In this document: positions 1-64,000 of the stretch, piece by piece
How positions within the stretch are numbered: position 1 is the first letter of the stretch
Layout: each line of letters opens with the position of its first letter
The notes under the pieces: generated by a model
The model's database searches: none
Seen by the model: only the letters and a program-made list of their open reading frames with translations
What the model was told of the DNA's origin: nothing
From: Microbacterium sp. SSM24
Lineage (GTDB): Bacteria; Actinomycetota; Actinomycetes; Actinomycetales; Microbacteriaceae
Reading direction: 5' to 3'
Assembly: GCF_025989145.1 (NCBI RefSeq)
Contig: NZ_JAPDNQ010000001.1
Coordinates: 1,054,001-1,118,000 of the forward strand
DNA length: 64,000 bases
Translations under genes and position numbers: made by a program

Positions 1-323
1 ACGCCGATGACAAGAGAGGTGACGACGGCCACGGATGCTGCGGCGAGTGTGACCGACGTGGCCCAGAGCAGCCGCGACAGCACGTCACGACCCGCGCTGT
101 CGTTGCCCAGGGGGTGCTCCGCGCTGGGTGGCGCGAGCACCAGCTGGATGGATGCCTCGTTCGGATCGTATGGGGCGATGAACGGTCCGATGATCGCCAT
201 CAGCACGACGAACCCGAGATAGAGCAGCGCGACCAGACCCACGGGCTTGCGGATCAGGCGACGGAACAGCGATGTCGTGACGTGAGGAGTCGGGATCGCC
301 GGAGGCACTTCGATCGCGGTCAT
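1..323 (-). CDS. ABC transporter permease, DppC/OppC type (partial, 5' part only)
   Basis: Inner-membrane permease of a peptide/nickel-type ABC importer. The gene runs off the left edge, so only about the first 107 residues are seen. The visible part has an N-terminal transmembrane segment (LVALLYLGFVVLMAIIGPF) followed by the family hallmark HPLGNDSAGRDVLSRLLW, which in DppC/OppC proteins follows the first membrane helix. Its ATG overlaps the TGA of the upstream DppB-type gene (ATGA), so the two are almost certainly translated together as a heterodimeric channel. The binding protein and ATPases are not in the window, so the substrate (peptide, nickel, oligosaccharide) is open. Confidence 0.9.
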   Translation of the reverse strand, partial: MTAIEVPPAIPTPHVTTSLFRRLIRKPVGLVALLYLGFVVLMAIIGPFIAPYDPNEASIQLVLAPPSAEHPLGNDSAGRDVLSRLLWATSVTLAAASVAVVTSLVIG

Positions 324-1261
324 GACAGTCGCACCTTCGGGTTGAGCGCAGCCTGCGCGAGGTCGATCAGGAGATTGACGATGATCACGATCACGGCGAA
401 CGCCACGACGAGGCCCATCATGACCGGGATGTCGCCCTGCACCCCCGCCTGGACGGTGAGCTGGCCCATGCCGGGGAGGGCGAAGACCTGCTCCACGATG
501 ACGGCACCGCCCAACAGGCCGATGAACTGGACCGCCAGGATGGCCAGGGCCGGTCCGCCGGCGTTGCGCAGGACATGCCTGTATACGACACTGTTGGCGC
601 TCAGCCCTCGACTGCGCAGCGTGCGCACGTAGTCGCGCGACATCGCGTCGATCATCGAGCCGCGGATCTGCTGGGTCACCGCGGCGATCGCCCCGAGGGA
701 GAGAGCGGCGATGGGGAGCGTGACCGACGAGAGCCATCCGGTGAAGGACTCGGTCAGCGGCACGTAGCCGGTGGCTTTGAACCAGTGGAGGTCGATCGCG
801 AAGATCAGCACGAGGTACAGCGCGATCAGGAAGCCCGGGATCGCGAAGCCGAGCACGGAGATGACCTGCACCGTCGCATCCACACCCCCGCCGCGGCGCG
901 CGGCGAGCACGCCCAGGAGGACCGCGAGGACGGCCGTGACCAGCGTCGTTCCGATGACGATCGACAGGGTCACCGCCACCCGGCCCGAGAGGCTCACCGT
1001 CACCAGCTGGCCGTTGAACCAGGACCGGCCGAGGTCACCGGTGAGGGCATTGGTGAGCCAGTCCCAGTACTGCACGACGAGCGGGCGATTCAGACCGAGC
1101 TCCTCAGTTCTGCGCTGAACCTGCTCGGGCGTCGCGTTCTGGCCGAGGATGCGGCGGGCGACGTTCGCACTGTCGAGATAGAGCAGGCTGAAAGCGAGAG
1201 CCGAGATGACGAAGAGGAGCACGACGCCGGCGATCAGGCGCCTGACGATGAAGATGAGCAT
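320..1261 (-). CDS. ABC transporter permease, DppB/OppB type
   Basis: Inner-membrane permease, 313 residues, of the dipeptide/oligopeptide/nickel importer family. It opens with MLIFIVRRLIAG and a first helix typical of DppB. A long periplasmic segment follows (RILGQNATPEQVQ...), then five more hydrophobic helices with the EAA-like loop near AMSRDYVRTLRSRGLS. An upstream in-frame ATG at 1324 exists, but it lacks a ribosome site and adds a basic non-family leader. The ATG at 1261 has AGGAG about 10 nt upstream and gives the usual family N-terminus, so I chose it. It is the first gene of an operon continuing leftwards into the DppC partner. A dyad at 1447-1472 lies in its promoter region. Confidence 0.9.
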   Translation of the reverse strand: MLIFIVRRLIAGVVLLFVISALAFSLLYLDSANVARRILGQNATPEQVQRRTEELGLNRPLVVQYWDWLTNALTGDLGRSWFNGQLVTVSLSGRVAVTLSIVIGTTLVTAVLAVLLGVLAARRGGGVDATVQVISVLGFAIPGFLIALYLVLIFAIDLHWFKATGYVPLTESFTGWLSSVTLPIAALSLGAIAAVTQQIRGSMIDAMSRDYVRTLRSRGLSANSVVYRHVLRNAGGPALAILAVQFIGLLGGAVIVEQVFALPGMGQLTVQAGVQGDIPVMMGLVVAFAVIVIIVNLLIDLAQAALNPKVRLS

Positions 1262-1446
1262 GCGGGGTCCGCTCCTGGTCAGCGAGCTGCGTGCTCGACG
1301 CGCGAGTCCGGCTCGTTGATCCATCGAGCCCGGAGAGCGGTCGCCTGCTCGGCATCGGTCTGGGTGCGGATCATCCTCGGTCCCCTCGATTCGACGACGC
1401 CTCTGTGCGTCGGATAGGGCGAAGGTAGCATCAATTCCGGTCAGTC

Positions 1447-1472
1447 GGTAGGTTTTCGACGTGAAAATCTAC
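1447..1472. promoter_or_regulatory. Dyad operator candidate upstream of the dpp-type operon
   Basis: Near-perfect inverted repeat: GGTAGGTTTTC, 4 nt, GAAAATCTACC (one mismatched pair). It lies about 190 bp upstream of the DppB-type start in an otherwise gene-free stretch. No T-run follows, so an operator is more likely than a terminator. The cognate regulator is not identifiable here. Confidence 0.45.
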
Positions 1473-1515
1473 CAGGCGGTCGTTATTTGCTTTTCGAGGA
1501 CTGCGGAAATGATCA

Positions 1516-1549
1516 CGGCGTGAGCCCGGACTGCGCCGGGCTCACGCCG
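1516..1549. terminator. Bidirectional hairpin terminator
   Basis: Perfect 14-bp stem (CGGCGTGAGCCCGG with its complement) around a 6-nt loop. It sits between the 3' end of the reductase gene (stop at 1627, minus strand) and the promoter region of the permease operon. It most likely ends the leftward transcript of the reductase. There is no strong T-tract, so efficiency is uncertain. Confidence 0.6.
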
Positions 1550-1626
1550 CATGTCGGATGCAGCATCCGTTCGACAGTGCCGAGGTGGGGCACTGATGGG
1601 ATGTGCGCGAAGGTGTCGTCGATCTC

Positions 1627-2205
1627 TCAGCGCACGATCGCGAAGCCGGCAGTCCAGGGGAGCTGCTCTCCCACGGCGAGCGTCAGCTGCAGGAAGCCCA
1701 TCGCCTCGAGTTCGTGCGCGCGCGCCAGCGAGCCGGCGTCGATTGCACCGAGACCTCCCGCAACGATGGCCGCGGAGAGAGTGGCCTTCGCGGCCGCGTC
1801 ATCCCCCGCGACCAGAACGGTCGTGGGCACACCGCCGACCTGTTTGGTCGAGATCGTGCCGGCGAAGTTGGTGTTGAAGGCCTTGAGTACGGACGACTGC
1901 GGAAGTGCGGCCTGGAGTTCGGCGGCTGCCGAGCTGCCGACAGGGACGACCAGCGAGTCGAAGGTCTCGAAGTCGAGCGGGTTGGTGATGTCGACCACGA
2001 CCTTGCCGGCGAGCTGCTCGCCGGCTCGCGAGACGATGTCGGCCACAGCAGGGTACGGGACGGCGAGGATCACGATGTCGCCCACGATGGGCGCGGTGCC
2101 GACCTGGTCGCGCGTGACGTGGATCACGTCGTTGCCGCCGGCGGCGAGCATCCCGCCGATCGCGTCGCCCATGCTGCCTGTTCCGATGATCGTGAAGCTG
2201 CTCAT
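1627..2205 (-). CDS. NAD(P)-binding oxidoreductase, F420-dependent NADP reductase-like
   Basis: Soluble 192-residue protein with an N-terminal Rossmann motif (TIIGTGSMGDAIGGMLAAGG) and the architecture of the coenzyme F420-dependent NADP oxidoreductase family. The VVDITNPLDF segment matches the family's nucleotide-site loop. It is somewhat shorter than true F420:NADP reductases (about 210-230 residues), so the redox partner is uncertain. A good ribosome site (GGAGAAGG) precedes the ATG. It is divergent from a MarR-type regulator and shares an 86-bp promoter region with two matching operator-like sites, so control by that regulator is likely. Confidence 0.8.
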   Translation of the reverse strand: MSSFTIIGTGSMGDAIGGMLAAGGNDVIHVTRDQVGTAPIVGDIVILAVPYPAVADIVSRAGEQLAGKVVVDITNPLDFETFDSLVVPVGSSAAAELQAALPQSSVLKAFNTNFAGTISTKQVGGVPTTVLVAGDDAAAKATLSAAIVAGGLGAIDAGSLARAHELEAMGFLQLTLAVGEQLPWTAGFAIVR

Positions 2206-2230
2206 GTCAAATCCTTCTCCGTGTAGTTTG

Positions 2231-2271
2231 GTTGTACCTGCAACTATACCCTAGATACTTGTAGGTGCAAC
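2231..2271. promoter_or_regulatory. Paired MarR-type operator sites
   Basis: Two copies of one 14-bp site face each other in the divergent promoter: GTTGTACCTGCAAC at 2231-2244, and, on the other strand, GTTGCACCTACAAG at 2258-2271. Spacing between centres is 27 bp, and both lie between the divergent starts at 2205 and 2292. MarR-family proteins commonly bind such short dyads and regulate themselves and the neighbouring gene. Confidence 0.55.
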
Positions 2272-2291
2272 TTTTGGGATAGAGTGGTCCC

Positions 2292-2846
2292 ATGGACGCG
2301 CTCAGGTATGACGAACGCGTGGCGGTGGCGCGCCTGCGGGCACTGCTGGAGCTGCTTCCCACCGCGCTCGACCGCCGGCTGGCCGACGCCGGCATCGGCT
2401 CCTTCGAGTTCACGCTCTTGGAGGCGCTGCACGAAGCGGAGCTGCGGCGACTTCGGCTGACAGCCCTGGCCGCCCGCACCAATGCCACCCTCCCCCGGCT
2501 CTCCCGAGTCGTCACGGGACTCGAACGTAAGGGGTTGGTCACGCGCGCCGCGTGCGAGGAAGACGGCCGCGCCACGAACGCCGTTCTGACGGATGCCGGC
2601 GAGGCCGTCTACTCCGAGGCTGCGCCGCTGTACGAGCGGGCCGTGCGGGAGACGATCTTGGACGGGCTCGACGGTGACGGGGTGCAGCAACTGGCCGGCA
2701 TCTCGTTCGCCATCCTCGACAAGCTCGATCCCGACCGACGGCTGGCCGTGAGCGCGCCCGGGGGCGAAGCGGTCGACCGCGCCTCTCAGAACACAAGTGC
2801 ATCCCGTGACGACAGCGAGTGCGCGGCGGATCCCGCTGCGACCTGA
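2292..2846 (+). CDS. MarR family transcriptional regulator
   Basis: 184-residue DNA-binding protein with the MarR winged-helix layout: N-terminal dimerisation helices, the recognition region LTALAARTNATLPRLSRVVT at about residues 57-76, and the wing with GLVTRAACEEDGRATNAVLT at about 84-103. It probably represses itself and the divergent reductase gene through the paired sites in the shared promoter. The inducer is unknown. The last 30 residues are low-complexity and may be dispensable. Confidence 0.9.
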   Translation: MDALRYDERVAVARLRALLELLPTALDRRLADAGIGSFEFTLLEALHEAELRRLRLTALAARTNATLPRLSRVVTGLERKGLVTRAACEEDGRATNAVLTDAGEAVYSEAAPLYERAVRETILDGLDGDGVQQLAGISFAILDKLDPDRRLAVSAPGGEAVDRASQNTSASRDDSECAADPAAT

Positions 2847-2992
2847 CGCCGCCACCAGCGCACGCCTCCGGCGTGTATGTTCCTGAGTCGGCGCTCGAAT
2901 CGAAGAGCCACGCGCGCGAGAGGTCGTCTTATGCGAATCCTGATCGGTGTCGACGGATCGGCCACCCATCCCCGACCTCAGCGGTGGGTGAG

Positions 2993-3457
2993 GTGAGCGA
3001 GCCGATCGTTCCCGAGCTCGTTCGGGCTTTCGACGTCACCGTCAGGCTGGGACCCGTCGAGGATCACGGCGCCACCCGGGCCGGACATCGGCGAGTCATT
3101 CCGATCGTGGGCGGTGAGATCAGCGGGGCGATCGAGGCGACGATCCTGCCCGGTGGAGCCGACTGGCAGCTCGTACGCACCGACGGCGCGCTCGAGATCG
3201 ACGGCCGCTACTCGGCCCGCACGGCCGACGACGACCTCCTGTTTCTGCAGGTGTCCGGCGTTCGCAGCGGGCCCCCCGACGTTCTCGCAGCATTGCTCGC
3301 CGGGGAGGACGTGGCGCCGACCGAGTACTACTTCAGAACGGCGTTGCGGATCGAGACATCGGCACCTGCTCTGGCGTCACTCGAGCACGCGGTGTTCGTG
3401 GCATCCTGCATCAGGCACGCGGCGACCGTGCGGTACACCGCGTTCCGCGTGACCTGA
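2993..3457 (+). CDS. DUF3237 family protein
   Basis: About 154 residues, cytosolic, function unknown. The pattern GPVEDHGATRAGHRRVIPIV, then EISGAIEATILPGGADWQ, and a later RYSARTADDDLLFLQVSG block match DUF3237 (a small beta-barrel-like family found near oxidoreductases). The frame stays open further upstream, but that part has no domain character. GTG codons at 2984 and 2993 are the likely starts, and 2993 gives the usual family length. It follows the MarR gene on the same strand after about 146 nt and is convergent with the next gene. Confidence 0.65.
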   Translation: MSEPIVPELVRAFDVTVRLGPVEDHGATRAGHRRVIPIVGGEISGAIEATILPGGADWQLVRTDGALEIDGRYSARTADDDLLFLQVSGVRSGPPDVLAALLAGEDVAPTEYYFRTALRIETSAPALASLEHAVFVASCIRHAATVRYTAFRVT

Positions 3458-3518
3458 TCGACGAACGGGGCGCACCCGCGTGAATGCTTCGCGATGAGTT
3501 TGGGCGCGAGACCACGGG

Positions 3519-4226
3519 TCACGTCGGTGTAGATCGCAGCGGCCGGTGGTTGCGCCACGCCTGCTGATATGTCCAGAAGCCGTAGCGCGCGAAGCCTGCC
3601 ATGATCACGAGTCCGACCAGCAGTCCGACGACGATCGCCCAGCCGATACCTCCGCCCAGCGCGACGATGATGCCGCCCGCGAGCAGGCCGACGACGCAGG
3701 CATTGACGACGATGATCAGCATGAATGAGCTCCCGAACAGGTGACTGAAGCTTCGTCGGCGCAGGAACGAATAGGTGAGCTGCGAACCCGCCATGTCGTC
3801 TGCTGTAGCCGCGAGGAAGTACTTCTCAATGGGCGGGTCCATGTCGACGTATGCCCCGCGCAGCCGGTTCATCGCCACGACGTACATGAGGTCCTCTTCG
3901 GCCACATTGAACACACGCGCCTGGGTCATCAGTCCCAGTACCGCGAGGAACCCGAGAATCACCAGCGCCGCACCGGCGAACCACCCGTCGAACCGGGTCG
4001 CCTGCCCGAGCAGCCCGATCGTCACCAGGCCGGCGGACACGAGCGTCAGGAAGATCGTGATCCGGGTGAGCACCTCGCCCTGCGCCGTGCCGCGGGCCGC
4101 GAGCAGTCCCCAGTGCTCCGTTGCGAGCATCTGCGCGCGCCGTGCGAGCACCGCGTCAGACTCCGCCGCGTCCGGCGCGGCCGGGGTCTCGTCGGCGGAA
4201 GGGTCGACAGGCACGTCCACAGCCAT
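3519..4226 (-). CDS. Hypothetical four-helix membrane protein
   Basis: 235 residues. A charged, Ala/Pro/Asp-rich N-terminus (VDPSADETPAAPDAAESD) is followed by four hydrophobic segments in two pairs: ITIFLTLVSAGLVTIGLL and AALVILGFLAVLGLM, then FMLIIVVNACVVGLLAGG and WAIVVGLLVGLVIMAGF. A soluble loop between the pairs holds DLMYVVAMNRLRGAYVDMDP. No enzymatic motif is seen. The ATG at 4226 was chosen because the open frame upstream of it is arginine-rich and not protein-like, and GGAGAG lies upstream of it. Function unknown. Confidence 0.65.
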   Translation of the reverse strand: MAVDVPVDPSADETPAAPDAAESDAVLARRAQMLATEHWGLLAARGTAQGEVLTRITIFLTLVSAGLVTIGLLGQATRFDGWFAGAALVILGFLAVLGLMTQARVFNVAEEDLMYVVAMNRLRGAYVDMDPPIEKYFLAATADDMAGSQLTYSFLRRRSFSHLFGSSFMLIIVVNACVVGLLAGGIIVALGGGIGWAIVVGLLVGLVIMAGFARYGFWTYQQAWRNHRPLRSTPT

Positions 4227-4687
4227 GAGCCATTGTCTCTCCGGGTGAGCCGGCGCGCCAGGCCGGCGCATCCTGCGGGGCTCACGGGAGATGATCTCGG
4301 CCGAGCGTCCGAAGCCACCGAGGCGGTACCCCCGCCCCCCGAACCCAGCGATCGCCCGCCGTGCGATCACGTCGCTGAACGTGTTGCCCCAGAATGTGCT
4401 GCGAACTCCGTCGGCTCGGTCGTGGCTGCAGACTGCGCCAGACGGAGAACGAGACGAGCGGCCTGTTCAGCGAATGGTTCTCGATGGGCTGCCGTGAGCT
4501 GAACGGGGCCCGATCATCGGCGATCGAGGTGCGCAGGGAGCTGAGCACCCTGTGGCGGAAATGGGTCCGTGAGATCCGATGAGACGCGATGTCGCCCGCC
4601 GCCGTGGGATCGGTTCCCCATGTAGTTCACCGCGCTCGGCTATCGTCGTGCGTAAGAACCCAGTTCAGGATATCCGCCCCGCCTCGG
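4227..4687. other. Gene-poor 460-bp gap
   Basis: No convincing gene. A plus-strand open stretch at 4394-4582 ends in a helix-like tail (RRELSTLWRKWVREIR), but it has no ribosome site and no family resemblance. It could be a relic of a longer gene. No clear terminator or RNA was recognised. Confidence 0.4.
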
Positions 4688-5053
4688 TCAGCGCGGGTCG
4701 ACGCGCAGCGTGGTCTGCCGGGCAAGCGAGGTGGTGATCGAACGGGTGGCCGATCCCTGGCCGTACTTGGCGAAGTAGGCCGCGTCGATCGCGTCATCGT
4801 GCGACACGTCGAGCGTGTACGCGACAGCCCGGGTGGTGCCGTCCCAGCGGAGGAAGCCCTCGAAGTGGCGGGCGACACCTTTGAACCACGCGCCGTCCGG
4901 CCCCTTGACCGACCGCAGGTAGAGGTCGCCGTCGACGACGACGTGCCACACGATGGTGAGGGTGCGACTCGAGCCGTCGGCACGGCGTCCCGCGACTCTC
5001 ACCTCACCGGCGCGGTGCAGTTCTCGCAGCTCGGCGTCAGTCCATCCGGTCAT
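4688..5053 (-). CDS. DUF2255 family protein
   Basis: 121-residue cytosolic protein. The order ELRELHRAGEVRVAGRRADG, TLTIVWHVVVDGDLYLRSVK, GPDGAWFKGVARHFEG and DDAIDAAYFAKYG matches DUF2255, which is distantly related to flavin-binding split-barrel proteins. Function is unknown. The start ATG at 5053 lies inside the 3' end of the upstream cupin gene (17-nt overlap), indicating co-transcription and probably coupled translation with it. Confidence 0.75.
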   Translation of the reverse strand: MTGWTDAELRELHRAGEVRVAGRRADGSSRTLTIVWHVVVDGDLYLRSVKGPDGAWFKGVARHFEGFLRWDGTTRAVAYTLDVSHDDAIDAAYFAKYGQGSATRSITTSLARQTTLRVDPR

Positions 5054-5471
5054 CGTCGGCTCCTTCGCTCGCCGTGCCGCGGTACTCGGCGTCGGTGATG
5101 TGCTCTTTCCAGATCGTGGTCGTCGCCGGGTCATCGCCCGCTTCGAGCATCGCGATGTGCTCCATGAAGCATCCGGGCGCAGCGGCATGCCAGTGGTCCT
5201 CCCCCGGCGGGGTGTACAGAGTCTGGCCGGCCGGCACGTCGATGATCGTGCCGTCGCGGTGCCCGAAGCGCGCGACGCCCTGGGTGACGCGCACGTACTG
5301 GCCGCGGGCGTGAGAGTGCCAAGCGGTGCGGCCGCCGGGCGCGAACCGCACCGTCGCCACCGTCATCCGCTGATCCGCTTCATGCGGGGTGGCGATCGGG
5401 TCGAGCCACACGTCTCCAGCGAACTTGTCCGGCGGGTTCTTCACTGTGGGCGCCACGGGTTCGATGTTCAT
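5037..5471 (-). CDS. Cupin domain protein
   Basis: 144 residues with a single cupin barrel. Motif 1 is GGRTAWHSHARGQYVRVTQG (two His and the usual Gly spacing), and motif 2 is PAGQTLYTPPGEDHWHAAAP, giving the third histidine and a metal-site look. The C-terminal TIWKEHITDAEY stretch is common in the carboxymuconolactone-decarboxylase-associated cupins. It leads the two-gene unit with the DUF2255 gene and lies just downstream of an aldo/keto reductase on the same strand. The substrate is unknown. Confidence 0.85.
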   Translation of the reverse strand: MNIEPVAPTVKNPPDKFAGDVWLDPIATPHEADQRMTVATVRFAPGGRTAWHSHARGQYVRVTQGVARFGHRDGTIIDVPAGQTLYTPPGEDHWHAAAPGCFMEHIAMLEAGDDPATTTIWKEHITDAEYRGTASEGADDDRMD

Positions 5472-5497
5472 CGGATCCTCTTCCTTACGTCAGCGGG

Positions 5498-6529
5498 TCA
5501 TCGGATGCTGCCGCGTCGCCGTGCAGCCGGGAGCAGCTCGTGCGCGCCGTAGCTGTTGTCGTCGGGGTTGATGGTGACGCCCGGCGCGACGATCCCGTCG
5601 ATCCGGTCCAGGACGGCCGGGCTCAGCACGACACCGGCCGCCGGCAGGTACGACTCGAGCTGCTCCATCGTGCGGGGCCCGACGATGGCAGCGGTGACCC
5701 CCGGGTGGTTGATCACGAAAGCGATCGCGAGCTCGATCATCGACAGACCCGCCTCGTCGGCGACCGCGGCGAGGTCCTCGACGATGTCGAGCTTGCGTTG
5801 GTTCGCGGGCGAGGTCATGTCGAATCGCGCGGACGGTCGAGCGCTCGAGGTCGGCGCCGACGGGGAGTCCTTCCGCCACCGCCCGGTGAGCCATCCCCCC
5901 GCGAGCGGGCTGTACGTGAGCGTGCCCATCCCGTGACGCCGGGCCGTGGGGAGCACGTCGTCCTCGATCCCCCTCACCAGGATCGAGTACGGGGGCTGCT
6001 CGGTGACGAATCGCTCGAGGTTCCGCTGCTGCGACGCCCACTGCGCCTCCACGATCTGCGACCCCGAATACGATGAGCTCCCGATGTAGCGGATCTTGCC
6101 CTGGTGGACGAGGTCGGACAGGGCGCCGAGAGTCTCCTCGACGTCGGTATCCGGGCTCGGGCGGTGCACCTGGTAGAGGTCGATGTAGTCGGTATCCAGG
6201 CGCCGGAGCGAGTCCTCGACCGCGCGGATGATCCATCTGCGAGACCCGCCGCGCTGGTTCGGGTCGTCCGGATCCATCGGCATGAAGAACTTCGTCGCCA
6301 GCACGACCTCGTCGCGGCGTCCCTTCAACGCTTTGCCGGTGATCTCCTCCGACACCCCGGCCGAGTAGACGTCGGCGGTGTCGACGACGTTGATCCCGGC
6401 ATCCAGTGCGGCGTGAGTGATGCGGATGCTGTCCGCCTCGTCCTGGTTACCCCAGGGGCCGAACATCATCGTGCCCACGCAGAGCGGGCTGACTTTCACC
6501 CCTGTGCGGCCCAGCGGACGGTACTCCAT
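5498..6529 (-). CDS. Aldo/keto reductase (AKR, YghZ/YajO-like)
   Basis: 343-residue cytosolic NADPH-dependent oxidoreductase with a TIM barrel. The catalytic tetrad is visible as Asp50 and Tyr55 (VVDTADVYSAG), Lys80 (VLATKFF) and His122 (YQVHRPSPD). The C-terminal cofactor region reads AAIVGPRTMEQLESYL. It belongs to the voltage-channel-beta/YghZ-like branch by its N-terminal YRPLGRTGVKVSPLCVGTM. It is followed closely by the cupin gene and preceded by an XRE regulator on the same strand, suggesting a redox/detoxification group. Confidence 0.92.
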   Translation of the reverse strand: MEYRPLGRTGVKVSPLCVGTMMFGPWGNQDEADSIRITHAALDAGINVVDTADVYSAGVSEEITGKALKGRRDEVVLATKFFMPMDPDDPNQRGGSRRWIIRAVEDSLRRLDTDYIDLYQVHRPSPDTDVEETLGALSDLVHQGKIRYIGSSSYSGSQIVEAQWASQQRNLERFVTEQPPYSILVRGIEDDVLPTARRHGMGTLTYSPLAGGWLTGRWRKDSPSAPTSSARPSARFDMTSPANQRKLDIVEDLAAVADEAGLSMIELAIAFVINHPGVTAAIVGPRTMEQLESYLPAAGVVLSPAVLDRIDGIVAPGVTINPDDNSYGAHELLPAARRRGSIR

Positions 6530-6547
6530 GATTCGATTCCCTTCGAT

Positions 6548-7480
6548 TCAAACGACATCGCGATAGCCGGCGCGCGCGGCCTGCCACGACGGGTTCCCTG
6601 CCCGGATCGGCGCTGAGTCCGCGGCTCTGCTCCCTGCGCGGGTGGCGGCCAGGCTTCCGAGAAGGCGCAGTCGCTCCTCGGTCGGGGTGTCGACGGCAGG
6701 AGTCATGGTGAACATGATCAGCCCGTTGTCGGCGGGAAGCTCGAGGGCTTCGTAGTCGAACGCCAGGTCGCCGACATCGGGGTGGTGGAGGCGCTTGCTC
6801 CCGGTGCGGTGGAAGCGGACGTCGTGTGCCGCCCAGCGGGCCCGGAAGACGTCGCTGCGGGTGACGAGTTCGCCGATGAGGTCGGTGAGCGGCTTGTCAT
6901 GAGGGTTGCGGCCGGCCTCCACGCGGAGGGACGCGACGATGCTGTTCGCCCCCGCCTCCCAGTCGGTGTAGAAGGTTCGAGCGGCGGGGTTGAGGAAGGT
7001 GAAGCGCGCGTTGTTCCGCCCGTTGGCCGGGTCGTCGATGATCGGCGAGAACACCGCATGCCCGATGTCGTTGGTGGCGAGGAAGTCCTTGCGGGTGTTG
7101 GCGATGTACGCCGGCGCGGTGATCGCGTCGAGCAGTCGCTGCAGCTCGGGACGGATCGTGACGTTTCCCGCGCGCGGACGCTTTCGCCTCGGGCCGGCGG
7201 GAGCCGCAGCGTGTGCGAGGTCGTGGAGGTGTGCGGTCTCGGCCTCGTCGAGCTGCAGCGCACGGGCGAGGGCGTCGAGCACCTCGGGGGAGACGCCGGC
7301 GAGGTTGCCGCGCTCCATGCGCGCGTAGTAGTCGACGCTCATTCCCGCGAGCATCGCGACTTCCTCGCGGCGCAGCCCTTCGACGCGGCGGCGGCCTCCG
7401 CCGATGATGCCGGCCCGGTCGGGCGTCAGTCGTGCTCGGCGGGTGAGGAGGAACTCCCGCACCTCTGCCTGCTGGTCCAT
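6548..7480 (-). CDS. XRE-family regulator with MmyB-like ligand domain
   Basis: 310 residues. The N-terminal helix-turn-helix (RREEVAMLAGMSVDYYARME, about residues 39-58) is followed by a C-terminal MmyB-like domain (ITAPAYIANTRKDFLATNDI ... NNARFTFLNPAARTFYTDWE), the standard two-part layout of this large actinobacterial regulator family. The ATG at 7480 was chosen because the region upstream is arginine-rich shadow sequence. Aldo/keto reductase genes on both sides are likely targets, as is common for this family. The ligand is unknown. Confidence 0.88.
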   Translation of the reverse strand: MDQQAEVREFLLTRRARLTPDRAGIIGGGRRRVEGLRREEVAMLAGMSVDYYARMERGNLAGVSPEVLDALARALQLDEAETAHLHDLAHAAAPAGPRRKRPRAGNVTIRPELQRLLDAITAPAYIANTRKDFLATNDIGHAVFSPIIDDPANGRNNARFTFLNPAARTFYTDWEAGANSIVASLRVEAGRNPHDKPLTDLIGELVTRSDVFRARWAAHDVRFHRTGSKRLHHPDVGDLAFDYEALELPADNGLIMFTMTPAVDTPTEERLRLLGSLAATRAGSRAADSAPIRAGNPSWQAARAGYRDVV

Positions 7481-7524
7481 GCCCGTCACGCTAGGCCCCT
7501 TCGCGGCGTTGTCGATAGAGCACG

Positions 7525-8406
7525 TCAGTCCTCTGGGATGTCGCGGCCGAACGTCTCGAGGGTGACGACCTCGGGCTCGGGTCCGCCTCGCACGCCGGTG
7601 TCGAGCGCGTCGATGCGGGCGATCTCGTCGGGGGTGAGCTCGAAGTCGAACACGTCGAAGTTCTCGGCGATGCGAGCGGGCTTGACGGACTTCGGGATGG
7701 CCTGGACGCCGTGCTGGATGTGCCACCGGAGCATGACCTGCGCAGCGCTCTTCTCGTGCGCCTGGGCGATCTCGACGATGACCGGGTCGTTGAACGTGCT
7801 CTTCGAGTCGTCGCCCCGGTACGAGGTGATGCCGCCGATCGGAGACCACGCCTGCGTGAGGATGCCGTGCCGCGTGCCGAAGTCCTGCAGGTCGCGCTGC
7901 TGAAAGTAGGGGTGGACCTCGATCTGGTTCACGGCAGGGACCACATCGGTCTCGTCGAGAAGGGTCGTGAGGTGATCGATCATGAAGTTGCTCACACCGA
8001 TGGCTCGCACCTTGCCGTCAGCGAGCAGCGTCTCGAGCGCCTTGTACGCGGCGATGGTCTTGTCGAACGCTCCCGGAAGCGCCTGATGAAGGATGAACAG
8101 GTCGATGACGTCGACATGCAGCTTCCGCGAGCTCTTCTCGAACGCATGAAGCGTCTCGTCGTAGCCGTAGTCGCTGATCCAGACCTTCGACTCGATGAAC
8201 ACGTCGTCGCGAGCAGAACCGGATGCCTTCAGCGCATCTCCGACGCCGCGCTCGTTGGCGTACGCGGCCGCCGTGTCGATCAGACGGTAGCCCGTCGAGA
8301 GAGCAGCCGCAACCGCCTCGGCCGTCTCAGCGGGCGGGGTCTGGAAGACGCCGAAGCCGAGGGCGGGGATGTCGACGCCGTTGTTCAGCGTGAGGGTGTT
8401 CGTCAT
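7525..8406 (-). CDS. Aldo/keto reductase, 2,5-diketo-D-gluconate reductase-like
   Basis: 293-residue NADPH-dependent carbonyl reductase of the AKR5-type branch. The tetrad is Asp44 and Tyr49 (LIDTAAAYANE), Lys74 (IESKVWI) and His107 (LFILHQAL). The signature IGVSNFMIDHL and the C-terminal nucleotide segment AIPKSVKPARIAENFDVFDF are complete. The ATG at 8406 gives the canonical length. It is the last chromosomal gene before the tRNA-derived left junction at 8846. Confidence 0.93.
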   Translation of the reverse strand: MTNTLTLNNGVDIPALGFGVFQTPPAETAEAVAAALSTGYRLIDTAAAYANERGVGDALKASGSARDDVFIESKVWISDYGYDETLHAFEKSSRKLHVDVIDLFILHQALPGAFDKTIAAYKALETLLADGKVRAIGVSNFMIDHLTTLLDETDVVPAVNQIEVHPYFQQRDLQDFGTRHGILTQAWSPIGGITSYRGDDSKSTFNDPVIVEIAQAHEKSAAQVMLRWHIQHGVQAIPKSVKPARIAENFDVFDFELTPDEIARIDALDTGVRGGPEPEVVTLETFGRDIPED

Positions 8407-8845
8407 GCCATCGACGTTACGGGCGGTACCGCAGGGAAGGGAGTGACTGTCATTACACCGATAGCCGTCCTCTCGGTGCTCATCGATTGGATGGGCCCCA
8501 TTGTGCGAAGACGCGCTTCGCGACCTGGGCGGCGGACATCGCCTTCGGCCAGCTCTCGCTCGGTGCTGCATTCTCAACTCTCTTGGGCCGGTCTGGCGGT
8601 CAGCCCTCGTCACCGTGTCGCAGGCAGTCGTACGCTGCGTGCGCATAGATGCGCGGGGCCGCCATTCTGTGCACGCGTCGACCGGCGCGCGGAATCGACG
8701 TCGAGGCAGCCGCATTCGGACTCTCGCACCGCGCTCGGGGCAAGGTCGGATTCGCTCACGGCCGAGGAGGCGGGACCGACCTGGCGTTTCTCGGCAAGAA
8801 GAGAGCCCCGCGATCCCCCTGTTTCCAAGGGTTCGCGGGGCTTCG
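8407..8845. other. 440-bp gap left of the island junction
   Basis: This stretch holds the promoter region of the aldo/keto reductase and, at its right end, a hairpin that once lay directly downstream of tRNA-Ser (separate entry). A short plus-frame stretch near 8510-8590 reads RFATWAADIAFGQLSLGAAF and looks protein-like. It has no start and stops soon, so it may be a gene relic. Confidence 0.4.
8804..8842 (-). terminator. Stranded former tRNA-Ser terminator
   Basis: Hairpin with a perfect 10-bp stem (AGCCCCGCGA / TCGCGGGGCT). On the minus strand it is followed by CTCTTCTTG. It sits immediately outside the tRNA 3'-end copy at 8846-8875, the place a tRNA-Ser terminator would occupy before the island inserted. 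The intact tRNA is now about 18 kb away. Confidence 0.6.
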
Positions 8846-8875
8846 ACGTGGCGGTGACGGTGGGATTTGAACCCA
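8846..8875 (-). repeat. attL: 30-bp copy of the tRNA-Ser 3' end
   Basis: Identical over 30 nt to 27127-27156. The sequence is the 3' part of tRNA-Ser(CGA): part of the T arm, the acceptor 3' strand, the discriminator G and CCA, plus 3 nt beyond. Identity stops sharply inside the T stem, so this is not a full tRNA gene. It is a displaced tRNA end left by site-specific integration. Confidence 0.88.
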
Positions 8876-8976
8876 TACCGGATGAGGTCACAGGGATCAC
8901 ATGAGGTCTCGGGAACGCGTGAAATCAACGATCTGGGTTCTCATGCGCTGCATCGAGTCACACTCGTTTCATTGCG

Positions 8977-9003
8977 TCTGTTCCCGCTTCTGTTCCCACT
9001 AGG
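8977..9003 (+). repeat. Island end repeat, left copy
   Basis: A TCTGTTCCC / CTTCTGTTCCC doublet about 100 bp inside the left junction. It has an imperfect inverted counterpart at 27035-27059 near the right end: roughly 22 of 27 positions agree when that copy is read on the other strand. Possible arm-type integrase binding sites or relics of element ends. Confidence 0.4.
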
Positions 9004-9160
9004 AGACCGTGGGAACGAGTCCATCGCGCCAAGGATCACCGCAGCGGGGAGATCGCTGACTCGACGATGTGGTGGATGGTCTCGACCGCGACTTGACCAG
9101 GGTCTGGCCTGCGCGCCCACGGACAGGCGGGGCACATGGTCGAACCCCGCCCCGTGTCGG

Positions 9161-9835
9161 TCAGCCGAGCTGCGCGAGAAGCGCCCGAGCGACCGACGCC
9201 GACGACTGAGGGTTCTGACCGGTGATGAGATTACCGTCAACGACAACGTGGTCCGCCCACGGGCTCGCGTTGTCGAGTACGACTCCGCGCTCACGAAGAG
9301 AGGACTCGAGGAGGAACGGCGCGCGGGTAGCAAGACCTGCCTGCGTCTCCTCCTCGTCTGTGAACGAGGTTACGGTGCGGCCGGCGGCGACGAGCGTGCC
9401 GTCTTCGCGGATTGCTGCGAGGAGCGCGGCGACACCGTGGCACACGAGGGCGACGGGCTTCGGCGAAGCAAGCGCCGAAGTGAGGAGGGCGCCGGAGGCG
9501 GCGTCGTGAGACAGGTCCTGCATGGGGCCGTGACCGCCGGGGTAGTACACGGCGTCGTACCCCGACAGGCCAACCTCGTCCAGGGTCAGCGGAGCGCCAA
9601 GACCCGCGATGGCGCCGAGCTGCGCACGCTCCGCCTCGCCGTTGTCGCCGAACGAGGCCTCGTCTGCGAGCGGGGCGATGCCGCCGGGGGTCGCGAACTC
9701 GACCGTGTGCCCGGCCTCGCTCAGGAGGCGGTAGGGGGTGAGCAGCTCCTCAGCCCAGTAGCCGGTTCTGTGAGCGGTGCCGTCGGACAGGGTCCATGTG
9801 CGGGCGGCGGAAACGACGAACAGGACGGTTGACAT
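9161..9835 (-). CDS. DJ-1/PfpI family protein (type 1 glutamine amidotransferase-like)
   Basis: 224 residues with the DJ-1/PfpI fold. The nucleophile-elbow cysteine is in PVALVCHGVAALL, and the upstream acidic-residue strand region is YDAVYYPGGHGPMQDL. Members act as glyoxalases, deglycase-like or chaperone-like proteins; the Cys-His pair is kept, so a glyoxalase III/Hsp31-like activity is possible. The ATG at 9835 with GGAGA upstream is preferred over a TTG 39 nt earlier. It is divergent from a LysR gene, its likely regulator, and is the first gene inside the island's left end. Confidence 0.85.
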   Translation of the reverse strand: MSTVLFVVSAARTWTLSDGTAHRTGYWAEELLTPYRLLSEAGHTVEFATPGGIAPLADEASFGDNGEAERAQLGAIAGLGAPLTLDEVGLSGYDAVYYPGGHGPMQDLSHDAASGALLTSALASPKPVALVCHGVAALLAAIREDGTLVAAGRTVTSFTDEEETQAGLATRAPFLLESSLRERGVVLDNASPWADHVVVDGNLITGQNPQSSASVARALLAQLG

Positions 9836-9913
9836 GAAATCTCCTTCTCTCGCGAATGCGCGACATCGGTTCAAACCGGGTCAGGCTCGGCACTCTTCCG
9901 ATAGCTTCATGAT

Positions 9914-10858
9914 GTGGGGTATCAGGATTTTGATGGTCTGGCGCACCTCCAGTTGTGGCGAACGTTTCTCGCCGTGTACGAGTCCGGTTCGCTTTCTTCC
10001 GCCGCGCGAATCGTCGGCCTGACCCAACCGGCCGTGTCCGCCCAGCTGAACTCCCTCGAGCGGCTCGTGGGCGAAAGGCTTTTCATGCGGACCGCTCGCG
10101 GTGTCGTTGCCACCGCCACGGCCGATGACTTGGCGGCACGGCTCTCCTCGCCATTCGAGGCGATATCGCGAGCGCTCGCAGGCTCAGCGGACTCGGCGCC
10201 GCAGCCGCCGGTACGGCTCGGAGGAGCTGCCGAGTTGCTCGCCGAAGTGGTCACTCCCGCACTTGCTCCGTTGATTGCAGACGGAGTGCGGGTCCATGTG
10301 GTTCCCGGGTTGCCGAACGAATTGTTCGACGCGCTGCGCTCCGGGACTCTCGACGTGGTCATCGCGTCCGAGCGCCCCCGTGGCCGAGCGCTGACCGCGG
10401 AGCCACTCGTCGATGAAACCTTCATCCTCACCGCGAACCCTGAGATCGCGACCTCCTTGCCCCGCACTGTGGAGGCAGCGGGCGCATCCGCACTCGAGCG
10501 CATTCCCCTGCTCGCGTACGCGAGCGATGTGCCCGTGCTCCGGCGGTATTGGAGGCAAGTGTTCAGTACCCGGCTCGAGCGTGAGCCGGCCCTCGTCTTT
10601 CCCGACCTGCGGGCGCTGCGCGATGCTGCGGCGGCCGGAGCTGGCGCGACCGTGCTCCCGAGCTACCTGTGTCGCCGAGAACTCGACACAGGAGCACTGG
10701 TCGACCTCGCACCGCACGTGACTTCACCCACGAACACTCTGCACTTGCTGCGTCGGCCAGCCAGCGCCGGTCGACCGCATGTGCAGCTACTAGTGGGAGT
10801 GCTGGACACGGCGGTGCGCGAGATCGTTGCCGACGGACGCGACAAGGGCAATCGGTGA
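9914..10858 (+). CDS. LysR family transcriptional regulator
   Basis: 314 residues. The N-terminal winged helix is clear (LWRTFLAVYESGSLSSAARI, then LTQPAVSAQLNSLERLVGER, about residues 14-56) and is followed by a periplasmic-binding-protein-like effector domain (DALRSGTLDVVIASERPRGR). A GTG start at 9914 gives the usual spacing to the HTH. It lies 78 bp from the divergent DJ-1 gene, the standard LysR target arrangement. It is distinct from the IclR pair that likely controls the rest of the island. Confidence 0.9.
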   Translation: MGYQDFDGLAHLQLWRTFLAVYESGSLSSAARIVGLTQPAVSAQLNSLERLVGERLFMRTARGVVATATADDLAARLSSPFEAISRALAGSADSAPQPPVRLGGAAELLAEVVTPALAPLIADGVRVHVVPGLPNELFDALRSGTLDVVIASERPRGRALTAEPLVDETFILTANPEIATSLPRTVEAAGASALERIPLLAYASDVPVLRRYWRQVFSTRLEREPALVFPDLRALRDAAAAGAGATVLPSYLCRRELDTGALVDLAPHVTSPTNTLHLLRRPASAGRPHVQLLVGVLDTAVREIVADGRDKGNR

Positions 10859-10919
10859 CACTCTCCCGCCCGGTCCCGATGCGCGAGGAGTAGAGGTCGC
10901 AGCGGTCTGGGGAGACAGC

Positions 10920-12365
10920 TCAGCTGCCAGGGACGAAGGCGTACTTGGTGTCCAGGTACTCGTGGATGCCCTCGTTGCCGCCCTCTCGGCCGAGGCCGGA
11001 CTGCTTCGTCCCGCCGAACGGGGCGGCGGGATTGGAGATGGCGCCGGAGTTCACCCCGAGCATGCCCGCGTCGATGGACGCCATCAGCCGATGCCCGCGT
11101 GCAAGGTCCGCTGTGTACGCGTACGCGGCGAGCCCGTACTCGGTGCTGTTGGCGAGATCGACCGCTTCAGCTTCGGTTGTGAACTTCGTGATGGACACCA
11201 CGGGACCGAAGATCTCCTCGCGGTACAGCCGCGAGTCGGTGGGCACGTCGGTGACGATGGTCGGCGGGAAGAACGCCCCGTCTTCCGCGCGCGGGCCCCC
11301 GACGATCTCGTACCCACCGGCGGCGACGGCCTCATCGACGAGCCCTCCAATGCGGATCGCGGCGTCACGGTTGATGAGTGGCCCGATGTCCACTCCCGCA
11401 TCCAGGCCGGGACCGACCCTCAACGCGTGCACGCGCTCGGCGAGCCGCTCCACGAAACGGTCGTGGATGTCTTCCTGCACGAGGAACCGGTTCGCGGCAG
11501 TGCACGCCTGACCGACATTGCGGAACTTCGCAATCATCGCCCCATCGACGGCGGCGTCCAGGTCCGCGTCGTCGAACACCAGGAACGGGGCGTTGCCACC
11601 GAGCTCCATAGACGTACGCAGGATGTTGTCCGCGGCCTGCTTGAGCAGGGTGCGCCCCACCCCCGTCGAGCCGGTGAAGCTCACCTTGCGCAGCCGAGGG
11701 TCCCGCATGAGCGCGTCGGAGACGGCCGCGGAGCGAGTGGAGGGGATCGCGTTGAGGACGCCCTCAGGGAGCCCGGCCTGTTCGAACAGCGACACCAAAT
11801 AGAGCGTCGTCAGCGGGGTGAGCGCGGCCGGTTTGATCACCGCTGTGCAGCCTGCTGCCAGGGCCGGTCCGATCTTGCGGGTCGCCATTGCCAGCGGGAA
11901 GTTCCAGGGAGTGATGAGGTAGCACGGGCCTACCGGTCGGTGGGTGACCAGCATCGCGCCCGTTCCCTCCGGGGTGCTGCCGGTCCGCCCGCCGGCGCGA
12001 ACGGCTTCTTCCGCGAACCAGCGGAGGAACTCCCCGCCGTAACGGACTTCGGCCGCCGACTCGCTGAGCGGCTTGCCCATCTCGAGGGTGATGAGCCGGG
12101 CGATGTCGTCCGCGTGCTCGACGACCAGTTCGAACGTGCGAAGCAGGATCCCGCTGCGCACCCGGGCTGGTGTCTTCGCCCACGCATCTGCTGCCGCAGA
12201 CGCCGCGTCCAGCGCCCGCAGCGCATCAGCCGGGGTGGCGTCGGCGATCTCGGTGAGGACTCGGTCGAAGGCGGGGTCGTGCACAGGGAAGGTTGTGCCG
12301 TCGGCGGAGTCCCGCCACTGCCCGTCGATGAACAGCTGCAATGGCAGGCCAGGGAGCGCACTCAT
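10920..12365 (-). CDS. NAD(P)-dependent aldehyde dehydrogenase, succinate-semialdehyde dehydrogenase-like
   Basis: 481-residue aldehyde dehydrogenase oxidising an aldehyde to an acid. Seen: cofactor region TPWNFPLAMATRKIGPALAA, the glycine motif FTGSTGVG, the general-base Glu in MELGGNAPFLVFDDADLD, and the catalytic Cys in RNVGQACTAANRF. The C-terminal GGTKQSGLGREGG matches the GabD-type subgroup. Its ATG overlaps the stop of the transketolase C-terminal gene (ATGA), so it is the third gene of that operon. It probably oxidises an aldehyde (glycolaldehyde, lactaldehyde or a semialdehyde) made by the transketolase or retro-aldol steps; which one cannot be told. Confidence 0.9.
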   Translation of the reverse strand: MSALPGLPLQLFIDGQWRDSADGTTFPVHDPAFDRVLTEIADATPADALRALDAASAAADAWAKTPARVRSGILLRTFELVVEHADDIARLITLEMGKPLSESAAEVRYGGEFLRWFAEEAVRAGGRTGSTPEGTGAMLVTHRPVGPCYLITPWNFPLAMATRKIGPALAAGCTAVIKPAALTPLTTLYLVSLFEQAGLPEGVLNAIPSTRSAAVSDALMRDPRLRKVSFTGSTGVGRTLLKQAADNILRTSMELGGNAPFLVFDDADLDAAVDGAMIAKFRNVGQACTAANRFLVQEDIHDRFVERLAERVHALRVGPGLDAGVDIGPLINRDAAIRIGGLVDEAVAAGGYEIVGGPRAEDGAFFPPTIVTDVPTDSRLYREEIFGPVVSITKFTTEAEAVDLANSTEYGLAAYAYTADLARGHRLMASIDAGMLGVNSGAISNPAAPFGGTKQSGLGREGGNEGIHEYLDTKYAFVPGS

Positions 12366-13321
12366 GCTCTGCCTCCCGCGACCAGCGTCACCGGGGAGTT
12401 GAGATAGCCACGGACCTGCTCCGCGACACGCTCCGGCGAGAGCCCGTACTTGTCGAGCAGGAAGTCGTTCGGACCGGACTCTGACCACTGATCTTCCAGG
12501 CCCAGCCGTGCCACCCGGGGAGCACCCTCCAGTTCGCTGAGGGTTTCGCTGATCAGCCCGCCGAGACCACCGATGGTCGTGTGCTCCTCGATGGTGATGA
12601 CCAGGCGAGCGCCGTCAACGGCGGCCAGCAAGGAGTGCACGTCCAGCGGCTTGATCGTGGGTACGTGGATGACTCGCACGTGGATGCCCGACTCGCTGAG
12701 AATGGCCGCGGCCTCGTTCACCCGTGAGCTCTGCACGCCGGTGGATACCAGCGCCACCACACCACCCGGATGCAACGTGACCACCTCGCCGAGGCGGAAT
12801 TGGTAGTTCTCGGGAAGGACGGCGGGGACAGCATCCCGGGCAATTCGGACATAGACGGGACCGTCGTGCGCTGACGCCCACCGGGTCATCTCAGCGATCT
12901 CCACCTCATCGGCCGGCGCGAGCACGGTCATGTTGGGCATCGCCCGCATGATGGCGAGGTCCTCGATGTCCTGGTGGGTCTTTCCGGAGCTTCCGTTGAG
13001 GAGGCCGCTGTAGGAGCCGGCGATCCGGACCGGCGCGTGAGTCTGCGAGACGAGCATGCGGATCGGGTCAAGGGCGCGGTGGGTGAGGAACACCCCGAAG
13101 GTGGACAGCCAGGGACGGAACCCGGCGGTGGTCAGTCCGAAGGCGATGCCGACCATGTTCTGCTCGGCGATACCCACTTCCACGAACCGGTCCGGGAACG
13201 CCTCGGCGAACTTGTCGGCCTTGGTGGAGTTGGCCAGATCACCGTCGACGACGACGATGCTCGGGTCCTCTGCCCCGATCTCCACCAGGGTGTCGCCCCA
13301 GACATCTCGTTGCGCTTTCAC
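12362..13321 (-). CDS. Transketolase, C-terminal subunit (split type)
   Basis: 319 residues carrying the pyrimidine-binding and C-terminal domains of transketolase. The catalytic glutamate that activates thiamine diphosphate is Glu53 in EVGIAEQNMVGIAFG. The domain continues through FGVFLTHRALDPIRM and a regulatory C-terminal domain (VALVSTGVQSSRVNEAA). It must pair with the N-terminal subunit encoded just upstream with a 4-nt overlap. Split transketolases of this kind often serve dedicated catabolic routes rather than the central pentose phosphate pathway, where actinobacteria use a single-chain enzyme. Confidence 0.93.
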   Translation of the reverse strand: MKAQRDVWGDTLVEIGAEDPSIVVVDGDLANSTKADKFAEAFPDRFVEVGIAEQNMVGIAFGLTTAGFRPWLSTFGVFLTHRALDPIRMLVSQTHAPVRIAGSYSGLLNGSSGKTHQDIEDLAIMRAMPNMTVLAPADEVEIAEMTRWASAHDGPVYVRIARDAVPAVLPENYQFRLGEVVTLHPGGVVALVSTGVQSSRVNEAAAILSESGIHVRVIHVPTIKPLDVHSLLAAVDGARLVITIEEHTTIGGLGGLISETLSELEGAPRVARLGLEDQWSESGPNDFLLDKYGLSPERVAEQVRGYLNSPVTLVAGGRA

Positions 13322-14232
13322 AGCACGGCCTCCTCGATTGCCAGTTCACGGCGGGCGATGGCGAGCTGCTCATCCGTGGCCACGCCGTTGTGCCACTTGT
13401 AGGTCCCGCGGGTGAAGGACACACCCTGCCCCTTGGCGGTGTGCGCGAGGATGACGGTGGGCCGGTCGGTGGCCGCAGCGTTCTTCTCCGCCGCGCCGTA
13501 CGCGGTGAGGATGTCGTCGAAGTCGTGCCCGTCGACTTCGAGCACGTTCCAGCCGAACCCGCTGAGGATCGCGCGCAGGTCGACGTGTGCCCACGGTTCG
13601 CTGCGGTCGAACCGGTCGCGATTGGGGACGGCGGGCCAGCCGAACTGCTGGAGGCCGTTGAGGTCGATGATGGCGATGAGATTGCTCAGCCCGTAACGGC
13701 TGGCGGAGTTGAACGCCTCCCAGACCATGCCTTCCTGAAGCTCCCCGTCGCCGAGCATCACCCAGGTGCGGTAGTCCGCGCGGATCTTCTTCGCACCCAG
13801 CGCGATGCCGACACCGGCCGACAGGCCTTGGCCGAGGGAGCCCGTGGACACGTCGATCCCCGGAGTGAGCTTCATGTCGGGGTGCCCCTGCAGACGGGAG
13901 TCGCCGTGATCGAAGGTGGCCAGCTCGTCCACAGGGAAATATCCCCGCAGTGCCAGCACACTGTAGAGACCGATGGCGGAGTGGCCCTTGGAGAGCACGA
14001 ACCGGTCGCGACTCGGGTCCTGGGGGTTCTCCGGGTCGATGCGCAGCTGCTGGAAGTACAGCGCCACCAGAAGATCGGTCATCGACAGCGGTCCGCCGAT
14101 GTGTCCGGCCTTGCTCTGCGCGACGGTGTTGACGATGTGCCAGCGCACCAGGCGCGACAGCCGCGCTAGCTCCGCGTGCTGTTGCGTCGTGCCGGACGGG
14201 GTGTCCAGACCGGGCCAGGCGTCTTCGCTCAT
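13318..14232 (-). CDS. Transketolase, N-terminal subunit (split type)
   Basis: 304 residues with the thiamine-diphosphate-binding domain. KAGHIGGPLSMTDLL (residue 41 on), SKGHSAIGLY (81), GSLGQGLSAGVGIALG (131) and the diphosphate/Mg motif GDGELQEG...IIDLNGLQ (161-195) are all intact. It is the first gene of an operon with the C-terminal subunit and an aldehyde dehydrogenase. An IclR-like operator lies 21 nt upstream of the ATG (14253-14267), which would place it under the island's IclR control. It transfers a two-carbon ketol unit from a ketose (phosphate) to an aldehyde. Confidence 0.94.
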   Translation of the reverse strand: MSEDAWPGLDTPSGTTQQHAELARLSRLVRWHIVNTVAQSKAGHIGGPLSMTDLLVALYFQQLRIDPENPQDPSRDRFVLSKGHSAIGLYSVLALRGYFPVDELATFDHGDSRLQGHPDMKLTPGIDVSTGSLGQGLSAGVGIALGAKKIRADYRTWVMLGDGELQEGMVWEAFNSASRYGLSNLIAIIDLNGLQQFGWPAVPNRDRFDRSEPWAHVDLRAILSGFGWNVLEVDGHDFDDILTAYGAAEKNAAATDRPTVILAHTAKGQGVSFTRGTYKWHNGVATDEQLAIARRELAIEEAVL

Positions 14233-14252
14233 GAGAGAATCCTACCTATTTA

Positions 14253-14267
14253 CGGACAGATTGTCCA
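14253..14267. promoter_or_regulatory. IclR-type operator, transketolase promoter
   Basis: Plus strand CGGACAGATTGTCCA, i.e. TGGAC-N5-GTCCG on the coding strand, 21 nt upstream of the transketolase start. Flanks CATAAAA and AAATAG are shared with the site before the phosphofructokinase gene. Classical IclR sites have the related form TGGAA-N5-TTCCA. Confidence 0.7.
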
Positions 14268-14332
14268 TTTTATGTACGTTTTTTGGGAGCGCAGAACCGC
14301 TGGATGCGGCTCAAGCGTTCAGACGGCGGCGG

Positions 14333-15382
14333 TCAGTTGATGAACCGGTCGTCTCGGAGGGCGGTGAGGTGGTCGATGAAGCTCTGATGAGAGTCGATGC
14401 AGTCCGCGAACCCGGCCTGCCGGATCTTGATGGTGCTCTGCACCATGTCGTAGTCCGTCCGCCACCACCCCTGCACGAACGGCCACGACACGAACTGATC
14501 GAAGGCAGGCTGGCGAAGTCCGCGCTCGAGGACGAGATCGGCCCAGTCCGCATCCCGCCCGAGCATGTGCGCCTCAAGCTCCATCGGCTGCGGTTCGTCG
14601 AAGGGCATGTCGAAGAACTCGGCGATGACCGGCCACAGATGGACCCAACGGAAGTGGTCGCCGTTGGTGACGTTGAAGACTTGGTTGCGGGCTGTCTGCG
14701 CGCCGTAGGCCCATTCGACGGCCCGGGCGAGAATGCGGGCATCGGTCGCCTGGTGCAGTGCCCGCCACGCTCCCCACGATCCCGGGAAGCGCAACGGCGC
14801 GTTCTCCCGTTTGCTGAGCATCGCGTACGCGGCAACGCCGGAGAGGATGTTCATCGGTGACCGGGCGCCGAAGCCGATGACGCCGTCCGGCCGCAGAATC
14901 GTCCACACGGCGTCCCGGCGGGCTGCCCACTCCCAGATCGCGTCCTCCTGGGGGTTGTAGAGGATGGGTCCCAGCAGTCTGCGGTCGGTCTCCTTCGCGG
15001 GTGTGCGGTACGGGCCGAGGTGCTCGCCATAGGACTTGCCACCGCCGATGAGCTGGAAGTGCTCGACCTCGGCACCGTCGCGGTCCAATGCGTCCAACAG
15101 GTGGACCACCATCTCGGCGTTGAGGGCGGTGGTCTCCGCGTGGGAGGCGCCCTCGACGTACCCGGCGTACACGACATGGGTCACGCCGGCGAGCGCCCCC
15201 TCGGCAATCCCGCCAGCGACGGACAGGTCGCCACGGAGGACCTGCTGGTCGGAGGTATCAACACGCCGCGGGCCGCTGCGTGAGAGCGCCGTGACCGCCA
15301 GCCCTCGGCTTGCCAGGTGGCGTGCGACGGCGCCACCCGTGACACCGCTCGCGCCCACAACGAGGTACTTGTTCTCACTCAT
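14333..15382 (-). CDS. PRISE-like SDR (progesterone 5-beta-reductase / iridoid synthase family)
   Basis: 349-residue NAD(P)H-dependent atypical SDR. After the Rossmann motif (LVVGASGVTGGAVARHLASR, residues 7-26) come PRISE-type hallmarks: ILRPDGVIGFGARSPMNILS, then NAPLRFPGSWGAW, and QVFNVTNGDHFRWVHLWPVI, which strongly match the plant and bacterial 1,4-enone reductase group. The region around LYNPQEDAIWEWAA replaces the usual YxxxK spacing with a lone Tyr. It probably reduces an enone or a carbonyl of an intermediate. Its ATG overlaps the stop of the Nfu-like gene; it is the last gene of the transporter operon. Confidence 0.78.
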   Translation of the reverse strand: MSENKYLVVGASGVTGGAVARHLASRGLAVTALSRSGPRRVDTSDQQVLRGDLSVAGGIAEGALAGVTHVVYAGYVEGASHAETTALNAEMVVHLLDALDRDGAEVEHFQLIGGGKSYGEHLGPYRTPAKETDRRLLGPILYNPQEDAIWEWAARRDAVWTILRPDGVIGFGARSPMNILSGVAAYAMLSKRENAPLRFPGSWGAWRALHQATDARILARAVEWAYGAQTARNQVFNVTNGDHFRWVHLWPVIAEFFDMPFDEPQPMELEAHMLGRDADWADLVLERGLRQPAFDQFVSWPFVQGWWRTDYDMVQSTIKIRQAGFADCIDSHQSFIDHLTALRDDRFIN

Positions 15383-15720
15383 GCGCACACTCCTGCCGGC
15401 GGATGCCCGATAGTCGGAAGACCCAGCGGAACCGACCCCGCCCTCACCCCGAGCCGCCGGCGAATGCTGGCGAGGGTCTGCGGTGAGGCATGGATCTGCG
15501 GGGCAGTGACCGAACGCACCCCGGGAACGGCTTCGACGTACGTCTGCACCAGCCCCGCGTAAGTGACCGCCATGGACGGGCAGTTCTCGCAAGCGCCGTG
15601 GAACTCGATGACGACGTCGCCTTCGTCACTGACAGTCGCGGTCATGTCGCCGGCGTGGCCGCGCAGCCGCGGCCGCACGAACTGCAGCGCCTGCTGCAGT
15701 CGCTCCGGATCGACGGTCAT
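15379..15720 (-). CDS. Nfu/NifU C-terminal domain protein
   Basis: 113-residue small protein with the NifU C-terminal (Nfu) fold. The Fe-S-binding CxxC is at FHGACENCPSMAVTYAGLVQ, following LRGHAGDMTATVSDEGDVVI. Nfu proteins carry or deliver Fe-S clusters. It is wedged between amidohydrolase and PRISE-like genes with 4-nt overlaps on both sides, so it belongs to the pathway unit, yet no Fe-S enzyme is recognisable in the island. It may serve an enzyme encoded elsewhere. The C-terminal 40 residues extend past the usual domain. Confidence 0.85.
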   Translation of the reverse strand: MTVDPERLQQALQFVRPRLRGHAGDMTATVSDEGDVVIEFHGACENCPSMAVTYAGLVQTYVEAVPGVRSVTAPQIHASPQTLASIRRRLGVRAGSVPLGLPTIGHPPAGVCA

Positions 15721-16727
15721 GACCCTTCGCCTCCCGTGTACTGCGAGGGGATGTCGTAGCCGAGGGCGCGGGCGAAGTTCAGGCCGAACACCTTCTCCTT
15801 GATCTCGCGGGTGAGCTCCGGGTACCCGTACCGGTCCTGCAGCTCCTCGGGCATCTCGAGGTTTGCCCACATGTCGATGTAGGCCTGGATGTCCGGCCAG
15901 ATGAAGCCCTCGGAGCCGTACGCGAGACGGTCCGGGCCGATGAACAGCAGCGCCTGACCGATGCGGTGCAGCATCGGGTAGGGCTGCAGGAAGTACTGGT
16001 TGAACCACAGCGGCAGCATCAGGTGCATGTTCGGGAACCGGCCGACGATGGAGATCGTCTCGTCCACGTACGGGTCGCCCATGTGGTGGATGCCGAAGTT
16101 GAGCTCCGGGAAGTCGTACGCCGCCATCTGCAGGTCGTTCGGCTTGAAAGCCTCCACGGGGTGCATGCCCAACGGGTAGCCCTTGTGGAACTGGATCATC
16201 TTGATGCCCAGTTCGAGCGCCTTCTCATACAGCGGGTAGGCGATCTCGCGGTCATCGGCAGCCCAGGAGTGGTTGCGGTCCTGGTAGGTGTAGAACTTGA
16301 AGCTCTTCGCTCCCCACTCGTGCACCTGCCGTTCCATCTCGCGCAGCGCGAAGTCCACTCCCTGCCAGCTCGGGTCGACGCCGCCGCAGAAGATCAACCG
16401 GTCCGGGTTCACGCGGGTGAGGTCGTAGCACAGCTGCGCCGGACCCAGTGAGTCCTTCCACGGTCCGAACAGCGGAACGGTCTGGACCATGGCGATGTCG
16501 GTGTCGGAGCGTTCGAACAGCTGCGCGTTGGCCCACTCCGGGTCCACCGGGTCGTAGAAGTCGGGCTTGTCGGTGGGTCCGCCCTTGCTGGCCATCAGCT
16601 TGTTGAAAGAGGCCTGGTTCTCCCGGTGCGCCGTGACGTTGCGGCCGTCCGTTCCCGGGGCAACCTGCCGTTCCGTGAAGTCCTGGGTGTGCACGACGCA
16701 GTCGAACACGAACATTCCGTCTTTCAT
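15717..16727 (-). CDS. Amidohydrolase-2 family hydrolase/decarboxylase
   Basis: 336 residues of the amidohydrolase-2 (ACMSD-like) TIM-barrel superfamily. Family marks: IKMIQFHKGYPLG (metal or substrate His), ELNFGIHHMGDPYVDE (paired His) and DRLAYGSEGFIWPD near the C-terminus, where family members usually have Asp after GS. The N-terminal metal motif, normally HxH, reads CVVHTQDF, so one metal ligand appears changed. Catalysis may be metal-free or use an altered site. Substrates in this family include ring-cleavage products and lactones. It is co-translated with the Nfu-like gene. Confidence 0.82.
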   Translation of the reverse strand: MKDGMFVFDCVVHTQDFTERQVAPGTDGRNVTAHRENQASFNKLMASKGGPTDKPDFYDPVDPEWANAQLFERSDTDIAMVQTVPLFGPWKDSLGPAQLCYDLTRVNPDRLIFCGGVDPSWQGVDFALREMERQVHEWGAKSFKFYTYQDRNHSWAADDREIAYPLYEKALELGIKMIQFHKGYPLGMHPVEAFKPNDLQMAAYDFPELNFGIHHMGDPYVDETISIVGRFPNMHLMLPLWFNQYFLQPYPMLHRIGQALLFIGPDRLAYGSEGFIWPDIQAYIDMWANLEMPEELQDRYGYPELTREIKEKVFGLNFARALGYDIPSQYTGGEGS

Positions 16728-16751
16728 CTGTCTCTCCTCTTCACCTGCGAA

Positions 16752-17546
16752 TCACTGAACGAAGTCGCCGTTGGGTTGACCATTCCAAGCCGTCACTCCG
16801 CCGTCAACGGGCACGATGGCACCGGTGATGAACGAAGCACCAGGCGACGCGAGGAACACCGTCGCATCGGCGACTTCAGCGGGGTCGGCAATACGGCCCA
16901 GCGGAATGAACTTCCCGAACGCGTCCTCGAGCCCCGGGAGCGCCTCAAGGTTCTTCACCAGCAGCGGGGTGCGCACGGGTCCGGGGGCGATGGCGTTCAC
17001 GCGGACACCGGCTTTGCCGTAGTCGATGGCCATGCTGCGGGTGAAGTTGACGATGGCGCCCTTCGCGGCGTTGTACGCCGCGTAGTTGAAATCCGCACGC
17101 ACCCCGGACACCGACGCGGTGTTGATGACGTTGCCGCCGGACGCTGTCAGATGCGGCAGGGCGGCCCGGGAGACGTAGAACACTCCGTCTACATCCACCG
17201 ACATCACCTTCCGCCACAGCTCGTCGGTGGTCGCAGTGACCGAGCCGACCGGGGCGATGCCGGCGTTGTTGACGAGCACATCCAGTCGTCCGAGCTTTCC
17301 GGCGACGGCCGAGATGTACGCGTCGGCAGACTGCGAATCCGACACGTCCACAGCCAGCGGCACCAGTCGGCGACTGAGCTCGGAGCCGAGCTCGTTCTGC
17401 AATCCTGTGAACAGCTCCGTCTGCAGGTCGCCGGCTGCGACCGTGGCGCCCGCTTCCAGGAAGCGGCGGGTGATGGCGGCGCCGATGCCGGAGGCGGCGC
17501 CGGTGACGGCGACGACCTTCCCGTCGAAGAGGTCAGATGCCCACAT
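16752..17546 (-). CDS. SDR family dehydrogenase
   Basis: 264-residue classical short-chain dehydrogenase. Cofactor motif TGAASGIG (residues 16-23), NNAGIAPVG, catalytic Ser near INTASVSG and YNAAKGA (YxxxK) are all present; the C-terminus DGGVTAWNGQPNGDFVQ is typical. Asp after the second strand (AGDLQTEL) suggests NAD(H) preference. It is transcribed between the transporter permease and the amidohydrolase, so it probably oxidises an imported polyol or sugar, or its product. Confidence 0.9.
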   Translation of the reverse strand: MWASDLFDGKVVAVTGAASGIGAAITRRFLEAGATVAAGDLQTELFTGLQNELGSELSRRLVPLAVDVSDSQSADAYISAVAGKLGRLDVLVNNAGIAPVGSVTATTDELWRKVMSVDVDGVFYVSRAALPHLTASGGNVINTASVSGVRADFNYAAYNAAKGAIVNFTRSMAIDYGKAGVRVNAIAPGPVRTPLLVKNLEALPGLEDAFGKFIPLGRIADPAEVADATVFLASPGASFITGAIVPVDGGVTAWNGQPNGDFVQ

Positions 17547-17570
17547 GGCTCGTCGTTCCTTCCTTCCCGG

Positions 17571-18614
17571 TCAGTGTGCGGAGCGGCCGCGGGAGCGGAT
17601 CATCGCGAACAGGCGACCGTCGCTGAGCACCGCGAGGATGATGACCGCGCCGATGACGACCGGCTGCAGGTGAGGGGAGACGTTCAGCAGCGTCAGCCCA
17701 TTGTTGAGGACGCCGATGATGAGCAGGCCGACAAAGGTTCCCCACATCGACCCGATGCCGCCCGCCAGGCTGGCGCCACCGATGACGACCGCGGCGATGA
17801 CGCTGAGCAGGTCGCTGGAGTTGCCGGCGCCGGGCTGAGCGGCGTTGAGGCGAGCACCGACGACGAGGCCGGCGACTGCGGCGAGGAATCCGGCAAGCGC
17901 GTAGACGCGCAGCTGCATGGCCTTCACTCGGATGCCGGAGAGTCGAGCGACCTCCTCGTTGCTGCCGATGGCGTACAGCGAGCGCCCCGCCGGACGGTAA
18001 CGGAGCCACAGGCCGGCCACGATGAAGACAGCGAGCATCAGGTAGACCTGCAGGGAGATCCCGGCGAGACGGATCTGCGAGAGTCCCTGGAACCAGTCGG
18101 GCAGGCCGAGGATGGGCGTGCCGTTGGTGAGGTACAGCGACAGGCCGGTCGCAGCGAACATGGTGGCCAGCGTTGCGATGAACGGCTGGATGTTGCCGAA
18201 TGCGATGAGCACACCGTTGAGCAGTCCGATGCCAGCGCCGACGGCAAGACCGACGATGATGGACAGCCAGAACGGCCAGCCGAGGTTCTGGTAGGTGACA
18301 GCGACCACCATGAAGCTGAATCCGAGGACAGCAGCCACGGACAGGTCGATGCCGCCGAGGATGATGACCAGCGTCGCCCCCGCCGCCATGATGCCGATGT
18401 AGGACACCTGCACCATGATGTTGACGAGGTTGTTCGGGGTGAGGAACACCGGCGACAGCAACGACATCACGATAATGAGCAGGATCAGTCCGATGAGCGG
18501 TCCCGAGAGGATCTTCAGACGGTTCTTGACCTGGGCGACACGAATCGCTGAGGTGGTTGCCAGGCTTGCGGTAGTGGGCTTGGTGGCCGCAGTATCCGTG
18601 ACTGGGGTGGACAT
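17571..18614 (-). CDS. ABC transporter permease, ribose/RbsC type
   Basis: 347-residue inner-membrane channel of a carbohydrate-uptake-2 (CUT2) importer, with about nine to ten hydrophobic helices. The RbsC-type signatures are TLVIILGGIDLSVAAVLGFS and SLYAIGSNEEVARLSGIRV (coupling loop). ATG at 18614 is preceded by AAGGAG; an upstream in-frame start at 18650 lacks one. It pairs with the RbsA-type ATPase (33 nt upstream) and the RbsB-type binding protein. Confidence 0.94.
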   Translation of the reverse strand: MSTPVTDTAATKPTTASLATTSAIRVAQVKNRLKILSGPLIGLILLIIVMSLLSPVFLTPNNLVNIMVQVSYIGIMAAGATLVIILGGIDLSVAAVLGFSFMVVAVTYQNLGWPFWLSIIVGLAVGAGIGLLNGVLIAFGNIQPFIATLATMFAATGLSLYLTNGTPILGLPDWFQGLSQIRLAGISLQVYLMLAVFIVAGLWLRYRPAGRSLYAIGSNEEVARLSGIRVKAMQLRVYALAGFLAAVAGLVVGARLNAAQPGAGNSSDLLSVIAAVVIGGASLAGGIGSMWGTFVGLLIIGVLNNGLTLLNVSPHLQPVVIGAVIILAVLSDGRLFAMIRSRGRSAH

Positions 18615-18646
18615 GAGTTCTCCTTGAGGAATGTTGTTGAGGCGGG

Positions 18647-20134
18647 TCACGACACTGACAGCTGCATGACGCGCTCAGGGGTTGCTTCTTCGCGTGACAG
18701 CACCGCCCGCTGGCGCCCTCCGGCCACCACCATCACGCGGTGGGACAGCATCAGGACTTCCTCCAGTTCGGAGGAGACGACGATGACGGCCACGCCCTGG
18801 GAGGCGAGGTCGCGGATGATCTCGTAGATCGCTTCCTTGGCGCCGACGTCTACACCGCGGGTGGGTTCGTCCAGGATGAGGACCTTCGGGGTGCGGACCA
18901 GCCACTTCGCTAGCAGCACCTTCTGCTGGTTGCCGCCGGAGAGCAGCCCGACGGGCTTGTCGAGGTTGCCGCGGATGTCGAGTTCCTTCGTCATCCGCTT
19001 CTTGAGCCGGTTGAGGAACCGGACGGTGACAAACCCGCGGGGAACCAGCCGGGACTCCCACGGCAGGGCCATGTTCTCCGCACTGGTGCGGTTGAGGTTC
19101 AGGCCCTGGGTTTTGCGGTCCTCCGGCACCATGTAGATGCCCGCAGCCACCGCGTCGGGCACGGAACGGATCTTCACCAGGCGGCCGTCGACGGTCACCT
19201 TCCCCGACATGGATCGGTCGGCGCCCGCGAGGGATCGGACGATCTCGGTCCGTCCTGCGCCGACCAGGCCCGACATCCCGAAGATCTCGCCGCGACGCAG
19301 CTCGAAGGAGATGTTCTCGAAGCGGTCGGAGCAGAGTGCGTCGACGGTGGCGACCACCTCGTCGTCGTGGTCCGGCGGGGGAACGTCGCGCTGCGAGAGC
19401 TCACGGCCGACCATGGCGCGGATCATGCCGTTGCGGTCGATGTCCTTCGCGGGCCACTCGCCGACTTTGTGGCCGTCGCGCAGGCAGAACACCCGGTCGG
19501 CGATGGCGGAGATCTCGTCGAGGCGGTGGCTGATGTAGACCACGCCGGTGCCGCGGGAGCGGAGCACTTCGATCTGCTCGAGGACACGCTTCGTCTCGTC
19601 CTGACCGAGGGAGGCGGACGGCTCGTCGAAGATGACGAACGAGGGCTGGCGCAGGATGGCGCGCGCGATTTCGATCTCCTGCTGCGTCGCGGTGGACAGC
19701 CCGGCGACAGGCCTGCGCGGGTCGAGGGTCACGCCCAGGTCCTTGAGGACGGCGCGGGCCCCGGCGACCATCTGCCGTGTCGCCACCCGGCCACCGCGGG
19801 TGGGCAGGCGTCCCAGGAACATGTTCTCGGCGACCGACAGCTCAGGGATCATCTTGATCTCCTGGTGGATGATGGCCACCCCGGAGTTCAGTGCTTCGAG
19901 CGGACCAGCTGGCGCGTACGGCTCACCGTCGATGGTCATCGACCCGCCGTCGGGCCGCTTGATGCCCGCGATGATGGAGCTGAGCGTGGACTTGCCGGCG
20001 CCGTTCTCTCCAATCAGTCCGACAACGGAGCCTGCCTCAATCGAGAAGTCGATGCCGTGCAGGACTGTGTTGTCGCCGTACCGCTTGGTGATGCCGGTTG
20101 CTGTGAGAACTCGTTTGTTCGTCGGTTCGCTCAT
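18647..20134 (-). CDS. ABC transporter ATPase, ribose/RbsA type
   Basis: 495-residue twin-domain ATPase energising CUT2 sugar import at the cytoplasmic face. The first domain has Walker A GENGAGKST (42-50), a signature in GLSTATQQEIEIARAIL and Walker B FVIFDEPSASLG. The second has the relaxed GLVGAGRTEIV instead of a Walker A, a signature LLSGGNQQKVLLAKWL and Walker B VLILDEPTRGVDVG. This asymmetric pattern is normal for RbsA/MglA. It sits between rbsB-like and rbsC-like genes. Confidence 0.95.
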   Translation of the reverse strand: MSEPTNKRVLTATGITKRYGDNTVLHGIDFSIEAGSVVGLIGENGAGKSTLSSIIAGIKRPDGGSMTIDGEPYAPAGPLEALNSGVAIIHQEIKMIPELSVAENMFLGRLPTRGGRVATRQMVAGARAVLKDLGVTLDPRRPVAGLSTATQQEIEIARAILRQPSFVIFDEPSASLGQDETKRVLEQIEVLRSRGTGVVYISHRLDEISAIADRVFCLRDGHKVGEWPAKDIDRNGMIRAMVGRELSQRDVPPPDHDDEVVATVDALCSDRFENISFELRRGEIFGMSGLVGAGRTEIVRSLAGADRSMSGKVTVDGRLVKIRSVPDAVAAGIYMVPEDRKTQGLNLNRTSAENMALPWESRLVPRGFVTVRFLNRLKKRMTKELDIRGNLDKPVGLLSGGNQQKVLLAKWLVRTPKVLILDEPTRGVDVGAKEAIYEIIRDLASQGVAVIVVSSELEEVLMLSHRVMVVAGGRQRAVLSREEATPERVMQLSVS

Positions 20135-20150
20135 GAGTTTCTACTCCTCT

Positions 20151-20190
20151 GGCTTGCCGTCCCCGGCAGGAGACCCGGAGCCGGCAAGCC
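20151..20190. other. Intercistronic stem-loop between binding-protein and ATPase genes
   Basis: Inverted arms GGCTTGCCG and CGGCAAGCC with a 22-nt GC-rich interior lie in the 74-nt gap between the RbsB-like and RbsA-like genes. No T-run follows. Such stem-loops downstream of binding-protein genes stabilise the upstream mRNA or attenuate read-through, raising binding-protein levels over the membrane parts. Confidence 0.5.
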
Positions 20191-20208
20191 ATTGATGGGA
20201 TGGGGGCG

Positions 20209-21219
20209 TCAGCCCTGTGAGCCGAAGTACTTCGCAGCTCGTGCTTCCTCGAGGTTGTCCTTCGTGACCAGGATCGACTCCTGGATCTGGTCCTTCGGGA
20301 TCTCCGACTCCTCGCCGTTCATCGCCTTGATGGCGTTCTGCACGGCGAGCTGGCCCTCGAGGTACGGCTGCTGGCTGATGGTCGCGGAGATCTGCCCTTT
20401 CTCAATGGCGTCGTAGGCGGCCGGGAACCCGTCGATGGTGACGATGGCCAGTCCGCTGCGACCGGCGGTCTCAGCGGCGCTGGCAACACCGAGGGCCATG
20501 TCGTCGTTCTGGGCGAACACGCCCTGCAAGTCTTCGTTGGCGGTGAGGACGTTAGCGAACACGCTGACCGCCTTGTTCTGATCCCAGTCGGCGCTGGTGG
20601 TGCTGACGACGTTGAGGTCGGGGTTCGCGTCCAGCGAGGTCTGGCAGCCCTCGGTGCGCTGCATCTGCGTGGACGAGGCCGGGATGCCCTCGACGAGGGC
20701 GATGTTGCCCTCTCCGCCGAGGAGTTCGGCGAGGTAGCCACACGCCTGCTCACCCATCGCCACGTTGTCGCTTCCGATGAACGTCACGTAGTCGCCGCCG
20801 GCAGGCAGCTGGTCCACCGCGATGACGGGGATGTTGGCGGTGTTCGCCTGGCCGACCGACGCTCCGCCGGATGCTGCGTCCAGCTGGATGAAGATGAGCG
20901 AGCCGACGCCCTGGCTGACCAGGTTCTGGACCTGGTTGACCTGTGTCGAGCTGTTGCCCTGAGCGTTCAGGATGACCAGCTCATAGCCCTGCTTCTCCGC
21001 CTCGTCTTCCATGCCTTCCTGCACGGCGGCGTAGAACTGGTTGACGAAGGACATCGACACCCCGATGGTCTTCTTCTCGCCGTCGCCGCTGTCGCCACCG
21101 TTGCCAGCGTCTGCGTTGCCGCTGGAGCATCCGGCGAGCATCAGCGCCGTTGCCGTTACGAGTGCGCCGACAGCCGCGGCGGCCGCGCGACGCCGCTTGG
21201 TTGTGATCTGAATCGACAT
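20209..21219 (-). CDS. Sugar-binding lipoprotein, ribose/RbsB type
   Basis: 336-residue extracytoplasmic receptor for the CUT2 transporter. It has a lipoprotein signal (basic start KRRR, hydrophobic stretch, lipobox LMLAGC with Cys31), then a Ser/Gly/Asp linker and the periplasmic-binding fold: KKTIGVSMSFVNQFYAAVQE, IFIQLDAASGGASVGQAN, VFAQNDDMALGVASAAE. It resembles receptors for ribose, galactose or polyols; specificity is not readable. ATG at 21219 has GGAAGG upstream. It follows an SDR gene by 72 nt in the same operon. Confidence 0.93.
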   Translation of the reverse strand: MSIQITTKRRRAAAAAVGALVTATALMLAGCSSGNADAGNGGDSGDGEKKTIGVSMSFVNQFYAAVQEGMEDEAEKQGYELVILNAQGNSSTQVNQVQNLVSQGVGSLIFIQLDAASGGASVGQANTANIPVIAVDQLPAGGDYVTFIGSDNVAMGEQACGYLAELLGGEGNIALVEGIPASSTQMQRTEGCQTSLDANPDLNVVSTTSADWDQNKAVSVFANVLTANEDLQGVFAQNDDMALGVASAAETAGRSGLAIVTIDGFPAAYDAIEKGQISATISQQPYLEGQLAVQNAIKAMNGEESEIPKDQIQESILVTKDNLEEARAAKYFGSQG

Positions 21220-21291
21220 CGACTCTCTACCTTCCTTGGTAAGGGACCTCACCGTAGTGGTGAGCTTGTGCGGACGCGTGGCGCGTCCAAA

Positions 21292-22083
21292 TCAGAGGAG
21301 TGTGAACCCGCCGTCCACGACGAGGTCCACACCGGTGCAGTAGGAGCCCGCGCCTGAGAGGAGGAAGACGGCGGGGCCTACCATCTCCTCCGGCTCAGCG
21401 AAACGCTCCAGCGGAATCTGGCGGCTGATGTCGGCGCGCATCGAGGCAACCTCTTCGCGCGCGTTCATCGGCGTGAGTGTGAACCCGGGGGCGAGCGAGT
21501 TCACGCGGATGGCGTGGGGTGCCCACTCGGTGGCCAATGACCGGGTGAGGTGAGCCACGGCGGCCTTGGCGCTGTTGTAGTGGGCCTGGAGCATCTCCCG
21601 GTGGGAGACGAGTCCGCTGATGGAGGCGAGGTTCAGGATCGAACCGCGTCCCGTGCGGATCATCGCGCGGGCCTCCGCCTGACAGCTGCGGAAGAGCCCG
21701 GTGACGTTGATGCGGTACATCCGCTCGAACTGATCGGTCGTCAGCTCGAGCGCCGGGACCGCGTCGGCGATGCCGGCGGCGTTCACCGCGAGCGAGAGAC
21801 CACCGAGGGTGGCCTCGACAGCTGCCACAGCGTCGGTCATGCCGTCTTCGCTGGTGACATCCGTTTCGATGGCGACCGCTTCGCCGCCGGCAGCGCGGAT
21901 CGCCACAGCCGTCTGCTCTGCGCCCTCGGCAGACGCGTCGGCGATGCCCACGCGGGCACCGCACTCGGCGAGTCCCAGGGCGATGGCGCGTCCGATCCCG
22001 GAGCCACCGCCGGTGACGATGGCGACCTCGCCCGTCAGCGAGAATACGGACCTCCCTGCGGCCGGCGGCGTCTCAGGCACCAT
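21292..22083 (-). CDS. SDR family dehydrogenase
   Basis: 263-residue classical SDR: TGGGSGIGRAIALGLAECGA cofactor loop (about residues 24-43), NAAGIADAVPA, active-site Ser in NLASISGLVS and YNSAKAA for YxxxK, ending in VDGGFTLL. It leads the long leftward operon SDR-RbsBAC-SDR-amidohydrolase-Nfu-PRISE and starts opposite the IclR genes. The shared promoter contains an IclR-like site. It probably catalyses the first oxidation of the imported compound. Confidence 0.9.
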   Translation of the reverse strand: MVPETPPAAGRSVFSLTGEVAIVTGGGSGIGRAIALGLAECGARVGIADASAEGAEQTAVAIRAAGGEAVAIETDVTSEDGMTDAVAAVEATLGGLSLAVNAAGIADAVPALELTTDQFERMYRINVTGLFRSCQAEARAMIRTGRGSILNLASISGLVSHREMLQAHYNSAKAAVAHLTRSLATEWAPHAIRVNSLAPGFTLTPMNAREEVASMRADISRQIPLERFAEPEEMVGPAVFLLSGAGSYCTGVDLVVDGGFTLL

Positions 22084-22197
22084 CGCGTTCTCGCTTCCTT
22101 GCGACGCGTAAAGTGCCCGAGTGGAAGAGCCGCTGTACGCATAACGGGTATTTGACTCGCCAATATACGCCCAGCGCTTCGTTCTTGTCTAGTTCTA

Positions 22198-22212
22198 CGG
22201 ACAAGATGTTCG
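22198..22212. promoter_or_regulatory. IclR-type operator in the iclR/SDR divergent promoter
   Basis: Plus strand CGGACAAGATGTTCG, a one-arm-degenerate copy of the TGGAC-N5-GTCCG site found before the transketolase and phosphofructokinase genes. It lies between the divergent operon starts at 22083 and 22301. A further half-site (TCTGTCCA) lies at 22273-22280, 20 nt before the first IclR start. Confidence 0.6.
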
Positions 22213-22300
22213 CAAAATGCGATTAGACCGTTTCATCTAGTGGCTAGCAAGTGTCTGCCACCTTCTGTAGAGTCTGTCCAGAAAACGGGAGGATGCAGTG

Positions 22301-23089
22301 ATGCAGCCAATGACAGACGCCGACGGCTCGGGAATGAGCGCGGTAACAAAGGCGACCCGTGTCCTCGAGTGCCTGGCGGAGGCCGGTGAGCTCACCGCAG
22401 CGGAGCTTGCAGCGAACCTCGGCGAGCCCATCACCACGGTGTATCGGATGCTCGGAAACCTCGAATCCATCGGCTGGGTCGAGCGAGGCGAACGCAAGGG
22501 GGCGCCCGTGCGGCTGGGGATCGATCTGGTCGCGCTCGGTCACGCCGTTGAGACTTCGCTCGACCTGCGAGCAGCCGCGCGGCTGTCACTGGCGCGGCTC
22601 GCCGAGGAGACAGCGGAGACGGCCTATCTCTGCGTGCCGGACGGGCAGCGCGGCGTGTGCATCGAGCGGGTGGACGGCAAGTACACCCGCACCGCAGAAC
22701 TGACAATCGGCGGCTCCCTGCCACTGCACCAGGGCGCGGGCCCGAAAGCGATCCTGGCGTTCTCGCCCGCGGACGTTCGCGACAACTATCTGCGCGCGTT
22801 GCGCGGGTCGCAGTCCAACCCCATCACCGAGCCCGAGGCGGTCAAGCTCGAACGGGAGTTGGACGCCATCCGGGAAGCCGGCGCCGTGCAGTCCGACGGG
22901 GACATCACCCCAGGGGTGTTCAGTGTCGCTGCGCCTGTCGTGGACCACCGTGGCCAGGTGATCGCCTCCATCACCCTCAGCGCGCTCAACGCGAGAGACG
23001 ACGCGCGCCATCGAGAGTTCGTTCAACTGGTGCGCCGGGAGGCCGCGGCCATTTCGACCACGCTGGGACATCACGATGCCGACCACTGA
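22301..23089 (+). CDS. IclR family transcriptional regulator (first of pair)
   Basis: 262 residues. The N-terminal winged helix (VTKATRVLECLAEAGELTAA, then TTVYRMLGNLESIGWVERG) is followed by the IclR effector domain (ETAYLCVPDGQRGVCIERVD; GGSLPLHQGAGPKAILAF). ATG at 22301 has GGGAGG at optimal spacing; a GTG 3 nt earlier is possible. It overlaps the next IclR gene by 14 nt. It probably binds the IclR-like sites in its own promoter and before the transketolase and phosphofructokinase genes. Confidence 0.92.
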   Translation: MQPMTDADGSGMSAVTKATRVLECLAEAGELTAAELAANLGEPITTVYRMLGNLESIGWVERGERKGAPVRLGIDLVALGHAVETSLDLRAAARLSLARLAEETAETAYLCVPDGQRGVCIERVDGKYTRTAELTIGGSLPLHQGAGPKAILAFSPADVRDNYLRALRGSQSNPITEPEAVKLERELDAIREAGAVQSDGDITPGVFSVAAPVVDHRGQVIASITLSALNARDDARHREFVQLVRREAAAISTTLGHHDADH

Positions 23090-23828
23090 CAAGCCGAGCC
23101 GCGTACTCACCTCACTTCGCACCGCAGTGGAGACTCTCGCCCGATCCGGCCCGCTCACCGCCCCGGAGCTGGCCAAAGAGATCGGCATCCCCCGTCCGAG
23201 CGCGTACCGGCTGATGGGTGCGCTCATCCAGGACGGGTTGGCGACGCAACAGCCCGACGGGGCGGTATCCCTGAGCACGAAGTGGTTGCACTTCGGCGAC
23301 CAGGCACTGGCCACCGCGACGCCGTGGTTTCACCATGAAGAGCTGCTCCGCTCGCTGCGGGACAGTTCCCGCCTCACCGTCTACCTGAGCGTGCCGCGTC
23401 CGCAGCGCACCGTCTGCGTGCGGCGTCTGCACGGTCAAGGCGTCCAGGTCCTCGTCCTCCACCCCGGCGGCAGCCTGCCGTTGCACCTGGGTGGCGTAGG
23501 CCGCATCACGCTGGCCTTCGGGGACGAGGAACCGGAAGAGTACCTGGCCGCCCACCACCCCGAACGCTTCACTCCGCGCTCACTCGAGACCCGGAAGGCC
23601 ATCCTGGACGATGTCGCCCTCAGCCGGGAGCGTCACTACTGCATCTCCGACGAGGACGTCACCGTCGGAGTCGGCGCCGTGGCCGCGCCCGTGCTGACTC
23701 CCGATGGCCAGTTCCTCGCGGCGCTGTCCATCGCCGGCCGCCGCGATGACATCGTGGGCCGCGAGAAGGACCTGGCCCGGCAGGTGCAGACGACCGCGGC
23801 GAAGATCGGTGATACCGCCGAGGTCTGA
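23076..23828 (+). CDS. IclR family transcriptional regulator (second of pair)
   Basis: 250 residues, paralogous to the upstream IclR: HTH around SGPLTAPELAKEIGIPRPSA and YRLMGALIQDGLATQ, effector domain with PRPQRTVCVRRLHGQGVQ, GGSLPLHLGGVGRITLAFG and VTVGVGAVAAPVLTPDGQ. Translation start lies within the first IclR gene (14-nt overlap), so the two are made together and could form hetero-oligomers. Either may respond to a different effector. Confidence 0.9.
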   Translation: MPTTDKPSRVLTSLRTAVETLARSGPLTAPELAKEIGIPRPSAYRLMGALIQDGLATQQPDGAVSLSTKWLHFGDQALATATPWFHHEELLRSLRDSSRLTVYLSVPRPQRTVCVRRLHGQGVQVLVLHPGGSLPLHLGGVGRITLAFGDEEPEEYLAAHHPERFTPRSLETRKAILDDVALSRERHYCISDEDVTVGVGAVAAPVLTPDGQFLAALSIAGRRDDIVGREKDLARQVQTTAAKIGDTAEV

Positions 23829-23854
23829 ATCATGGCTCGGCGGCCCACCGACAG

Positions 23855-24425
23855 TTAGGGGAGGATCGCGTCCACGTAACCGCCGTCGACGCGCAACGCG
23901 CCTCCCGTGGTCGCAGACGACAGCTCCGAGCTGAGATAGACGACCATGTTCGCCACCTCCTCCGGCCGGATGAGCCGCTGGGGATGGCTACCGCGGCATC
24001 ACTGGCGATAAACAGCACCGTCCCCACTTGCGTCCGAGCATCCCGGGGAGTGCCCGCCTGGTCAGACGGACCCCCGTGAGGACATTGGCGTCGTAGTGCT
24101 CCGCCCACACGTTCTCGGGCGTGCTGAGAACATTGCCGGACTGGTAGATGCCGATGTTGTTGACCAGGATGTCCACCCCCGGGAACTGGTCGAGAGCAGA
24201 CTGGGCGCCGTCATCGGTGCCCACATCGGGGACGACGCCCACGAACGTGCCGTCGGCGACCTCGCCCCGGAGGCCGGTCACCGCCGTCGCGACCGACGCC
24301 TGGGAGCGGCCGCTGACGCCGACGACAGCCCCGGCTTGGGCAAGCCGGACGGCCATGGCGTAGCCGAGACCGCGGGTGTCTCCTGTGACCAGGGCGCGCT
24401 TGCCGCTCAGGTCGAGGCTGATCAC
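23855..24425 (-). pseudogene. SDR pseudogene (frameshift plus active-site deletion)
   Basis: The 5' part reads as a normal SDR (LSGKRALVTGDTRGLGYAMA; DILVNNIGIYQSGNV), starting at a GTG just after the epimerase stop. Near 24030 the frame shifts: homology continues as VLFIASDAAVAIPS in another frame. It then jumps directly to the C-terminal PEEVANMVVYLSSELSS and TTGGALRVDGGYVDAILP in a third frame, ending at TAA 23855-23857. The central part with the YxxxK catalytic residues is missing. No functional enzyme can result. Confidence 0.85.
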
Positions 24426-24427
24426 CG

Positions 24428-25357
24428 TCAGTGCTTCGCGACGTGGTCGTGTGGGTCGCCCTTGCTGGCCCAGATCCGCTTGTACGAGCCGTGGACAAGG
24501 TCCTCCAGCAGGGTCGGCCCCACAGGATTCCAGCCAAGCTCGGTGCGCGCAAGCGTGGAATCCACGCGGCTGTTGCTGGCCAGGGCGACATCGACCCACC
24601 GCGCACCGAGGGTCTCGCGGGCGGTGTCCAGCGACACGCTCACCCCGGCACCCTGTCCCAGCACCTGCGCGATGCCGTCGGCGATCTCACGCAGCTCGCA
24701 CTCGCCGGACGCGATGTTGTAGACCGAACCGGCCGGCGCCTTCTCCAGCGCCAGCAGGTACAGCTCGGCGAGGTCGTAGAGGTACACGTTCCCCCACCGG
24801 TTCTCGCCGGTCTCGGCGAAGATGGACCGGCCGGAGCTGAGCGCTTGGCGCAGCAGCAGCGGGAGCTGCTCTGAGGCGCCGTCGCCGTAGACCATCGCGG
24901 GGCGGATGACGACGGTGCGCACACCATCGTTCTTGGCGGCGAGCACCAGTTCATCCGAGCGGTACCGGGCAGCGACGACCTCTGCGGGGGTGAACTCGTC
25001 GTCCTCGCGGTAGACGACCTCCGAGGCAACGCCTCCGGCGAGATCGGTGTACACGCCGGTGCCGCTGGTGCGGACGAAGGTGCGGTCGGTGCCGGCGAGT
25101 GCCGCGATGAACGCCGCCGTGGACGGGGCGTGGTCTGCGGTGGCCGTGTCCACGATGGCGTCGTAGCCGGACAGGTCCAGGCTCGCGACGTCGTCGAGGC
25201 CGCCGATGACCGGGGTGATGCCCTGCGCGGTGACCGACTTCGCGGCTGCGTCGGAGCGGACCAGCCCGGAGACACGGTGACCAGCCCGCAACAGTCGCTG
25301 CGCGATGGCCTGCCCCAGATAGCCGGATGCGCCGGTGATGAAGATGTGCTTGGTCAT
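24428..25357 (-). CDS. NAD-dependent epimerase/dehydratase family protein
   Basis: 309-residue extended SDR. N-terminal GASGYLGQAIAQRLLRAGHR cofactor loop, VVIRPAMVYGDGASEQLPLL, NVYLYDLAELYLLALEK and a C-terminal LGWNPVGPTLLEDL are typical of epimerase-like reductases. The active-site Tyr-Lys spacing is weak (AARYRSDE has no Lys four residues on), so reductase rather than epimerase chemistry, or an altered site, is possible. It sits between an ABM-domain gene (1-nt gap) and the SDR pseudogene, in the operon divergent from phosphofructokinase. Confidence 0.82.
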   Translation of the reverse strand: MTKHIFITGASGYLGQAIAQRLLRAGHRVSGLVRSDAAAKSVTAQGITPVIGGLDDVASLDLSGYDAIVDTATADHAPSTAAFIAALAGTDRTFVRTSGTGVYTDLAGGVASEVVYREDDEFTPAEVVAARYRSDELVLAAKNDGVRTVVIRPAMVYGDGASEQLPLLLRQALSSGRSIFAETGENRWGNVYLYDLAELYLLALEKAPAGSVYNIASGECELREIADGIAQVLGQGAGVSVSLDTARETLGARWVDVALASNSRVDSTLARTELGWNPVGPTLLEDLVHGSYKRIWASKGDPHDHVAKH

Positions 25358-25358
25358 G

Positions 25359-25685
25359 TCAGTGTTCCTTGTTGATGAGTGGCTCTTTGGCCTGAGCCGA
25401 GGTCTGCGAGAACTGGTCGACGGCGACCACGTCGACGCCGAGCGCCTCAAGGTCTGCAAGCAGCGTCGCCACCGCCGGAGAATCATCGTGCTGCCGCACC
25501 GCGTCCGGATCAGCGAACAGCTCCACCACGGTTCGTTCTCCAGGGCCGTCGGAGTCGTAGACGTCCCAGTGCAGGGTTCCCGCCTCGGCATGGAACGCCT
25601 CACGCGCACGGTGCAGAACCCGGTCTAGCGCGTGGGCGTTATCTACCTCGACGCGCAGTCTCACCACTTTCGCGATTGGCACCAT
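25359..25685 (-). CDS. ABM-domain protein, putative quinol monooxygenase-like
   Basis: 108-residue ferredoxin-like alpha/beta-barrel protein of the antibiotic-biosynthesis-monooxygenase (ABM/YgiN) family: AREAFHAEAGTLHWDVYDSD, ERTVVELFADPDAVRQHDDS. Such dimeric proteins oxidise quinols, degrade haem or act as lyases, so substrate and even reaction are uncertain. It is first gene of a short leftward operon and shares its promoter with the divergent phosphofructokinase gene, which carries an IclR-like site. Confidence 0.78.
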   Translation of the reverse strand: MVPIAKVVRLRVEVDNAHALDRVLHRAREAFHAEAGTLHWDVYDSDGPGERTVVELFADPDAVRQHDDSPAVATLLADLEALGVDVVAVDQFSQTSAQAKEPLINKEH

Positions 25686-25769
25686 CGCTCCACTTCACGG
25701 TCGTCGGGGGCACAATCAGTCCCTAGATGCGGATCTTCCGGACCCAGGTCCACCACGCTACACTATTTT

Positions 25770-25784
25770 CGGACACAACGTCCA
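25770..25784. promoter_or_regulatory. IclR-type operator, phosphofructokinase/ABM divergent promoter
   Basis: Plus strand CGGACACAACGTCCA (TGGAC-N5-GTCCG on the other strand), 19 nt upstream of the phosphofructokinase start. Outer flanks CTATTTT and TTTTATG match the transketolase site, so about 25 of 29 positions agree between the two copies. Confidence 0.72.
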
Positions 25785-25803
25785 TTTTATGGTTGGAGCA
25801 ATG

Positions 25804-26829
25804 ATGCCTCGGTTTGGGATTCTCACGAGTGGCGGGGACTGCCCGGGCCTCAACGCCGTCATTCGCAGCGCGTATATCCGTGTCACCCGCGAGTACGGCG
25901 GCAGTCTCGTAGGCTTCCGAAACGGATGGCGCGGCGTGCTGGACAACGACGTTGTTGAAGTCACCGAAGACATGACGCGCGGCGTCGCCGGGCAGGGGGG
26001 CACGATCCTCGGCACCTCACGCACGAACCCGACCGAGGGCGAGGATGCGCTCGAGCGTGTCTGGCATGCGATTGAGGCGAACGATTTGGACGGGGTCATC
26101 GCCATCGGCGGTGAGGGCTCGCTCAGCGCCGCTCATGCGCTCAGCTGCGCCGGCATCAAGGTGGTCGGCGTTCCGAAGACGATCGACAACGACCTCAATG
26201 GCACCGACTACAGCTTCGGCTTCGACACGGCCGTGCAGATCGCCACGGATGCCATGGACAGGCTGCTGACCACGGGCGCGTCCCACGGACGCTGCATGAT
26301 CGCGGAGGTGATGGGACGAAACTCCGGATGGATCGCATTGCACTCCGGCATCGCTACCGGCGCCCACGCCGTGCTCATCCCGGAGCATCCGGTGTCGCTG
26401 GACCAGGTCGTCGAGTGGGTGGAGTCCGCCAGGGACCGAAACCAGCCACCTCTCGTGGTGGTAGCCGAGGGCTTCCCGCTCGACGACGGCGAGGTGTACA
26501 ACCCACGTGGCGCGGAAGCATCCGGACGGCCACGGCTAGGTGGCATCGGCGAGCGGCTCGCACCACTGGTCGAGGCGCGCACAGGTATCGAGACCCGCGC
26601 CACCACCCTGGGCCACATTCAGCGCGGCGGGACACCCACCGCATACGACAGGGTCCTCGCCGCCCGGTTCGGGGCGGCTGCCGTCGACGCTGCCGCGTCC
26701 GCGCAGTGGGGCCAGATGGTTGCACTGGCGGGCGAGCAGATCGTCCGCGCAGATCTTGTCGATGCCATCGGGTCTGTCAAGCGCATCACGGCCGAACGGT
26801 ACGGGCGAGCGGCAGTCTGTTTCGGTTAG
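25804..26829 (+). CDS. 6-phosphofructokinase family protein
   Basis: 341-residue sugar-phosphate kinase of the PFK-A superfamily: GGDCPGLNAVIR (10-21), GGEGSLSAAH (102-111), PKTIDNDLNGTDYSFGFDT (124-142), MGRNSGWIALHSG (170-182). A Gly in the GGEGS position points to ATP as donor, while PKTIDND has the Lys typical of PPi-type or group III enzymes. The start at 25804 follows GGAG by 5 nt; an in-frame ATG at 25789 overlaps the operator flank. It may act on fructose-6-P or on a pathway-specific ketose phosphate such as sedoheptulose-7-P. Confidence 0.9.
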   Translation: MPRFGILTSGGDCPGLNAVIRSAYIRVTREYGGSLVGFRNGWRGVLDNDVVEVTEDMTRGVAGQGGTILGTSRTNPTEGEDALERVWHAIEANDLDGVIAIGGEGSLSAAHALSCAGIKVVGVPKTIDNDLNGTDYSFGFDTAVQIATDAMDRLLTTGASHGRCMIAEVMGRNSGWIALHSGIATGAHAVLIPEHPVSLDQVVEWVESARDRNQPPLVVVAEGFPLDDGEVYNPRGAEASGRPRLGGIGERLAPLVEARTGIETRATTLGHIQRGGTPTAYDRVLAARFGAAAVDAAASAQWGQMVALAGEQIVRADLVDAIGSVKRITAERYGRAAVCFG

Positions 26830-27034
26830 TCCGGGACTTCGCTCAATCCAACCAGTCGCTGCCAACTGACGTCATCCTCGAATACGACGAAGGCGACAAC
26901 GCGCAGCGCAATGCCGGAACGATCCGCCTCGCCTGTTCGGCTGCAGCTGACTCCGGCGGCGCGGCACCTAGGATGGTGCTCCAACCCACGGTAAGTCGCG
27001 GCCGATTTCCGCGAGAGTGCGAGCCTCGAAACGA

Positions 27035-27059
27035 CCAAGCGGGAACAGAACGGGACAGA
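27035..27059 (-). repeat. Island end repeat, right copy
   Basis: GGGAACAGAACGGGACAGA with CCAAGC before it is the imperfect inverted counterpart of 8977-9003. It lies about 70 bp inside the right junction, so both ends present the same motif at a similar distance and in opposite orientation. Confidence 0.4.
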
Positions 27060-27087
27060 AGTGTTCCCGTTTCTGGCCCGAAACACC

Positions 27088-27117
27088 GATCAGCGCCACT
27101 CGCGAGTAGCGCTGATC
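27088..27117 (-). terminator. Hairpin downstream of tRNA-Ser (island-supplied terminator)
   Basis: Arms GATCAGCGC and GCGCTGATC around an internally self-complementary centre (ACTCGCGAGT), 13 nt past the tRNA 3' end on the minus strand. It would replace the original terminator that now lies at 8804-8842. Confidence 0.55.
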
Positions 27118-27126
27118 AGGTATTTA

Positions 27127-27156
27127 ACGTGGCGGTGACGGTGGGATTTGAACCCA
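27127..27156 (-). repeat. attR: 30-bp core in the tRNA-Ser 3' end
   Basis: Identical to 8846-8875. It overlaps the last 27 nt of the intact tRNA-Ser gene (CCA, discriminator, acceptor 3' strand, part of the T arm) plus 3 nt downstream. Confidence 0.88.
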
Positions 27157-27220
27157 CGGTAGGGGGTTACCCTACACAACTTTTCGAGAGTTGCACCTTC
27201 GGCCGCTCGGACACGTCACC
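27130..27220 (-). tRNA. tRNA-Ser (CGA)
   Basis: A 91-nt class II tRNA. Acceptor GGTGACG pairs with CGTCACC, followed by discriminator G and an encoded CCA. The D arm contains GTCCGAGCGGCCGAAGG. Anticodon stem CAACT/AGTTG encloses loop CTCGAAA with anticodon CGA, reading UCG serine codons. There is a long variable arm (TGTAGGGTAACCCCCTACC) and a T arm with TTCAAAT. It is the integration target of the adjacent island and remains intact. Confidence 0.95.
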
Positions 27221-27293
27221 GCCGAAGAGTTTACGTCACGCCGGTCGAACCCGCCAATCGAGCGGACACCCGGCGGCCGCGGCCCGGGCCGCA

Positions 27294-28127
27294 TCACGCC
27301 GGCAGGAACTCCCGGTGGTGGTACCCGTCCGGATCGAGCACGGCGACCGTCGATTCGGGCACCTCGAGGAACACGCCCGGCAGGTCGTTGAGGGGCTCCG
27401 ACACGACGACCTGCGCCCGGTCTCCGAAGGAGTCGAGGCGCGCGGCATCCGGATACATCTTCCGCAGCGTCGGCACGTCGGCCGAGTGGAACAGCGTGCG
27501 CGATCGGCCCTGCGTCGAGTACCGGATCGCCCACACGGTCGCCCCGTCGGTGACCGCGACGGTCCCCTGCATCGGGAACTGCACCCCCGCCGCGTGCCCG
27601 GCCTCTTCGACCCGGCGGATCGCCGCACCGACCGCGGCCACCGGATCGTCCATGAGCCCGTAGGTGAGCGCGAGGTGGAACAGCACCTCGGAGTCCGTCG
27701 TCCCCTGGATCGACGGGTACAGCTCCGGGTCCACGTCGAGCACCAGGTCCCGCTTGTACGACGAGAATCCCGAGATCGACCCGTTGTGCATGAAGAGCCA
27801 GCGGTCGTGGCGGAACGGATGGCAGTTGGTCTGCTGGATCGGCGGCCCCGCCGCCGCCCGCACGTGCGTGAAGAACAGCGGCGTGCGCACCGCGCGACTG
27901 AGCTCGCGCAGGTTCTGGTCGTGCCACGCGGGTTCGATCGACCGGAACACCGCCGGCTCGACGCCGGGCGCGGCATCCGGATACCACCCCAGACCGAAGC
28001 CGTCCCCGTTGACCGTCTCGGCACCCAGCGGCGAGTTCAGCGACATCGCCACGACCGAGTGCTGCGGATCGAGAATGAGGGTCGACGGCTGCAGCGCCTC
28101 GCCCGTGTACGCCAGCCATCGGCACAT
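27294..28127 (-). CDS. Class II glutamine amidotransferase (YafJ/EgtC-like)
   Basis: 277 residues. Starts MCRWLAYTGE, so Cys2 becomes the N-terminal nucleophile after Met removal. GATase-II marks follow: SLNSPLGAETVNGDGFGLGW, FFTHVRAAAGPPIQQTNCHPF and WLFMHNGSISGFSSYKR. Stand-alone proteins of this type hydrolyse gamma-glutamyl amides (EgtC in ergothioneine synthesis is one example), but no partner ergothioneine genes are nearby, so the substrate is unknown. It is divergent from lactate dehydrogenase. Confidence 0.9.
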   Translation of the reverse strand: MCRWLAYTGEALQPSTLILDPQHSVVAMSLNSPLGAETVNGDGFGLGWYPDAAPGVEPAVFRSIEPAWHDQNLRELSRAVRTPLFFTHVRAAAGPPIQQTNCHPFRHDRWLFMHNGSISGFSSYKRDLVLDVDPELYPSIQGTTDSEVLFHLALTYGLMDDPVAAVGAAIRRVEEAGHAAGVQFPMQGTVAVTDGATVWAIRYSTQGRSRTLFHSADVPTLRKMYPDAARLDSFGDRAQVVVSEPLNDLPGVFLEVPESTVAVLDPDGYHHREFLPA

Positions 28128-28261
28128 GGTCCGTCCTTCCGCAGCGGTCGCGACTGCCGTCATCGTAGGGCTGCGCCTGCGGCGAGCGCATGGCCCCTTC
28201 GGGGTGATTGTCACGGTCGGATGCCTGGCCCGAGGCATCCGCTCACTGCAAGACTGGCGGC

Positions 28262-29212
28262 ATGGCCGTCATCGAGAACTCGAAAGTCACCATCGTCGGC
28301 GCGGGGAGCGTCGGATCCAGCGCCGCATACGCGGCGTTGATCCGCGGCTCGGCGCGGCACGTCGCCCTCTACGACATCGCGACCGAGAAGGCCGAGGCCG
28401 AGGTGCTCGACCTCGCGCACGGCACGCAGTTCACCGGCACGAGCGACATCGTCGGCGGCAGCGACCTGTCGGTCGTCGAGGGCTCGCACGTGGTCGTGAT
28501 CACCGCCGGCGCGAAGCAGAACCCCGGCCAGACGCGCATCGAGCTCGCCGGCGTCAACGCGGGGATCATGAAGAAGATGATGCCGCAGCTGCTGAGCGTC
28601 GCCCCCGACGCGATCTACGTCATCGTCACGAACCCGTGCGATGTGCTGACCGTGCTCGCGCAGGAGGAGACCGGCCTGCCCCCCGAGCGCATCTTCGCCT
28701 CGGGCACCGTGCTCGACACGTCGCGCCTGCGGTGGAAGCTCGCGGAGCGCGCCGGCGTCTCGACCTCGAGCGTTCACGCCTACATCGTGGGCGAGCACGG
28801 CGACACCGAGTTCCCGCTGTGGTCCGCCGCGACCATCGGGGCGGTGCCGATCCTGGAGTGGGTGACCCCTGCGGGCGACCGGATGACCGTCGAGGAGCTC
28901 GACCAGATCGCGATCGACGTGCGTGACGCCGCCTACAAGGTGATCCAGGGGAAGGGCGCGACGAACTACGCGATCGGGCTCTCGAGCGCCCGCATCATCG
29001 AGGCGATCCTGCGCGACGAGCGCGCGGTCATGCCGGTGTCGCCCGTGCTGCGGGACTTCCACGGCGTCGACGGCGTGGCGCTGTCGGTGCCGGCGGTGGT
29101 GAGCGCGGCGGGTGCGGTGCCGATCCGCGAGACGCCCTTCGCCGCGAACGAGCTCGAGCTCTTCCACCGTTCCGCCGACGCGCTGCGCGAGGTCGCCGAC
29201 TCGCTGCGCTGA
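28262..29212 (+). CDS. ldh: L-lactate dehydrogenase
   Basis: 316-residue cytosolic NAD-dependent enzyme interconverting pyruvate and L-lactate. Cofactor motif VGAGSVGSSAAYAALIRG, Asp for NAD preference (ALYDIATEK), substrate Arg in KQNPGQTRIELAGVN, VTNPCDVLTVLAQ, and active-site His in AYIVGEHGDTEFPLWS. The Gln/Asn pattern in the substrate loop (KQNPGQTR) favours lactate over malate. ATG at 28262 gives the family N-terminus. Monocistronic, with a GGATGC-type inverted pair just upstream. Confidence 0.94.
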   Translation: MAVIENSKVTIVGAGSVGSSAAYAALIRGSARHVALYDIATEKAEAEVLDLAHGTQFTGTSDIVGGSDLSVVEGSHVVVITAGAKQNPGQTRIELAGVNAGIMKKMMPQLLSVAPDAIYVIVTNPCDVLTVLAQEETGLPPERIFASGTVLDTSRLRWKLAERAGVSTSSVHAYIVGEHGDTEFPLWSAATIGAVPILEWVTPAGDRMTVEELDQIAIDVRDAAYKVIQGKGATNYAIGLSSARIIEAILRDERAVMPVSPVLRDFHGVDGVALSVPAVVSAAGAVPIRETPFAANELELFHRSADALREVADSLR

Positions 29213-29232
29213 GGGTAGCTCGCGCCGGGCGT

Positions 29233-29352
29233 CGCATAACTCCTGCAGAATCGTCGGTCGCGCCGCCCGCCGGCCCCTTTCGTGGCCGTTTCGGCAGGAA
29301 GTGCAGGAGTTATGCGCCGCGCCGTCCCGGCAGGAAGTGCAGGAGTCATGCG
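29233..29352. repeat. Intergenic palindrome family A (first locus)
   Basis: Arms GCATAACTCCTGCA (29234-29247) and TGCAGGAGTTATGC (29302-29315). The second arm, with its CGGCAGGAAG leader, is tandemly repeated 37 bp later with one change (TGCAGGAGTCATGC, 29339-29352). It lies between the convergent ldh and SRPBCC genes. The same arms occur at 63821-63906. Confidence 0.75.
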
Positions 29353-29387
29353 CCGGGCCGTTCGGGATCGAACGATGGCCCGATGTC

Positions 29388-29843
29388 TCACCCGCCCTCG
29401 ACGAGCCGCGCGAGGTTCGCGAGCGACGACGCCATGCCGGCCGCGTGGTCGCGAGGGTCGATGCCGGGCGGCACGTTCATCGCCTCGACGTCGACGTAGG
29501 TGCCGCCGTCGCCCTCGGTGAAGACCCACGTCATCGTCATCGTGCCCGAGTACGCGGGATCGTCCGAGGGGAAGTCGACCTCCTCGACGATCGCCTCCGG
29601 CGCCTCGACGCGCACGCGGCGCACCACCGCGAGGTCCTCGTCTGCGGATGCCTTGCCGCCCCCTGCCGGCGGCTCGAGGTAGCGCAGCACCATGCGGTAG
29701 CCGGTGCCGGCATCGAAGTGCTCGAACCGGCCCGACATGCCTGCGGGCGGCATCCATGCGAGCAGGAGCCCCGGATCGACGAACGCCCGGAAGACGTCGT
29801 CGGGCTCCGCCGCGATGAATCGGGATGCCGCGTCCACGCGCAT
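29388..29843 (-). CDS. SRPBCC / AHSA1-domain protein
   Basis: 151-residue START-like (SRPBCC) fold protein of the activator-of-Hsp90-ATPase-1-like group: DAASRFIAAEPDDVFRAFVD, LLAWMPPAGMSGRFEHFDA, TMTMTWVFTEGDGGTYVDVE. The fold binds hydrophobic ligands; the role is unknown. The downstream end lies next to intergenic palindromes. It is divergent from radA. Confidence 0.85.
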   Translation of the reverse strand: MRVDAASRFIAAEPDDVFRAFVDPGLLLAWMPPAGMSGRFEHFDAGTGYRMVLRYLEPPAGGGKASADEDLAVVRRVRVEAPEAIVEEVDFPSDDPAYSGTMTMTWVFTEGDGGTYVDVEAMNVPPGIDPRDHAAGMASSLANLARLVEGG

Positions 29844-29901
29844 GCCGTCAGGCTACGCCGCGCCGCAGGGCGATGTCGCGGGCTCGACGTACGCTGATCG
29901 C

Positions 29902-31272
29902 ATGGCCGCCACCCGACGACCCACGCAGACCGCGCCGTACCGGTGCACCGAGTGCGGCTGGACGACGATCAAGTGGGTCGGCCGCTGCGGCGAGTGCCAG
30001 CAGTGGGGCACCGTGGTCGAGGCATCCGAGTCCACCGGACTGGTGCGGTCGGTCACCCCCGTCGCGCCCGGCGCAGGCCGTGCGGCCCGCCCCATCACCA
30101 GCATCGACACGACCGACGCCCCGCGACGCACGAGCGGGGTCGGCGAGTTCGACCGCGTGCTCGGCGGGGGTGTCGTGCCGGGTGCGGCGATCCTGCTGTC
30201 GGGCGAGCCGGGGGTCGGCAAGTCGACGCTCCTGCTCGAGGTCGCTGCGCAGTCGGCGAAGGCGGGGCGCCGCGTGCTCTACGCCTCGGCCGAGGAGTCC
30301 ACGGCGCAGGTGCGACTGCGCGCCGAGCGCACCGGCGCGCTCCACGACGAGCTCTACCTCGCGAGCGAGACCGACCTGGCGACGATCCTCGGCCACGTCG
30401 ACGAAGTGAAGCCCGATCTGCTGATCGTCGACTCCGTGCAGACGGTGGCGTCATCTCTGTCGGAGGGCATGGCGGGGCATCCGTCCCAGGTGCGCGAGGT
30501 CGCATCGACGCTCATCCGCGTCGCGAAGGACCGCGGGCTCCCCGTCATCATCGTCGGGCACGTCACGAAGGACGGGTCGATCGCCGGCCCGCGCATCCTC
30601 GAGCACCTGGTCGACGTCGTGTGCCACTTCGAAGGCGACCGGCAGACGTCGCTGCGGTTCGTCCGGGCGCTCAAGAACCGCTTCGGACCGACGGACGAGG
30701 TCGGATGCTTCGACATGACCGGCGCCGGCATCTCCGAAGTCCCCGATCCGAGCGCCCTGTTCCTCGGCCACGGCTCACCTGAGCCGGGCACGTGCGTGGC
30801 CATCGCGCTCGAGGGTCGTCGCGCGATGCCGGTCGAGGTGCAGGCGCTCACGATCGCCGCAACGAGCCCCAACCCGCGCCGTATCGTGAACGGGGTCGAT
30901 GCGGCCCGCGTCGCGATGGTGCTGGCCGTGCTCGAGAAGCGCGGCGGCATCAAGACGAGCGACAAGGACGTGTACGTCTCGACCGTCGGTGGCGTGCGCT
31001 TCACCGAGCCGGCCGCCGACCTCGCGATCGCCATCGCCGTCGCGGGCGCGGTGAACAACGAGTCGACGCCCAAGACGCTCGCGGCCGTGGGCGAGCTGAG
31101 CCTGGCCGGCGAAGTGCGACCCGTGGCGCAGGCGTCGCAGCGTCGCTCCGAGGCCGCGCGTCTCGGCTACACCGACGTCATCGACAACCGCTCGGGCACG
31201 CTCCGGGGAGCGCTGGGCGATGTCCGCACGCGCATCCGTCCGGGCCGGGGCGACGACATCCCGGAGTTCTGA
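29902..31272 (+). CDS. radA: DNA repair protein RadA (Sms)
   Basis: 456-residue branch-migration ATPase acting with RecA in recombination. Zinc finger Cys15/18/29/32 (CTECGWTTIKWVGRCGEC), Walker A GEPGVGKST (101-109), KNRFG motif (258-262) and the C-terminal Lon-protease-like domain (AVAGAVNNESTPKTLAAVGE) are all intact. Length matches the family. ATG at 29902 places the zinc finger at its usual position. Confidence 0.96.
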   Translation: MAATRRPTQTAPYRCTECGWTTIKWVGRCGECQQWGTVVEASESTGLVRSVTPVAPGAGRAARPITSIDTTDAPRRTSGVGEFDRVLGGGVVPGAAILLSGEPGVGKSTLLLEVAAQSAKAGRRVLYASAEESTAQVRLRAERTGALHDELYLASETDLATILGHVDEVKPDLLIVDSVQTVASSLSEGMAGHPSQVREVASTLIRVAKDRGLPVIIVGHVTKDGSIAGPRILEHLVDVVCHFEGDRQTSLRFVRALKNRFGPTDEVGCFDMTGAGISEVPDPSALFLGHGSPEPGTCVAIALEGRRAMPVEVQALTIAATSPNPRRIVNGVDAARVAMVLAVLEKRGGIKTSDKDVYVSTVGGVRFTEPAADLAIAIAVAGAVNNESTPKTLAAVGELSLAGEVRPVAQASQRRSEAARLGYTDVIDNRSGTLRGALGDVRTRIRPGRGDDIPEF

Positions 31273-31333
31273 GGCCGGTTTCCCCGGTCCCGACGCACCC
31301 GGTCCGTCCGAGCACCGCTCGTACGCGGACTGG

Positions 31334-31705
31334 TCACCCCTCCGGGGGCGGAGCGGCACCCCACAGCACAGCGTCGGGGCAGCCGCCGGGGACGTACCAG
31401 TCCGCGCCGGCCTTCGGCGCCTCACCGCCCCCGATGTCGATGGCGTCGCCGTCCGACCAGTGGTGGCCGTACACGAGCTTTCCCGCCTCCATCCGGGCCG
31501 AGCCCACCGGGAAGACCGGCACATAGGCGGCATCCGGCGTCTCCACCCACACGCAGTCATCATCGATGTGCAGCGTGCCCGTGAGCAGCGCATCGTGCCA
31601 CGCCTCCGCGCGGGGCTGCATCGCGAGCGGCCCCCCGGTCGGCACGCACCCCGCCAGCACGAGCGTCACGCCCGCGAGCACGGCGACGAGGAGAGCACGG
31701 CGCAT
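31334..31705 (-). CDS. Hypothetical lipoprotein
   Basis: 123 residues. Lipoprotein signal MRRALLVAVLAGVTLVLAGC (lipobox LAGC, Cys20), then a small secreted domain with two Cys (DDDCVWVE, PGGCPDAVLW) that could form a disulphide. No family recognised. It is convergent with radA and probably cell-surface anchored. Confidence 0.7.
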   Translation of the reverse strand: MRRALLVAVLAGVTLVLAGCVPTGGPLAMQPRAEAWHDALLTGTLHIDDDCVWVETPDAAYVPVFPVGSARMEAGKLVYGHHWSDGDAIDIGGGEAPKAGADWYVPGGCPDAVLWGAAPPPEG

Positions 31706-31852
31706 GGCCCGAGCGTAGCGGCGGCCGCCGCACCGGTCTCGGAGGATCCGTCGATTCCCGGAGCTGTGGCGCCGATCTTCCGAGATTCGCGCGACGCTCG
31801 CGGGTCCACTGGTACCCGCGACGCCCGCCGATCGGCCGGCGCACACGCCGCC

Positions 31853-32254
31853 TCAGGCGTCGAGCGCGGCGATCAGGTCAGCGGGCGTCGCCTGTAGCGG
31901 ATGCGGACCGGCGAGGTCGAAGAAGACGGTCGTGATCTCGTCTTCGTGCGCACCGAGGAACGAGCGCAGCCACGCCGGCGACTGCAGCGCGACACCCGGG
32001 GGAAGCGTCTCGGGCTTGTTGGCGGCGTCGCTGAAGAGCAGGAGCGCGATGTCGCCGTTGCGCGGATCGCGGTACGTCCACACCTCGCCCACGTCGAGCG
32101 GGTTGTCGCGCTGCCCGACGCGGACCAGCGGCACGACGGTCGGTCCGTGCCGCAGCGCGAACGCGACGGCGGCCATGTCCTGCGTCTGCAGGGCGTCCGC
32201 GAGCTGCGTGTTGCGGAACTCGAGCTCCTTCTTCGCGCGCTTCTTGCCGGCCAT
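31853..32254 (-). CDS. Small cytosolic protein, possibly SseB-like
   Basis: 133 residues: basic start MAGKKRAKKELEFRN, a domain with AVAFALRHGPTVVPLVRVG and DIALLLFSDAANKPETLPPG, and FFDLAGPHPLQATPADLIAA. The 'value / threshold / index' pattern resembles SseB N-terminal domains common in actinobacteria, but the match is by eye and weak. Function unknown. Confidence 0.55.
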   Translation of the reverse strand: MAGKKRAKKELEFRNTQLADALQTQDMAAVAFALRHGPTVVPLVRVGQRDNPLDVGEVWTYRDPRNGDIALLLFSDAANKPETLPPGVALQSPAWLRSFLGAHEDEITTVFFDLAGPHPLQATPADLIAALDA

Positions 32255-32499
32255 CGCTCCAGCGTAGACGTCTGCCGCGACCGTGCGCCGCAGCGTTCTC
32301 GCGAGCGCTGCACCGGCAGCCGCAGCGGTTGCAGAAGTCTGTCGAAACGCATGTGAATTCAGGCTCACTCGCCCCCCCGCGGCGTCCGCGGCCCCCAGGG
32401 CCTCCGCGATCGGCCCATCGGTATGTGAGCGCGAAGTCACATGCAAAATCGACAAGGTATCGACGGCAGGCACCGCCGGAACCGAGCAGCCCGCCCCCG

Positions 32500-33216
32500 T
32501 CAGAGCAGGAAGCCGCGCAGCAGGGCCTCCGACCCGGCCATATGGTCGAGGATCGCCGCTTCGGCGGCATCCGCTCGCCCTGCCAGGATCGCGGTGACGA
32601 TGGACTCGTGCTGCGCGTTCGAGTGCTCTATGTTGCGCGGCAGCAGCGGGAAGGTGTCGAGCCACGCGTTCACCTGCGCGCGGTTCTCGGCGGCGAGCGC
32701 GACGAGCGACGGGATGCCGGCGACCTCGGCGATCGCAAGGTGCAGAAGCGTGTCGAGCCGGCGGTAGTCGGGCTCGGATGCCGCGGTCACGGCCTCGTAT
32801 CGCGCCCACAGCTCGTCGCGCTGCGACGGATCGAGCGTCCGCGATGCGGCGGCGCGGGCGGCACCGGCTTCGAGCACGCGACGCAGTCCGAGGACGTCGG
32901 CGAGCTCGGCGGGGTCGACCTCTCCGGGATGCGGCGGCTGAGGCAGCGGATCCGCGACGAAGGTGCCTCCGTACCGTCCGCGGCGGCGCACGAGGTAGCC
33001 GGTGTCGGCGAGCTCGCGGATCGCCTCCCGCACTGTGTCTCGGCTGACCGCGTACAGGGTCGCCAGTTCGCGCTCGGGCGGCAGCGACTCCCCCGGTGCG
33101 ACGACGCCGAGTCGGATCGTCTGCACGAGACGGGCGACGGTGTCTTCGAGCGCATTGCCCCCGCGCACCGGCCGGTACACGGCCCGGCGCACTTCCCGCA
33201 GCGACGTCTCGGTCAT
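32500..33216 (-). CDS. GntR/FadR family transcriptional regulator
   Basis: 238 residues. N-terminal winged helix (LPPERELATLYAVSRDTVRE, AIRELADTGYLVRRRGRYGG) and a C-terminal all-helical FCD ligand domain (LHLAIAEVAGIPSLVALAAE; HESIVTAILAGRADAAEAAI with metal-type His). It is the last gene of the glutamylation cluster, 2 nt after the SDR stop, so it is co-transcribed with the enzymes it probably controls. A GAGAA-T-TTCTC dyad in the cluster's divergent promoter is a candidate site. Confidence 0.9.
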   Translation of the reverse strand: MTETSLREVRRAVYRPVRGGNALEDTVARLVQTIRLGVVAPGESLPPERELATLYAVSRDTVREAIRELADTGYLVRRRGRYGGTFVADPLPQPPHPGEVDPAELADVLGLRRVLEAGAARAAASRTLDPSQRDELWARYEAVTAASEPDYRRLDTLLHLAIAEVAGIPSLVALAAENRAQVNAWLDTFPLLPRNIEHSNAQHESIVTAILAGRADAAEAAILDHMAGSEALLRGFLL

Positions 33217-33218
33217 GG

Positions 33219-33992
33219 TCAGAGCGGGGTCACGTAGGCGTTGGTGATGCCACCGTCGACGACGAACGCGGTCGCGGTGATGAACGAGGCGTCGTCCGAG
33301 GCGAGGAACGCGACGGCGGCCGCCATCTCCTCGGGTTCGGCGAAGCGTCCGACCGGCACGTGCACGAGGCGTCGCTGCGCGCGCTCCGGGTCCTTCGCGA
33401 ACAGCTCCTGCAACAGTGGCGTGTTGACCGGTCCGGGGCACAGTGCGTTGACGCGGATCCCCTGCCGCGCGAACTGCACGCCGAGCTCGCGCGTCATCGC
33501 GAGCACGCCGCCCTTGGAGGCCGTGTACGAGATCTGCGACGTCGCCGAACCGAGCAGCGCCACGAACGACGCCGTGTTGATGATCGAGCCCCTGCCCGCC
33601 GGGACCATGTGCCGCAGCGCCGCGCGCGAGCAGAGGTAGACGCTCTTGAGATTCACGTCCTGCACGCGGTCCCACGCCGGCAGTTCGGTCGTCTCGATCG
33701 AGTCGTCGTCGGCGGGCGAGATCCCGGCGTTGTTGAAGGCGATGTCGACGCTGCCGAGGTCCGCGGCGACGCCATCGAAGAGCGCGTCGACGGATGCCTC
33801 GTCCGCCACGTTCACGTGACGGTAGACGCCGCCCACCTCAGCGGCGGCCGCCTCGCCGCTGGTCGGGTCGAGGTCGGCGATCACCACGCGAGCACCCTCG
33901 GCGGCGAACCGGCGCGCGGTCGCCAGGCCGATGCCCGATGCTCCTCCGGTGATGATGGCGACCCGGTCCTTCAGGCGCTGCGTCAGATCCAT
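33219..33992 (-). CDS. SDR dehydrogenase of the glutamylation cluster
   Basis: 257-residue classical SDR: TGGASGIGLATARRFAAEGA, Asp for NAD (VIADLDPTS), FNNAGISPADDD, Ser in NTASFVALLG and YTASKGG (YxxxK), DGGITNAYVTPL. In the cluster it would fill the oxidation step between glutamylation and the aldehyde dehydrogenase, turning a gamma-glutamyl amino-alcohol into an aldehyde. That step needs an alcohol dehydrogenase rather than the amine oxidase PuuB of putrescine pathways. Confidence 0.88.
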   Translation of the reverse strand: MDLTQRLKDRVAIITGGASGIGLATARRFAAEGARVVIADLDPTSGEAAAAEVGGVYRHVNVADEASVDALFDGVAADLGSVDIAFNNAGISPADDDSIETTELPAWDRVQDVNLKSVYLCSRAALRHMVPAGRGSIINTASFVALLGSATSQISYTASKGGVLAMTRELGVQFARQGIRVNALCPGPVNTPLLQELFAKDPERAQRRLVHVPVGRFAEPEEMAAAVAFLASDDASFITATAFVVDGGITNAYVTPL

Positions 33993-34053
33993 GCTGTGAT
34001 TCCTTTCTGGTGCATGTCCCGAATCCGGTCGGCGGACGTGTGAGCAGGCGCGC

Positions 34054-35418
34054 TCACGAGGCATCCGTCGCGAAGAAGACGTTCTTGGTCTCGGTGAAGT
34101 GCTCGGCGGCATCGGGCCCGAGCTCGCGGCCGAGGCCGGAGGCCTTCATGCCGCCGAACGGGGTCCAGTAGCGCACGGACGAGTGCGAGTTGACCGACAG
34201 CACACCGCTCTTCACGGCACGCGAGACGCGCATCGCGCGGCCGAGGTTCTCGGTCCAGATCGAGCCCGCGAGTCCGTAGACGGTGTCGTTGGCGAGTCGG
34301 ATGCCGTCCTCCTCGTCGTCGAACGGCAGCACCGCCACGACGGGGCCGAATATCTCGTCCTGCGCGATGCGGTCGCCCGGCTCAGCGAGCACCACGGCGG
34401 GCGCGAACCAGAAGCCGTCACCCTCGGGCGCCGTGCCGCGGAATGCCACGTCGGCACCGTCGAGGAACCCTGCGACGGTGTCGCGGTGCGCCGCCGAGAT
34501 CAGCGGACCCATCTGGGTCGTCTCGAGCGTGGGCTCGCCCACGCGCCAGTCCCGCACGGCGGGCTCGAGCAGTTCGAGGAACCGGTCGTACACCGACCGC
34601 TGCACGAGGATGCGGCTGCGGGCGCAGCAGTCCTGCCCCGCATTGTCGAACACGGCACCCGGCGCAGCGGCGGCGGCCTTCTCGAGGTCGGCGTCGTCGA
34701 ACACGATGTTCGCGCTCTTGCCGCCGAGCTCGAGCGTGACCGGCTTCAGCCCGCGCGCGCAGCCTGCGGCGACCTCGACCCCGACCTCGGTCGACCCGGT
34801 GAACACGACCTTGCGCACGTCCGGGTGCTCGACGAAGCGCTGCCCGACGACCGAACCCGATCCGGTCACCACGGCGAACAGACCTTCGGGGAGTCCCGCC
34901 TCGACGGCGAGTTCACCGATCCGCACCGCCGTCAGCGGCGTGAGCTCGGCGGGCTTCAGCACGACGGCGTTGCCCGCGGCGAGCGCCGGCGCGAAGCCCC
35001 ACGACGCGATCGTCATGGGGAAGTTCCACGGCACGATGATCCCGACGACGCCGTACGGCTCGTGGAACGTCACGTCCAGCCCGCCCGCGACCGGGATCTG
35101 CTGCCCGCTCAGGCGCTCAGGCGCACCGGCGTAGAAGTTCAGCACCTGCGCGACGTGCGAAGCCTCCCACCGCGCAGACTCGATCGGATGCCCCGAGTTG
35201 AGCACCTCCAGCTGCGCGAGCTCCTCGACATGGTCCTCGACCACGCGGGCGAACCGGCGCAGCGCATCGGCGCGGACGAGGGGAGCGGCGCCGGCCCAGG
35301 CACGCTGCACCTCGACGGCACGGGCGATGACGGCATCCACCTCCGAGGCCGTCGCGCGCGGCATGTCCCGGAATCCGCGACCCGTCGACGGGTCGGTCAG
35401 GGTGAACGTCGCACTCAT
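34054..35418 (-). CDS. Aldehyde dehydrogenase, PuuC-like
   Basis: 454-residue NAD(P)-dependent aldehyde dehydrogenase. VPWNFPMTIASWGFAPALAA, FTGSTEVGVEVAAG, Glu in LELGGKSANIVFDDAD, Cys in NAGQDCCARSRIL and GGMKASGLGRELG are all seen. Stop/start overlap (ATGA) with the PuuD-like gene makes it part of one operon. It likely oxidises a gamma-glutamylated aldehyde to the acid before hydrolysis to glutamate plus an amino acid. Slightly short at the N-terminus compared with 480-500 residues. Confidence 0.9.
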   Translation of the reverse strand: MSATFTLTDPSTGRGFRDMPRATASEVDAVIARAVEVQRAWAGAAPLVRADALRRFARVVEDHVEELAQLEVLNSGHPIESARWEASHVAQVLNFYAGAPERLSGQQIPVAGGLDVTFHEPYGVVGIIVPWNFPMTIASWGFAPALAAGNAVVLKPAELTPLTAVRIGELAVEAGLPEGLFAVVTGSGSVVGQRFVEHPDVRKVVFTGSTEVGVEVAAGCARGLKPVTLELGGKSANIVFDDADLEKAAAAAPGAVFDNAGQDCCARSRILVQRSVYDRFLELLEPAVRDWRVGEPTLETTQMGPLISAAHRDTVAGFLDGADVAFRGTAPEGDGFWFAPAVVLAEPGDRIAQDEIFGPVVAVLPFDDEEDGIRLANDTVYGLAGSIWTENLGRAMRVSRAVKSGVLSVNSHSSVRYWTPFGGMKASGLGRELGPDAAEHFTETKNVFFATDAS

Positions 35419-36167
35419 GCGTGCACCTCGCTGCGGTGACGGGCGGCCCGGAACGCGGATGCCTCGCCCACGATTCCCGCGAAGAGGCGGCGGTCCTCGG
35501 CGTTCTCCTCGGGGTGCCACTGCACGCCCACGAGGTACTGCTCGCCGTCGGACTCGAACGCCTGCACCAGTCCGTCGTCGGTGCGCGCGCTCACGACGAG
35601 GCCGTCGCCGAGCCGGTCGATGCCCTGATGGTGGTAGCTGTACACGTCCAGCGCGCCAGCTCCGACGAGGGCCGCGAGTCGCGAATCGTCGTCGACGGTG
35701 ACCTCGTTCGTCGCGAAGACGCCGCCGCCGATGCGGTACCGCTCGGTGCCGAGCGCGTCGGGCAGGTGCTGGTGCAGCGTCCCGCCCTTGGCCACGTTCA
35801 CGAGCTGCAATCCGCGGCAGATGGCGAGCACCGGCATCCGTCGCTCTTCTGCCCCTCGGAACAGCGCGAGCTCCCACGCGTCCCGGTCGGGACGTGCGGG
35901 ATCGGTGAGCGGATGCCGCTGCGCGCCGTACAGCTCGGGCTGCACGTCGAGCCCGCCGGTCAGGATGAGTCCGTCGAGGCCTTCGAGCACGGCCGGGGCG
36001 GCGGCATCCGCCTCCGGCTGCGGCGGGAGCAGCACGGCGATGCCGCCCGACGCCGTCACGGCATCGAAGTACTGCTGCGGCAGGAACGCCGCACGGACGT
36101 CCCACACCCCCTGCTTCGCCTGCTCGAGGTAGGTCGTCAGGCCGATGACCGGCCTCCCGCCACGCAT
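35415..36167 (-). CDS. Gamma-glutamyl hydrolase, PuuD-like (class I glutamine amidotransferase fold)
   Basis: 250 residues. Nucleophile Cys in VLAICRGLQLVNVAKGG, catalytic His-Glu in LVGVQWHPEENAED, and the GGLDVQPELYG entry typical of PuuD (gamma-glutamyl-GABA hydrolase). It splits the gamma-glutamyl amide to release glutamate and the product amino acid in the cytosol. The ATG at 36167 lies one base after the glutamine synthetase-like stop; a TTG 15 nt earlier is less likely. Confidence 0.9.
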   Translation of the reverse strand: MRGGRPVIGLTTYLEQAKQGVWDVRAAFLPQQYFDAVTASGGIAVLLPPQPEADAAAPAVLEGLDGLILTGGLDVQPELYGAQRHPLTDPARPDRDAWELALFRGAEERRMPVLAICRGLQLVNVAKGGTLHQHLPDALGTERYRIGGGVFATNEVTVDDDSRLAALVGAGALDVYSYHHQGIDRLGDGLVVSARTDDGLVQAFESDGEQYLVGVQWHPEENAEDRRLFAGIVGEASAFRAARHRSEVHA

Positions 36168-36168
36168 A

Positions 36169-37524
36169 CTAGAGCCGCTCAAAACCGCGCACCCTCTCCC
36201 AATCGGTCACGGCGGCGTCGTAGGCCTCGACCTCGATGCGCGCCTGGTTCAGATAGTGGTCGACGACGTCGTCGCCGAACGCGGCGCGCGCGATCGCGGA
36301 CTGGTCGAAGAGGAGCGCCGCCTCGCGCAGGGTGGTCGGCAGGTGGTCGACCTCCGACGAATACGCGTTGCCCGCGAGCGGGTCCGGCATCGGCAGCTCG
36401 TTCTCGACGCCGTAGAGTCCGCCCGCGATGATGGCCGCCGTGGCCAGATACGGATTCACGTCGCCGCCCGGCACCCGGTTCTCGGGGCGCAGCGAGTGCC
36501 CGTGACCGATCACGCGCAGCGCACAGGTCCGGTTGTCGAGACCCCAGGCCACTCCGGTCGGCGCGAACGAGCCCTTCGCGTAGCGCTTGTAGGAGTTGAT
36601 CGTCGGCGCATAGAGCAGCGTGAACTCGCGCAGGGTGGCGAGGATGCCCGCGATCCAGTGCTCCATGAAGGGGCTGAACCCGTGGGCGCCGTCGCCCGCC
36701 ATGACCGGTGAGCCGTCCTCGCCGCGCACCGACAGGTGGATGTGACAGCTGTTCCCCTCGCGCTCGTTGAACTTCGACATGAACGTGATCGACTTGCCGT
36801 GGGCGTCGGCGATCGCCTTCGCGCCGCTCTTGTAGATCGTGTGCTGGTCGGCCGTCTCGAGCACCTCCGCGTAACGGAAGGCGATCTCCTGCTGACCGAG
36901 GTTGCACTCCCCCTTCACGCCCTCGGTGTAAAGGCCCGCGCCGTCCATGCTGAGGCGGATGTCGCGCAGCAGCGGCTCGAGGCGACCCGACGCGAGCAGG
37001 TCGTAGTCGACGTTGTAGTCGGTCGACGGCGTGAGGTCGCGGTAGCCCTTGGCCCAGGCATCCCGGTACGTGTCGTCGAAGACGATGAACTCCAGCTCCG
37101 TGCCCGAGTAGGCGACGAGCCCGCGGTCGGCGAGGCGCGTCCGCTGCTGCTTCAGGATGTCGCGCGGCGACTGCACGACCGGGTCGCCGTTCTCCCACCC
37201 GAGGTCCGCCATGATCAGCGCGCTGCCGGGGACCCACGGCACGCGGCGGAGCGTCGTCGGGTCGGACAGGAGCACCATGTCGCCGTAGCCCTTCTCCCAG
37301 CTCGACATGGCGTAGCCGTCGACCGTGTTCATGTCGACGTCGACCGAGAGGAGGTAGTTGCACGCCTCGGCCCCGTGGTCGCGCACCTCCTCCTGGAAGA
37401 GCCGCGCCGAGACGCGCTTGCCGACGAGCCGGCCCTGGGCATCGGCGAAGGCGACGATGACGGTGTCGATCTCGCCGGCAGCGATCGCGGCATCCAGTTG
37501 CGCAAAGGTGAGATTTCCCGGCAT
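36169..37524 (-). CDS. Glutamine synthetase-like gamma-glutamyl-amine ligase (GlnA3/GlnA4/PuuA type)
   Basis: 451 residues. Beta-grasp domain with DTVIVAFADAQGRLVGKRVS, then the catalytic barrel: AYSGTELEFIVFDDTY (Glu for metal), KGECNLGQQEIAFRYAE, SCHIHLSVRGEDGSPV, NSYKRYAKGSFAPTGVAWGL and RVPGGDVNPYLATAAIIAGG. It lacks the KNLYDLP adenylylation loop of true GlnA, so it is a specialised ligase joining glutamate to an amine with ATP. With PuuD- and PuuC-like partners plus an SDR, ethanolamine or another amino-alcohol is the best-fitting amine. Confidence 0.9.
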   Translation of the reverse strand: MPGNLTFAQLDAAIAAGEIDTVIVAFADAQGRLVGKRVSARLFQEEVRDHGAEACNYLLSVDVDMNTVDGYAMSSWEKGYGDMVLLSDPTTLRRVPWVPGSALIMADLGWENGDPVVQSPRDILKQQRTRLADRGLVAYSGTELEFIVFDDTYRDAWAKGYRDLTPSTDYNVDYDLLASGRLEPLLRDIRLSMDGAGLYTEGVKGECNLGQQEIAFRYAEVLETADQHTIYKSGAKAIADAHGKSITFMSKFNEREGNSCHIHLSVRGEDGSPVMAGDGAHGFSPFMEHWIAGILATLREFTLLYAPTINSYKRYAKGSFAPTGVAWGLDNRTCALRVIGHGHSLRPENRVPGGDVNPYLATAAIIAGGLYGVENELPMPDPLAGNAYSSEVDHLPTTLREAALLFDQSAIARAAFGDDVVDHYLNQARIEVEAYDAAVTDWERVRGFERL

Positions 37525-37591
37525 GCGTGCATCCTCCTGACCGGCGCGGCGCGAGCGCGGTCGGACCGACCACGCTCCGCTCCACTGTAAC

Positions 37592-37602
37592 GAGAATTTC
37601 TC
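37592..37602. promoter_or_regulatory. GAGAA-T-TTCTC dyad in the glnA-like/permease divergent promoter
   Basis: An 11-bp perfect odd palindrome in the 166-bp space between the ligase (start 37524) and the permease (start 37691). It is the only AT-rich dyad there and a candidate operator for the cluster's GntR regulator. Confidence 0.4.
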
Positions 37603-37690
37603 ACCCAAAGGTAGACACAGCCCACCAATAAGCGCCACAATCATGCGCAAGACGCACCCCCCGCGTCCCACCCGAGTGCACGGAGGATCG

Positions 37691-39244
37691 ATGTCGCAAT
37701 CGAGCGAGAGTTCCGCGAAGGTCGCCGGCGCGACCTATACGCGAGCCGGTCAGGAGTACTTCCAGAAGCGGACGCTGAAGCGATCGGCCGGCGTGTGGGG
37801 ATTGTGGGGACTCGCCGTCGCCGCCGTCATCTCCGGCGACTTCTCGGGCTGGAACTTCGGCATCGGGTTCGCCGGCTTCGGAGGGATGCTGATCGCCTTC
37901 GCGATCCTCGTGGTCATGTACTACGGCATGATCTTCTCGATCGGCGAGATGGCAGCCGCCATGCCGCACACCGGGGGCGCCTACTCGTTCGCCCGGTCGG
38001 CCATGGGTCCATGGGGCGGCCTCATCACCGGTGCCGCGGAGACGATCGAGTACGTGGCCACCACGGCGGTGATCGTGTTCTTCTCCGCCCAGTACGTCAA
38101 CGGCATCCTCGATCCGCTGCTGGGCGTCACGCTTCCCGGGTGGGTGCTGTACATCATCCTGTACCTCGTGTTCATCGGCCTGAACGCCGCCGGAGCCGCC
38201 ATCTCGTTCAAGTTCGCGATCGTGGTCTCGATCATCTCGATCGGCATCCTGCTCGTCTTCAGCGCGATGGCGCTGTTCTCCCCCGCGCTCGACTGGAGCT
38301 CGCTGTGGAACATCCCCGCCGATCCCGGCTGGAACGAATTCCTGCCCCACGGCGTGCTCCCGATCCTCTTCGCCCTGCCGTTCGCGATGTGGTTCTTCCT
38401 CGGCATCGAGGAGCTGCCGCTCGCCGCGGAGGAGTCGCACGACCCGGTGCGCGACATCCCGCGCGCCGGCTTCTGGGCACGCGGCACGCTCATCGTCACG
38501 GGACTCCTCGTGCTGTTCTTCAACACCGCACTCCTCGGCGCGGAGGAGACCGGCGCCGCCACGCAGGGCGAGCCGCTCCTCAACGGGTTCCGCGCGATGG
38601 TCGGCGACCAGGCGGCCGCGGTGCTCGCGCTGTTCGCGCTCATCGGTCTGCTCGCGTCGCTGCAGGGGATCATGTTCGCGTACGGACGCAACATGTACTC
38701 ACTGTCCCGCGCCGGCTACTACCCGCGGTTCCTGTCCCTGACGGGCAAGCGGCAGACCCCGTGGGTGGCCCTGGTCGTGGGTGCGGTGATCGGCTTCCTC
38801 GCGCTCGTTGTGCTCGACGTGCTCGCCGGCCTCAACGAGGACGCGAGCGCCCTCGCCGGTGCGATCGTCCTCAACATCGCGGTCTGGGGCGCGGTGCTCG
38901 CCTACTTCCTGCAGATGGTGTCGTTCGTCATCCTGCGGAGGAAGTTCCCCGACGCCAAGCGTCCGTACCGCAGCCGCTGGGGCATCCCGGGTGCAGTGAT
39001 CGCGGCGGCGATCTCCGCGCTCATCTTCCTCGGGTTCCTGCTGAACCCGACCTTCCAGCCGGCCATCATCGCGATCGGCGTCGTGTACGCGATCATCCTG
39101 ATCGGGTTCGCCGTGTTCTTCCGCCACCGCCTCGTCCTCTCGCCGGAAGAGGAGTACGCGATCTCGGGCGGCGAGCACCGCGATCCGCAGGCTGAGGGAT
39201 ACGACGCCATGGAGTCCGACGTGTTCGGCGGCGACAAGCCCTAG
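37691..39244 (+). CDS. APC family amino acid/amine permease (ethanolamine permease-like)
   Basis: 517-residue secondary transporter with about 12 membrane helices. Start region RTLKRSAGVWGLWGLAVAAV and ISGDFSGWNFGIGFAGFGGM strongly resembles ethanolamine/putative amine permeases of the APC family, as does WFFLGIEELPLAAEESHDP in the central helix. The charged tail ends EEEYAISGGEHRDP. ATG at 37691 has GGAGG 7 nt upstream; an earlier start at 37643 lacks one. Divergent from the glutamylation operon, it would import that pathway's substrate by proton symport. Confidence 0.9.
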   Translation: MSQSSESSAKVAGATYTRAGQEYFQKRTLKRSAGVWGLWGLAVAAVISGDFSGWNFGIGFAGFGGMLIAFAILVVMYYGMIFSIGEMAAAMPHTGGAYSFARSAMGPWGGLITGAAETIEYVATTAVIVFFSAQYVNGILDPLLGVTLPGWVLYIILYLVFIGLNAAGAAISFKFAIVVSIISIGILLVFSAMALFSPALDWSSLWNIPADPGWNEFLPHGVLPILFALPFAMWFFLGIEELPLAAEESHDPVRDIPRAGFWARGTLIVTGLLVLFFNTALLGAEETGAATQGEPLLNGFRAMVGDQAAAVLALFALIGLLASLQGIMFAYGRNMYSLSRAGYYPRFLSLTGKRQTPWVALVVGAVIGFLALVVLDVLAGLNEDASALAGAIVLNIAVWGAVLAYFLQMVSFVILRRKFPDAKRPYRSRWGIPGAVIAAAISALIFLGFLLNPTFQPAIIAIGVVYAIILIGFAVFFRHRLVLSPEEEYAISGGEHRDPQAEGYDAMESDVFGGDKP

Positions 39245-39905
39245 CAAGGGGGCCCAGCGGGGTCGGGGCGGTCCGGGGGGACGCTTCGGCCCCGCACTCT
39301 TGTGCGGGCGCGAGTGCATCGGCTCCGGTCGATCTGCCCAGGTCCGGATGCCGCCCGCCGACCCCTCCGCTGGGCAGGCGAAATCCGCTCCACAGGACGA
39401 ATCGGCGCAGAAGCATCCTGCAGGGAGGATTTCTCCTGCAGAGCGTCGCGGGCGTCAAGCGGCCCCCTCGTGTGGTGATGACATCAACCGACTCGAGAGG
39501 GCCCTCTGCTCCCATAAGGCCCGACTGCTCGTAGGGGATCGAGACTGCTGCTGGGGACAGCCGCCAAACCCGAAGAGGGAGCTGACTTCAGAGTACGCCC
39601 GAGCGTATCTACGGTTCTGTCCCCCGTTTGGGGGACAGCTTTGCAAGAACCTGCGGCAATCCTGAGCAATTTGTCCACCAAAGTGGGGACAGACAAGTCA
39701 GGAGTTGGAACGTAACGTTGTACGCGAGGTGTCCCCAGCACCTCAGAGAGTGGTGTCCCCAGCACCTTCTCAAGCATTGTCGAAGATCAGCGCCTTGGGG
39801 GCGCAGTCTTACATCGACGATGGCAGGCCCCCGGGAGTCCCCAACCCCGGGGGCCTTTTCCGTGCCCGGAGTTCGTGGCCGGGGAATCTGCCCCGCCTCG
39901 CGGCG
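39245..39905. other. 660-bp repeat-rich non-coding stretch, possible decayed mobile element
   Basis: No gene. Contains a hairpin CCCGCAC/GTGCGGG after the permease stop (39291-39308), CCTGCAG inverted pairs near 39420, a perfect CTGTCCCCC/GGGGGACAG hairpin (about 39620), GTGGGGACAGAC nearby, and two direct copies of GGTGTCCCCAGCACCT (about 39728-39772). TGTCCCC-type multiple end repeats are seen in some insertion sequences (for example IS21-like), but no transposase remains. It ends with a strong plus-strand terminator. Confidence 0.5.
39825..39859 (+). terminator. Strong rho-independent terminator (plus strand)
   Basis: Perfect 11-bp GC stem (AGGCCCCCGGG / CCCGGGGGCCT) with a 10-nt loop followed by TTTTC. 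No gene is recognised directly upstream, so it may end read-through from the permease or an unrecognised small RNA. Confidence 0.75.
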
Positions 39906-40607
39906 TCAGTACAGCAGGAACTGCGTCGTCTGCGCGGACTCGATCCCGCCGATCGACACCGACAGGTGGTACGACGCTCCCCCGCCCGCGGCGCGCGGTC
40001 GCGAGTCATCTCCGCAGGTCGCGACAGCCGAACGCGTGCGATCCCATATCAGCGGGGCGGCACTCGAGACGGTCTGGCCCGCCTCGAGCGTCACGATCAT
40101 GTCGCTGGGCTTGCTCTGACAGTCGGTGGAGCGCCACCACGTGTCGCTGCCGCTCGTCACCGTGTAGACCTGGCTGCTCGTGCCGACATTGAGCGTGCAG
40201 TCCGAGCCGCCGTTGTTCGTCAGCCGGATCGTGAAGGCGGGTTGCTGGTCCGACGCGTACGAGGTCTTGTCGGTGACCGCCTCGACGGTCACATCGCTCG
40301 CCGAGCACGCCGCGACGGTCGTGCCCGGGGTACCCGAGGGGCTCGGGGTGGCACCGTCGTCCGCCGAAGCGTCGCCGGTCGGCGTGGCGCCGGGTGTTGC
40401 GCCGGGTGTCGGGACCGGGAGCGTCGAGGTGGCCGGCGTCTGCGACACCTCGGGCGCGGAGGATTCGGATGCCGCGCCCCGCCAGGGCTGCGCCACGAGA
40501 AGCCACACGACCACGGCCACCGCCACGAGGAGGGCGATGAGCAGGAGCAGACGCCGGCGCCGATACACCGCCGGGGACTGCCGCCTGCGGGGGGACGAGC
40601 CGGTCAT
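39906..40607 (-). CDS. Membrane-anchored secreted protein of unknown function
   Basis: 233 residues. Short basic cytoplasmic start (SPRRRQSPAVYRRRR), one membrane helix (LLLLIALLVAVAVVVWLLVA, about 20-39), a Thr/Pro/Gly/Ala-rich linker with TPGATPGATP repeats, and an extracytoplasmic beta domain with CSASDVTVEAVTDKTSYASD, NNGGSDCTLNVGTSSQVYTV, WWRSTDCQSKP and VATCGDDS (Cys pairs likely disulphide-bonded). Such proteins are widespread in Microbacteriaceae; role unknown. Confidence 0.75.
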   Translation of the reverse strand: MTGSSPRRRQSPAVYRRRRLLLLIALLVAVAVVVWLLVAQPWRGAASESSAPEVSQTPATSTLPVPTPGATPGATPTGDASADDGATPSPSGTPGTTVAACSASDVTVEAVTDKTSYASDQQPAFTIRLTNNGGSDCTLNVGTSSQVYTVTSGSDTWWRSTDCQSKPSDMIVTLEAGQTVSSAAPLIWDRTRSAVATCGDDSRPRAAGGGASYHLSVSIGGIESAQTTQFLLY

Positions 40608-40671
40608 GCTTCCAGGGTAGGTTGCGGCATCCGTCCCGCCCGCCCGGCGCGCCCGCCCGCTCGACCTCCGG

Positions 40672-40941
40672 CTATGCGATGGCCAGGACGATGACGAATT
40701 CGAGGACTCCCGAAACCATTGCCAGGGCGATCACGGACAGCACCGGCATCGCCAGCACCCAGGCGGGCGACATCCGCATCAGCCAGATCGCGAACGCCAG
40801 GAGCCCGAGCCACGCGAGCGCCAGGATGATCAGGCACCACGGGGGAAGCATGTTCGCCGCACTGACGTAGAGCGGCACGGTCGCGAGGAACGCGATCAGA
40901 CCGAGGGAACCGAAGACGTACGACCAGACCCCCGGCCTCAC
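40672..40941 (-). CDS. Small membrane protein (three helices)
   Basis: 89 residues from a GTG start that overlaps the GNAT stop (GTGA). Three hydrophobic segments: YVFGSLGLIAFLATVPLYVS, CLIILALAWLGLLAFAIWLM, and VLSVIALAMVSGVLEFVIVL. No motif recognised. Translationally coupled to the acetyltransferase. Confidence 0.7.
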   Translation of the reverse strand: MRPGVWSYVFGSLGLIAFLATVPLYVSAANMLPPWCLIILALAWLGLLAFAIWLMRMSPAWVLAMPVLSVIALAMVSGVLEFVIVLAIA

Positions 40942-41444
40942 TCGAGGACCTTCAGCATGCGGGTGTTGCCGAGCGTGTTCGGCTTCACGTGTGCGAGGTC
41001 GAGGAACTCGGCCACGCCCTCGTCCGGGGAGCGGATCAGCTGCGAGTAGACGTCGGGATCGACGACCTGTTCTCCGATTGGCGAGAACCCTCTGCGGGTG
41101 AAGAACTCGACCTCGAACGTGAGGCAGAACAGGCGGGTGAGACCGAGACGACGCGCGTTCTCTTCGAGGGTCTCGACGATGCCGCGGCCGACGCCGTGGT
41201 GCAGCCATTCGTCGACGACGATGAGCGTGCGGATCTCGCCGAGGTCCTCCCACATGACGTGGAGCGCGCCGCACCCGACGAGCTCGCCGTCGGCATTCTC
41301 GGCGACGACGAACTGCTGCGTCGCCTCGAACAGCACGACGAGGTCCTTGCCGAGCAGGATGCGCCGCTGCACGAACGGCTCCAGCATCGCCTGGATGCCG
41401 CGCACATCGCGCGTCGTCGCCGGCCGCACCGTGAACTCGCTCAT
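40938..41444 (-). CDS. GNAT acetyltransferase, amino-acid N-acetyltransferase-like
   Basis: 168-residue GCN5-type acetyltransferase. The acetyl-CoA loop is LHHGVGRGIVETLEENARRL; FTRRGFSPIGEQVVDPDVYS matches the ArgA/NAGS-type N-acetylglutamate synthases found as stand-alone GNATs in actinobacteria, which start arginine synthesis from glutamate and acetyl-CoA. Assignment to glutamate acetylation is family-level inference. Confidence 0.85.
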   Translation of the reverse strand: MSEFTVRPATTRDVRGIQAMLEPFVQRRILLGKDLVVLFEATQQFVVAENADGELVGCGALHVMWEDLGEIRTLIVVDEWLHHGVGRGIVETLEENARRLGLTRLFCLTFEVEFFTRRGFSPIGEQVVDPDVYSQLIRSPDEGVAEFLDLAHVKPNTLGNTRMLKVLE

Positions 41445-41465
41445 CCGTCCAGGGTAGGGCCCCAA

Positions 41466-41525
41466 CCGAGTCGCCAAGACACGCCGGACGGGAAGCACGC
41501 GCAGCGGCGTGTCTTGGCGACTCGG
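41466..41525. repeat. Intergenic palindrome family B
   Basis: Perfect 20-bp arms (41466-41485 and 41506-41525; CCGAGTCGCCAAGACACGCC and its complement) around a 20-nt loop. It lies between the GNAT start and the clpC stop. The inner end of the arm, ACACGCC, and a following ACGCG are shared with the family C elements at 45207 and 46344. Confidence 0.8.
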
Positions 41526-41546
41526 TGCGTGTGCACCCGGAAACGA

Positions 41547-41580
41547 CGAAGACCGGATGCCGCGCGGCATCCGGTCTTCG
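41547..41580 (-). terminator. clpC terminator
   Basis: 34-nt perfect palindrome with arms CGAAGACCGGATGCCGC and its complement, directly after the clpC stop (minus strand). Downstream TCGTTTCC is only moderately T-rich. Each arm carries the GGATGCC word common in this genome. Confidence 0.7.
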
Positions 41581-41592
41581 ATCGTTGGGTCG

Positions 41593-44118
<2,526 letters not shown>

Positions 44119-44256
44119 CGTTCACTCCTCCGGGGCGCCTCGGGTCCGTTCACCCATTGCGCCTTACAACGAGGGTAACGACGCGACGATGGCCGCATGC
44201 CCGTGTTCGCCAGGGGCATAGTGCGACGGATGCTTGCGCTGCGGCATCCGCTCGGT

Positions 44257-44288
44257 TTATCGTTTTTCGATAACAACGTTTATCGATA
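44257..44288. promoter_or_regulatory. TATCGATA-type operator cluster before the DUF2975/XRE pair
   Basis: TTATCG-N5-CGATAA (44257-44273) followed by TATCGATA (44281-44288), 20 nt before the DUF2975 start. These AT-rich dyads stand out in GC-rich DNA. DUF2975 plus YozG-like XRE pairs often carry such sites, so autoregulation by the XRE protein is likely. Confidence 0.6.
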
Positions 44289-44307
44289 TGCAGCGAAGGA
44301 GTCGCAC

Positions 44308-44928
44308 ATGATCGTCCACCCCGTCGATGCCCTCCCCTCCCACGCCGACCGCATCACGATGCGGGTGATCGGCGGACTCGTGGTCGCGATGGCCCTCGCG
44401 CTGGCAGTGGGTCAGGCGGTCCTCGCCGCGAACTTCATCTGGGCGGAGTCCGTCACGCTCTCGCTCCTCGCCGACGCCCCGCTCCCGGCGGCAGGCGAGG
44501 GCGTCAGCGTGGCGTCGATCGAGACGGTCACGATCACGACCGACGCGCTGACCGGGGTCCCGCGCGGCCTCTTCGCCAGCGCGGCCGTGCTGCTCGGCAT
44601 CACCGCGCTGATCGTCGGTCTCGCGTTGGCGTGGCTCGTGCTCGCCGCCGCGAGCGGGCGTCCTTTCGGTCCTGCGCTCTTCCGGTTCAGTCTCGTCGCG
44701 GGGCTCGCGCTCGTCCTCGGGCCGCTGCTGGCGACGGCGCTGAGCGGATTCGCCTCGATGCAGGCGGCGATCGAGCTGGGCGATGCCGTCGACGGGATCC
44801 TGCTGGTCGGATTCGGCGTGACGTCGTGGGGCTTCGCGATCCCGATCGTCGGCCTCGGCGTCGTCGCTCTCGCGTTTCTGTTCCGTCGCATGGAGGCTCT
44901 GCAGCGCGAGACGGCGGGCCTGGTATGA
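44308..44928 (+). CDS. DUF2975-like membrane protein
   Basis: 206 residues, four hydrophobic helices: VIGGLVVAMALALAVGQAVL, LFASAAVLLGITALIVGLAL, FRFSLVAGLALVLGPLLATA and SWGFAIPIVGLGVVALAFLF; the RPFGPALFRFSLVAG loop between helices 2 and 3 matches DUF2975. Paired with a small XRE regulator by a 4-nt overlap, as in YoaS/YozG-type pairs. Probably a membrane sensor or stress protein; role unknown. ATG at 44308 has AAGGAG upstream. Confidence 0.8.
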   Translation: MIVHPVDALPSHADRITMRVIGGLVVAMALALAVGQAVLAANFIWAESVTLSLLADAPLPAAGEGVSVASIETVTITTDALTGVPRGLFASAAVLLGITALIVGLALAWLVLAAASGRPFGPALFRFSLVAGLALVLGPLLATALSGFASMQAAIELGDAVDGILLVGFGVTSWGFAIPIVGLGVVALAFLFRRMEALQRETAGLV

Positions 44929-45155
44929 CCCCCGCGGAGGACGAAGGTCCGTCCGGGGTCCACTGCCGCCTCGACGAGCTGCTCGAGGATCGCGGCATGA
45001 CGCTCACGCGCCTGTCGGAGCTCGTCGGCGTGTCCGTGGTGAACCTGTCGATCCTCAAGAACGACCGCGCCCGCGCCATCCGCTACTCGACGCTGTCGGC
45101 GATCTGCCGCGCGCTGGACTGCGAGATCGGCGACCTGCTCACCCGCGCCGACTGA
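44925..45155 (+). CDS. Small XRE regulator, YozG-like
   Basis: 76 residues, essentially one helix-turn-helix: LDELLEDRGMTLTRLSELVG, VSVVNLSILKNDRARAIRYS, TLSAICRALDCEIGDLL. Its start overlaps the DUF2975 stop (ATGA). It likely binds the TATCGATA sites before the pair. Confidence 0.9.
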   Translation: MTPAEDEGPSGVHCRLDELLEDRGMTLTRLSELVGVSVVNLSILKNDRARAIRYSTLSAICRALDCEIGDLLTRAD

Positions 45156-45162
45156 CCCCGCT

Positions 45163-45190
45163 CGCCCCTCGCCCCTCGCCCCTCGCCCCC
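45163..45190. repeat. CGCCCCT tandem repeat
   Basis: Four head-to-tail copies of the 7-mer CGCCCCT (the last one imperfect) just after the XRE stop. Simple-sequence tract, no function evident. Confidence 0.7.
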
Positions 45191-45206
45191 TCGGCCCGCT
45201 CGACGA

Positions 45207-45263
45207 TCCGCAGTCACAACACGCCGGTGGTGGGAGCGGGCGCGCGCCGAAAGTGACTGCGGA
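45207..45263. repeat. Intergenic palindrome family C (left copy)
   Basis: Arms TCCGCAGTCAC (45207-45217) and GTGACTGCGGA (45253-45263) enclose a 35-nt interior that begins AACACGCCG and contains GCGCGCGCC. A second copy lies at 46344-46400, so the pair flanks the DUF559-type gene. Confidence 0.7.
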
Positions 45264-45272
45264 CGGATCGCG

Positions 45273-46241
45273 TCACCGGGTGAGAGCGCGACGCACGCGA
45301 CGGACGAACTCCGCGCGGCCGTCGAAGACGTCGGTCTTCGTGATGCGCACGACGAACCAGCCCATCGCCGCGAGAGTCTCATAGCGCCGGATGTCACGGG
45401 ACCACTGCCGCGGATCGGTCAGATGGTGCTCTCCCTCGTACTCCATCGCGACGCGCTGCTCAGGGTAGGCGAGGTCGACGCACGCGACGACGGCGCCCGT
45501 CCGGTCACGGATCATGTGATTGAGCTCCGGCTCGGGCAGGCCCGCATCCACGAGAATGAGACGTGAACGCGTCTCCATGCGGGACGCCGAGCGTGTCCGG
45601 ATCCTCTCGCACGCGCGGCGGAGCGCAGGGCCGCCCACCCGCCGCGCCGCATCCATCGCTTCGCGGAGGTCGGGGAGCGTCGCGAGGGGCGGGGGATCGT
45701 TCGCGAACATCTGCTCTCGAACGAGGGCATCGCCGAGCGCGACCAGGTCGTACGGGTCCCGGACGTGGCTCCCCAGCAGCGCCCACGTGCTCGCCGGCGA
45801 CGTGACCCGCACCCCGAGAACCGGGTGCGAGACGACCCGGAGGCCGTCTGGCCGCACCTGGTGCCCCTTCACCCCGACGTGGCGCGGGTGCCGAAGCGGA
45901 GCGTAGACGCCGATGTCCAGATCACGGGGACCACGCCCGTGATCCACGAGCAACGAAGCGGGCACTGGAAGACCCCACAGCACCGCAGCGGTCAGGTGGC
46001 TGAAGAACTGGTTCGCCGGCAGAGTCGGCCCGATCGCAACCGCTCGAGCCCGCACGACGCCCTCCGTCGTGCCCGCCGCGAGATCGACTCCGGCGAGCGC
46101 AGCGTCCTTCGTGACGCGGGCCCCCCGGTACGGCGCGATCAGATCGCTCGCTCGCAGGCGCGACGGCGAGACGCCGGCGGCCCGCGCACCGCCCACGCTG
46201 AAAACCGGCCCGAGGTTCGGGGGAAGCGGGTCGCGCGGCAT
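45273..46241 (-). CDS. AbiEi-like/DUF559 domain protein (putative endonuclease-fold)
   Basis: 322 residues. The N-terminal half resembles AbiEi-type winged-helix proteins (VSPSRLRASDLIAPYRGARV; SHLTAAVLWGLPVPASLL). The C-terminal 100 residues carry a Vsr/DUF559-like nuclease fold with VACVDLAYPEQRVAMEYEGE, then DIRRYETLAAMGWFVVRITK; the D...E.E and Lys positions are kept. These chimeras are common in actinobacteria, often without a partner toxin, and their role (possibly defence) is unproven. The start at 46241 follows family length. Inverted repeats sit on both sides. Confidence 0.72.
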   Translation of the reverse strand: MPRDPLPPNLGPVFSVGGARAAGVSPSRLRASDLIAPYRGARVTKDAALAGVDLAAGTTEGVVRARAVAIGPTLPANQFFSHLTAAVLWGLPVPASLLVDHGRGPRDLDIGVYAPLRHPRHVGVKGHQVRPDGLRVVSHPVLGVRVTSPASTWALLGSHVRDPYDLVALGDALVREQMFANDPPPLATLPDLREAMDAARRVGGPALRRACERIRTRSASRMETRSRLILVDAGLPEPELNHMIRDRTGAVVACVDLAYPEQRVAMEYEGEHHLTDPRQWSRDIRRYETLAAMGWFVVRITKTDVFDGRAEFVRRVRRALTR

Positions 46242-46343
46242 CCCTCGACCCTGACTCCACCCGCGACCATGCTCAGGTGCGCGCAACAATCTGTGCACAG
46301 CGAGCTCCATCGCCGCCGGTGTGGAGAACCCCGCACACGCAGG

Positions 46344-46400
46344 TCCGCAGTCAGGACACGCCGATTCGCCGACGCAGAACACGCGGAAGGTGACTGCGGA
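46344..46400. repeat. Intergenic palindrome family C (right copy)
   Basis: Arms TCCGCAGTCA (46344-46353) and TGACTGCGGA (46391-46400) enclose an interior that begins GGACACGCCG and ends ACACGCGGAAGG. Same arms and same ACACGCCG/ACGCG interior marks as the copy at 45207. Confidence 0.7.
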
Positions 46401-46426
46401 ACACAGAGGGGCGCGGGGCGCGAGGG

Positions 46427-46454
46427 ACGGATGCCTCGGGGGCGAGGCATCCGT
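46427..46454 (-). terminator. Terminator of the duplicated-domain lipoprotein
   Basis: Perfect 12-bp stem ACGGATGCCTCG / CGAGGCATCCGT with a 4-nt loop, 10 nt after the lipoprotein stop on the minus strand. Confidence 0.65.
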
Positions 46455-46464
46455 CAGCTCGGCG

Positions 46465-47193
46465 TCAGTTGGGGTAGATCGGGATCCGGATGTTGTCGAA
46501 CTCGGCGCCCGTGAGGATCGCGAAGACCTCTGCGTCTTCGTCCTCGACCTCGAGCACGGCCGCGACGGTGCCGCGCGGTGCCATGTCCATCGTGCAGACC
46601 TGGTCGGCCGGGGGCGTCGCGAAGGTCACCGTGATCTCGGTGGCGCTCGTGGCCTCGGTGTTCTCGACCACGGGGACGCACGACGACGATCCCCACGTGA
46701 GGATCACGAACTGGCCGTCGACGTCGGTCCAGCCGGCGCTCGGCAGGTAGTCGGTCTCGCCTCCGACGGCCAGGCCGGGAACGCCCTCGAGATCGGTGTC
46801 GCCGCTCCAGCCGTCACCGGTCACCTCGATCTCGACGCCCGCCGCAGGGTCGACACCCTCGGGCGTCGCCACGAGCGAGACGCGCGGGACGAGGTCGCGT
46901 GTGCAGGCGGTGTCACCCTCGGCCTCGGTGAGCGTCACCGTCAAGACGTCGTTCGCGTAGGTCGCCTCCGCCGTGGGGATGCACGTCGAGCTGCCCTGCG
47001 TGACGATGCCGATCATGCGACCGCCGTCGAGCCACGCGGCGCCGACCTCCTGCGACTCGCCGCCGTCGTCGTCGGACGGCGTTCCCGCCGTCGTCGGGGT
47101 GCCGCCGCTGCCGGTGGCGCACGCGGTGAGGACACCGGTGAGAAGAACAGCCAGACCGAGTCCGGCGAGGGTGGTGCGGGTGCGAGGTGCCAT
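46465..47193 (-). CDS. Secreted lipoprotein with duplicated domain
   Basis: 242 residues. Signal with lipobox LTGVLTAC, Ser/Gly/Thr linker, then two similar halves: first MIGIVTQGSSTCIPTAEATY ... CTRDLVPRVSLVATPEG, second FVILTWGSSSCVPVVENTEA ... CTMDMAPRGTVAAVLEVED. Each half has a GSSxC-P and a later CTxDxxPR, giving two conserved Cys pairs and implying an internal duplication. Function unknown, outer face of the membrane. GTG/ATG choice is clear: ATG at 47193. Confidence 0.78.
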   Translation of the reverse strand: MAPRTRTTLAGLGLAVLLTGVLTACATGSGGTPTTAGTPSDDDGGESQEVGAAWLDGGRMIGIVTQGSSTCIPTAEATYANDVLTVTLTEAEGDTACTRDLVPRVSLVATPEGVDPAAGVEIEVTGDGWSGDTDLEGVPGLAVGGETDYLPSAGWTDVDGQFVILTWGSSSCVPVVENTEATSATEITVTFATPPADQVCTMDMAPRGTVAAVLEVEDEDAEVFAILTGAEFDNIRIPIYPN

Positions 47194-47320
47194 GGGAGAC
47201 CCTTCTGTGAACGGGGCGGACGCCGAGGCCGCGGCATCCGTCGTCACTATGGTGTCCCCATCCCCCCGGGAATCTCAGGGACACCGATCACGGTCGGGTC
47301 ACAATCACCTGCAAGATCAC

Positions 47321-48787
47321 CTACTGCAGAGCGGAGGTCAGCCGCGCGAGATTGTCGAGAACCGTCGACCGCAGCGGCTGCTGCTCCCACTCGTCGAGGG
47401 TCAGTTCGCGGCTGAGGGAGCGGTAGCCGTCCTCGACGGCACGCATCTCGCGGACGAACTCCTCACCGCGCACGAGCATCGAGATCTCCATGTTGAGACC
47501 GAACGAGCGCATGTCCATGTTGCTCGACCCGACGATGGCGACCTCGTCGTCGATGGTCATGGACTTCGAGTGCAGGATGAAGGGCCGCTGGTACATCCAG
47601 ATCTTCACTCCCGCGCGAAGCAGCGCCTCGTAGTAGCTGCGCTGCGCGTGGTAGACGAGCGCCTGATCGCCCTCTTCCGAGACGAACAGCTCGACGTGGA
47701 TGCCGCGCTGGCACGCCGTCGTGATCGCGAGCAGGAGCGCTTCGTCGGGCACGAAGTACGGGCTCACGACGATGATCTTGCGTTGCGCCGAATAGAGCAG
47801 CGCGGCGAAGAGCTTGAGGTTGTTCTGGAACTCGAAGCCCGGTCCCGAGGGGATGATCTGGCAGTCGAGGTCACCCGGGCCGGACGTCACGTCGAAGAGG
47901 TCGATCTCATCGGTGAGCACCTCATCGGTCTCGCTGTACCAGTCCGACAGGAAGACGGCGTTGACGGATGCCACGACGGGACCCTCGATGCGGACCATCA
48001 GGTCGACCCAGTGCAGGCCGCGGCGGATGTTCTTCTTCAGGTTGTACGTCGAGTCGGTGACGTTCTGCGAGCCGGTGTAGGCCACGCGGCCGTCGACGAC
48101 GAGGAGCTTGCGGTGGTTGCGCAGATCGGGCCGCTGATACTTGCCCTTCAGCGGCTGCACCGGGAGCATCAGGTGCCACTGCGCGCCCATCGCGTCGAGG
48201 CGCTTGAGCGTGGCCTTGTAGAACGGCTTGCCGCGATTGGCCCAGTGGTCCAGCAGCACACGCACCGTGACCCCGCGGGCGCAGACCTCCTCGAGCGCCG
48301 TGAAGAAGTTGTCGGTCGCAGCATCCGTCTGGAAGATGTAGAACTCGACGTGCACATAGCGGTCGGCCTTGCGGATGGCGTCCGCCATCGCGTCGAGGCT
48401 CTCCTGGTAGCCGCCGATGATGTGCGCGGAGTTGTCGCCGGCCAGCGGCATGGCGCCGAGATTGCGGTTGAGCGTCACGAGCGAGGTGAACCAGTCGGGC
48501 GCGTGCGGGCGCAGCGTGCCGAAGTCGAGGGACGCCGAGGTGTCGTGGATGTACTCGTTGATGTCCTCCTGCTTGCGGCGGCGCTTGCGGGGCAGGCGCG
48601 GGTTTCCGATCAGCAGGAAGAGGAAGACGCCGACGAGCGGGATGAAGTAGATCGCCAGGAGCCAGGCCATGGCGGCCGTCGGACGCCGATTGCGCGGCAC
48701 GATGATGATCGCGGCGATGCGGATCGCCAGGTCGACCACGAAGACGAGCACCAGCCACCACGTCGCGTCGAACGTGATGCTGATCAC
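47321..48787 (-). CDS. cls: Cardiolipin synthase (phospholipase D type)
   Basis: 488-residue membrane enzyme joining two phosphatidylglycerols (or PG plus PE) into cardiolipin. Two N-terminal membrane helices (WLVLVFVVDLAIRIAAIIIV; MAWLLAIYFIPLVGVFLFLL), then two HKD motifs: HRKLLVVD (His225, Lys227, Asp232) and HSKSMTID (His406, Lys408, Asp413). Full ClsA-type length. Its downstream end is adjacent to the divergent lipoprotein gene. Confidence 0.95.
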   Translation of the reverse strand: MISITFDATWWLVLVFVVDLAIRIAAIIIVPRNRRPTAAMAWLLAIYFIPLVGVFLFLLIGNPRLPRKRRRKQEDINEYIHDTSASLDFGTLRPHAPDWFTSLVTLNRNLGAMPLAGDNSAHIIGGYQESLDAMADAIRKADRYVHVEFYIFQTDAATDNFFTALEEVCARGVTVRVLLDHWANRGKPFYKATLKRLDAMGAQWHLMLPVQPLKGKYQRPDLRNHRKLLVVDGRVAYTGSQNVTDSTYNLKKNIRRGLHWVDLMVRIEGPVVASVNAVFLSDWYSETDEVLTDEIDLFDVTSGPGDLDCQIIPSGPGFEFQNNLKLFAALLYSAQRKIIVVSPYFVPDEALLLAITTACQRGIHVELFVSEEGDQALVYHAQRSYYEALLRAGVKIWMYQRPFILHSKSMTIDDEVAIVGSSNMDMRSFGLNMEISMLVRGEEFVREMRAVEDGYRSLSRELTLDEWEQQPLRSTVLDNLARLTSALQ

Positions 48788-48841
48788 CCTTGCTCCTCGC
48801 GTTCCCCGGACGGCGTGTGCCCAGCGTAGTGGGGGCCGGGG

Positions 48842-49048
48842 TCAGTGCTCGGCGACCGGGGACTTCTCGGTGGATGCCGCGGCCGGCGGGAGTCCGCGCT
48901 TGGCGCGCTCCTCGGCCTCGATGCGGGCGTACTCGCGGCGCTCGGTGCGGTCCGCGCGGATGACGCTGCGCAGCACGAAGAAGAAGATCGCGCTCACGAC
49001 GATCGTCGGAAGCAGCGTCCAGAGGACGGCGACCCAGTAATCGTCCAT
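48842..49048 (-). CDS. Small single-helix membrane protein
   Basis: 68 residues: one membrane segment (LWTLLPTIVVSAIFFFVLRS) then a charged, probably coiled tail (IRADRTERREYARIEAEERA). Homologues of this size and layout are common in Microbacteriaceae. Role unknown. Confidence 0.75.
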   Translation of the reverse strand: MDDYWVAVLWTLLPTIVVSAIFFFVLRSVIRADRTERREYARIEAEERAKRGLPPAAASTEKSPVAEH

Positions 49049-49150
49049 ACGTCCAGGATACGTGGGTTCCCGGGGGCATCCGCGCCGCCTTCTCCACAAG
49101 CAAGGTCTGCCACCGGTGACTCCCAGATCGCCGGCGGCGACCCCACCGCG

Positions 49151-50323
49151 ATGGCCGACCCCGCAGAGTCGATCGACATGAGCACGATCGTCAAAGCGGC
49201 GGATGCCGCAGAGTTCCTGTCCCTCGTCCCGCGCATGCTCGGGTACGTTCCCGCGCGCAGCCTCGTGATGATCCCCTTCGCCCGGTCCCGCAGCCTCGGG
49301 GCGATGCGATTCGATCTCCCGGCCGACGCCGATATCGACGCCTTCGCGAGCAGCGCGATCGGACTGGTGTGCCGCCTTCCCGACGCCGACGCCGTCGCGG
49401 CGGTCGCGTACACCGACGCGCGTTTCGACGGTGAGCGGATGCCGCATCCCGCCCTCTTCGAGGCGCTCGAGCGTCGCGCGGATGCGTCGGGGCTGCGCAT
49501 GACCGATGCGCTGTGCGTCGCGGCCGACGGGTGGGGGTCGATGTTCGACCCGGGCCTTCCGCGCGGAGGACGACCGCTCGCGGAGCTCGAGGTCGCGCCG
49601 CCGGGCGCGGAAGACATCGACGACGTCGACGGCGATCAGTCCAGTGGCGCGGAGCTCCCCGCGCCAGGGCTCGTCGAGACCGAGCGCGTCGGGCGGGCGC
49701 TCCTCGCCTTCGCGCGGGCCGCGGAGGTGCTGTGCGGGGACGACATCTCGACAGCCGAACCTTCCGATTCCGTCGACGACGCGCGAGTCGATCCGCAGGC
49801 GCTGGCCGCGGTGTGCGGATTGGAGGACCTGCCCGGCTTCTTCGAAGACGCCCTCGAATGGCGGGTGGACGACATCGTGCCGTACGACGCCGCCGCGATG
49901 GTGTGGTGTTTGGCGCGACCCTCGCTGCGAGATGTCGCCCTGGTGCAGTGGAGCGGCACGTTCGACGACGGCGACCGCGCTCTCGACGCGCAGCTGCGCT
50001 GGGAGTCGGGCGAGGAGTACCCCGCGCAGCTCGCCATGCGCATGTGGGGCGAAGGCGACCGGCCCGACCCCGACCGCCTCGAGCGCGCGCTCGCTCTCAC
50101 ACGACGCATCGCGGCTCTCGCACCGCGCGAGTCACGGCCGGGCGCGCTCGCGATGTGCGCGTGGCTCGCATGGGGACTCGGCCTCTCGACGCACGCTGAC
50201 AGCTATGCCCGCGAGGCATGCGCCATCGAGCCCGAGCATGGTCTCAGCGAGATCGTGCGGTCGTTCGTGCAGGCGGGCCACCTGCCCGACTGGGCGTTCC
50301 GGCGACCGGCTCCGGCGCGATGA
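49151..50323 (+). CDS. DUF4192 family protein
   Basis: 390 residues. Opens STIVKAADAAEFLSLVPRML and GYVPARSLVMIPFARSRSLG, the DUF4192 hallmark, with LALTRRIAALAPRESRPGAL and AMCAWLAWGLGLSTHADSYA in the C-terminal half. Found across actinobacteria near lysS; function unknown. ATG at 49151 gives the usual start. The stop lies 5 nt from the convergent lysS stop. Confidence 0.85.
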   Translation: MADPAESIDMSTIVKAADAAEFLSLVPRMLGYVPARSLVMIPFARSRSLGAMRFDLPADADIDAFASSAIGLVCRLPDADAVAAVAYTDARFDGERMPHPALFEALERRADASGLRMTDALCVAADGWGSMFDPGLPRGGRPLAELEVAPPGAEDIDDVDGDQSSGAELPAPGLVETERVGRALLAFARAAEVLCGDDISTAEPSDSVDDARVDPQALAAVCGLEDLPGFFEDALEWRVDDIVPYDAAAMVWCLARPSLRDVALVQWSGTFDDGDRALDAQLRWESGEEYPAQLAMRMWGEGDRPDPDRLERALALTRRIAALAPRESRPGALAMCAWLAWGLGLSTHADSYAREACAIEPEHGLSEIVRSFVQAGHLPDWAFRRPAPAR

Positions 50324-50328
50324 TCGCG

Positions 50329-51840
50329 CTACTTGACCAGCGGGAAGAGGATCGTCTCGCGGATGCCGAGTCCGGTGATCGCCATCAGCAGTCGGTCGAT
50401 CCCCATGCCCATACCGCCGGTCGGCGGCATCCCGTGCTCGAGCGCGCGAAGGAACTCCTCGTCGATGCGCATGGCCTCGAGGTCGCCGCGGGCGGCGAGC
50501 TTGGCCTGCTCCACGAAGCGGTCACGCTGGATGACCGGGTCGACGAGCTCGGAGTAGCCAGTGGCCAGTTCGAAGCCGCGGACGTAGAGGTCCCACTTCT
50601 CGACGACCCCTGCGATGGTGCGGTGCTCGCGCACGAGGGGACTCGTGTCGACCGGGAAGTCCATCACGAACGTGGGTCGGGTGAGGCCCGGCTTCACGAA
50701 GTGCTCCCAGAGTTCCTCGACCAGCTTGCCGTGGGTCGCGTGCGGCGGAACATCCGCGCCGACCTCGTTCGCGAAGGCGACGAGCTCGTCGAGCGCGGTC
50801 TCGGGGGTGATCTGTCGACCGGATGCCTCCGACAGCGAGCCGTACATCGACAGGCGCTCCCACTGTCCGCCGAGGTCGTACTCGGTGCCGTCCGCCCACG
50901 TGACCGTGGTCGATCCGGCGATCGCGCGAGCGGCGTTCTGGATCAGCTCCTGCGTCAGGTCGGCGATGCCGTTGTAGTCCGAGTACGCCTGGTAGGCCTC
51001 GAGCATCGCGAACTCGGGGCTGTGCGTGGAGTCCGCGCCCTCGTTGCGGAAGTTGCGGTTGATCTCGAAGACCCGGTCGATGCCGCCGACCACGGCGCGC
51101 TTGAGGAACAGCTCCGGTGCGATGCGCAGGTAGAGGTCCGCGTCGAAGGCGTTCGAGTTGGTGATGAACGGCCGGGCGGATGCTCCGCCGTGCTGCACCT
51201 GCAGCATCGGCGTCTCCACCTCGAGGAAGTCATGGCTCGCGAAGGTCTCGCGCAGGCTCGCGTTCGCTTTCGCGCGGGCGATGACGGTCTCGCGCGCACG
51301 ATCGCGGACGATCAGGTCGAGGTACCGGCTGCGCACCCGGCTCTCCTCGCTGAGCTCGGAGTACATGTTCGGGAGCGGCAGGATCGCCTTCGCAGCGATC
51401 GTCCACTCAGACACCATGATCGACAGCTCGCCGCGACGGCTCGAGATGACCTCGCCCTTCACGAACAGGTGGTCTCCGAGGTCGACGAGCTCCTTGTACG
51501 CCTGCAGGGACTCCTCGCCCACCGCAGCGAGCGACACCATCGCCTGGATGCGGCTCCCGTCACCGGACTGCAGGGTGGCGAAGCAGAGCTTGCCGGTGTT
51601 GCGGCTGAAGACGACGCGGCCCGCCACGCCCGCGGTCACACCGGTCTCCGCGCCGGCCTCGAGGTCGCCGAATCGCTCACGCAGGGCGGGGATCGTGTCG
51701 GTGATCGGCAGGCTGACCGGGTACGGGCCGGATGCGGCATCCGCTCGCTCGGCGATGAGTCGCTCACGCTTGGCCAGGCGCACGGCCTTCTGCTCGAAGA
51801 TGTCCTCTTCGGTCGGCTCGGGCGCGGTCGCGTCGCTCAC
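50329..51840 (-). CDS. lysS: Lysine--tRNA ligase (class II)
   Basis: 503-residue cytosolic class II synthetase. OB-fold anticodon domain (GRVVFSRNTGKLCFATLQSG; HLFVKGEVISSRRGELSIMV), motif 1 around IVRDRARETVIARAKANASL, motif 2 near IDRVFEINRNFRNEGADSTH and motif 3 GGMGMGIDRLLMAITG. GTG start at 51840 follows GAGGAG at good spacing; no ATG upstream is better. Confidence 0.96.
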   Translation of the reverse strand: MSDATAPEPTEEDIFEQKAVRLAKRERLIAERADAASGPYPVSLPITDTIPALRERFGDLEAGAETGVTAGVAGRVVFSRNTGKLCFATLQSGDGSRIQAMVSLAAVGEESLQAYKELVDLGDHLFVKGEVISSRRGELSIMVSEWTIAAKAILPLPNMYSELSEESRVRSRYLDLIVRDRARETVIARAKANASLRETFASHDFLEVETPMLQVQHGGASARPFITNSNAFDADLYLRIAPELFLKRAVVGGIDRVFEINRNFRNEGADSTHSPEFAMLEAYQAYSDYNGIADLTQELIQNAARAIAGSTTVTWADGTEYDLGGQWERLSMYGSLSEASGRQITPETALDELVAFANEVGADVPPHATHGKLVEELWEHFVKPGLTRPTFVMDFPVDTSPLVREHRTIAGVVEKWDLYVRGFELATGYSELVDPVIQRDRFVEQAKLAARGDLEAMRIDEEFLRALEHGMPPTGGMGMGIDRLLMAITGLGIRETILFPLVK

Positions 51841-52002
51841 GGGGGTGCTCCTCGGTGGGGTGATCTCCGCAGAACGCGGACCCTCAAGTCTACCGACGCG
51901 GTCGGCCACGACCGAGTGCCGCCGATCGGCCGCCGCCGCAGGCTGCCCGACGGTCGACCCCTGGCCGGATCCACGGGCCGCCCGGGTGTGGCCCGGGTGA
52001 CC

Positions 52003-52785
52003 TCAGCCCAGGTCCACCGCTTCGCCGAGCGGCGCCCACCTCACTCGATCGCGAACGGGCGGTTCCGCCGCGTCGAAGATGCGCGCGGCCGCCTCCTCCT
52101 GCTCGGAGAAGTGGCTCCAGCCTTCGACGTGGGCCGGCACGGCGACTCCCGGCTGGACGAGCCCGATCAGCTCGACCGCATCGCGGGCGTTCATCGTGTA
52201 CGCGAGCGGGCCCGAGATCGGGAACTTCACGGCGCCGACGTGCACGAGCATGACATCCGGCCGCATCCCCGTGACCGCGGCGCGGAGCGCGCCGTAGAGC
52301 ACGGTGTCGCCGGTCATCCACAGACCGGGCCGCTCCGCGCCCTCCCGCGTCAGTGCGAATCCGACCGCCGGGCCGACGATCGGCCGCGTGAGCGGAGCGC
52401 CGTGACGACCCGGCGTGGCCGTCACGCGCAGCGCGGGCCTCCCGGGCGCCTGCAGCGTCGTGCTCTCGCCGGCCGCGAGCCCTCGGATGTCGGGATGAGT
52501 GATCGCCTTCGCGCCGGCGCGCGTCGTCAGAACCGTTGCGGCGCGGCCGAGCACCTCCGCGCCGGCGTCGTCGAGGTTGTCGGCGTGCTGGTGGTGGCTG
52601 AGCAGGACCGCATCGATCCGGCCGAGATCCTCGAGCGCGACCGCCGGCCCGGCGGTCTTGGTCGAGGTCGTGCCGAACCCGAAAGAGTAGGTGCGCCCCG
52701 GCGGATCGAACGTGGGATCCGTGAGGATGCGCCACCCCTCCCACTCCACGAGGACCGTCGGTCCGCCGATCCGTGTGACCTTCAT
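52003..52785 (-). CDS. MBL-fold metallohydrolase (UlaG-like)
   Basis: 260 residues with the metallo-beta-lactamase fold: LTDPTFDPPG, metal motif LLSHHQHADNLDD (the usual HxHxDH has Asn in the last position), MLVHVGAVKFPISGPLAYTM and VPAHVEGWSHFSEQEE. It resembles the UlaG/lactonase-type branch. The Asn change means one metal ligand may be missing or replaced. Downstream of panC by 15 nt, same strand. Confidence 0.85.
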   Translation of the reverse strand: MKVTRIGGPTVLVEWEGWRILTDPTFDPPGRTYSFGFGTTSTKTAGPAVALEDLGRIDAVLLSHHQHADNLDDAGAEVLGRAATVLTTRAGAKAITHPDIRGLAAGESTTLQAPGRPALRVTATPGRHGAPLTRPIVGPAVGFALTREGAERPGLWMTGDTVLYGALRAAVTGMRPDVMLVHVGAVKFPISGPLAYTMNARDAVELIGLVQPGVAVPAHVEGWSHFSEQEEAAARIFDAAEPPVRDRVRWAPLGEAVDLG

Positions 52786-52800
52786 CGCCGCCGCCGCGTG

Positions 52801-53649
52801 TCAGCTGATGTAGATCAGCGCGTTGTCGATGAAGCGGTGGCCGGCGACGCTCGCCGCGATGAGTGCGAGTGCGGGGCCCTGATGACCCTCGTCGACAGGA
52901 AGGAAGGTCGTCGGATCCACGACGCTGAGGTACTCGAGTCGGATGCGCGGTTCGCCCATGAGCGCCGACTGCGCGGCCGCGATGCACGCATCGACGCCTC
53001 GATCGGCGTTCGAGGCGGCGGCGTCGAGCGCGGCGGGAAGCATGCCGGCTGCTGCGAGGTCGCGGTCCTCCAGCATGCCGACGCGCGTCGACACCGGAAG
53101 ACCGTCGTCGCCACGGACCGTCTCGACCGTCGCGACCTCGACGTCGAAGAACAGGTCGCGGATCATGCGGCGGACGAGGAAGACCCGCTGCGGATCGCGT
53201 TCGCCGTAGATCGCGACATCCGGTCTCACCAGATTCAGCAGCTTCGCCTCGACCGTGAGCAGCCCGTCGAAGTAGAAGGGACGCATGCGGCCCTCGTAGC
53301 GGAGGCCGAGGTCTCCCGCACTCACCTTCGTGGTCGCGGTTCCGTCGGGGAGCAGTTCCGCCGCGCCGGGGGCGAACACGAGATCCACACCGAGGGATTC
53401 GAGCAGTCGCCGATCATCGTCCGGCGTCCGCGGGTAGGCGGCGAACTCCGCTGTGGTGGCGAAGCGCAGCGGGTTGACGAACACCGAGACGACGACGAGG
53501 TCGGCCACCTCACGTGCGCGGTGGACGAGGTCGATGTGGCCGTCGTGGAGTGCGCCGATCGTCGAGATGAGCGCAATCCTGGCTCCATCCGGAGCGGCGG
53601 CTCTGGCCTCGGCCAGACGGGTGCGCAGCTCGACGACGGTGCTGATCAT
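52801..53649 (-). CDS. panC: Pantoate--beta-alanine ligase
   Basis: 282 residues making pantothenate from pantoate, beta-alanine and ATP. The HIGH-like motif is STIGALHDGHIDLVHRAR (usual PTMGALHxGH), the next motif is VSVFVNPLRF (usual FVNPxQF), then PDVAIYGERDPQRVFLVRRM (usual xFGxKDxQQ). The late SSRNxxL motif reads STRVGMLED, losing the Asn. The set is divergent from characterised PanC but conserved in order. Its ATG overlaps the DUF2520 stop. Confidence 0.85.
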   Translation of the reverse strand: MISTVVELRTRLAEARAAAPDGARIALISTIGALHDGHIDLVHRAREVADLVVVSVFVNPLRFATTAEFAAYPRTPDDDRRLLESLGVDLVFAPGAAELLPDGTATTKVSAGDLGLRYEGRMRPFYFDGLLTVEAKLLNLVRPDVAIYGERDPQRVFLVRRMIRDLFFDVEVATVETVRGDDGLPVSTRVGMLEDRDLAAAGMLPAALDAAASNADRGVDACIAAAQSALMGEPRIRLEYLSVVDPTTFLPVDEGHQGPALALIAASVAGHRFIDNALIYIS

Positions 53650-54359
53650 CCGTCGATCGTAGCGGTGGGGTCGCCCGGTGCACCGGAACCCGCTTCGGCG
53701 AGCGCATGGTCGATCGTCGAGTGCACCAGCGCCGACAGATACGCCCCCGGATTCGGCACGCCCGCCTCGGCCAGCAGACCCGCCGACTGGCGCACGATCG
53801 AGCGCGAGAACTCCGTCGCCGCGCCGACGCCCTCGGCGTACACCGGGCGGTCCGCTTCGGCGATGACCACGGGCTCGCAGCCCAGCTCGACGGCGAGCGC
53901 CTGGGCGATCGGAAGAACGGGACCCGGCGCCGTGACCGCGGCGTACGCCGTTGCGAGCTGGCGGAGGTCCATCGACGTGCCCGTGAACACGAGAGCGGGA
54001 TGCACGGCCAGGGGAATCGCGCCCTGGGCCACCGCGGGTGCGAGCACGCCCGTACCGAAGGCCGGATCGGTGTGCAGCACCAGCTGGCCCGGCTGCCACG
54101 CATCCAGCGCGGCCAGCCCGGCGACCAGCCCTTCGAGCTGGTCGTGCGGCACGGCGACGATCACGAGCTCACTGCGCCGCACCACCTCGGCCGGCTCGAG
54201 AGTGGGCACACCGGGGAGCACCGCCTCGACCCGCTCCGGGTCGGACCCCGCGGTGATGCCCACGACCGCATGGCCCGCGCCGCCCAGCGCCGCTCCGACG
54301 ACCGGACCGACCTTGCCGGCGCCGATGATCCCGATGCCGAGACGGCCGTCCCGGTTCAT
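53646..54359 (-). CDS. DUF2520/Rossmann-like protein, PanC-associated
   Basis: 237 residues. Rossmann loop GIIGAGKVGPVVGAALGGAG, then LVIVAVPHDQLEGLVAGLAA and a C-terminal helical domain of the DUF2520 type (ATEFSRSIVRQSAGLLAEAG). Such proteins commonly sit next to panC in actinobacteria, hinting at a role in pantothenate/CoA supply, perhaps as a ketopantoate reductase-like enzyme. Function unproven. ATGA overlap with panC. Confidence 0.8.
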   Translation of the reverse strand: MNRDGRLGIGIIGAGKVGPVVGAALGGAGHAVVGITAGSDPERVEAVLPGVPTLEPAEVVRRSELVIVAVPHDQLEGLVAGLAALDAWQPGQLVLHTDPAFGTGVLAPAVAQGAIPLAVHPALVFTGTSMDLRQLATAYAAVTAPGPVLPIAQALAVELGCEPVVIAEADRPVYAEGVGAATEFSRSIVRQSAGLLAEAGVPNPGAYLSALVHSTIDHALAEAGSGAPGDPTATIDG

Positions 54360-56107
54360 CCGCGCTCCTCAGGTGCAGCGGGGTAGCGGGCCGCTTCCGC
54401 CGGCACGGACGCTTCGGGCTCGGGCCCAGCATCCGCGCCCTCCTCCGCGGGCCGGGAGTCCGAAGTGCGCTCCCCGTCCACGGACCCGTCCTCGGCCCAT
54501 CGATGCGTGCGGTCGCCGGATGCTGCGAGCACGGCCGCAGCGGACGCATCGGCGAAGAGCGCGAGCGCGCTGTCGCGGTCGATCGCGGAGAGGTTGGCGT
54601 AGACCGGGCCGGTGACGACGTGCGCGCGGAGCGTCGCGACCCGCGACATCCGGTCCAACGGGCCCTGGTGGAGACCGAGGCTCTGCAGCCGGGCGAGCGG
54701 GAGGAGCGCGAGCTTGCGCCAGATGAGACCGCGCCGCAGCAACAGCAGATCGGGGGTGAGGCGGAAGCCGTTGCGGCGGTACGACAGCGGCCGGATCCAC
54801 CACGCCCTGCGTGGAGTGTTCGTGAAGGTATCTGCTTCTCCGGGACCCAGTACGCCCTCACGGAGGATGAGCGGCCACTCGGACTCGGGGACGTGCGGCT
54901 GCAGGAGGCGCAGCACCCGCTCGACATCGGCCGCGGTGCCGACGGGCAGCACCGTCGTGAACTGATCGGTCGTGGTGTCGCCGGCGCTGCGGCCGGTGAG
55001 GCGGTTGATCCGGATCATCCACCAGCCGGCGGGGCGCCACAGGATGGGCTGGGTCACCTCGACGGCGTGCACGCGGCCCGGAGGGACGATCTCGGTCACG
55101 GTCGTGAGCAGGCCGAACGTGATGCGGACCCCGTCGGGTGTCGGCGCGATCGAGTACCGCAGCGACCGCACGATCGAGCGCACCCAGTACGCGCCGAAAC
55201 CGATGAGGGTCGGCACCATCGCGAACAGCAGCCACGTCACGCCCATCGAGACGCCGATCCCGACCGCGACCGCGGCTGCGATGAGCGCGATCGTCGACAG
55301 GCTGACGACGTGGGATGCCACGAGCCGGCCGACCGGGATGTTGACGACGGACTCCGGCACGTCGACGGGCGCCTCCGGGCCTTCGATGAGGCCGGTGATC
55401 TCGCGCCCGACGGTGTGACCGAGCGCCGCCAGGCGGCCGTCGGGCCGCAGCGACGGGTCACTGCTCTGAGGGGCCTTGGCCGCGGCATCCGCCAGTCGCC
55501 TGCCCGACGCGAGCCGCAGGATGTCGGCACGCACCGCCTCGGCGTTGGACGTCGACAGGTACTCGAGCTTCACGTTCGCGTCGGCACCCGCACCGACGAC
55601 CTCGAGCTTGGCCATGCCGAGCAGGCGCGCGATCATCGGCCGCGTGAGGTTGACACCCTGCACGCGATCGAGCGGGGCACGGCGCTGCGTGCGGAACAGG
55701 ATCCCGCTGCGCACCTCGACGTCGTCATCCGTGATCCGGAACGTGTGGAACCGCCACGACATGTAGAACACCGCGATGAGGACGATGAGCACACCGAGCA
55801 CCGCGAGCACCGCGACGAGGTACAGGTTGTTCGCGATGATGAAGTCGATCGGGTCGCCGCCGGAGCCCTCCCACTCGGACAGGTCCTCGTCGAGATCGCC
55901 CCCGAGGTCGGGTGCGAGCCATGGCAGGAAGATCACGAGCAGCCGGTCCCTCAGGTTCGCGACGACGATGCCGACGATGACGATGAGGAACAGTCCGCCG
56001 CGCAGCAGCGGCGTCAGCGGGTGCAGGCGATGCCAGACTCCGTCGCTGAGCGGCGAGCGGACGAGCCCACGGGGCGGAGCATCGGGCGAAGGAACGGGAT
56101 CGGTCAT
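54356..56107 (-). CDS. PH-domain membrane protein, YdbT-like
   Basis: 583 residues with bacterial PH (bPH2) domains and paired membrane helices: LTPLLRGGLFLIVIVGIVVA and NNLYLVAVLAVLGVLIVLIA near the start; FRITDDDVEVRSGILFRTQR, YSIAPTPDGVRITFGLLTTV and FRLTPDLLLLRRGLIWRKLA mark three PH modules. It pairs with the smaller YdbS-like gene by a 4-nt overlap, the usual arrangement. Membrane-associated, role unknown. C-terminal tail is low complexity. Confidence 0.85.
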   Translation of the reverse strand: MTDPVPSPDAPPRGLVRSPLSDGVWHRLHPLTPLLRGGLFLIVIVGIVVANLRDRLLVIFLPWLAPDLGGDLDEDLSEWEGSGGDPIDFIIANNLYLVAVLAVLGVLIVLIAVFYMSWRFHTFRITDDDVEVRSGILFRTQRRAPLDRVQGVNLTRPMIARLLGMAKLEVVGAGADANVKLEYLSTSNAEAVRADILRLASGRRLADAAAKAPQSSDPSLRPDGRLAALGHTVGREITGLIEGPEAPVDVPESVVNIPVGRLVASHVVSLSTIALIAAAVAVGIGVSMGVTWLLFAMVPTLIGFGAYWVRSIVRSLRYSIAPTPDGVRITFGLLTTVTEIVPPGRVHAVEVTQPILWRPAGWWMIRINRLTGRSAGDTTTDQFTTVLPVGTAADVERVLRLLQPHVPESEWPLILREGVLGPGEADTFTNTPRRAWWIRPLSYRRNGFRLTPDLLLLRRGLIWRKLALLPLARLQSLGLHQGPLDRMSRVATLRAHVVTGPVYANLSAIDRDSALALFADASAAAVLAASGDRTHRWAEDGSVDGERTSDSRPAEEGADAGPEPEASVPAEAARYPAAPEERG

Positions 56108-56685
56108 AGGCCCGTGCGCCGGCTCTCGGCGACCGCGACGAGGTGGTCGCGCAGAGTCTCGGCCGTCTGCTGCTCGAGACCGGGGATGACGACGCCGGTG
56201 GAGGCCGCGGCCGTCACGAACTTGAGCTGCGCGATCCCGAAACCGCGGTCGAGCGGGCCGTGGGTGATGTCGACGAGCTGCATGCGCCCGTACGGCACCG
56301 CGACGAAACGCTGCCACAGGATGCCGCGACGGAACACGAGGTCGTCGTCGCGCAGCTGGTACCCGATCGAGCGAGCCTGCCGCGGCAGGATCGCCAGGGT
56401 CCAGACCATGATCACGGTGAGGATGCCGCCGGGGATCCACGCCCAGACCTGATGGAACGCGAGCGCCAGGACGAGCGTGGCGGCCACGATCAGCAGCAGG
56501 AACGATCCCGTGGAGATGAATTGCACCCGCACATACTTCGGCGAGATCTGATGCCACACGCCCGCCTCGAGCACGAGGCGGTTGTCCGAGCGCGGCTCGG
56601 CGAGGCGCTCGTACGTGGACCCCGCCGGCTCAGTGGCCGTGGATGCGGGGCTCGAGTCCGGGGTCGCCTCCGGGCTGTTCGTCAT
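56104..56685 (-). CDS. PH-domain membrane protein, YdbS-like
   Basis: 193 residues: two membrane helices (STGSFLLLIVAATLVLALAF; WIPGGILTVIMVWTLAILP) and one bPH2 domain (GYQLRDDDLVFRRGILWQRF; YGRMQLVDITHGPLDRGFGI). Partner of the YdbT-like protein in the same operon. Confidence 0.88.
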   Translation of the reverse strand: MTNSPEATPDSSPASTATEPAGSTYERLAEPRSDNRLVLEAGVWHQISPKYVRVQFISTGSFLLLIVAATLVLALAFHQVWAWIPGGILTVIMVWTLAILPRQARSIGYQLRDDDLVFRRGILWQRFVAVPYGRMQLVDITHGPLDRGFGIAQLKFVTAAASTGVVIPGLEQQTAETLRDHLVAVAESRRTGL

Positions 56686-57124
56686 CGTCGTCCTTCCGGA
56701 TCGTGCACAGGTGCTCCGCGACGAGACCCGCTGCCACCAGCAGCGCAGCGCACACGGCGGTCGCGATCACCGTCCCCATCGAGCCTAGCGAGGGTGTGAC
56801 CGGACGGGTCGCGAGGAAGACGAGCAGCCCGACCGCGAGACCGCCGAACGCGGCGCCCAGGATGCTCGACGCCTTCGCGAGCATCGCGACCCTGATCGCG
56901 CGGAACGGGTTGACGGGCGACCCGCCGCGACCGCGGGTAGCGCGCCGGATCGGCACGGCCAGCGCGACGACCACCCCGCCGAGGAGCACGAGGAGGATCG
57001 GCAGCGTGACCGCGGGGGTGAAGGTCGGGCGACCGGCGGCGGTCAGCATCTGGTCGATCAGGAAGCCGGCGGCCACGCCCAGCACCGCGGCGACGACGAG
57101 GACTCCCGCACCGGTGCGCCTCAT
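56630..57124 (-). CDS. DUF3180 membrane protein
   Basis: 164 residues, four hydrophobic segments: VLVVAAVLGVAAGFLIDQML, LPILLVLLGGVVVALAVPIR, AAFGGLAVGLLVFLATRP and MGTVIATAVCAALLVAAGLV. The RATRGRGGSPVNPFRAIRVA loop is the DUF3180 mark. In actinobacteria it follows folK; its ATG overlaps the folK stop. The 3' end overlaps the YdbS-like start by 56 nt. Function unknown. Confidence 0.88.
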   Translation of the reverse strand: MRRTGAGVLVVAAVLGVAAGFLIDQMLTAAGRPTFTPAVTLPILLVLLGGVVVALAVPIRRATRGRGGSPVNPFRAIRVAMLAKASSILGAAFGGLAVGLLVFLATRPVTPSLGSMGTVIATAVCAALLVAAGLVAEHLCTIRKDDDDEQPGGDPGLEPRIHGH

Positions 57125-57654
57125 CCGGCGTCCTTCAACCGGGCGAGTGCGCCATCCACGCGCCCCACGCCGGGAAGGGTCGCATCGGGATCGAGCGACA
57201 GCCACGGCGCCAGCACGAAATCGCGCTCGGCGGCACGCGGGTGGGGCAGCAGCAGCGTCGGCGCGTCACTCGTGAGATCGGCGTACGCGATGAGGTCGAG
57301 GTCGAGCGTGCGGTCGCCCCACCGCACGCGACGTTCGCGACCGTGGCGCTCCTCGATCGCGTGGAGGTACCCGAGCAGCACCGACGGCGCGAGCCGGGTC
57401 GTGACGATCGCGACCGCATTGAGGTAGGCCGGGGCGGAAGCATCCGGACCCTCGAGCGTCACCGCGATCGACTCGACCGGCTCCGACGCCCGCACCTCGT
57501 CGACCAGCGGCAGCCGGCGCAGATCGTCGATCGCCGCCGCCATCGTCTCGGCGCGGTCTCCGAGGTTGGCCCCGAGCGCCACGACGGCGTCGACCGGAGC
57601 GTGATGCGTGTGCTCCGCGTCGCCGTGGAAGCCCTGTGCGAGACGCCGGTTCAT
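57121..57654 (-). CDS. folK: 2-amino-4-hydroxy-6-hydroxymethyldihydropteridine pyrophosphokinase
   Basis: 177 residues transferring pyrophosphate from ATP to hydroxymethyldihydropterin in folate synthesis. Marks: VVALGANLGDRAETMAAAID, PAYLNAVAIVTTRL, and RVRWGDRTLDLDLIAYADLT with the catalytic Asp pair, then LLLPHPRAAERDFVLAPWL. Coupled by overlaps to folB upstream and DUF3180 downstream. Confidence 0.94.
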   Translation of the reverse strand: MNRRLAQGFHGDAEHTHHAPVDAVVALGANLGDRAETMAAAIDDLRRLPLVDEVRASEPVESIAVTLEGPDASAPAYLNAVAIVTTRLAPSVLLGYLHAIEERHGRERRVRWGDRTLDLDLIAYADLTSDAPTLLLPHPRAAERDFVLAPWLSLDPDATLPGVGRVDGALARLKDAG

Positions 57655-58025
57655 CGGACACCTCGCCGGCGGTCGATCGTCACGGACACATCGGCGAACG
57701 ACAGCGGGATCGGCGCCTGAGGCTTGTGCACCGTGACGCGCACGCCATCGACGAGCTCGAACCCGAGCAGGTGATCGGCGATGCGCGCGGCGAGGGTCTC
57801 GAGCAGATCGACCGGCTCACCACCGACGATGGCTGCGATCTGCTCGGCCATCTCGCCGTAGTGGACCGTGTCGGCGACGTCGTCGCTCGCAGCCGCCCGG
57901 CGGGTGTCGAGGCGGAGCGTCACGTCCACGACGAAGTCCTGCCCGTCGCGACGCTCGTCGTCGTAGACGCCGTGGCGGCCGAACACGCGCAACCCGGTCA
58001 GGGTGATCTCGTCGGCGACGTCCAT
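57651..58025 (-). CDS. folB: Dihydroneopterin aldolase
   Basis: 124 residues. DEITLTGLRVFGRHGVYDDE, VDVTLRLDTRRAAASDDVAD, TVHYGEMAEQIAAIVGGEPV and a C-terminal VTVHKPQAPIPLSFADVSVT are standard. It releases glycolaldehyde from dihydroneopterin. It starts 28 nt inside the folP 3' end. Confidence 0.94.
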   Translation of the reverse strand: MDVADEITLTGLRVFGRHGVYDDERRDGQDFVVDVTLRLDTRRAAASDDVADTVHYGEMAEQIAAIVGGEPVDLLETLAARIADHLLGFELVDGVRVTVHKPQAPIPLSFADVSVTIDRRRGVR

Positions 58026-58843
58026 CGGCCCTCCCCCTCCCATGCCCGCGCGACCCGGAGCGCGTCCACCGTCGAGGCGACGTCGTGCACGCGAACTCCC
58101 CACGCGCCGGCCTGTGCCGCGAGAACACTCGTGACCGCCGTGCCGACATCGAGTCGGCCCTCGCCGACCTCCGCACGCTCGCCGCCGCTCTGCGCGGCCA
58201 GCGTCTCGGCGAGGAAGCGCTTGCGGCTCGTGCCGATCAGCACCCGCGGGCCCAGGCCCGCCAGACGCCTCGTGCCCCGCAGCGCGGCCCAGTTCTGGTC
58301 GCCCCGCTTGCCGAACCCGATCCCCGGGTCGAGGATCACCCGCGACGGTGCGATGCCCGCCGCCGCAGCGGCATCCATCCGCCGCGCGAGCTCGCCGAGC
58401 ACCTCGGCGACCACGTCGCCGTACTCGGCCTTCGCGTACATGTCGGCAGAGGGCCCACGCCAGTGGCCGAGAATCACGTCGGCGCCGGTCGGCGCGACGG
58501 CCGCCAGCAGCCCGGGGTCGGCCATCCCGCCGGAGACGTCGTTCACGATGCGCGCCCCGGCCTCGACCGCCGCGAGCGCCGTCGCTGCGTTCATCGTGTC
58601 GATGCTGACGACGCTCCCCGCAGCGGCGAGGGCGCGCACGACGGGCAGCACGCGATCCTGCTCGACCGCGGGCTCGACACGCTCCGCGCCAGGACGCGTC
58701 GACTCGCCGCCCACGTCGAGGATGTCGGCGCCCTGCGCGCGCAGCGACAGCCCCTGCGCGATCGCGGCCTCGGCATCCAGGTACCGTCCGCCATCACTGA
58801 ACGAGTCGGGCGTGACGTTGACGATGCCCATCACGAGGGTCAT
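57998..58843 (-). CDS. folP: Dihydropteroate synthase
   Basis: 281 residues, the sulfonamide target. MGIVNVTPDSFSDGGRYLDA, DILDVGGESTRPGAERVEP, ARIVNDVSGGMADPGLLAAV and LIGTSRKRFLAETLAAQSG are all present. The ATG at 58843 overlaps the folE stop. It joins aminobenzoate to the pterin pyrophosphate. Confidence 0.95.
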   Translation of the reverse strand: MTLVMGIVNVTPDSFSDGGRYLDAEAAIAQGLSLRAQGADILDVGGESTRPGAERVEPAVEQDRVLPVVRALAAAGSVVSIDTMNAATALAAVEAGARIVNDVSGGMADPGLLAAVAPTGADVILGHWRGPSADMYAKAEYGDVVAEVLGELARRMDAAAAAGIAPSRVILDPGIGFGKRGDQNWAALRGTRRLAGLGPRVLIGTSRKRFLAETLAAQSGGERAEVGEGRLDVGTAVTSVLAAQAGAWGVRVHDVASTVDALRVARAWEGEGRWTSPTRSP

Positions 58844-59439
58844 TCGCGCCCCCCGTGGCCCGCCGACAGCAGGGCGATCAATTCGGCACGCGCCACCGGG
58901 TCCGCGAGCTCGCCCCGCGCCGCGATCGTCACGGTCGAGGCATCCGACTGCTGCCCGCTGCGCATCGTCACGCACTCGTGCGACGCGTCGAGCACCACGA
59001 GGACGCCACGGGTGTCGAGGGATGCCGCGATCGCATCCGCGATCTGCTCGCCGAGTCGCTCTTGCACTTGCGGGCGCGACGAGAGCACGTCGACGACCTT
59101 CGGCAGCGCGCCAAGACCGACGACCTGCTCGCCCGGAAGGTACGCGATGTGCGCGTGCCCGCGGAACGGGAGCAGGTGGTGCTCGCACACAGAGCGAAAG
59201 CGGATGTCGCGCAGCATGACCGCCCCGGACGGCAGCGTGTCGGGGGCCGGGCCGCGCGTCACCGAGATGGTGTGCGCGAGCGGAGCCGAGGCATCCGCTC
59301 CCACACCCGAGAAGAACTCGGCGTAGGCGTCGGCAACGCGCTCGGGCGTCAGACGGAGTCCGGGACGGTCGGGGTCCTCTCCGATCGCCTCGAGCAGTTC
59401 ACGCACGAGCGCGGCGACGCGCTCACGATCGACGGCCAC
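58840..59439 (-). CDS. folE: GTP cyclohydrolase I
   Basis: 199 residues, first folate step. Zinc/catalytic region IRFRSVCEHHLLPFRGHAHI, GLGALPKVVDVLSSRPQVQE, and SHECVTMRSGQQSDASTVTI (second Cys) are intact. Leads folE-folP-folB-folK-DUF3180 9 nt after ftsH. Confidence 0.95.
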   Translation of the reverse strand: MAVDRERVAALVRELLEAIGEDPDRPGLRLTPERVADAYAEFFSGVGADASAPLAHTISVTRGPAPDTLPSGAVMLRDIRFRSVCEHHLLPFRGHAHIAYLPGEQVVGLGALPKVVDVLSSRPQVQERLGEQIADAIAASLDTRGVLVVLDASHECVTMRSGQQSDASTVTIAARGELADPVARAELIALLSAGHGGRE

Positions 59440-59448
59440 GGGCCGAGC

Positions 59449-61455
<2,007 letters not shown>

Positions 61456-61593
61456 GGTGCGGGCGCGCGCCCGGTCCCTTTCGTCGACGAACCCGCGTCG
61501 AGACGGACGGATGCCTCGGCGACGGTGGATTCAGGGTATCGCGGCGTCCCTAGGCGCTGACTGTGCATTCGCCGACGGCGTAAGCGTCGCTGC

Positions 61594-62205
61594 TCACAAG
61601 CCGCCGCTCCCGGGGAGCTCGCCCGACGCCCACCGGTCGAAGTCATCGATCTTGGGGGACGGCCGAGATGCGACGAACGTGACCCACCGATCCGGCCTCG
61701 TCGTGCAATTCAACTCCCAGGGCACGCTCATGAAGGGATCCACGATCGGGATGACCACGTACCACTCGCCATCGGGGCGGAACGCGAGCCTGGCCTCTTC
61801 GCGGGGGACGTCGGACCGCATGAGCTGGTCGTACAGATCCGGTCGCGGCTTGTTCCGCGGCCGACTGGCGTTGTACAGACAGGTGTTGATGAGGTCATCG
61901 GCGTTGAAGGCCGGGGTGACGATCGGTGTCGGGATCGGCGCCGGGGCTTTCGTCGGAGACGGCGCCGGGGCTTTCGTCGGCGCCGGCGCAGGCGTCGGCG
62001 TGGCGATTGGCGTCGCCATGGCGCTCGGCGTCGGCGTGGGACTGGGCGTCGAGGTCTGCGTCGGCGTGCTGGAGGGCGTCTCCGCGGCTGGCGACAGCTC
62101 GGGCGCGGCCGTGCATGCGACCAGCCCCACCGCGAGCGTGAGTGCGAGGACGACGGCGGCAGGTCGGATCAGAGACACTCCACGAGTGTAGGTCGACCGC
62201 GTCAC
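61594..62205 (-). CDS. Secreted lipoprotein with Pro/Thr-rich stalk
   Basis: 203 residues. Signal region PAAVVLALTLAVGLVACTAA (lipobox LVAC), then a 60-residue Thr/Pro/Ala/Ser-rich stalk with repeated APAPTKAPAPSPT units, and a C-terminal domain with FNADDLINTCLYNASRPRNK, GEWYVVIPIVDPFMSVPWEL and WVTFVASRPSPKI. Its GTG start overlaps the hpt stop (GTGA). Family unknown; probably surface-exposed. Confidence 0.72.
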   Translation of the reverse strand: MTRSTYTRGVSLIRPAAVVLALTLAVGLVACTAAPELSPAAETPSSTPTQTSTPSPTPTPSAMATPIATPTPAPAPTKAPAPSPTKAPAPIPTPIVTPAFNADDLINTCLYNASRPRNKPRPDLYDQLMRSDVPREEARLAFRPDGEWYVVIPIVDPFMSVPWELNCTTRPDRWVTFVASRPSPKIDDFDRWASGELPGSGGL

Positions 62206-62753
62206 GAGTAGACGTGGGGGGCGAGGACGGCGACGTCGCGCAGGTTGCGGTACTTCTCGTCGTAGTCGAGGCCGTAGCCGACGACGAACTCGTTCGGGAT
62301 GTCGAACCCGACGTACTTGCAGTCCACCTCGACCTTGGCGGCATCCGGCTTGCGCAGAAGTGCGAAGACCTCGATCGATGCGGCGCCGCGCGACTCGAAG
62401 TTCTCGAGCAGCCAGCTGAGGGTGAGGCCGGAGTCGATGATGTCCTCGACGATCAGCACGTGCTTGTCGTGGAGGTCGGTGTCGAGGTCCTTGCGGATCT
62501 GCACGACGCCGCTCGACTTCGTGCCGGCGCCGTACGACGAGACGGCCATCCAGTCCATCGGGGCGCTCTTCGGAAGTGCGCGCGAGAAGTCGGCCATCAC
62601 CATGATCGCGCCCTTGAGCACCCCCACGAGCAGGAGGTCCTTGCCCTCGTAGTCGACCGCGACGCGTGCACCGATCTCCTCGAGCTTCGCCAGGATCTGC
62701 TCCTCGGTGACGAGGATCTCGGTCAGTTCGCTCTGGATGTCGGCCGCACGCAT
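62202..62753 (-). CDS. hpt: Hypoxanthine phosphoribosyltransferase
   Basis: 183 residues salvaging hypoxanthine/guanine with PRPP. PRPP motif VLIVEDIIDSGLTLSWLL, LVGVLKGAIMVMADFSRAL, KYVGFDIPNEFVVGYGLDYD. Standard length, downstream of tilS as in many Gram-positives. Confidence 0.95.
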   Translation of the reverse strand: MRAADIQSELTEILVTEEQILAKLEEIGARVAVDYEGKDLLLVGVLKGAIMVMADFSRALPKSAPMDWMAVSSYGAGTKSSGVVQIRKDLDTDLHDKHVLIVEDIIDSGLTLSWLLENFESRGAASIEVFALLRKPDAAKVEVDCKYVGFDIPNEFVVGYGLDYDEKYRNLRDVAVLAPHVYS

Positions 62754-62787
62754 GGGGAGAGTCTAGGCGGATCGCGCAGACGCGCCG

Positions 62788-63795
62788 TCAGCCGTCCACT
62801 CGCCGGGCGGTGAACTCGACGCGCCCGCCGACGCGTCGCGCGCGGCATCCGGGCAGGTCGATGGGTCCCTGCCCCGACCAGTCGGTCACCAGGCGCGCGA
62901 CCTCGAGCGTCTGCGTGCGGCTCAGGCTCTCGTGGAACTCGCTCGCGACGACGTGCCGGATGATCCGGTGACGCAGCGCCGCGGGGTTCGCCGCGAGCGC
63001 GCCGACCGACACCGAGATGCCCGCCTCGACGTGCTCGACGATGTCCTCGATCGTCTCTTCGATCATCTCGTCGAAGGCCTCGGCGTCCTCCCGCAGCTGG
63101 GCCGCCGTGCGCGCGAGCGCCTCGGCGATGCCCGGGCCGAGCTCCGCCTCGAGGACGGGCAGCACCGCCTCGCGCACGCGCACGCGGGCGAACCGGAGCT
63201 CGGAATTGTGCGGATCGTCCCACGGCACGAGACCCTCCGCCGCGCACGCGGCGCGCGTGGTCGGGCGACGCACGCCGAGGAGCGGCCGCACCAGCGCGAC
63301 GCCGTCGAGTTCGCCCGCGGGGGACATGCCCTGCAGACTGGCGGCGCCGGCGCCCCGCGCCAGGCCGAGGAGGACGGTCTCGGCCTGGTCGTCGAGCGTG
63401 TGACCGGTCATGATCGCAGCGGCGCCGAGAGCGGATGCCGCGTCACGGAGCGCGGGGTACCGCGCCGAGCGCGCCGCGGCCTCGGGACCGCCGTCCGCAC
63501 CGACCTCGACCCGGACGACCTTCGCCTCGATCCCGAGATGCCGGGCCTGCGCGGCGGCGGCGGCGGCCGCATCCGCGGATCCCTCCTGCAGACCGTGGTC
63601 CACCGTCACCGACGCGACGGCGACGCCGCGCTTCGGAGCCTCGAACGCGGTCGCTGCGGTGAGCGCGAGCGAATCGGCTCCGCCCGACAGTGCCACGACG
63701 ACCGTCGAGCCTTCGGCGAGTCCGGCGAGCGCCGCCCGCACGGCGAGGCGCACCTCGGCGACGGCGGGGTCGAGTCCGGGTCGGCGGTCGTCCAT
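62788..63795 (-). CDS. tilS: tRNA(Ile)-lysidine synthase
   Basis: 335 residues. PP-loop VVVALSGGADSLALTAATAF (Ser-Gly-Gly-x-Asp-Ser), AAIMTGHTLDDQAETVLLGL, and a C-terminal TilS domain (RTQTLEVARLVTDWSGQGPI). Adds lysine to C34 of tRNA-Ile(CAU). Upstream gap holds the family A palindrome, then ppa diverges. Confidence 0.93.
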   Translation of the reverse strand: MDDRRPGLDPAVAEVRLAVRAALAGLAEGSTVVVALSGGADSLALTAATAFEAPKRGVAVASVTVDHGLQEGSADAAAAAAAQARHLGIEAKVVRVEVGADGGPEAAARSARYPALRDAASALGAAAIMTGHTLDDQAETVLLGLARGAGAASLQGMSPAGELDGVALVRPLLGVRRPTTRAACAAEGLVPWDDPHNSELRFARVRVREAVLPVLEAELGPGIAEALARTAAQLREDAEAFDEMIEETIEDIVEHVEAGISVSVGALAANPAALRHRIIRHVVASEFHESLSRTQTLEVARLVTDWSGQGPIDLPGCRARRVGGRVEFTARRVDG

Positions 63796-63820
63796 GCGCC
63801 CACCGTACCGGCGAGGCGCG

Positions 63821-63906
63821 GCGCATAACTCCTGCAGGTTCGCGCAGATCCCGGCGAATCAGGCCCGGTACGGCCGGGAGCCGACAATTCTGCAGGAGTT
63901 ATGCGC
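63821..63906. repeat. Intergenic palindrome family A (second locus)
   Basis: 17-bp perfect arms GCGCATAACTCCTGCAG and its complement (63821-63837, 63890-63906) with an inner GC stem CCCGG/CCGGG. Located between the divergent tilS and ppa starts. Same arm core as the element at 29233-29352. Confidence 0.78.
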
Positions 63907-63965
63907 CCTGCCGCCGCGACTAGGCTGGTCGGCGGCATCCCACCGTTTTCCGAAGGAGCACCAAC

Positions 63966-64000
63966 ATGGGCGCGTACGACGCCGTCATCGAGATCCCGCG
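63966..64000 (+). CDS. ppa: Inorganic pyrophosphatase (first 11 codons, truncated by the window)
   Basis: ATG at 63966 with GAAGGAG upstream; the visible residues MGAYDAVIEIP match the conserved start of actinobacterial Ppa, and ppa is the usual divergent neighbour of tilS. The rest lies outside the window. Confidence 0.75.
   Translation, partial: MGAYDAVIEIP

Follow-up and report, generated by a model that had tools for sequence, protein, structure and literature searches.

Why does the 3' end of a tRNA-Ser gene occur twice, 18 kb apart, in Microbacterium sp. SSM24, and did the DNA between the two copies arrive as a unit? The window, by which we mean the whole stretch of 64 kb analyzed here, contains a single tRNA, tRNA-Ser(CGA), called at 27130-27220 on the minus strand, which is taken as the integration target. 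A first-pass annotation had noted this intact gene and an exact 30-bp repeat of its 3' end including the CCA, and both observations were confirmed. The distal attachment copy (8846-8875, minus strand) matches the proximal copy inside the intact tRNA (27127-27156, minus strand) at 30/30 positions as a direct repeat that spans the CCA, the acceptor stem and the T arm, and the sequences diverge immediately on both sides. This 30-mer is the sole distant pair among the direct repeats of at least 20 bases in the 64 kb, the remaining ones being local (45161/45168 and 61936/61960). A chance origin of the pair is ruled out by the exact match, its uniqueness as a distant repeat and the clustering of octamers described below.

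Arm-like repeats of the TGTTCCCG type, found by repeat search, are matched inside both attachment copies, as expected if the two ends derive from one attP. On the plus strand, the tandem pair GCGTCTGTTCCC GCTTCTGTTCCC lies within the island at 8974-8997, and the repeats AAGCGGGAACAGAACGGGACAG and TGTTCCCGTTTCTGGCCCG lie within its right end at 27037-27080. The octamer CTGTTCCC/GGGAACAG occurs four times in the 64 kb, three of these within ∼130 bp inside the two copies. Each copy is also accompanied by an inverted repeat. A native-type terminator hairpin (AGCCCCGCGATCCC / GGGTTCGCGGGGCT; 8804-8842, minus strand) was left with the displaced tRNA 3' fragment; hairpins of this type adjoin the intact tRNA in three relatives (G012, G017 and G085) and, by hand count, stand beside a core copy, gene or scar, in at least 51 of 366 congeners. 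The hairpin now found at the intact tRNA differs from it. This element-borne, replacement terminator-like hairpin is of the GATCAGCGC type (27088-27117, minus strand), which is also present at attachment copies of G019, G050, G085 and G100.

Islands inserted at tRNA genes by tyrosine integrases typically have a rebuilt tRNA on one side and a displaced 3' end on the other. The present locus is a clear case of this familiar kind of genomic island, with a tRNA 3'-end repeat at the far end, the intact tRNA opposite and cargo of sporadic occurrence. With a probability of roughly 0.83, we therefore read 8876-27126 as a genomic island that was inserted site-specifically at the 3' end of tRNA-Ser(CGA) by a tyrosine-type integrase and that is now decayed or CIME-like. 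A tyrosine-type integrase of the family known beside this tRNA in other Microbacterium species would have acted on a circular attP, consisting of a tRNA 3' end and a terminator flanked by arm-type repeats, and would have recombined it with the chromosomal tRNA 3' end. The element would thereby have supplied the 3' end and terminator of the rebuilt tRNA, and the old 3' end and its terminator would have been displaced by 18 kb. The element itself would be decayed or mobilizable in cis or trans (CIME-like), at a hotspot that is genus-wide.

The closest sampled relative, G012, bears directly on this reading. Its native-type terminator is joined straight to the tRNA, window positions 8769-8875 are continuous with its tRNA, its right flank is collinear at about 85-94%, and no transketolase-N relative was found in it at E≤1e-60. 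This junction, together with the collinearity of the module described below, makes insertion at the tRNA 3' end and acquisition of the block as a unit, as first proposed, the best fit. As to the empty site that the annotation had suggested looking for, G012 joins 8769-8875 to the tRNA, but it holds a different island of 15.7 kb there, and the exact junction of 8845 with the tRNA was not found. An exact two-flank empty site was not found because the left flank is accessory DNA; only its last ∼77 bp are conserved at the tRNA, none of the listed relatives shares more, and the DNA left of 8768 is accessory.

The annotated content of the block (transporter, transketolase, dehydrogenases and regulators) was borne out by Pfam and NCBIfam. 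Adjacent to the distal copy lie a DJ-1/PfpI family protein (9161-9835, minus strand, start inferred; PF01965) and a LysR-type regulator (9914-10858, plus strand; PF00126, PF03466). A run of minus-strand genes follows, comprising an aldehyde dehydrogenase resembling succinate-semialdehyde dehydrogenase (10920-12365, start inferred; PF00171, best NCBIfam TIGR01780, below cut-off), the C-terminal (12362-13321; PF02779, PF02780) and N-terminal, ThDP-binding (13318-14232; PF00456) subunits of a split transketolase, an NAD-dependent epimerase/reductase-like protein (14333-15382, start inferred; Pfam PRISE/Epimerase), an amidohydrolase-2 family hydrolase with 23 relatives in named genomes (15717-16727; PF04909), a first short-chain dehydrogenase (SDR1, 16752-17546; PF13561), a ribose-type ABC transporter permease (17571-18650; PF02653, NCBIfam ribose permease below cut-off), a sugar ABC transporter ATPase (18647-20134; PF00005, in two stretches), a ribose-binding-like solute-binding protein (20209-21252; PF13407) and a second short-chain dehydrogenase (SDR2, 21292-22083; PF13561). 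The top solved relative of the transketolase N-terminal subunit is 6yak, the N-terminal component of a split-chain transketolase, and those of the solute-binding protein are ribose- and sugar-binding proteins. Two IclR-type regulators are encoded on the plus strand (22298-23089, PF01614 and PF09339; 23076-23828, PF01614). On the minus strand, a short-chain dehydrogenase gene (23988-24420) is broken by a frame change and lacks ∼220 bp relative to G087, as judged from the alignment gap against G087 and G210 and from six-frame reading, and its NCBIfam matches are restricted to the N-terminal half. An NAD-dependent epimerase/dehydratase (24428-25360, minus strand, start inferred; PF01370) and a 6-phosphofructokinase (25789-26829, plus strand; PF00365) complete the block.

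The phosphofructokinase was considered as a trapped housekeeping gene, and this was rejected, since the genome has a second copy (G000:C1:2484989) and a phosphofructokinase gene adjoins the module in two further species of Microbacterium; it is thus counted as a member of the cargo. For the catabolic cargo, the majority of NCBIfam matches fall short of the cut-off. SDR1 scores above it for NF052558 (meso-2,3-butanediol dehydrogenase) and for a glucose 1-dehydrogenase subfamily, SDR2 barely above it for the same subfamily, and the phosphofructokinase is likewise above cut-off, matches that leave the substrate unfixed. The cargo is a module for uptake and breakdown of a putative sugar-like substrate, and it includes two IclR regulators. 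No pathway name for the combination of split transketolase and amidohydrolase was found from the NCBIfam matches; sulfoquinovose degradation is covered by a review (PMC9594981). The GC content of the island (66.5%) is slightly lower than that of the right flank (70.0%) and close to that of the left flank (67.4%), so that the island is unusually GC-poor weakly at best.

A transketolase-N relative at E≤1e-60 was found in 12 of 295 genomes including this one; the cargo is therefore sporadic among congeners, and the recurrence of the same 18-kb block at the same place in most sister strains, which the annotation had named as a refutation, is not borne out among congeners of other species. Between 10.9 and 26.8 kb, the cargo forms one collinear module. 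Among eight stretches fetched from the 11 of 294 other congeners with a transketolase-N relative, two (G087 and G210) contain it collinearly, each on a contig separate from the one with the tRNA, and it is collinear in a less complete form in four other actinobacterial genera. No tRNA was found near the module in six actinobacterial loci (L156-L161, ∼21 kb each), nor in the fetched 39 kb of G087 and 60 kb of G210, where the contigs end and a tRNA may lie farther away. Against G087, DNA identity is 74-78% in the module and mostly 82-90% in the right flank (one stretch 70%); against G210, the corresponding values are 70-76% and mostly 77-87% (one stretch 72%). A recent transfer from either genome is unsupported, as the module is less identical than the right flank.

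The integrase of the element was also sought. The genome has three PF00589 genes, none of them within the window, and the G110 integrase used as tblastn query gave no significant match in 182 kb around the island. Nor was an integrase hidden in the intergenic gaps seen by tblastn or by six-frame reading of the gaps by eye. No relaxase or conjugation family was found in 16 Pfam-scanned island genes and one NCBIfam-scanned gene, a scan that did not take in all overlapping ORFs and all small ORFs in four gaps, the gaps being read by eye. The island thus lacks the integrase gene of its own that would define an autonomous tyrosine-integrase element and, within the genes scanned, the relaxase or conjugation genes of an ICE or IME; within the same genes it agrees with a CIME, having kept attL and attR with no integration or transfer genes found, which is why we describe it as decayed or CIME-like. 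Of 149 genomes, 15 carry a related integrase gene, complete or in part, at most 2.3 kb from this tRNA and convergent with it. Since the block itself yielded no integrase, the tyrosine recombinase invoked by the annotation is suggested by these relatives, which carry one beside the same tRNA. The type of integrase that moved the island, the loss of its gene and the ability to excise are likewise putative.

In a variant of this reading that is possible, if doubtful, the island would have lacked an integrase from the start and would have been moved in trans by that of a co-resident element, rather than losing its own after insertion. Only ∼300 bp, arms included and with no integrase trace, separate the stop codon of the phosphofructokinase from the core, and the island-bearing contig of G012 has no PF00589 gene. 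Loss is favored by the integrases, whole or partial, that lie within 220 bp of the same end in 12 of these 15 genomes (12/149), and by the broken ones in G017 and G085, which point to decay in progress.

Less probable still is a composite, in which an older element, present before the lineages of this genome and G012 parted, would have left the left scar and arm, a younger one would have supplied the right end, and a deletion would have fused the two without a single arrival. G012 does share the left attachment copy and arm region (window 8779-9007, G012:C3 1559507-1559702) with different cargo and another right end, and the right-end terminator of the present island is of another type. Against this, the 13-mer TCTGTTCCCGCTT is common to the left and right arm regions in inverted orientation. 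Among 22 elements, the longest inner word shared by both ends averages 9.6 compared with 8.8 in mismatched controls, a modest excess; the word of 13 in this island is tied for the longest, and only 5/22 reach 11. The collinearity of the cargo as a single module also favors one arrival.

That the copy at 8846 is a conserved duplicate tRNA fragment unlinked to insertion, the other refutation foreseen by the annotation, is very improbable, because most of 149 congeners have a single 24-mer copy, the counted extras, all on the 3' side, vary in distance between 4.3 and 99.7 kb, and the G012 terminator joins the tRNA. The island reading is thus retained, and the tRNA-Ser(CGA) locus is a recurrent hotspot, filled by other elements in other species and not by a single event. 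Extra same-strand copies of the 24-mer number at least 29, counted in 25 of the 149 genomes including this one, and all 29 lie on the 3' side of the tRNA. This count scores exact 24-mers, so scars with mismatches are missed, and it excludes genomes with an extra copy on the opposite strand megabases away (G094, G099, G135) or on another contig (G023, G048, G051, G087, G124, G144), G055 with two copies on separate contigs, and genomes with a second copy beyond the matches listed, G010, G082 and G128 among them. The extra copies on the opposite strand or on another contig speak against the island reading. No description of this hotspot was found in the titles and abstract openings of open PMC texts.

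For CIMEs, and for tandem accretion at the 3' ends of tRNA genes, definitions are given in PMC5704250. The island resembles CIMEs in keeping attL and attR, in that no integration or transfer genes were found, and in its position at the 3' end of a tRNA gene that also accretes other elements; it differs in being actinobacterial, in that no integrative conjugative partner was identified beside it, and in that its mobilization is only putative. The Dehalococcoides ssrA islands, 15 of which are reported to be without an integration module (PMC3146451), share with it a recurrent RNA-gene hotspot, a downstream series of direct repeats of the 3' end, catabolic cargo that is specific to the strain, and the absence of the integration module in some. 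According to the same report, they involve a serine recombinase and tmRNA, whereas the integrases of the relatives here are of the tyrosine type (PF00589) and the target is tRNA-Ser(CGA). Like tRNA islands of tyrosine integrases in general, the locus combines a rebuilt tRNA with a displaced 3' end, and the integrase of relatives is convergent with the tRNA. It differs from them in its missing integrase and in that, at most of the element ends inspected, a terminator-like hairpin adjoins the core.

Taken together, a hint in raw sequence has become a bounded element, and the insertion port at which it lies is genus-wide and holds different catabolic islands in two close species. The pathway of split transketolase and amidohydrolase is conserved and recurs in soil actinobacteria and, in a looser form, in rhizobia. 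The matched arm-like repeats and element-borne tRNA terminators make movement of integrase-less islands in trans directly testable. Tentatively, tRNA-Ser(CGA) might serve as a port of catabolic exchange, at which a family of elements, each with an arm-repeat dialect of its own and a replacement tRNA terminator adjoining the attP core, would swap whole nutrient-use modules between species and accrete them as serial 3'-end scars; an integrase whose dialect matches might then still move integrase-less islands such as this one in trans.

The 30 bases at window positions 8846-8875 recur exactly and in direct orientation at 27127-27156, with no third copy in the window and with identity ending at once on either side. 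The single tRNA in the window is tRNA-Ser(CGA) at 27130-27220 on the minus strand, found by ARAGORN with the concurrence of Rfam; the intact gene lies at the right end of the block, and its 3' end points toward the block. Both the exact 30-bp repeat of the tRNA 3' end and the intact gene had been claimed in the first-pass annotation and were confirmed. Eleven bases at 26983-26993, ~145 bp left of the tRNA, repeat the tRNA word AACCCACGGTA; this may be due to chance or may be an older attachment remnant.

The window covers G000:C1:1054001-1118000 of a 3.40-Mb assembly. The closest of 149 sampled genomes to our own, judged by right-flank DNA, is the congener G012, in which the right flank (27255-44293) is collinear at ~85-94% identity. 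Positions 8769-8875 (107 bases) align to G012:C3:1543995-1543891, where the final 27 bases coincide with the first 27 of the G012 tRNA 3' end. Since the alignment is continuous with this 3' end, the left scar and its terminator represent DNA downstream of the G012 tRNA. The terminator hairpin (8804-8842) or a close form adjoins a core copy, either gene or scar, in at least 51 of 366 genomes by hand count. The intact tRNA in the window has a different hairpin of the GATCAGCGC type (27088-27117); of the sites examined, 3 of 43 at intact genes and 5 of 24 at scars were flagged for this type. Strong folds (< -20 kcal/mol, 60 nt beyond the core) were present at 42/43 intact genes and 20/24 scars, counts derived from fractions, as compared with 48% and 47% in the controls.

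A different island of 15.7 kb occupies the space between G012's own two att copies (G012:C3:1543891-1559632, L064-L065). Eight of the nine ORFs scanned in it have a Pfam family, including amidase, X-Pro dipeptidyl peptidase and oligopeptide ABC transporter parts, a content that differs from ours; two close species thus carry different catabolic islands at one tRNA. The left ends of both islands are homologous over 8779-9007; this would also fit a composite origin of our island, with an older left scar and a younger right end fused by deletion.

The site is widely used in the genus. An exact 24-mer from the tRNA 3' end was present in 138/149 genomes and, among the matches listed, 25 genomes including our own held 29 extra copies on the contig and strand of the intact gene, at distances of 4.3-99.7 kb (median 20.6 kb). 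All 29 of these same-contig, same-strand copies lie on the 3' side of the tRNA. Exceptions occur on other contigs or the other strand: G094, G099 and G135 each have an additional exact 24-mer in opposite orientation, separated from the tRNA by megabases. Relatives of the integrase of G110 (E<=1e-30) were detected in 77/149 genomes, and in 15/149 (G003, G007, G017, G021, G023, G048, G051, G078, G085, G087, G109, G110, G112, G118 and G129) one lies convergent to the tRNA within 2.3 kb, 12 of them within 220 bp. These tRNA-adjacent integrases are partial in G017 and G051 and broken in G085, and those of G007 and G112 are partial matches only. At G017:C11 ~157538-159290 (L070-L071), the integrase is cut short and followed by a transposase-like gene, presumably of an insertion sequence. 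G129 contains two tandem elements (C15:5379-27165; L146, L147), each with its own integrase by its att copy, the second integrase adjoining the first scar.

Our genome encodes three proteins of the tyrosine-type integrase family PF00589, none of which is located in the window. Tblastn with the G110 integrase protein gave no significant match in the 182 kb around the island, and a partial match was found far off at C1:2395018; likewise, no PF00589 gene was found on the G012 contig bearing the 15.7-kb island. The island ends carry arm-like repeats, inferred to be integrase arm sites: a tandem pair with TCTGTTCCC inside the left copy (8974-8997), and GGGAACAGAAC-GGGACAG and TGTTCCCG-TTTCTGGCCCG inside the right copy (27037-27080), with the inverted 13-mer TCTGTTCCCGCTT common to both ends. 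Read by eye, the ends of other elements show the same plan in different letters; examples are G118 and G129, with GTTGCCAC pairs at either end, G021 with GTTGTCAC and G087 with GTTCACAC. In a blind test of 22 elements from 19 genomes, the longest shared word averaged 9.6 in true end pairs versus 8.8 in mismatched pairs and reached 11 in 5/22 true pairs versus 7% of mismatched ones, a suggestive but not decisive excess in support of matched arms.

The left flank beyond 8769 is absent from the G012 tRNA locus in the alignment, and positions 1-8760 match G012, G017 and G095 only in short, scattered pieces. A further 118 kb to the left gave only scattered matches (>250 bp considered) to the tRNA regions of G110, G052, G068 and G017. 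The resulting ~127 kb (G000:C1 936001-1062768, own genome), with no collinear run against the relatives' tRNA regions compared, is a long accessory region. When 8250-8875 was searched in 366 genomes, only our own spanned left flank and att copy among the matches listed. Relatives of the regulator gene immediately left of the island (6548-8398) lie on the 3' side of the tRNA in three other species where the tRNA position is known (G137, 12 kb; G049, 20 kb; G011, 41 kb), so this regulator may likewise be an accessory gene. Given such a flank, unmatched at the relatives' tRNA, the island seems to rest on top of older accessory DNA.

The transporter, transketolase, dehydrogenases and regulators claimed for the block were all found within 10.9-26.8 kb, where the cargo comprises an aldehyde dehydrogenase, a split transketolase, an epimerase-like protein, an amidohydrolase, two dehydrogenases, a ribose-type ABC transporter, two IclR regulators, a broken third dehydrogenase, an epimerase and a phosphofructokinase. 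The broken gene, a short-chain dehydrogenase (23988-24420), has a frame change and lacks ~220 bp relative to the G087 module. Gene order is conserved in the congeners G087 and G210, where phosphofructokinase again forms the same edge of the module, and in both genomes the module and the tRNA are on different contigs. Transketolase-N relatives (E<=1e-60) occur in 12/295 congeners, our own included. Stretches were compared for 8 of the 11 others, leaving out G011, G158 and G228 (~45% identical); two contain the whole module and six only the transketolase pair and IclR regulators, with aldehyde dehydrogenase in some.

Amidohydrolase loci in named genomes number 23. Six are actinobacterial, at 83-90% identity (Promicromonospora, Herbiconiux, Subtercola, two Microbacterium, Mycolicibacterium), and carry most of the module, which in Mycolicibacterium is rearranged with transketolase subunits at just 37-38%. 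Sixteen are alphaproteobacterial (59-67%), ten of these with relatives of the transketolase subunits (34-43%) in the compared stretch, and one is from an actinobacterial MAG (54%). Seven plasmid records have a relative, six rhizobial (~60-63%) and one from Nonomuraea (36%). Module DNA is 74-78% identical to that of G087, below the mostly 82-90% of the right flank, and ~75% identical to Promicromonospora over 11.6 kb; on these sequence identities, the donor is probably not among the genomes so compared. The module would take up a sugar-like compound through the ABC transporter, oxidize it by the dehydrogenases and hydrolyze it by the amidohydrolase; transketolase would then transfer a two-carbon unit, and the resulting aldehyde would be oxidized.

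In anatomy, the island agrees with the definition of a cis-mobilizable element (CIME) in PMC5704250. The nearest full parallel is the Dehalococcoides ssrA region, for which PMC3146451 describes islands arranged in tandem and marked by repeats of the 3' end, with 15 islands lacking an integration module. Together, these likenesses place the island in an already known kind of element. No published description of a tRNA-Ser(CGA) hotspot in Microbacterium was found among the titles and abstract openings listed from open PMC texts, and within this hotspot context the island is a good example of that kind.
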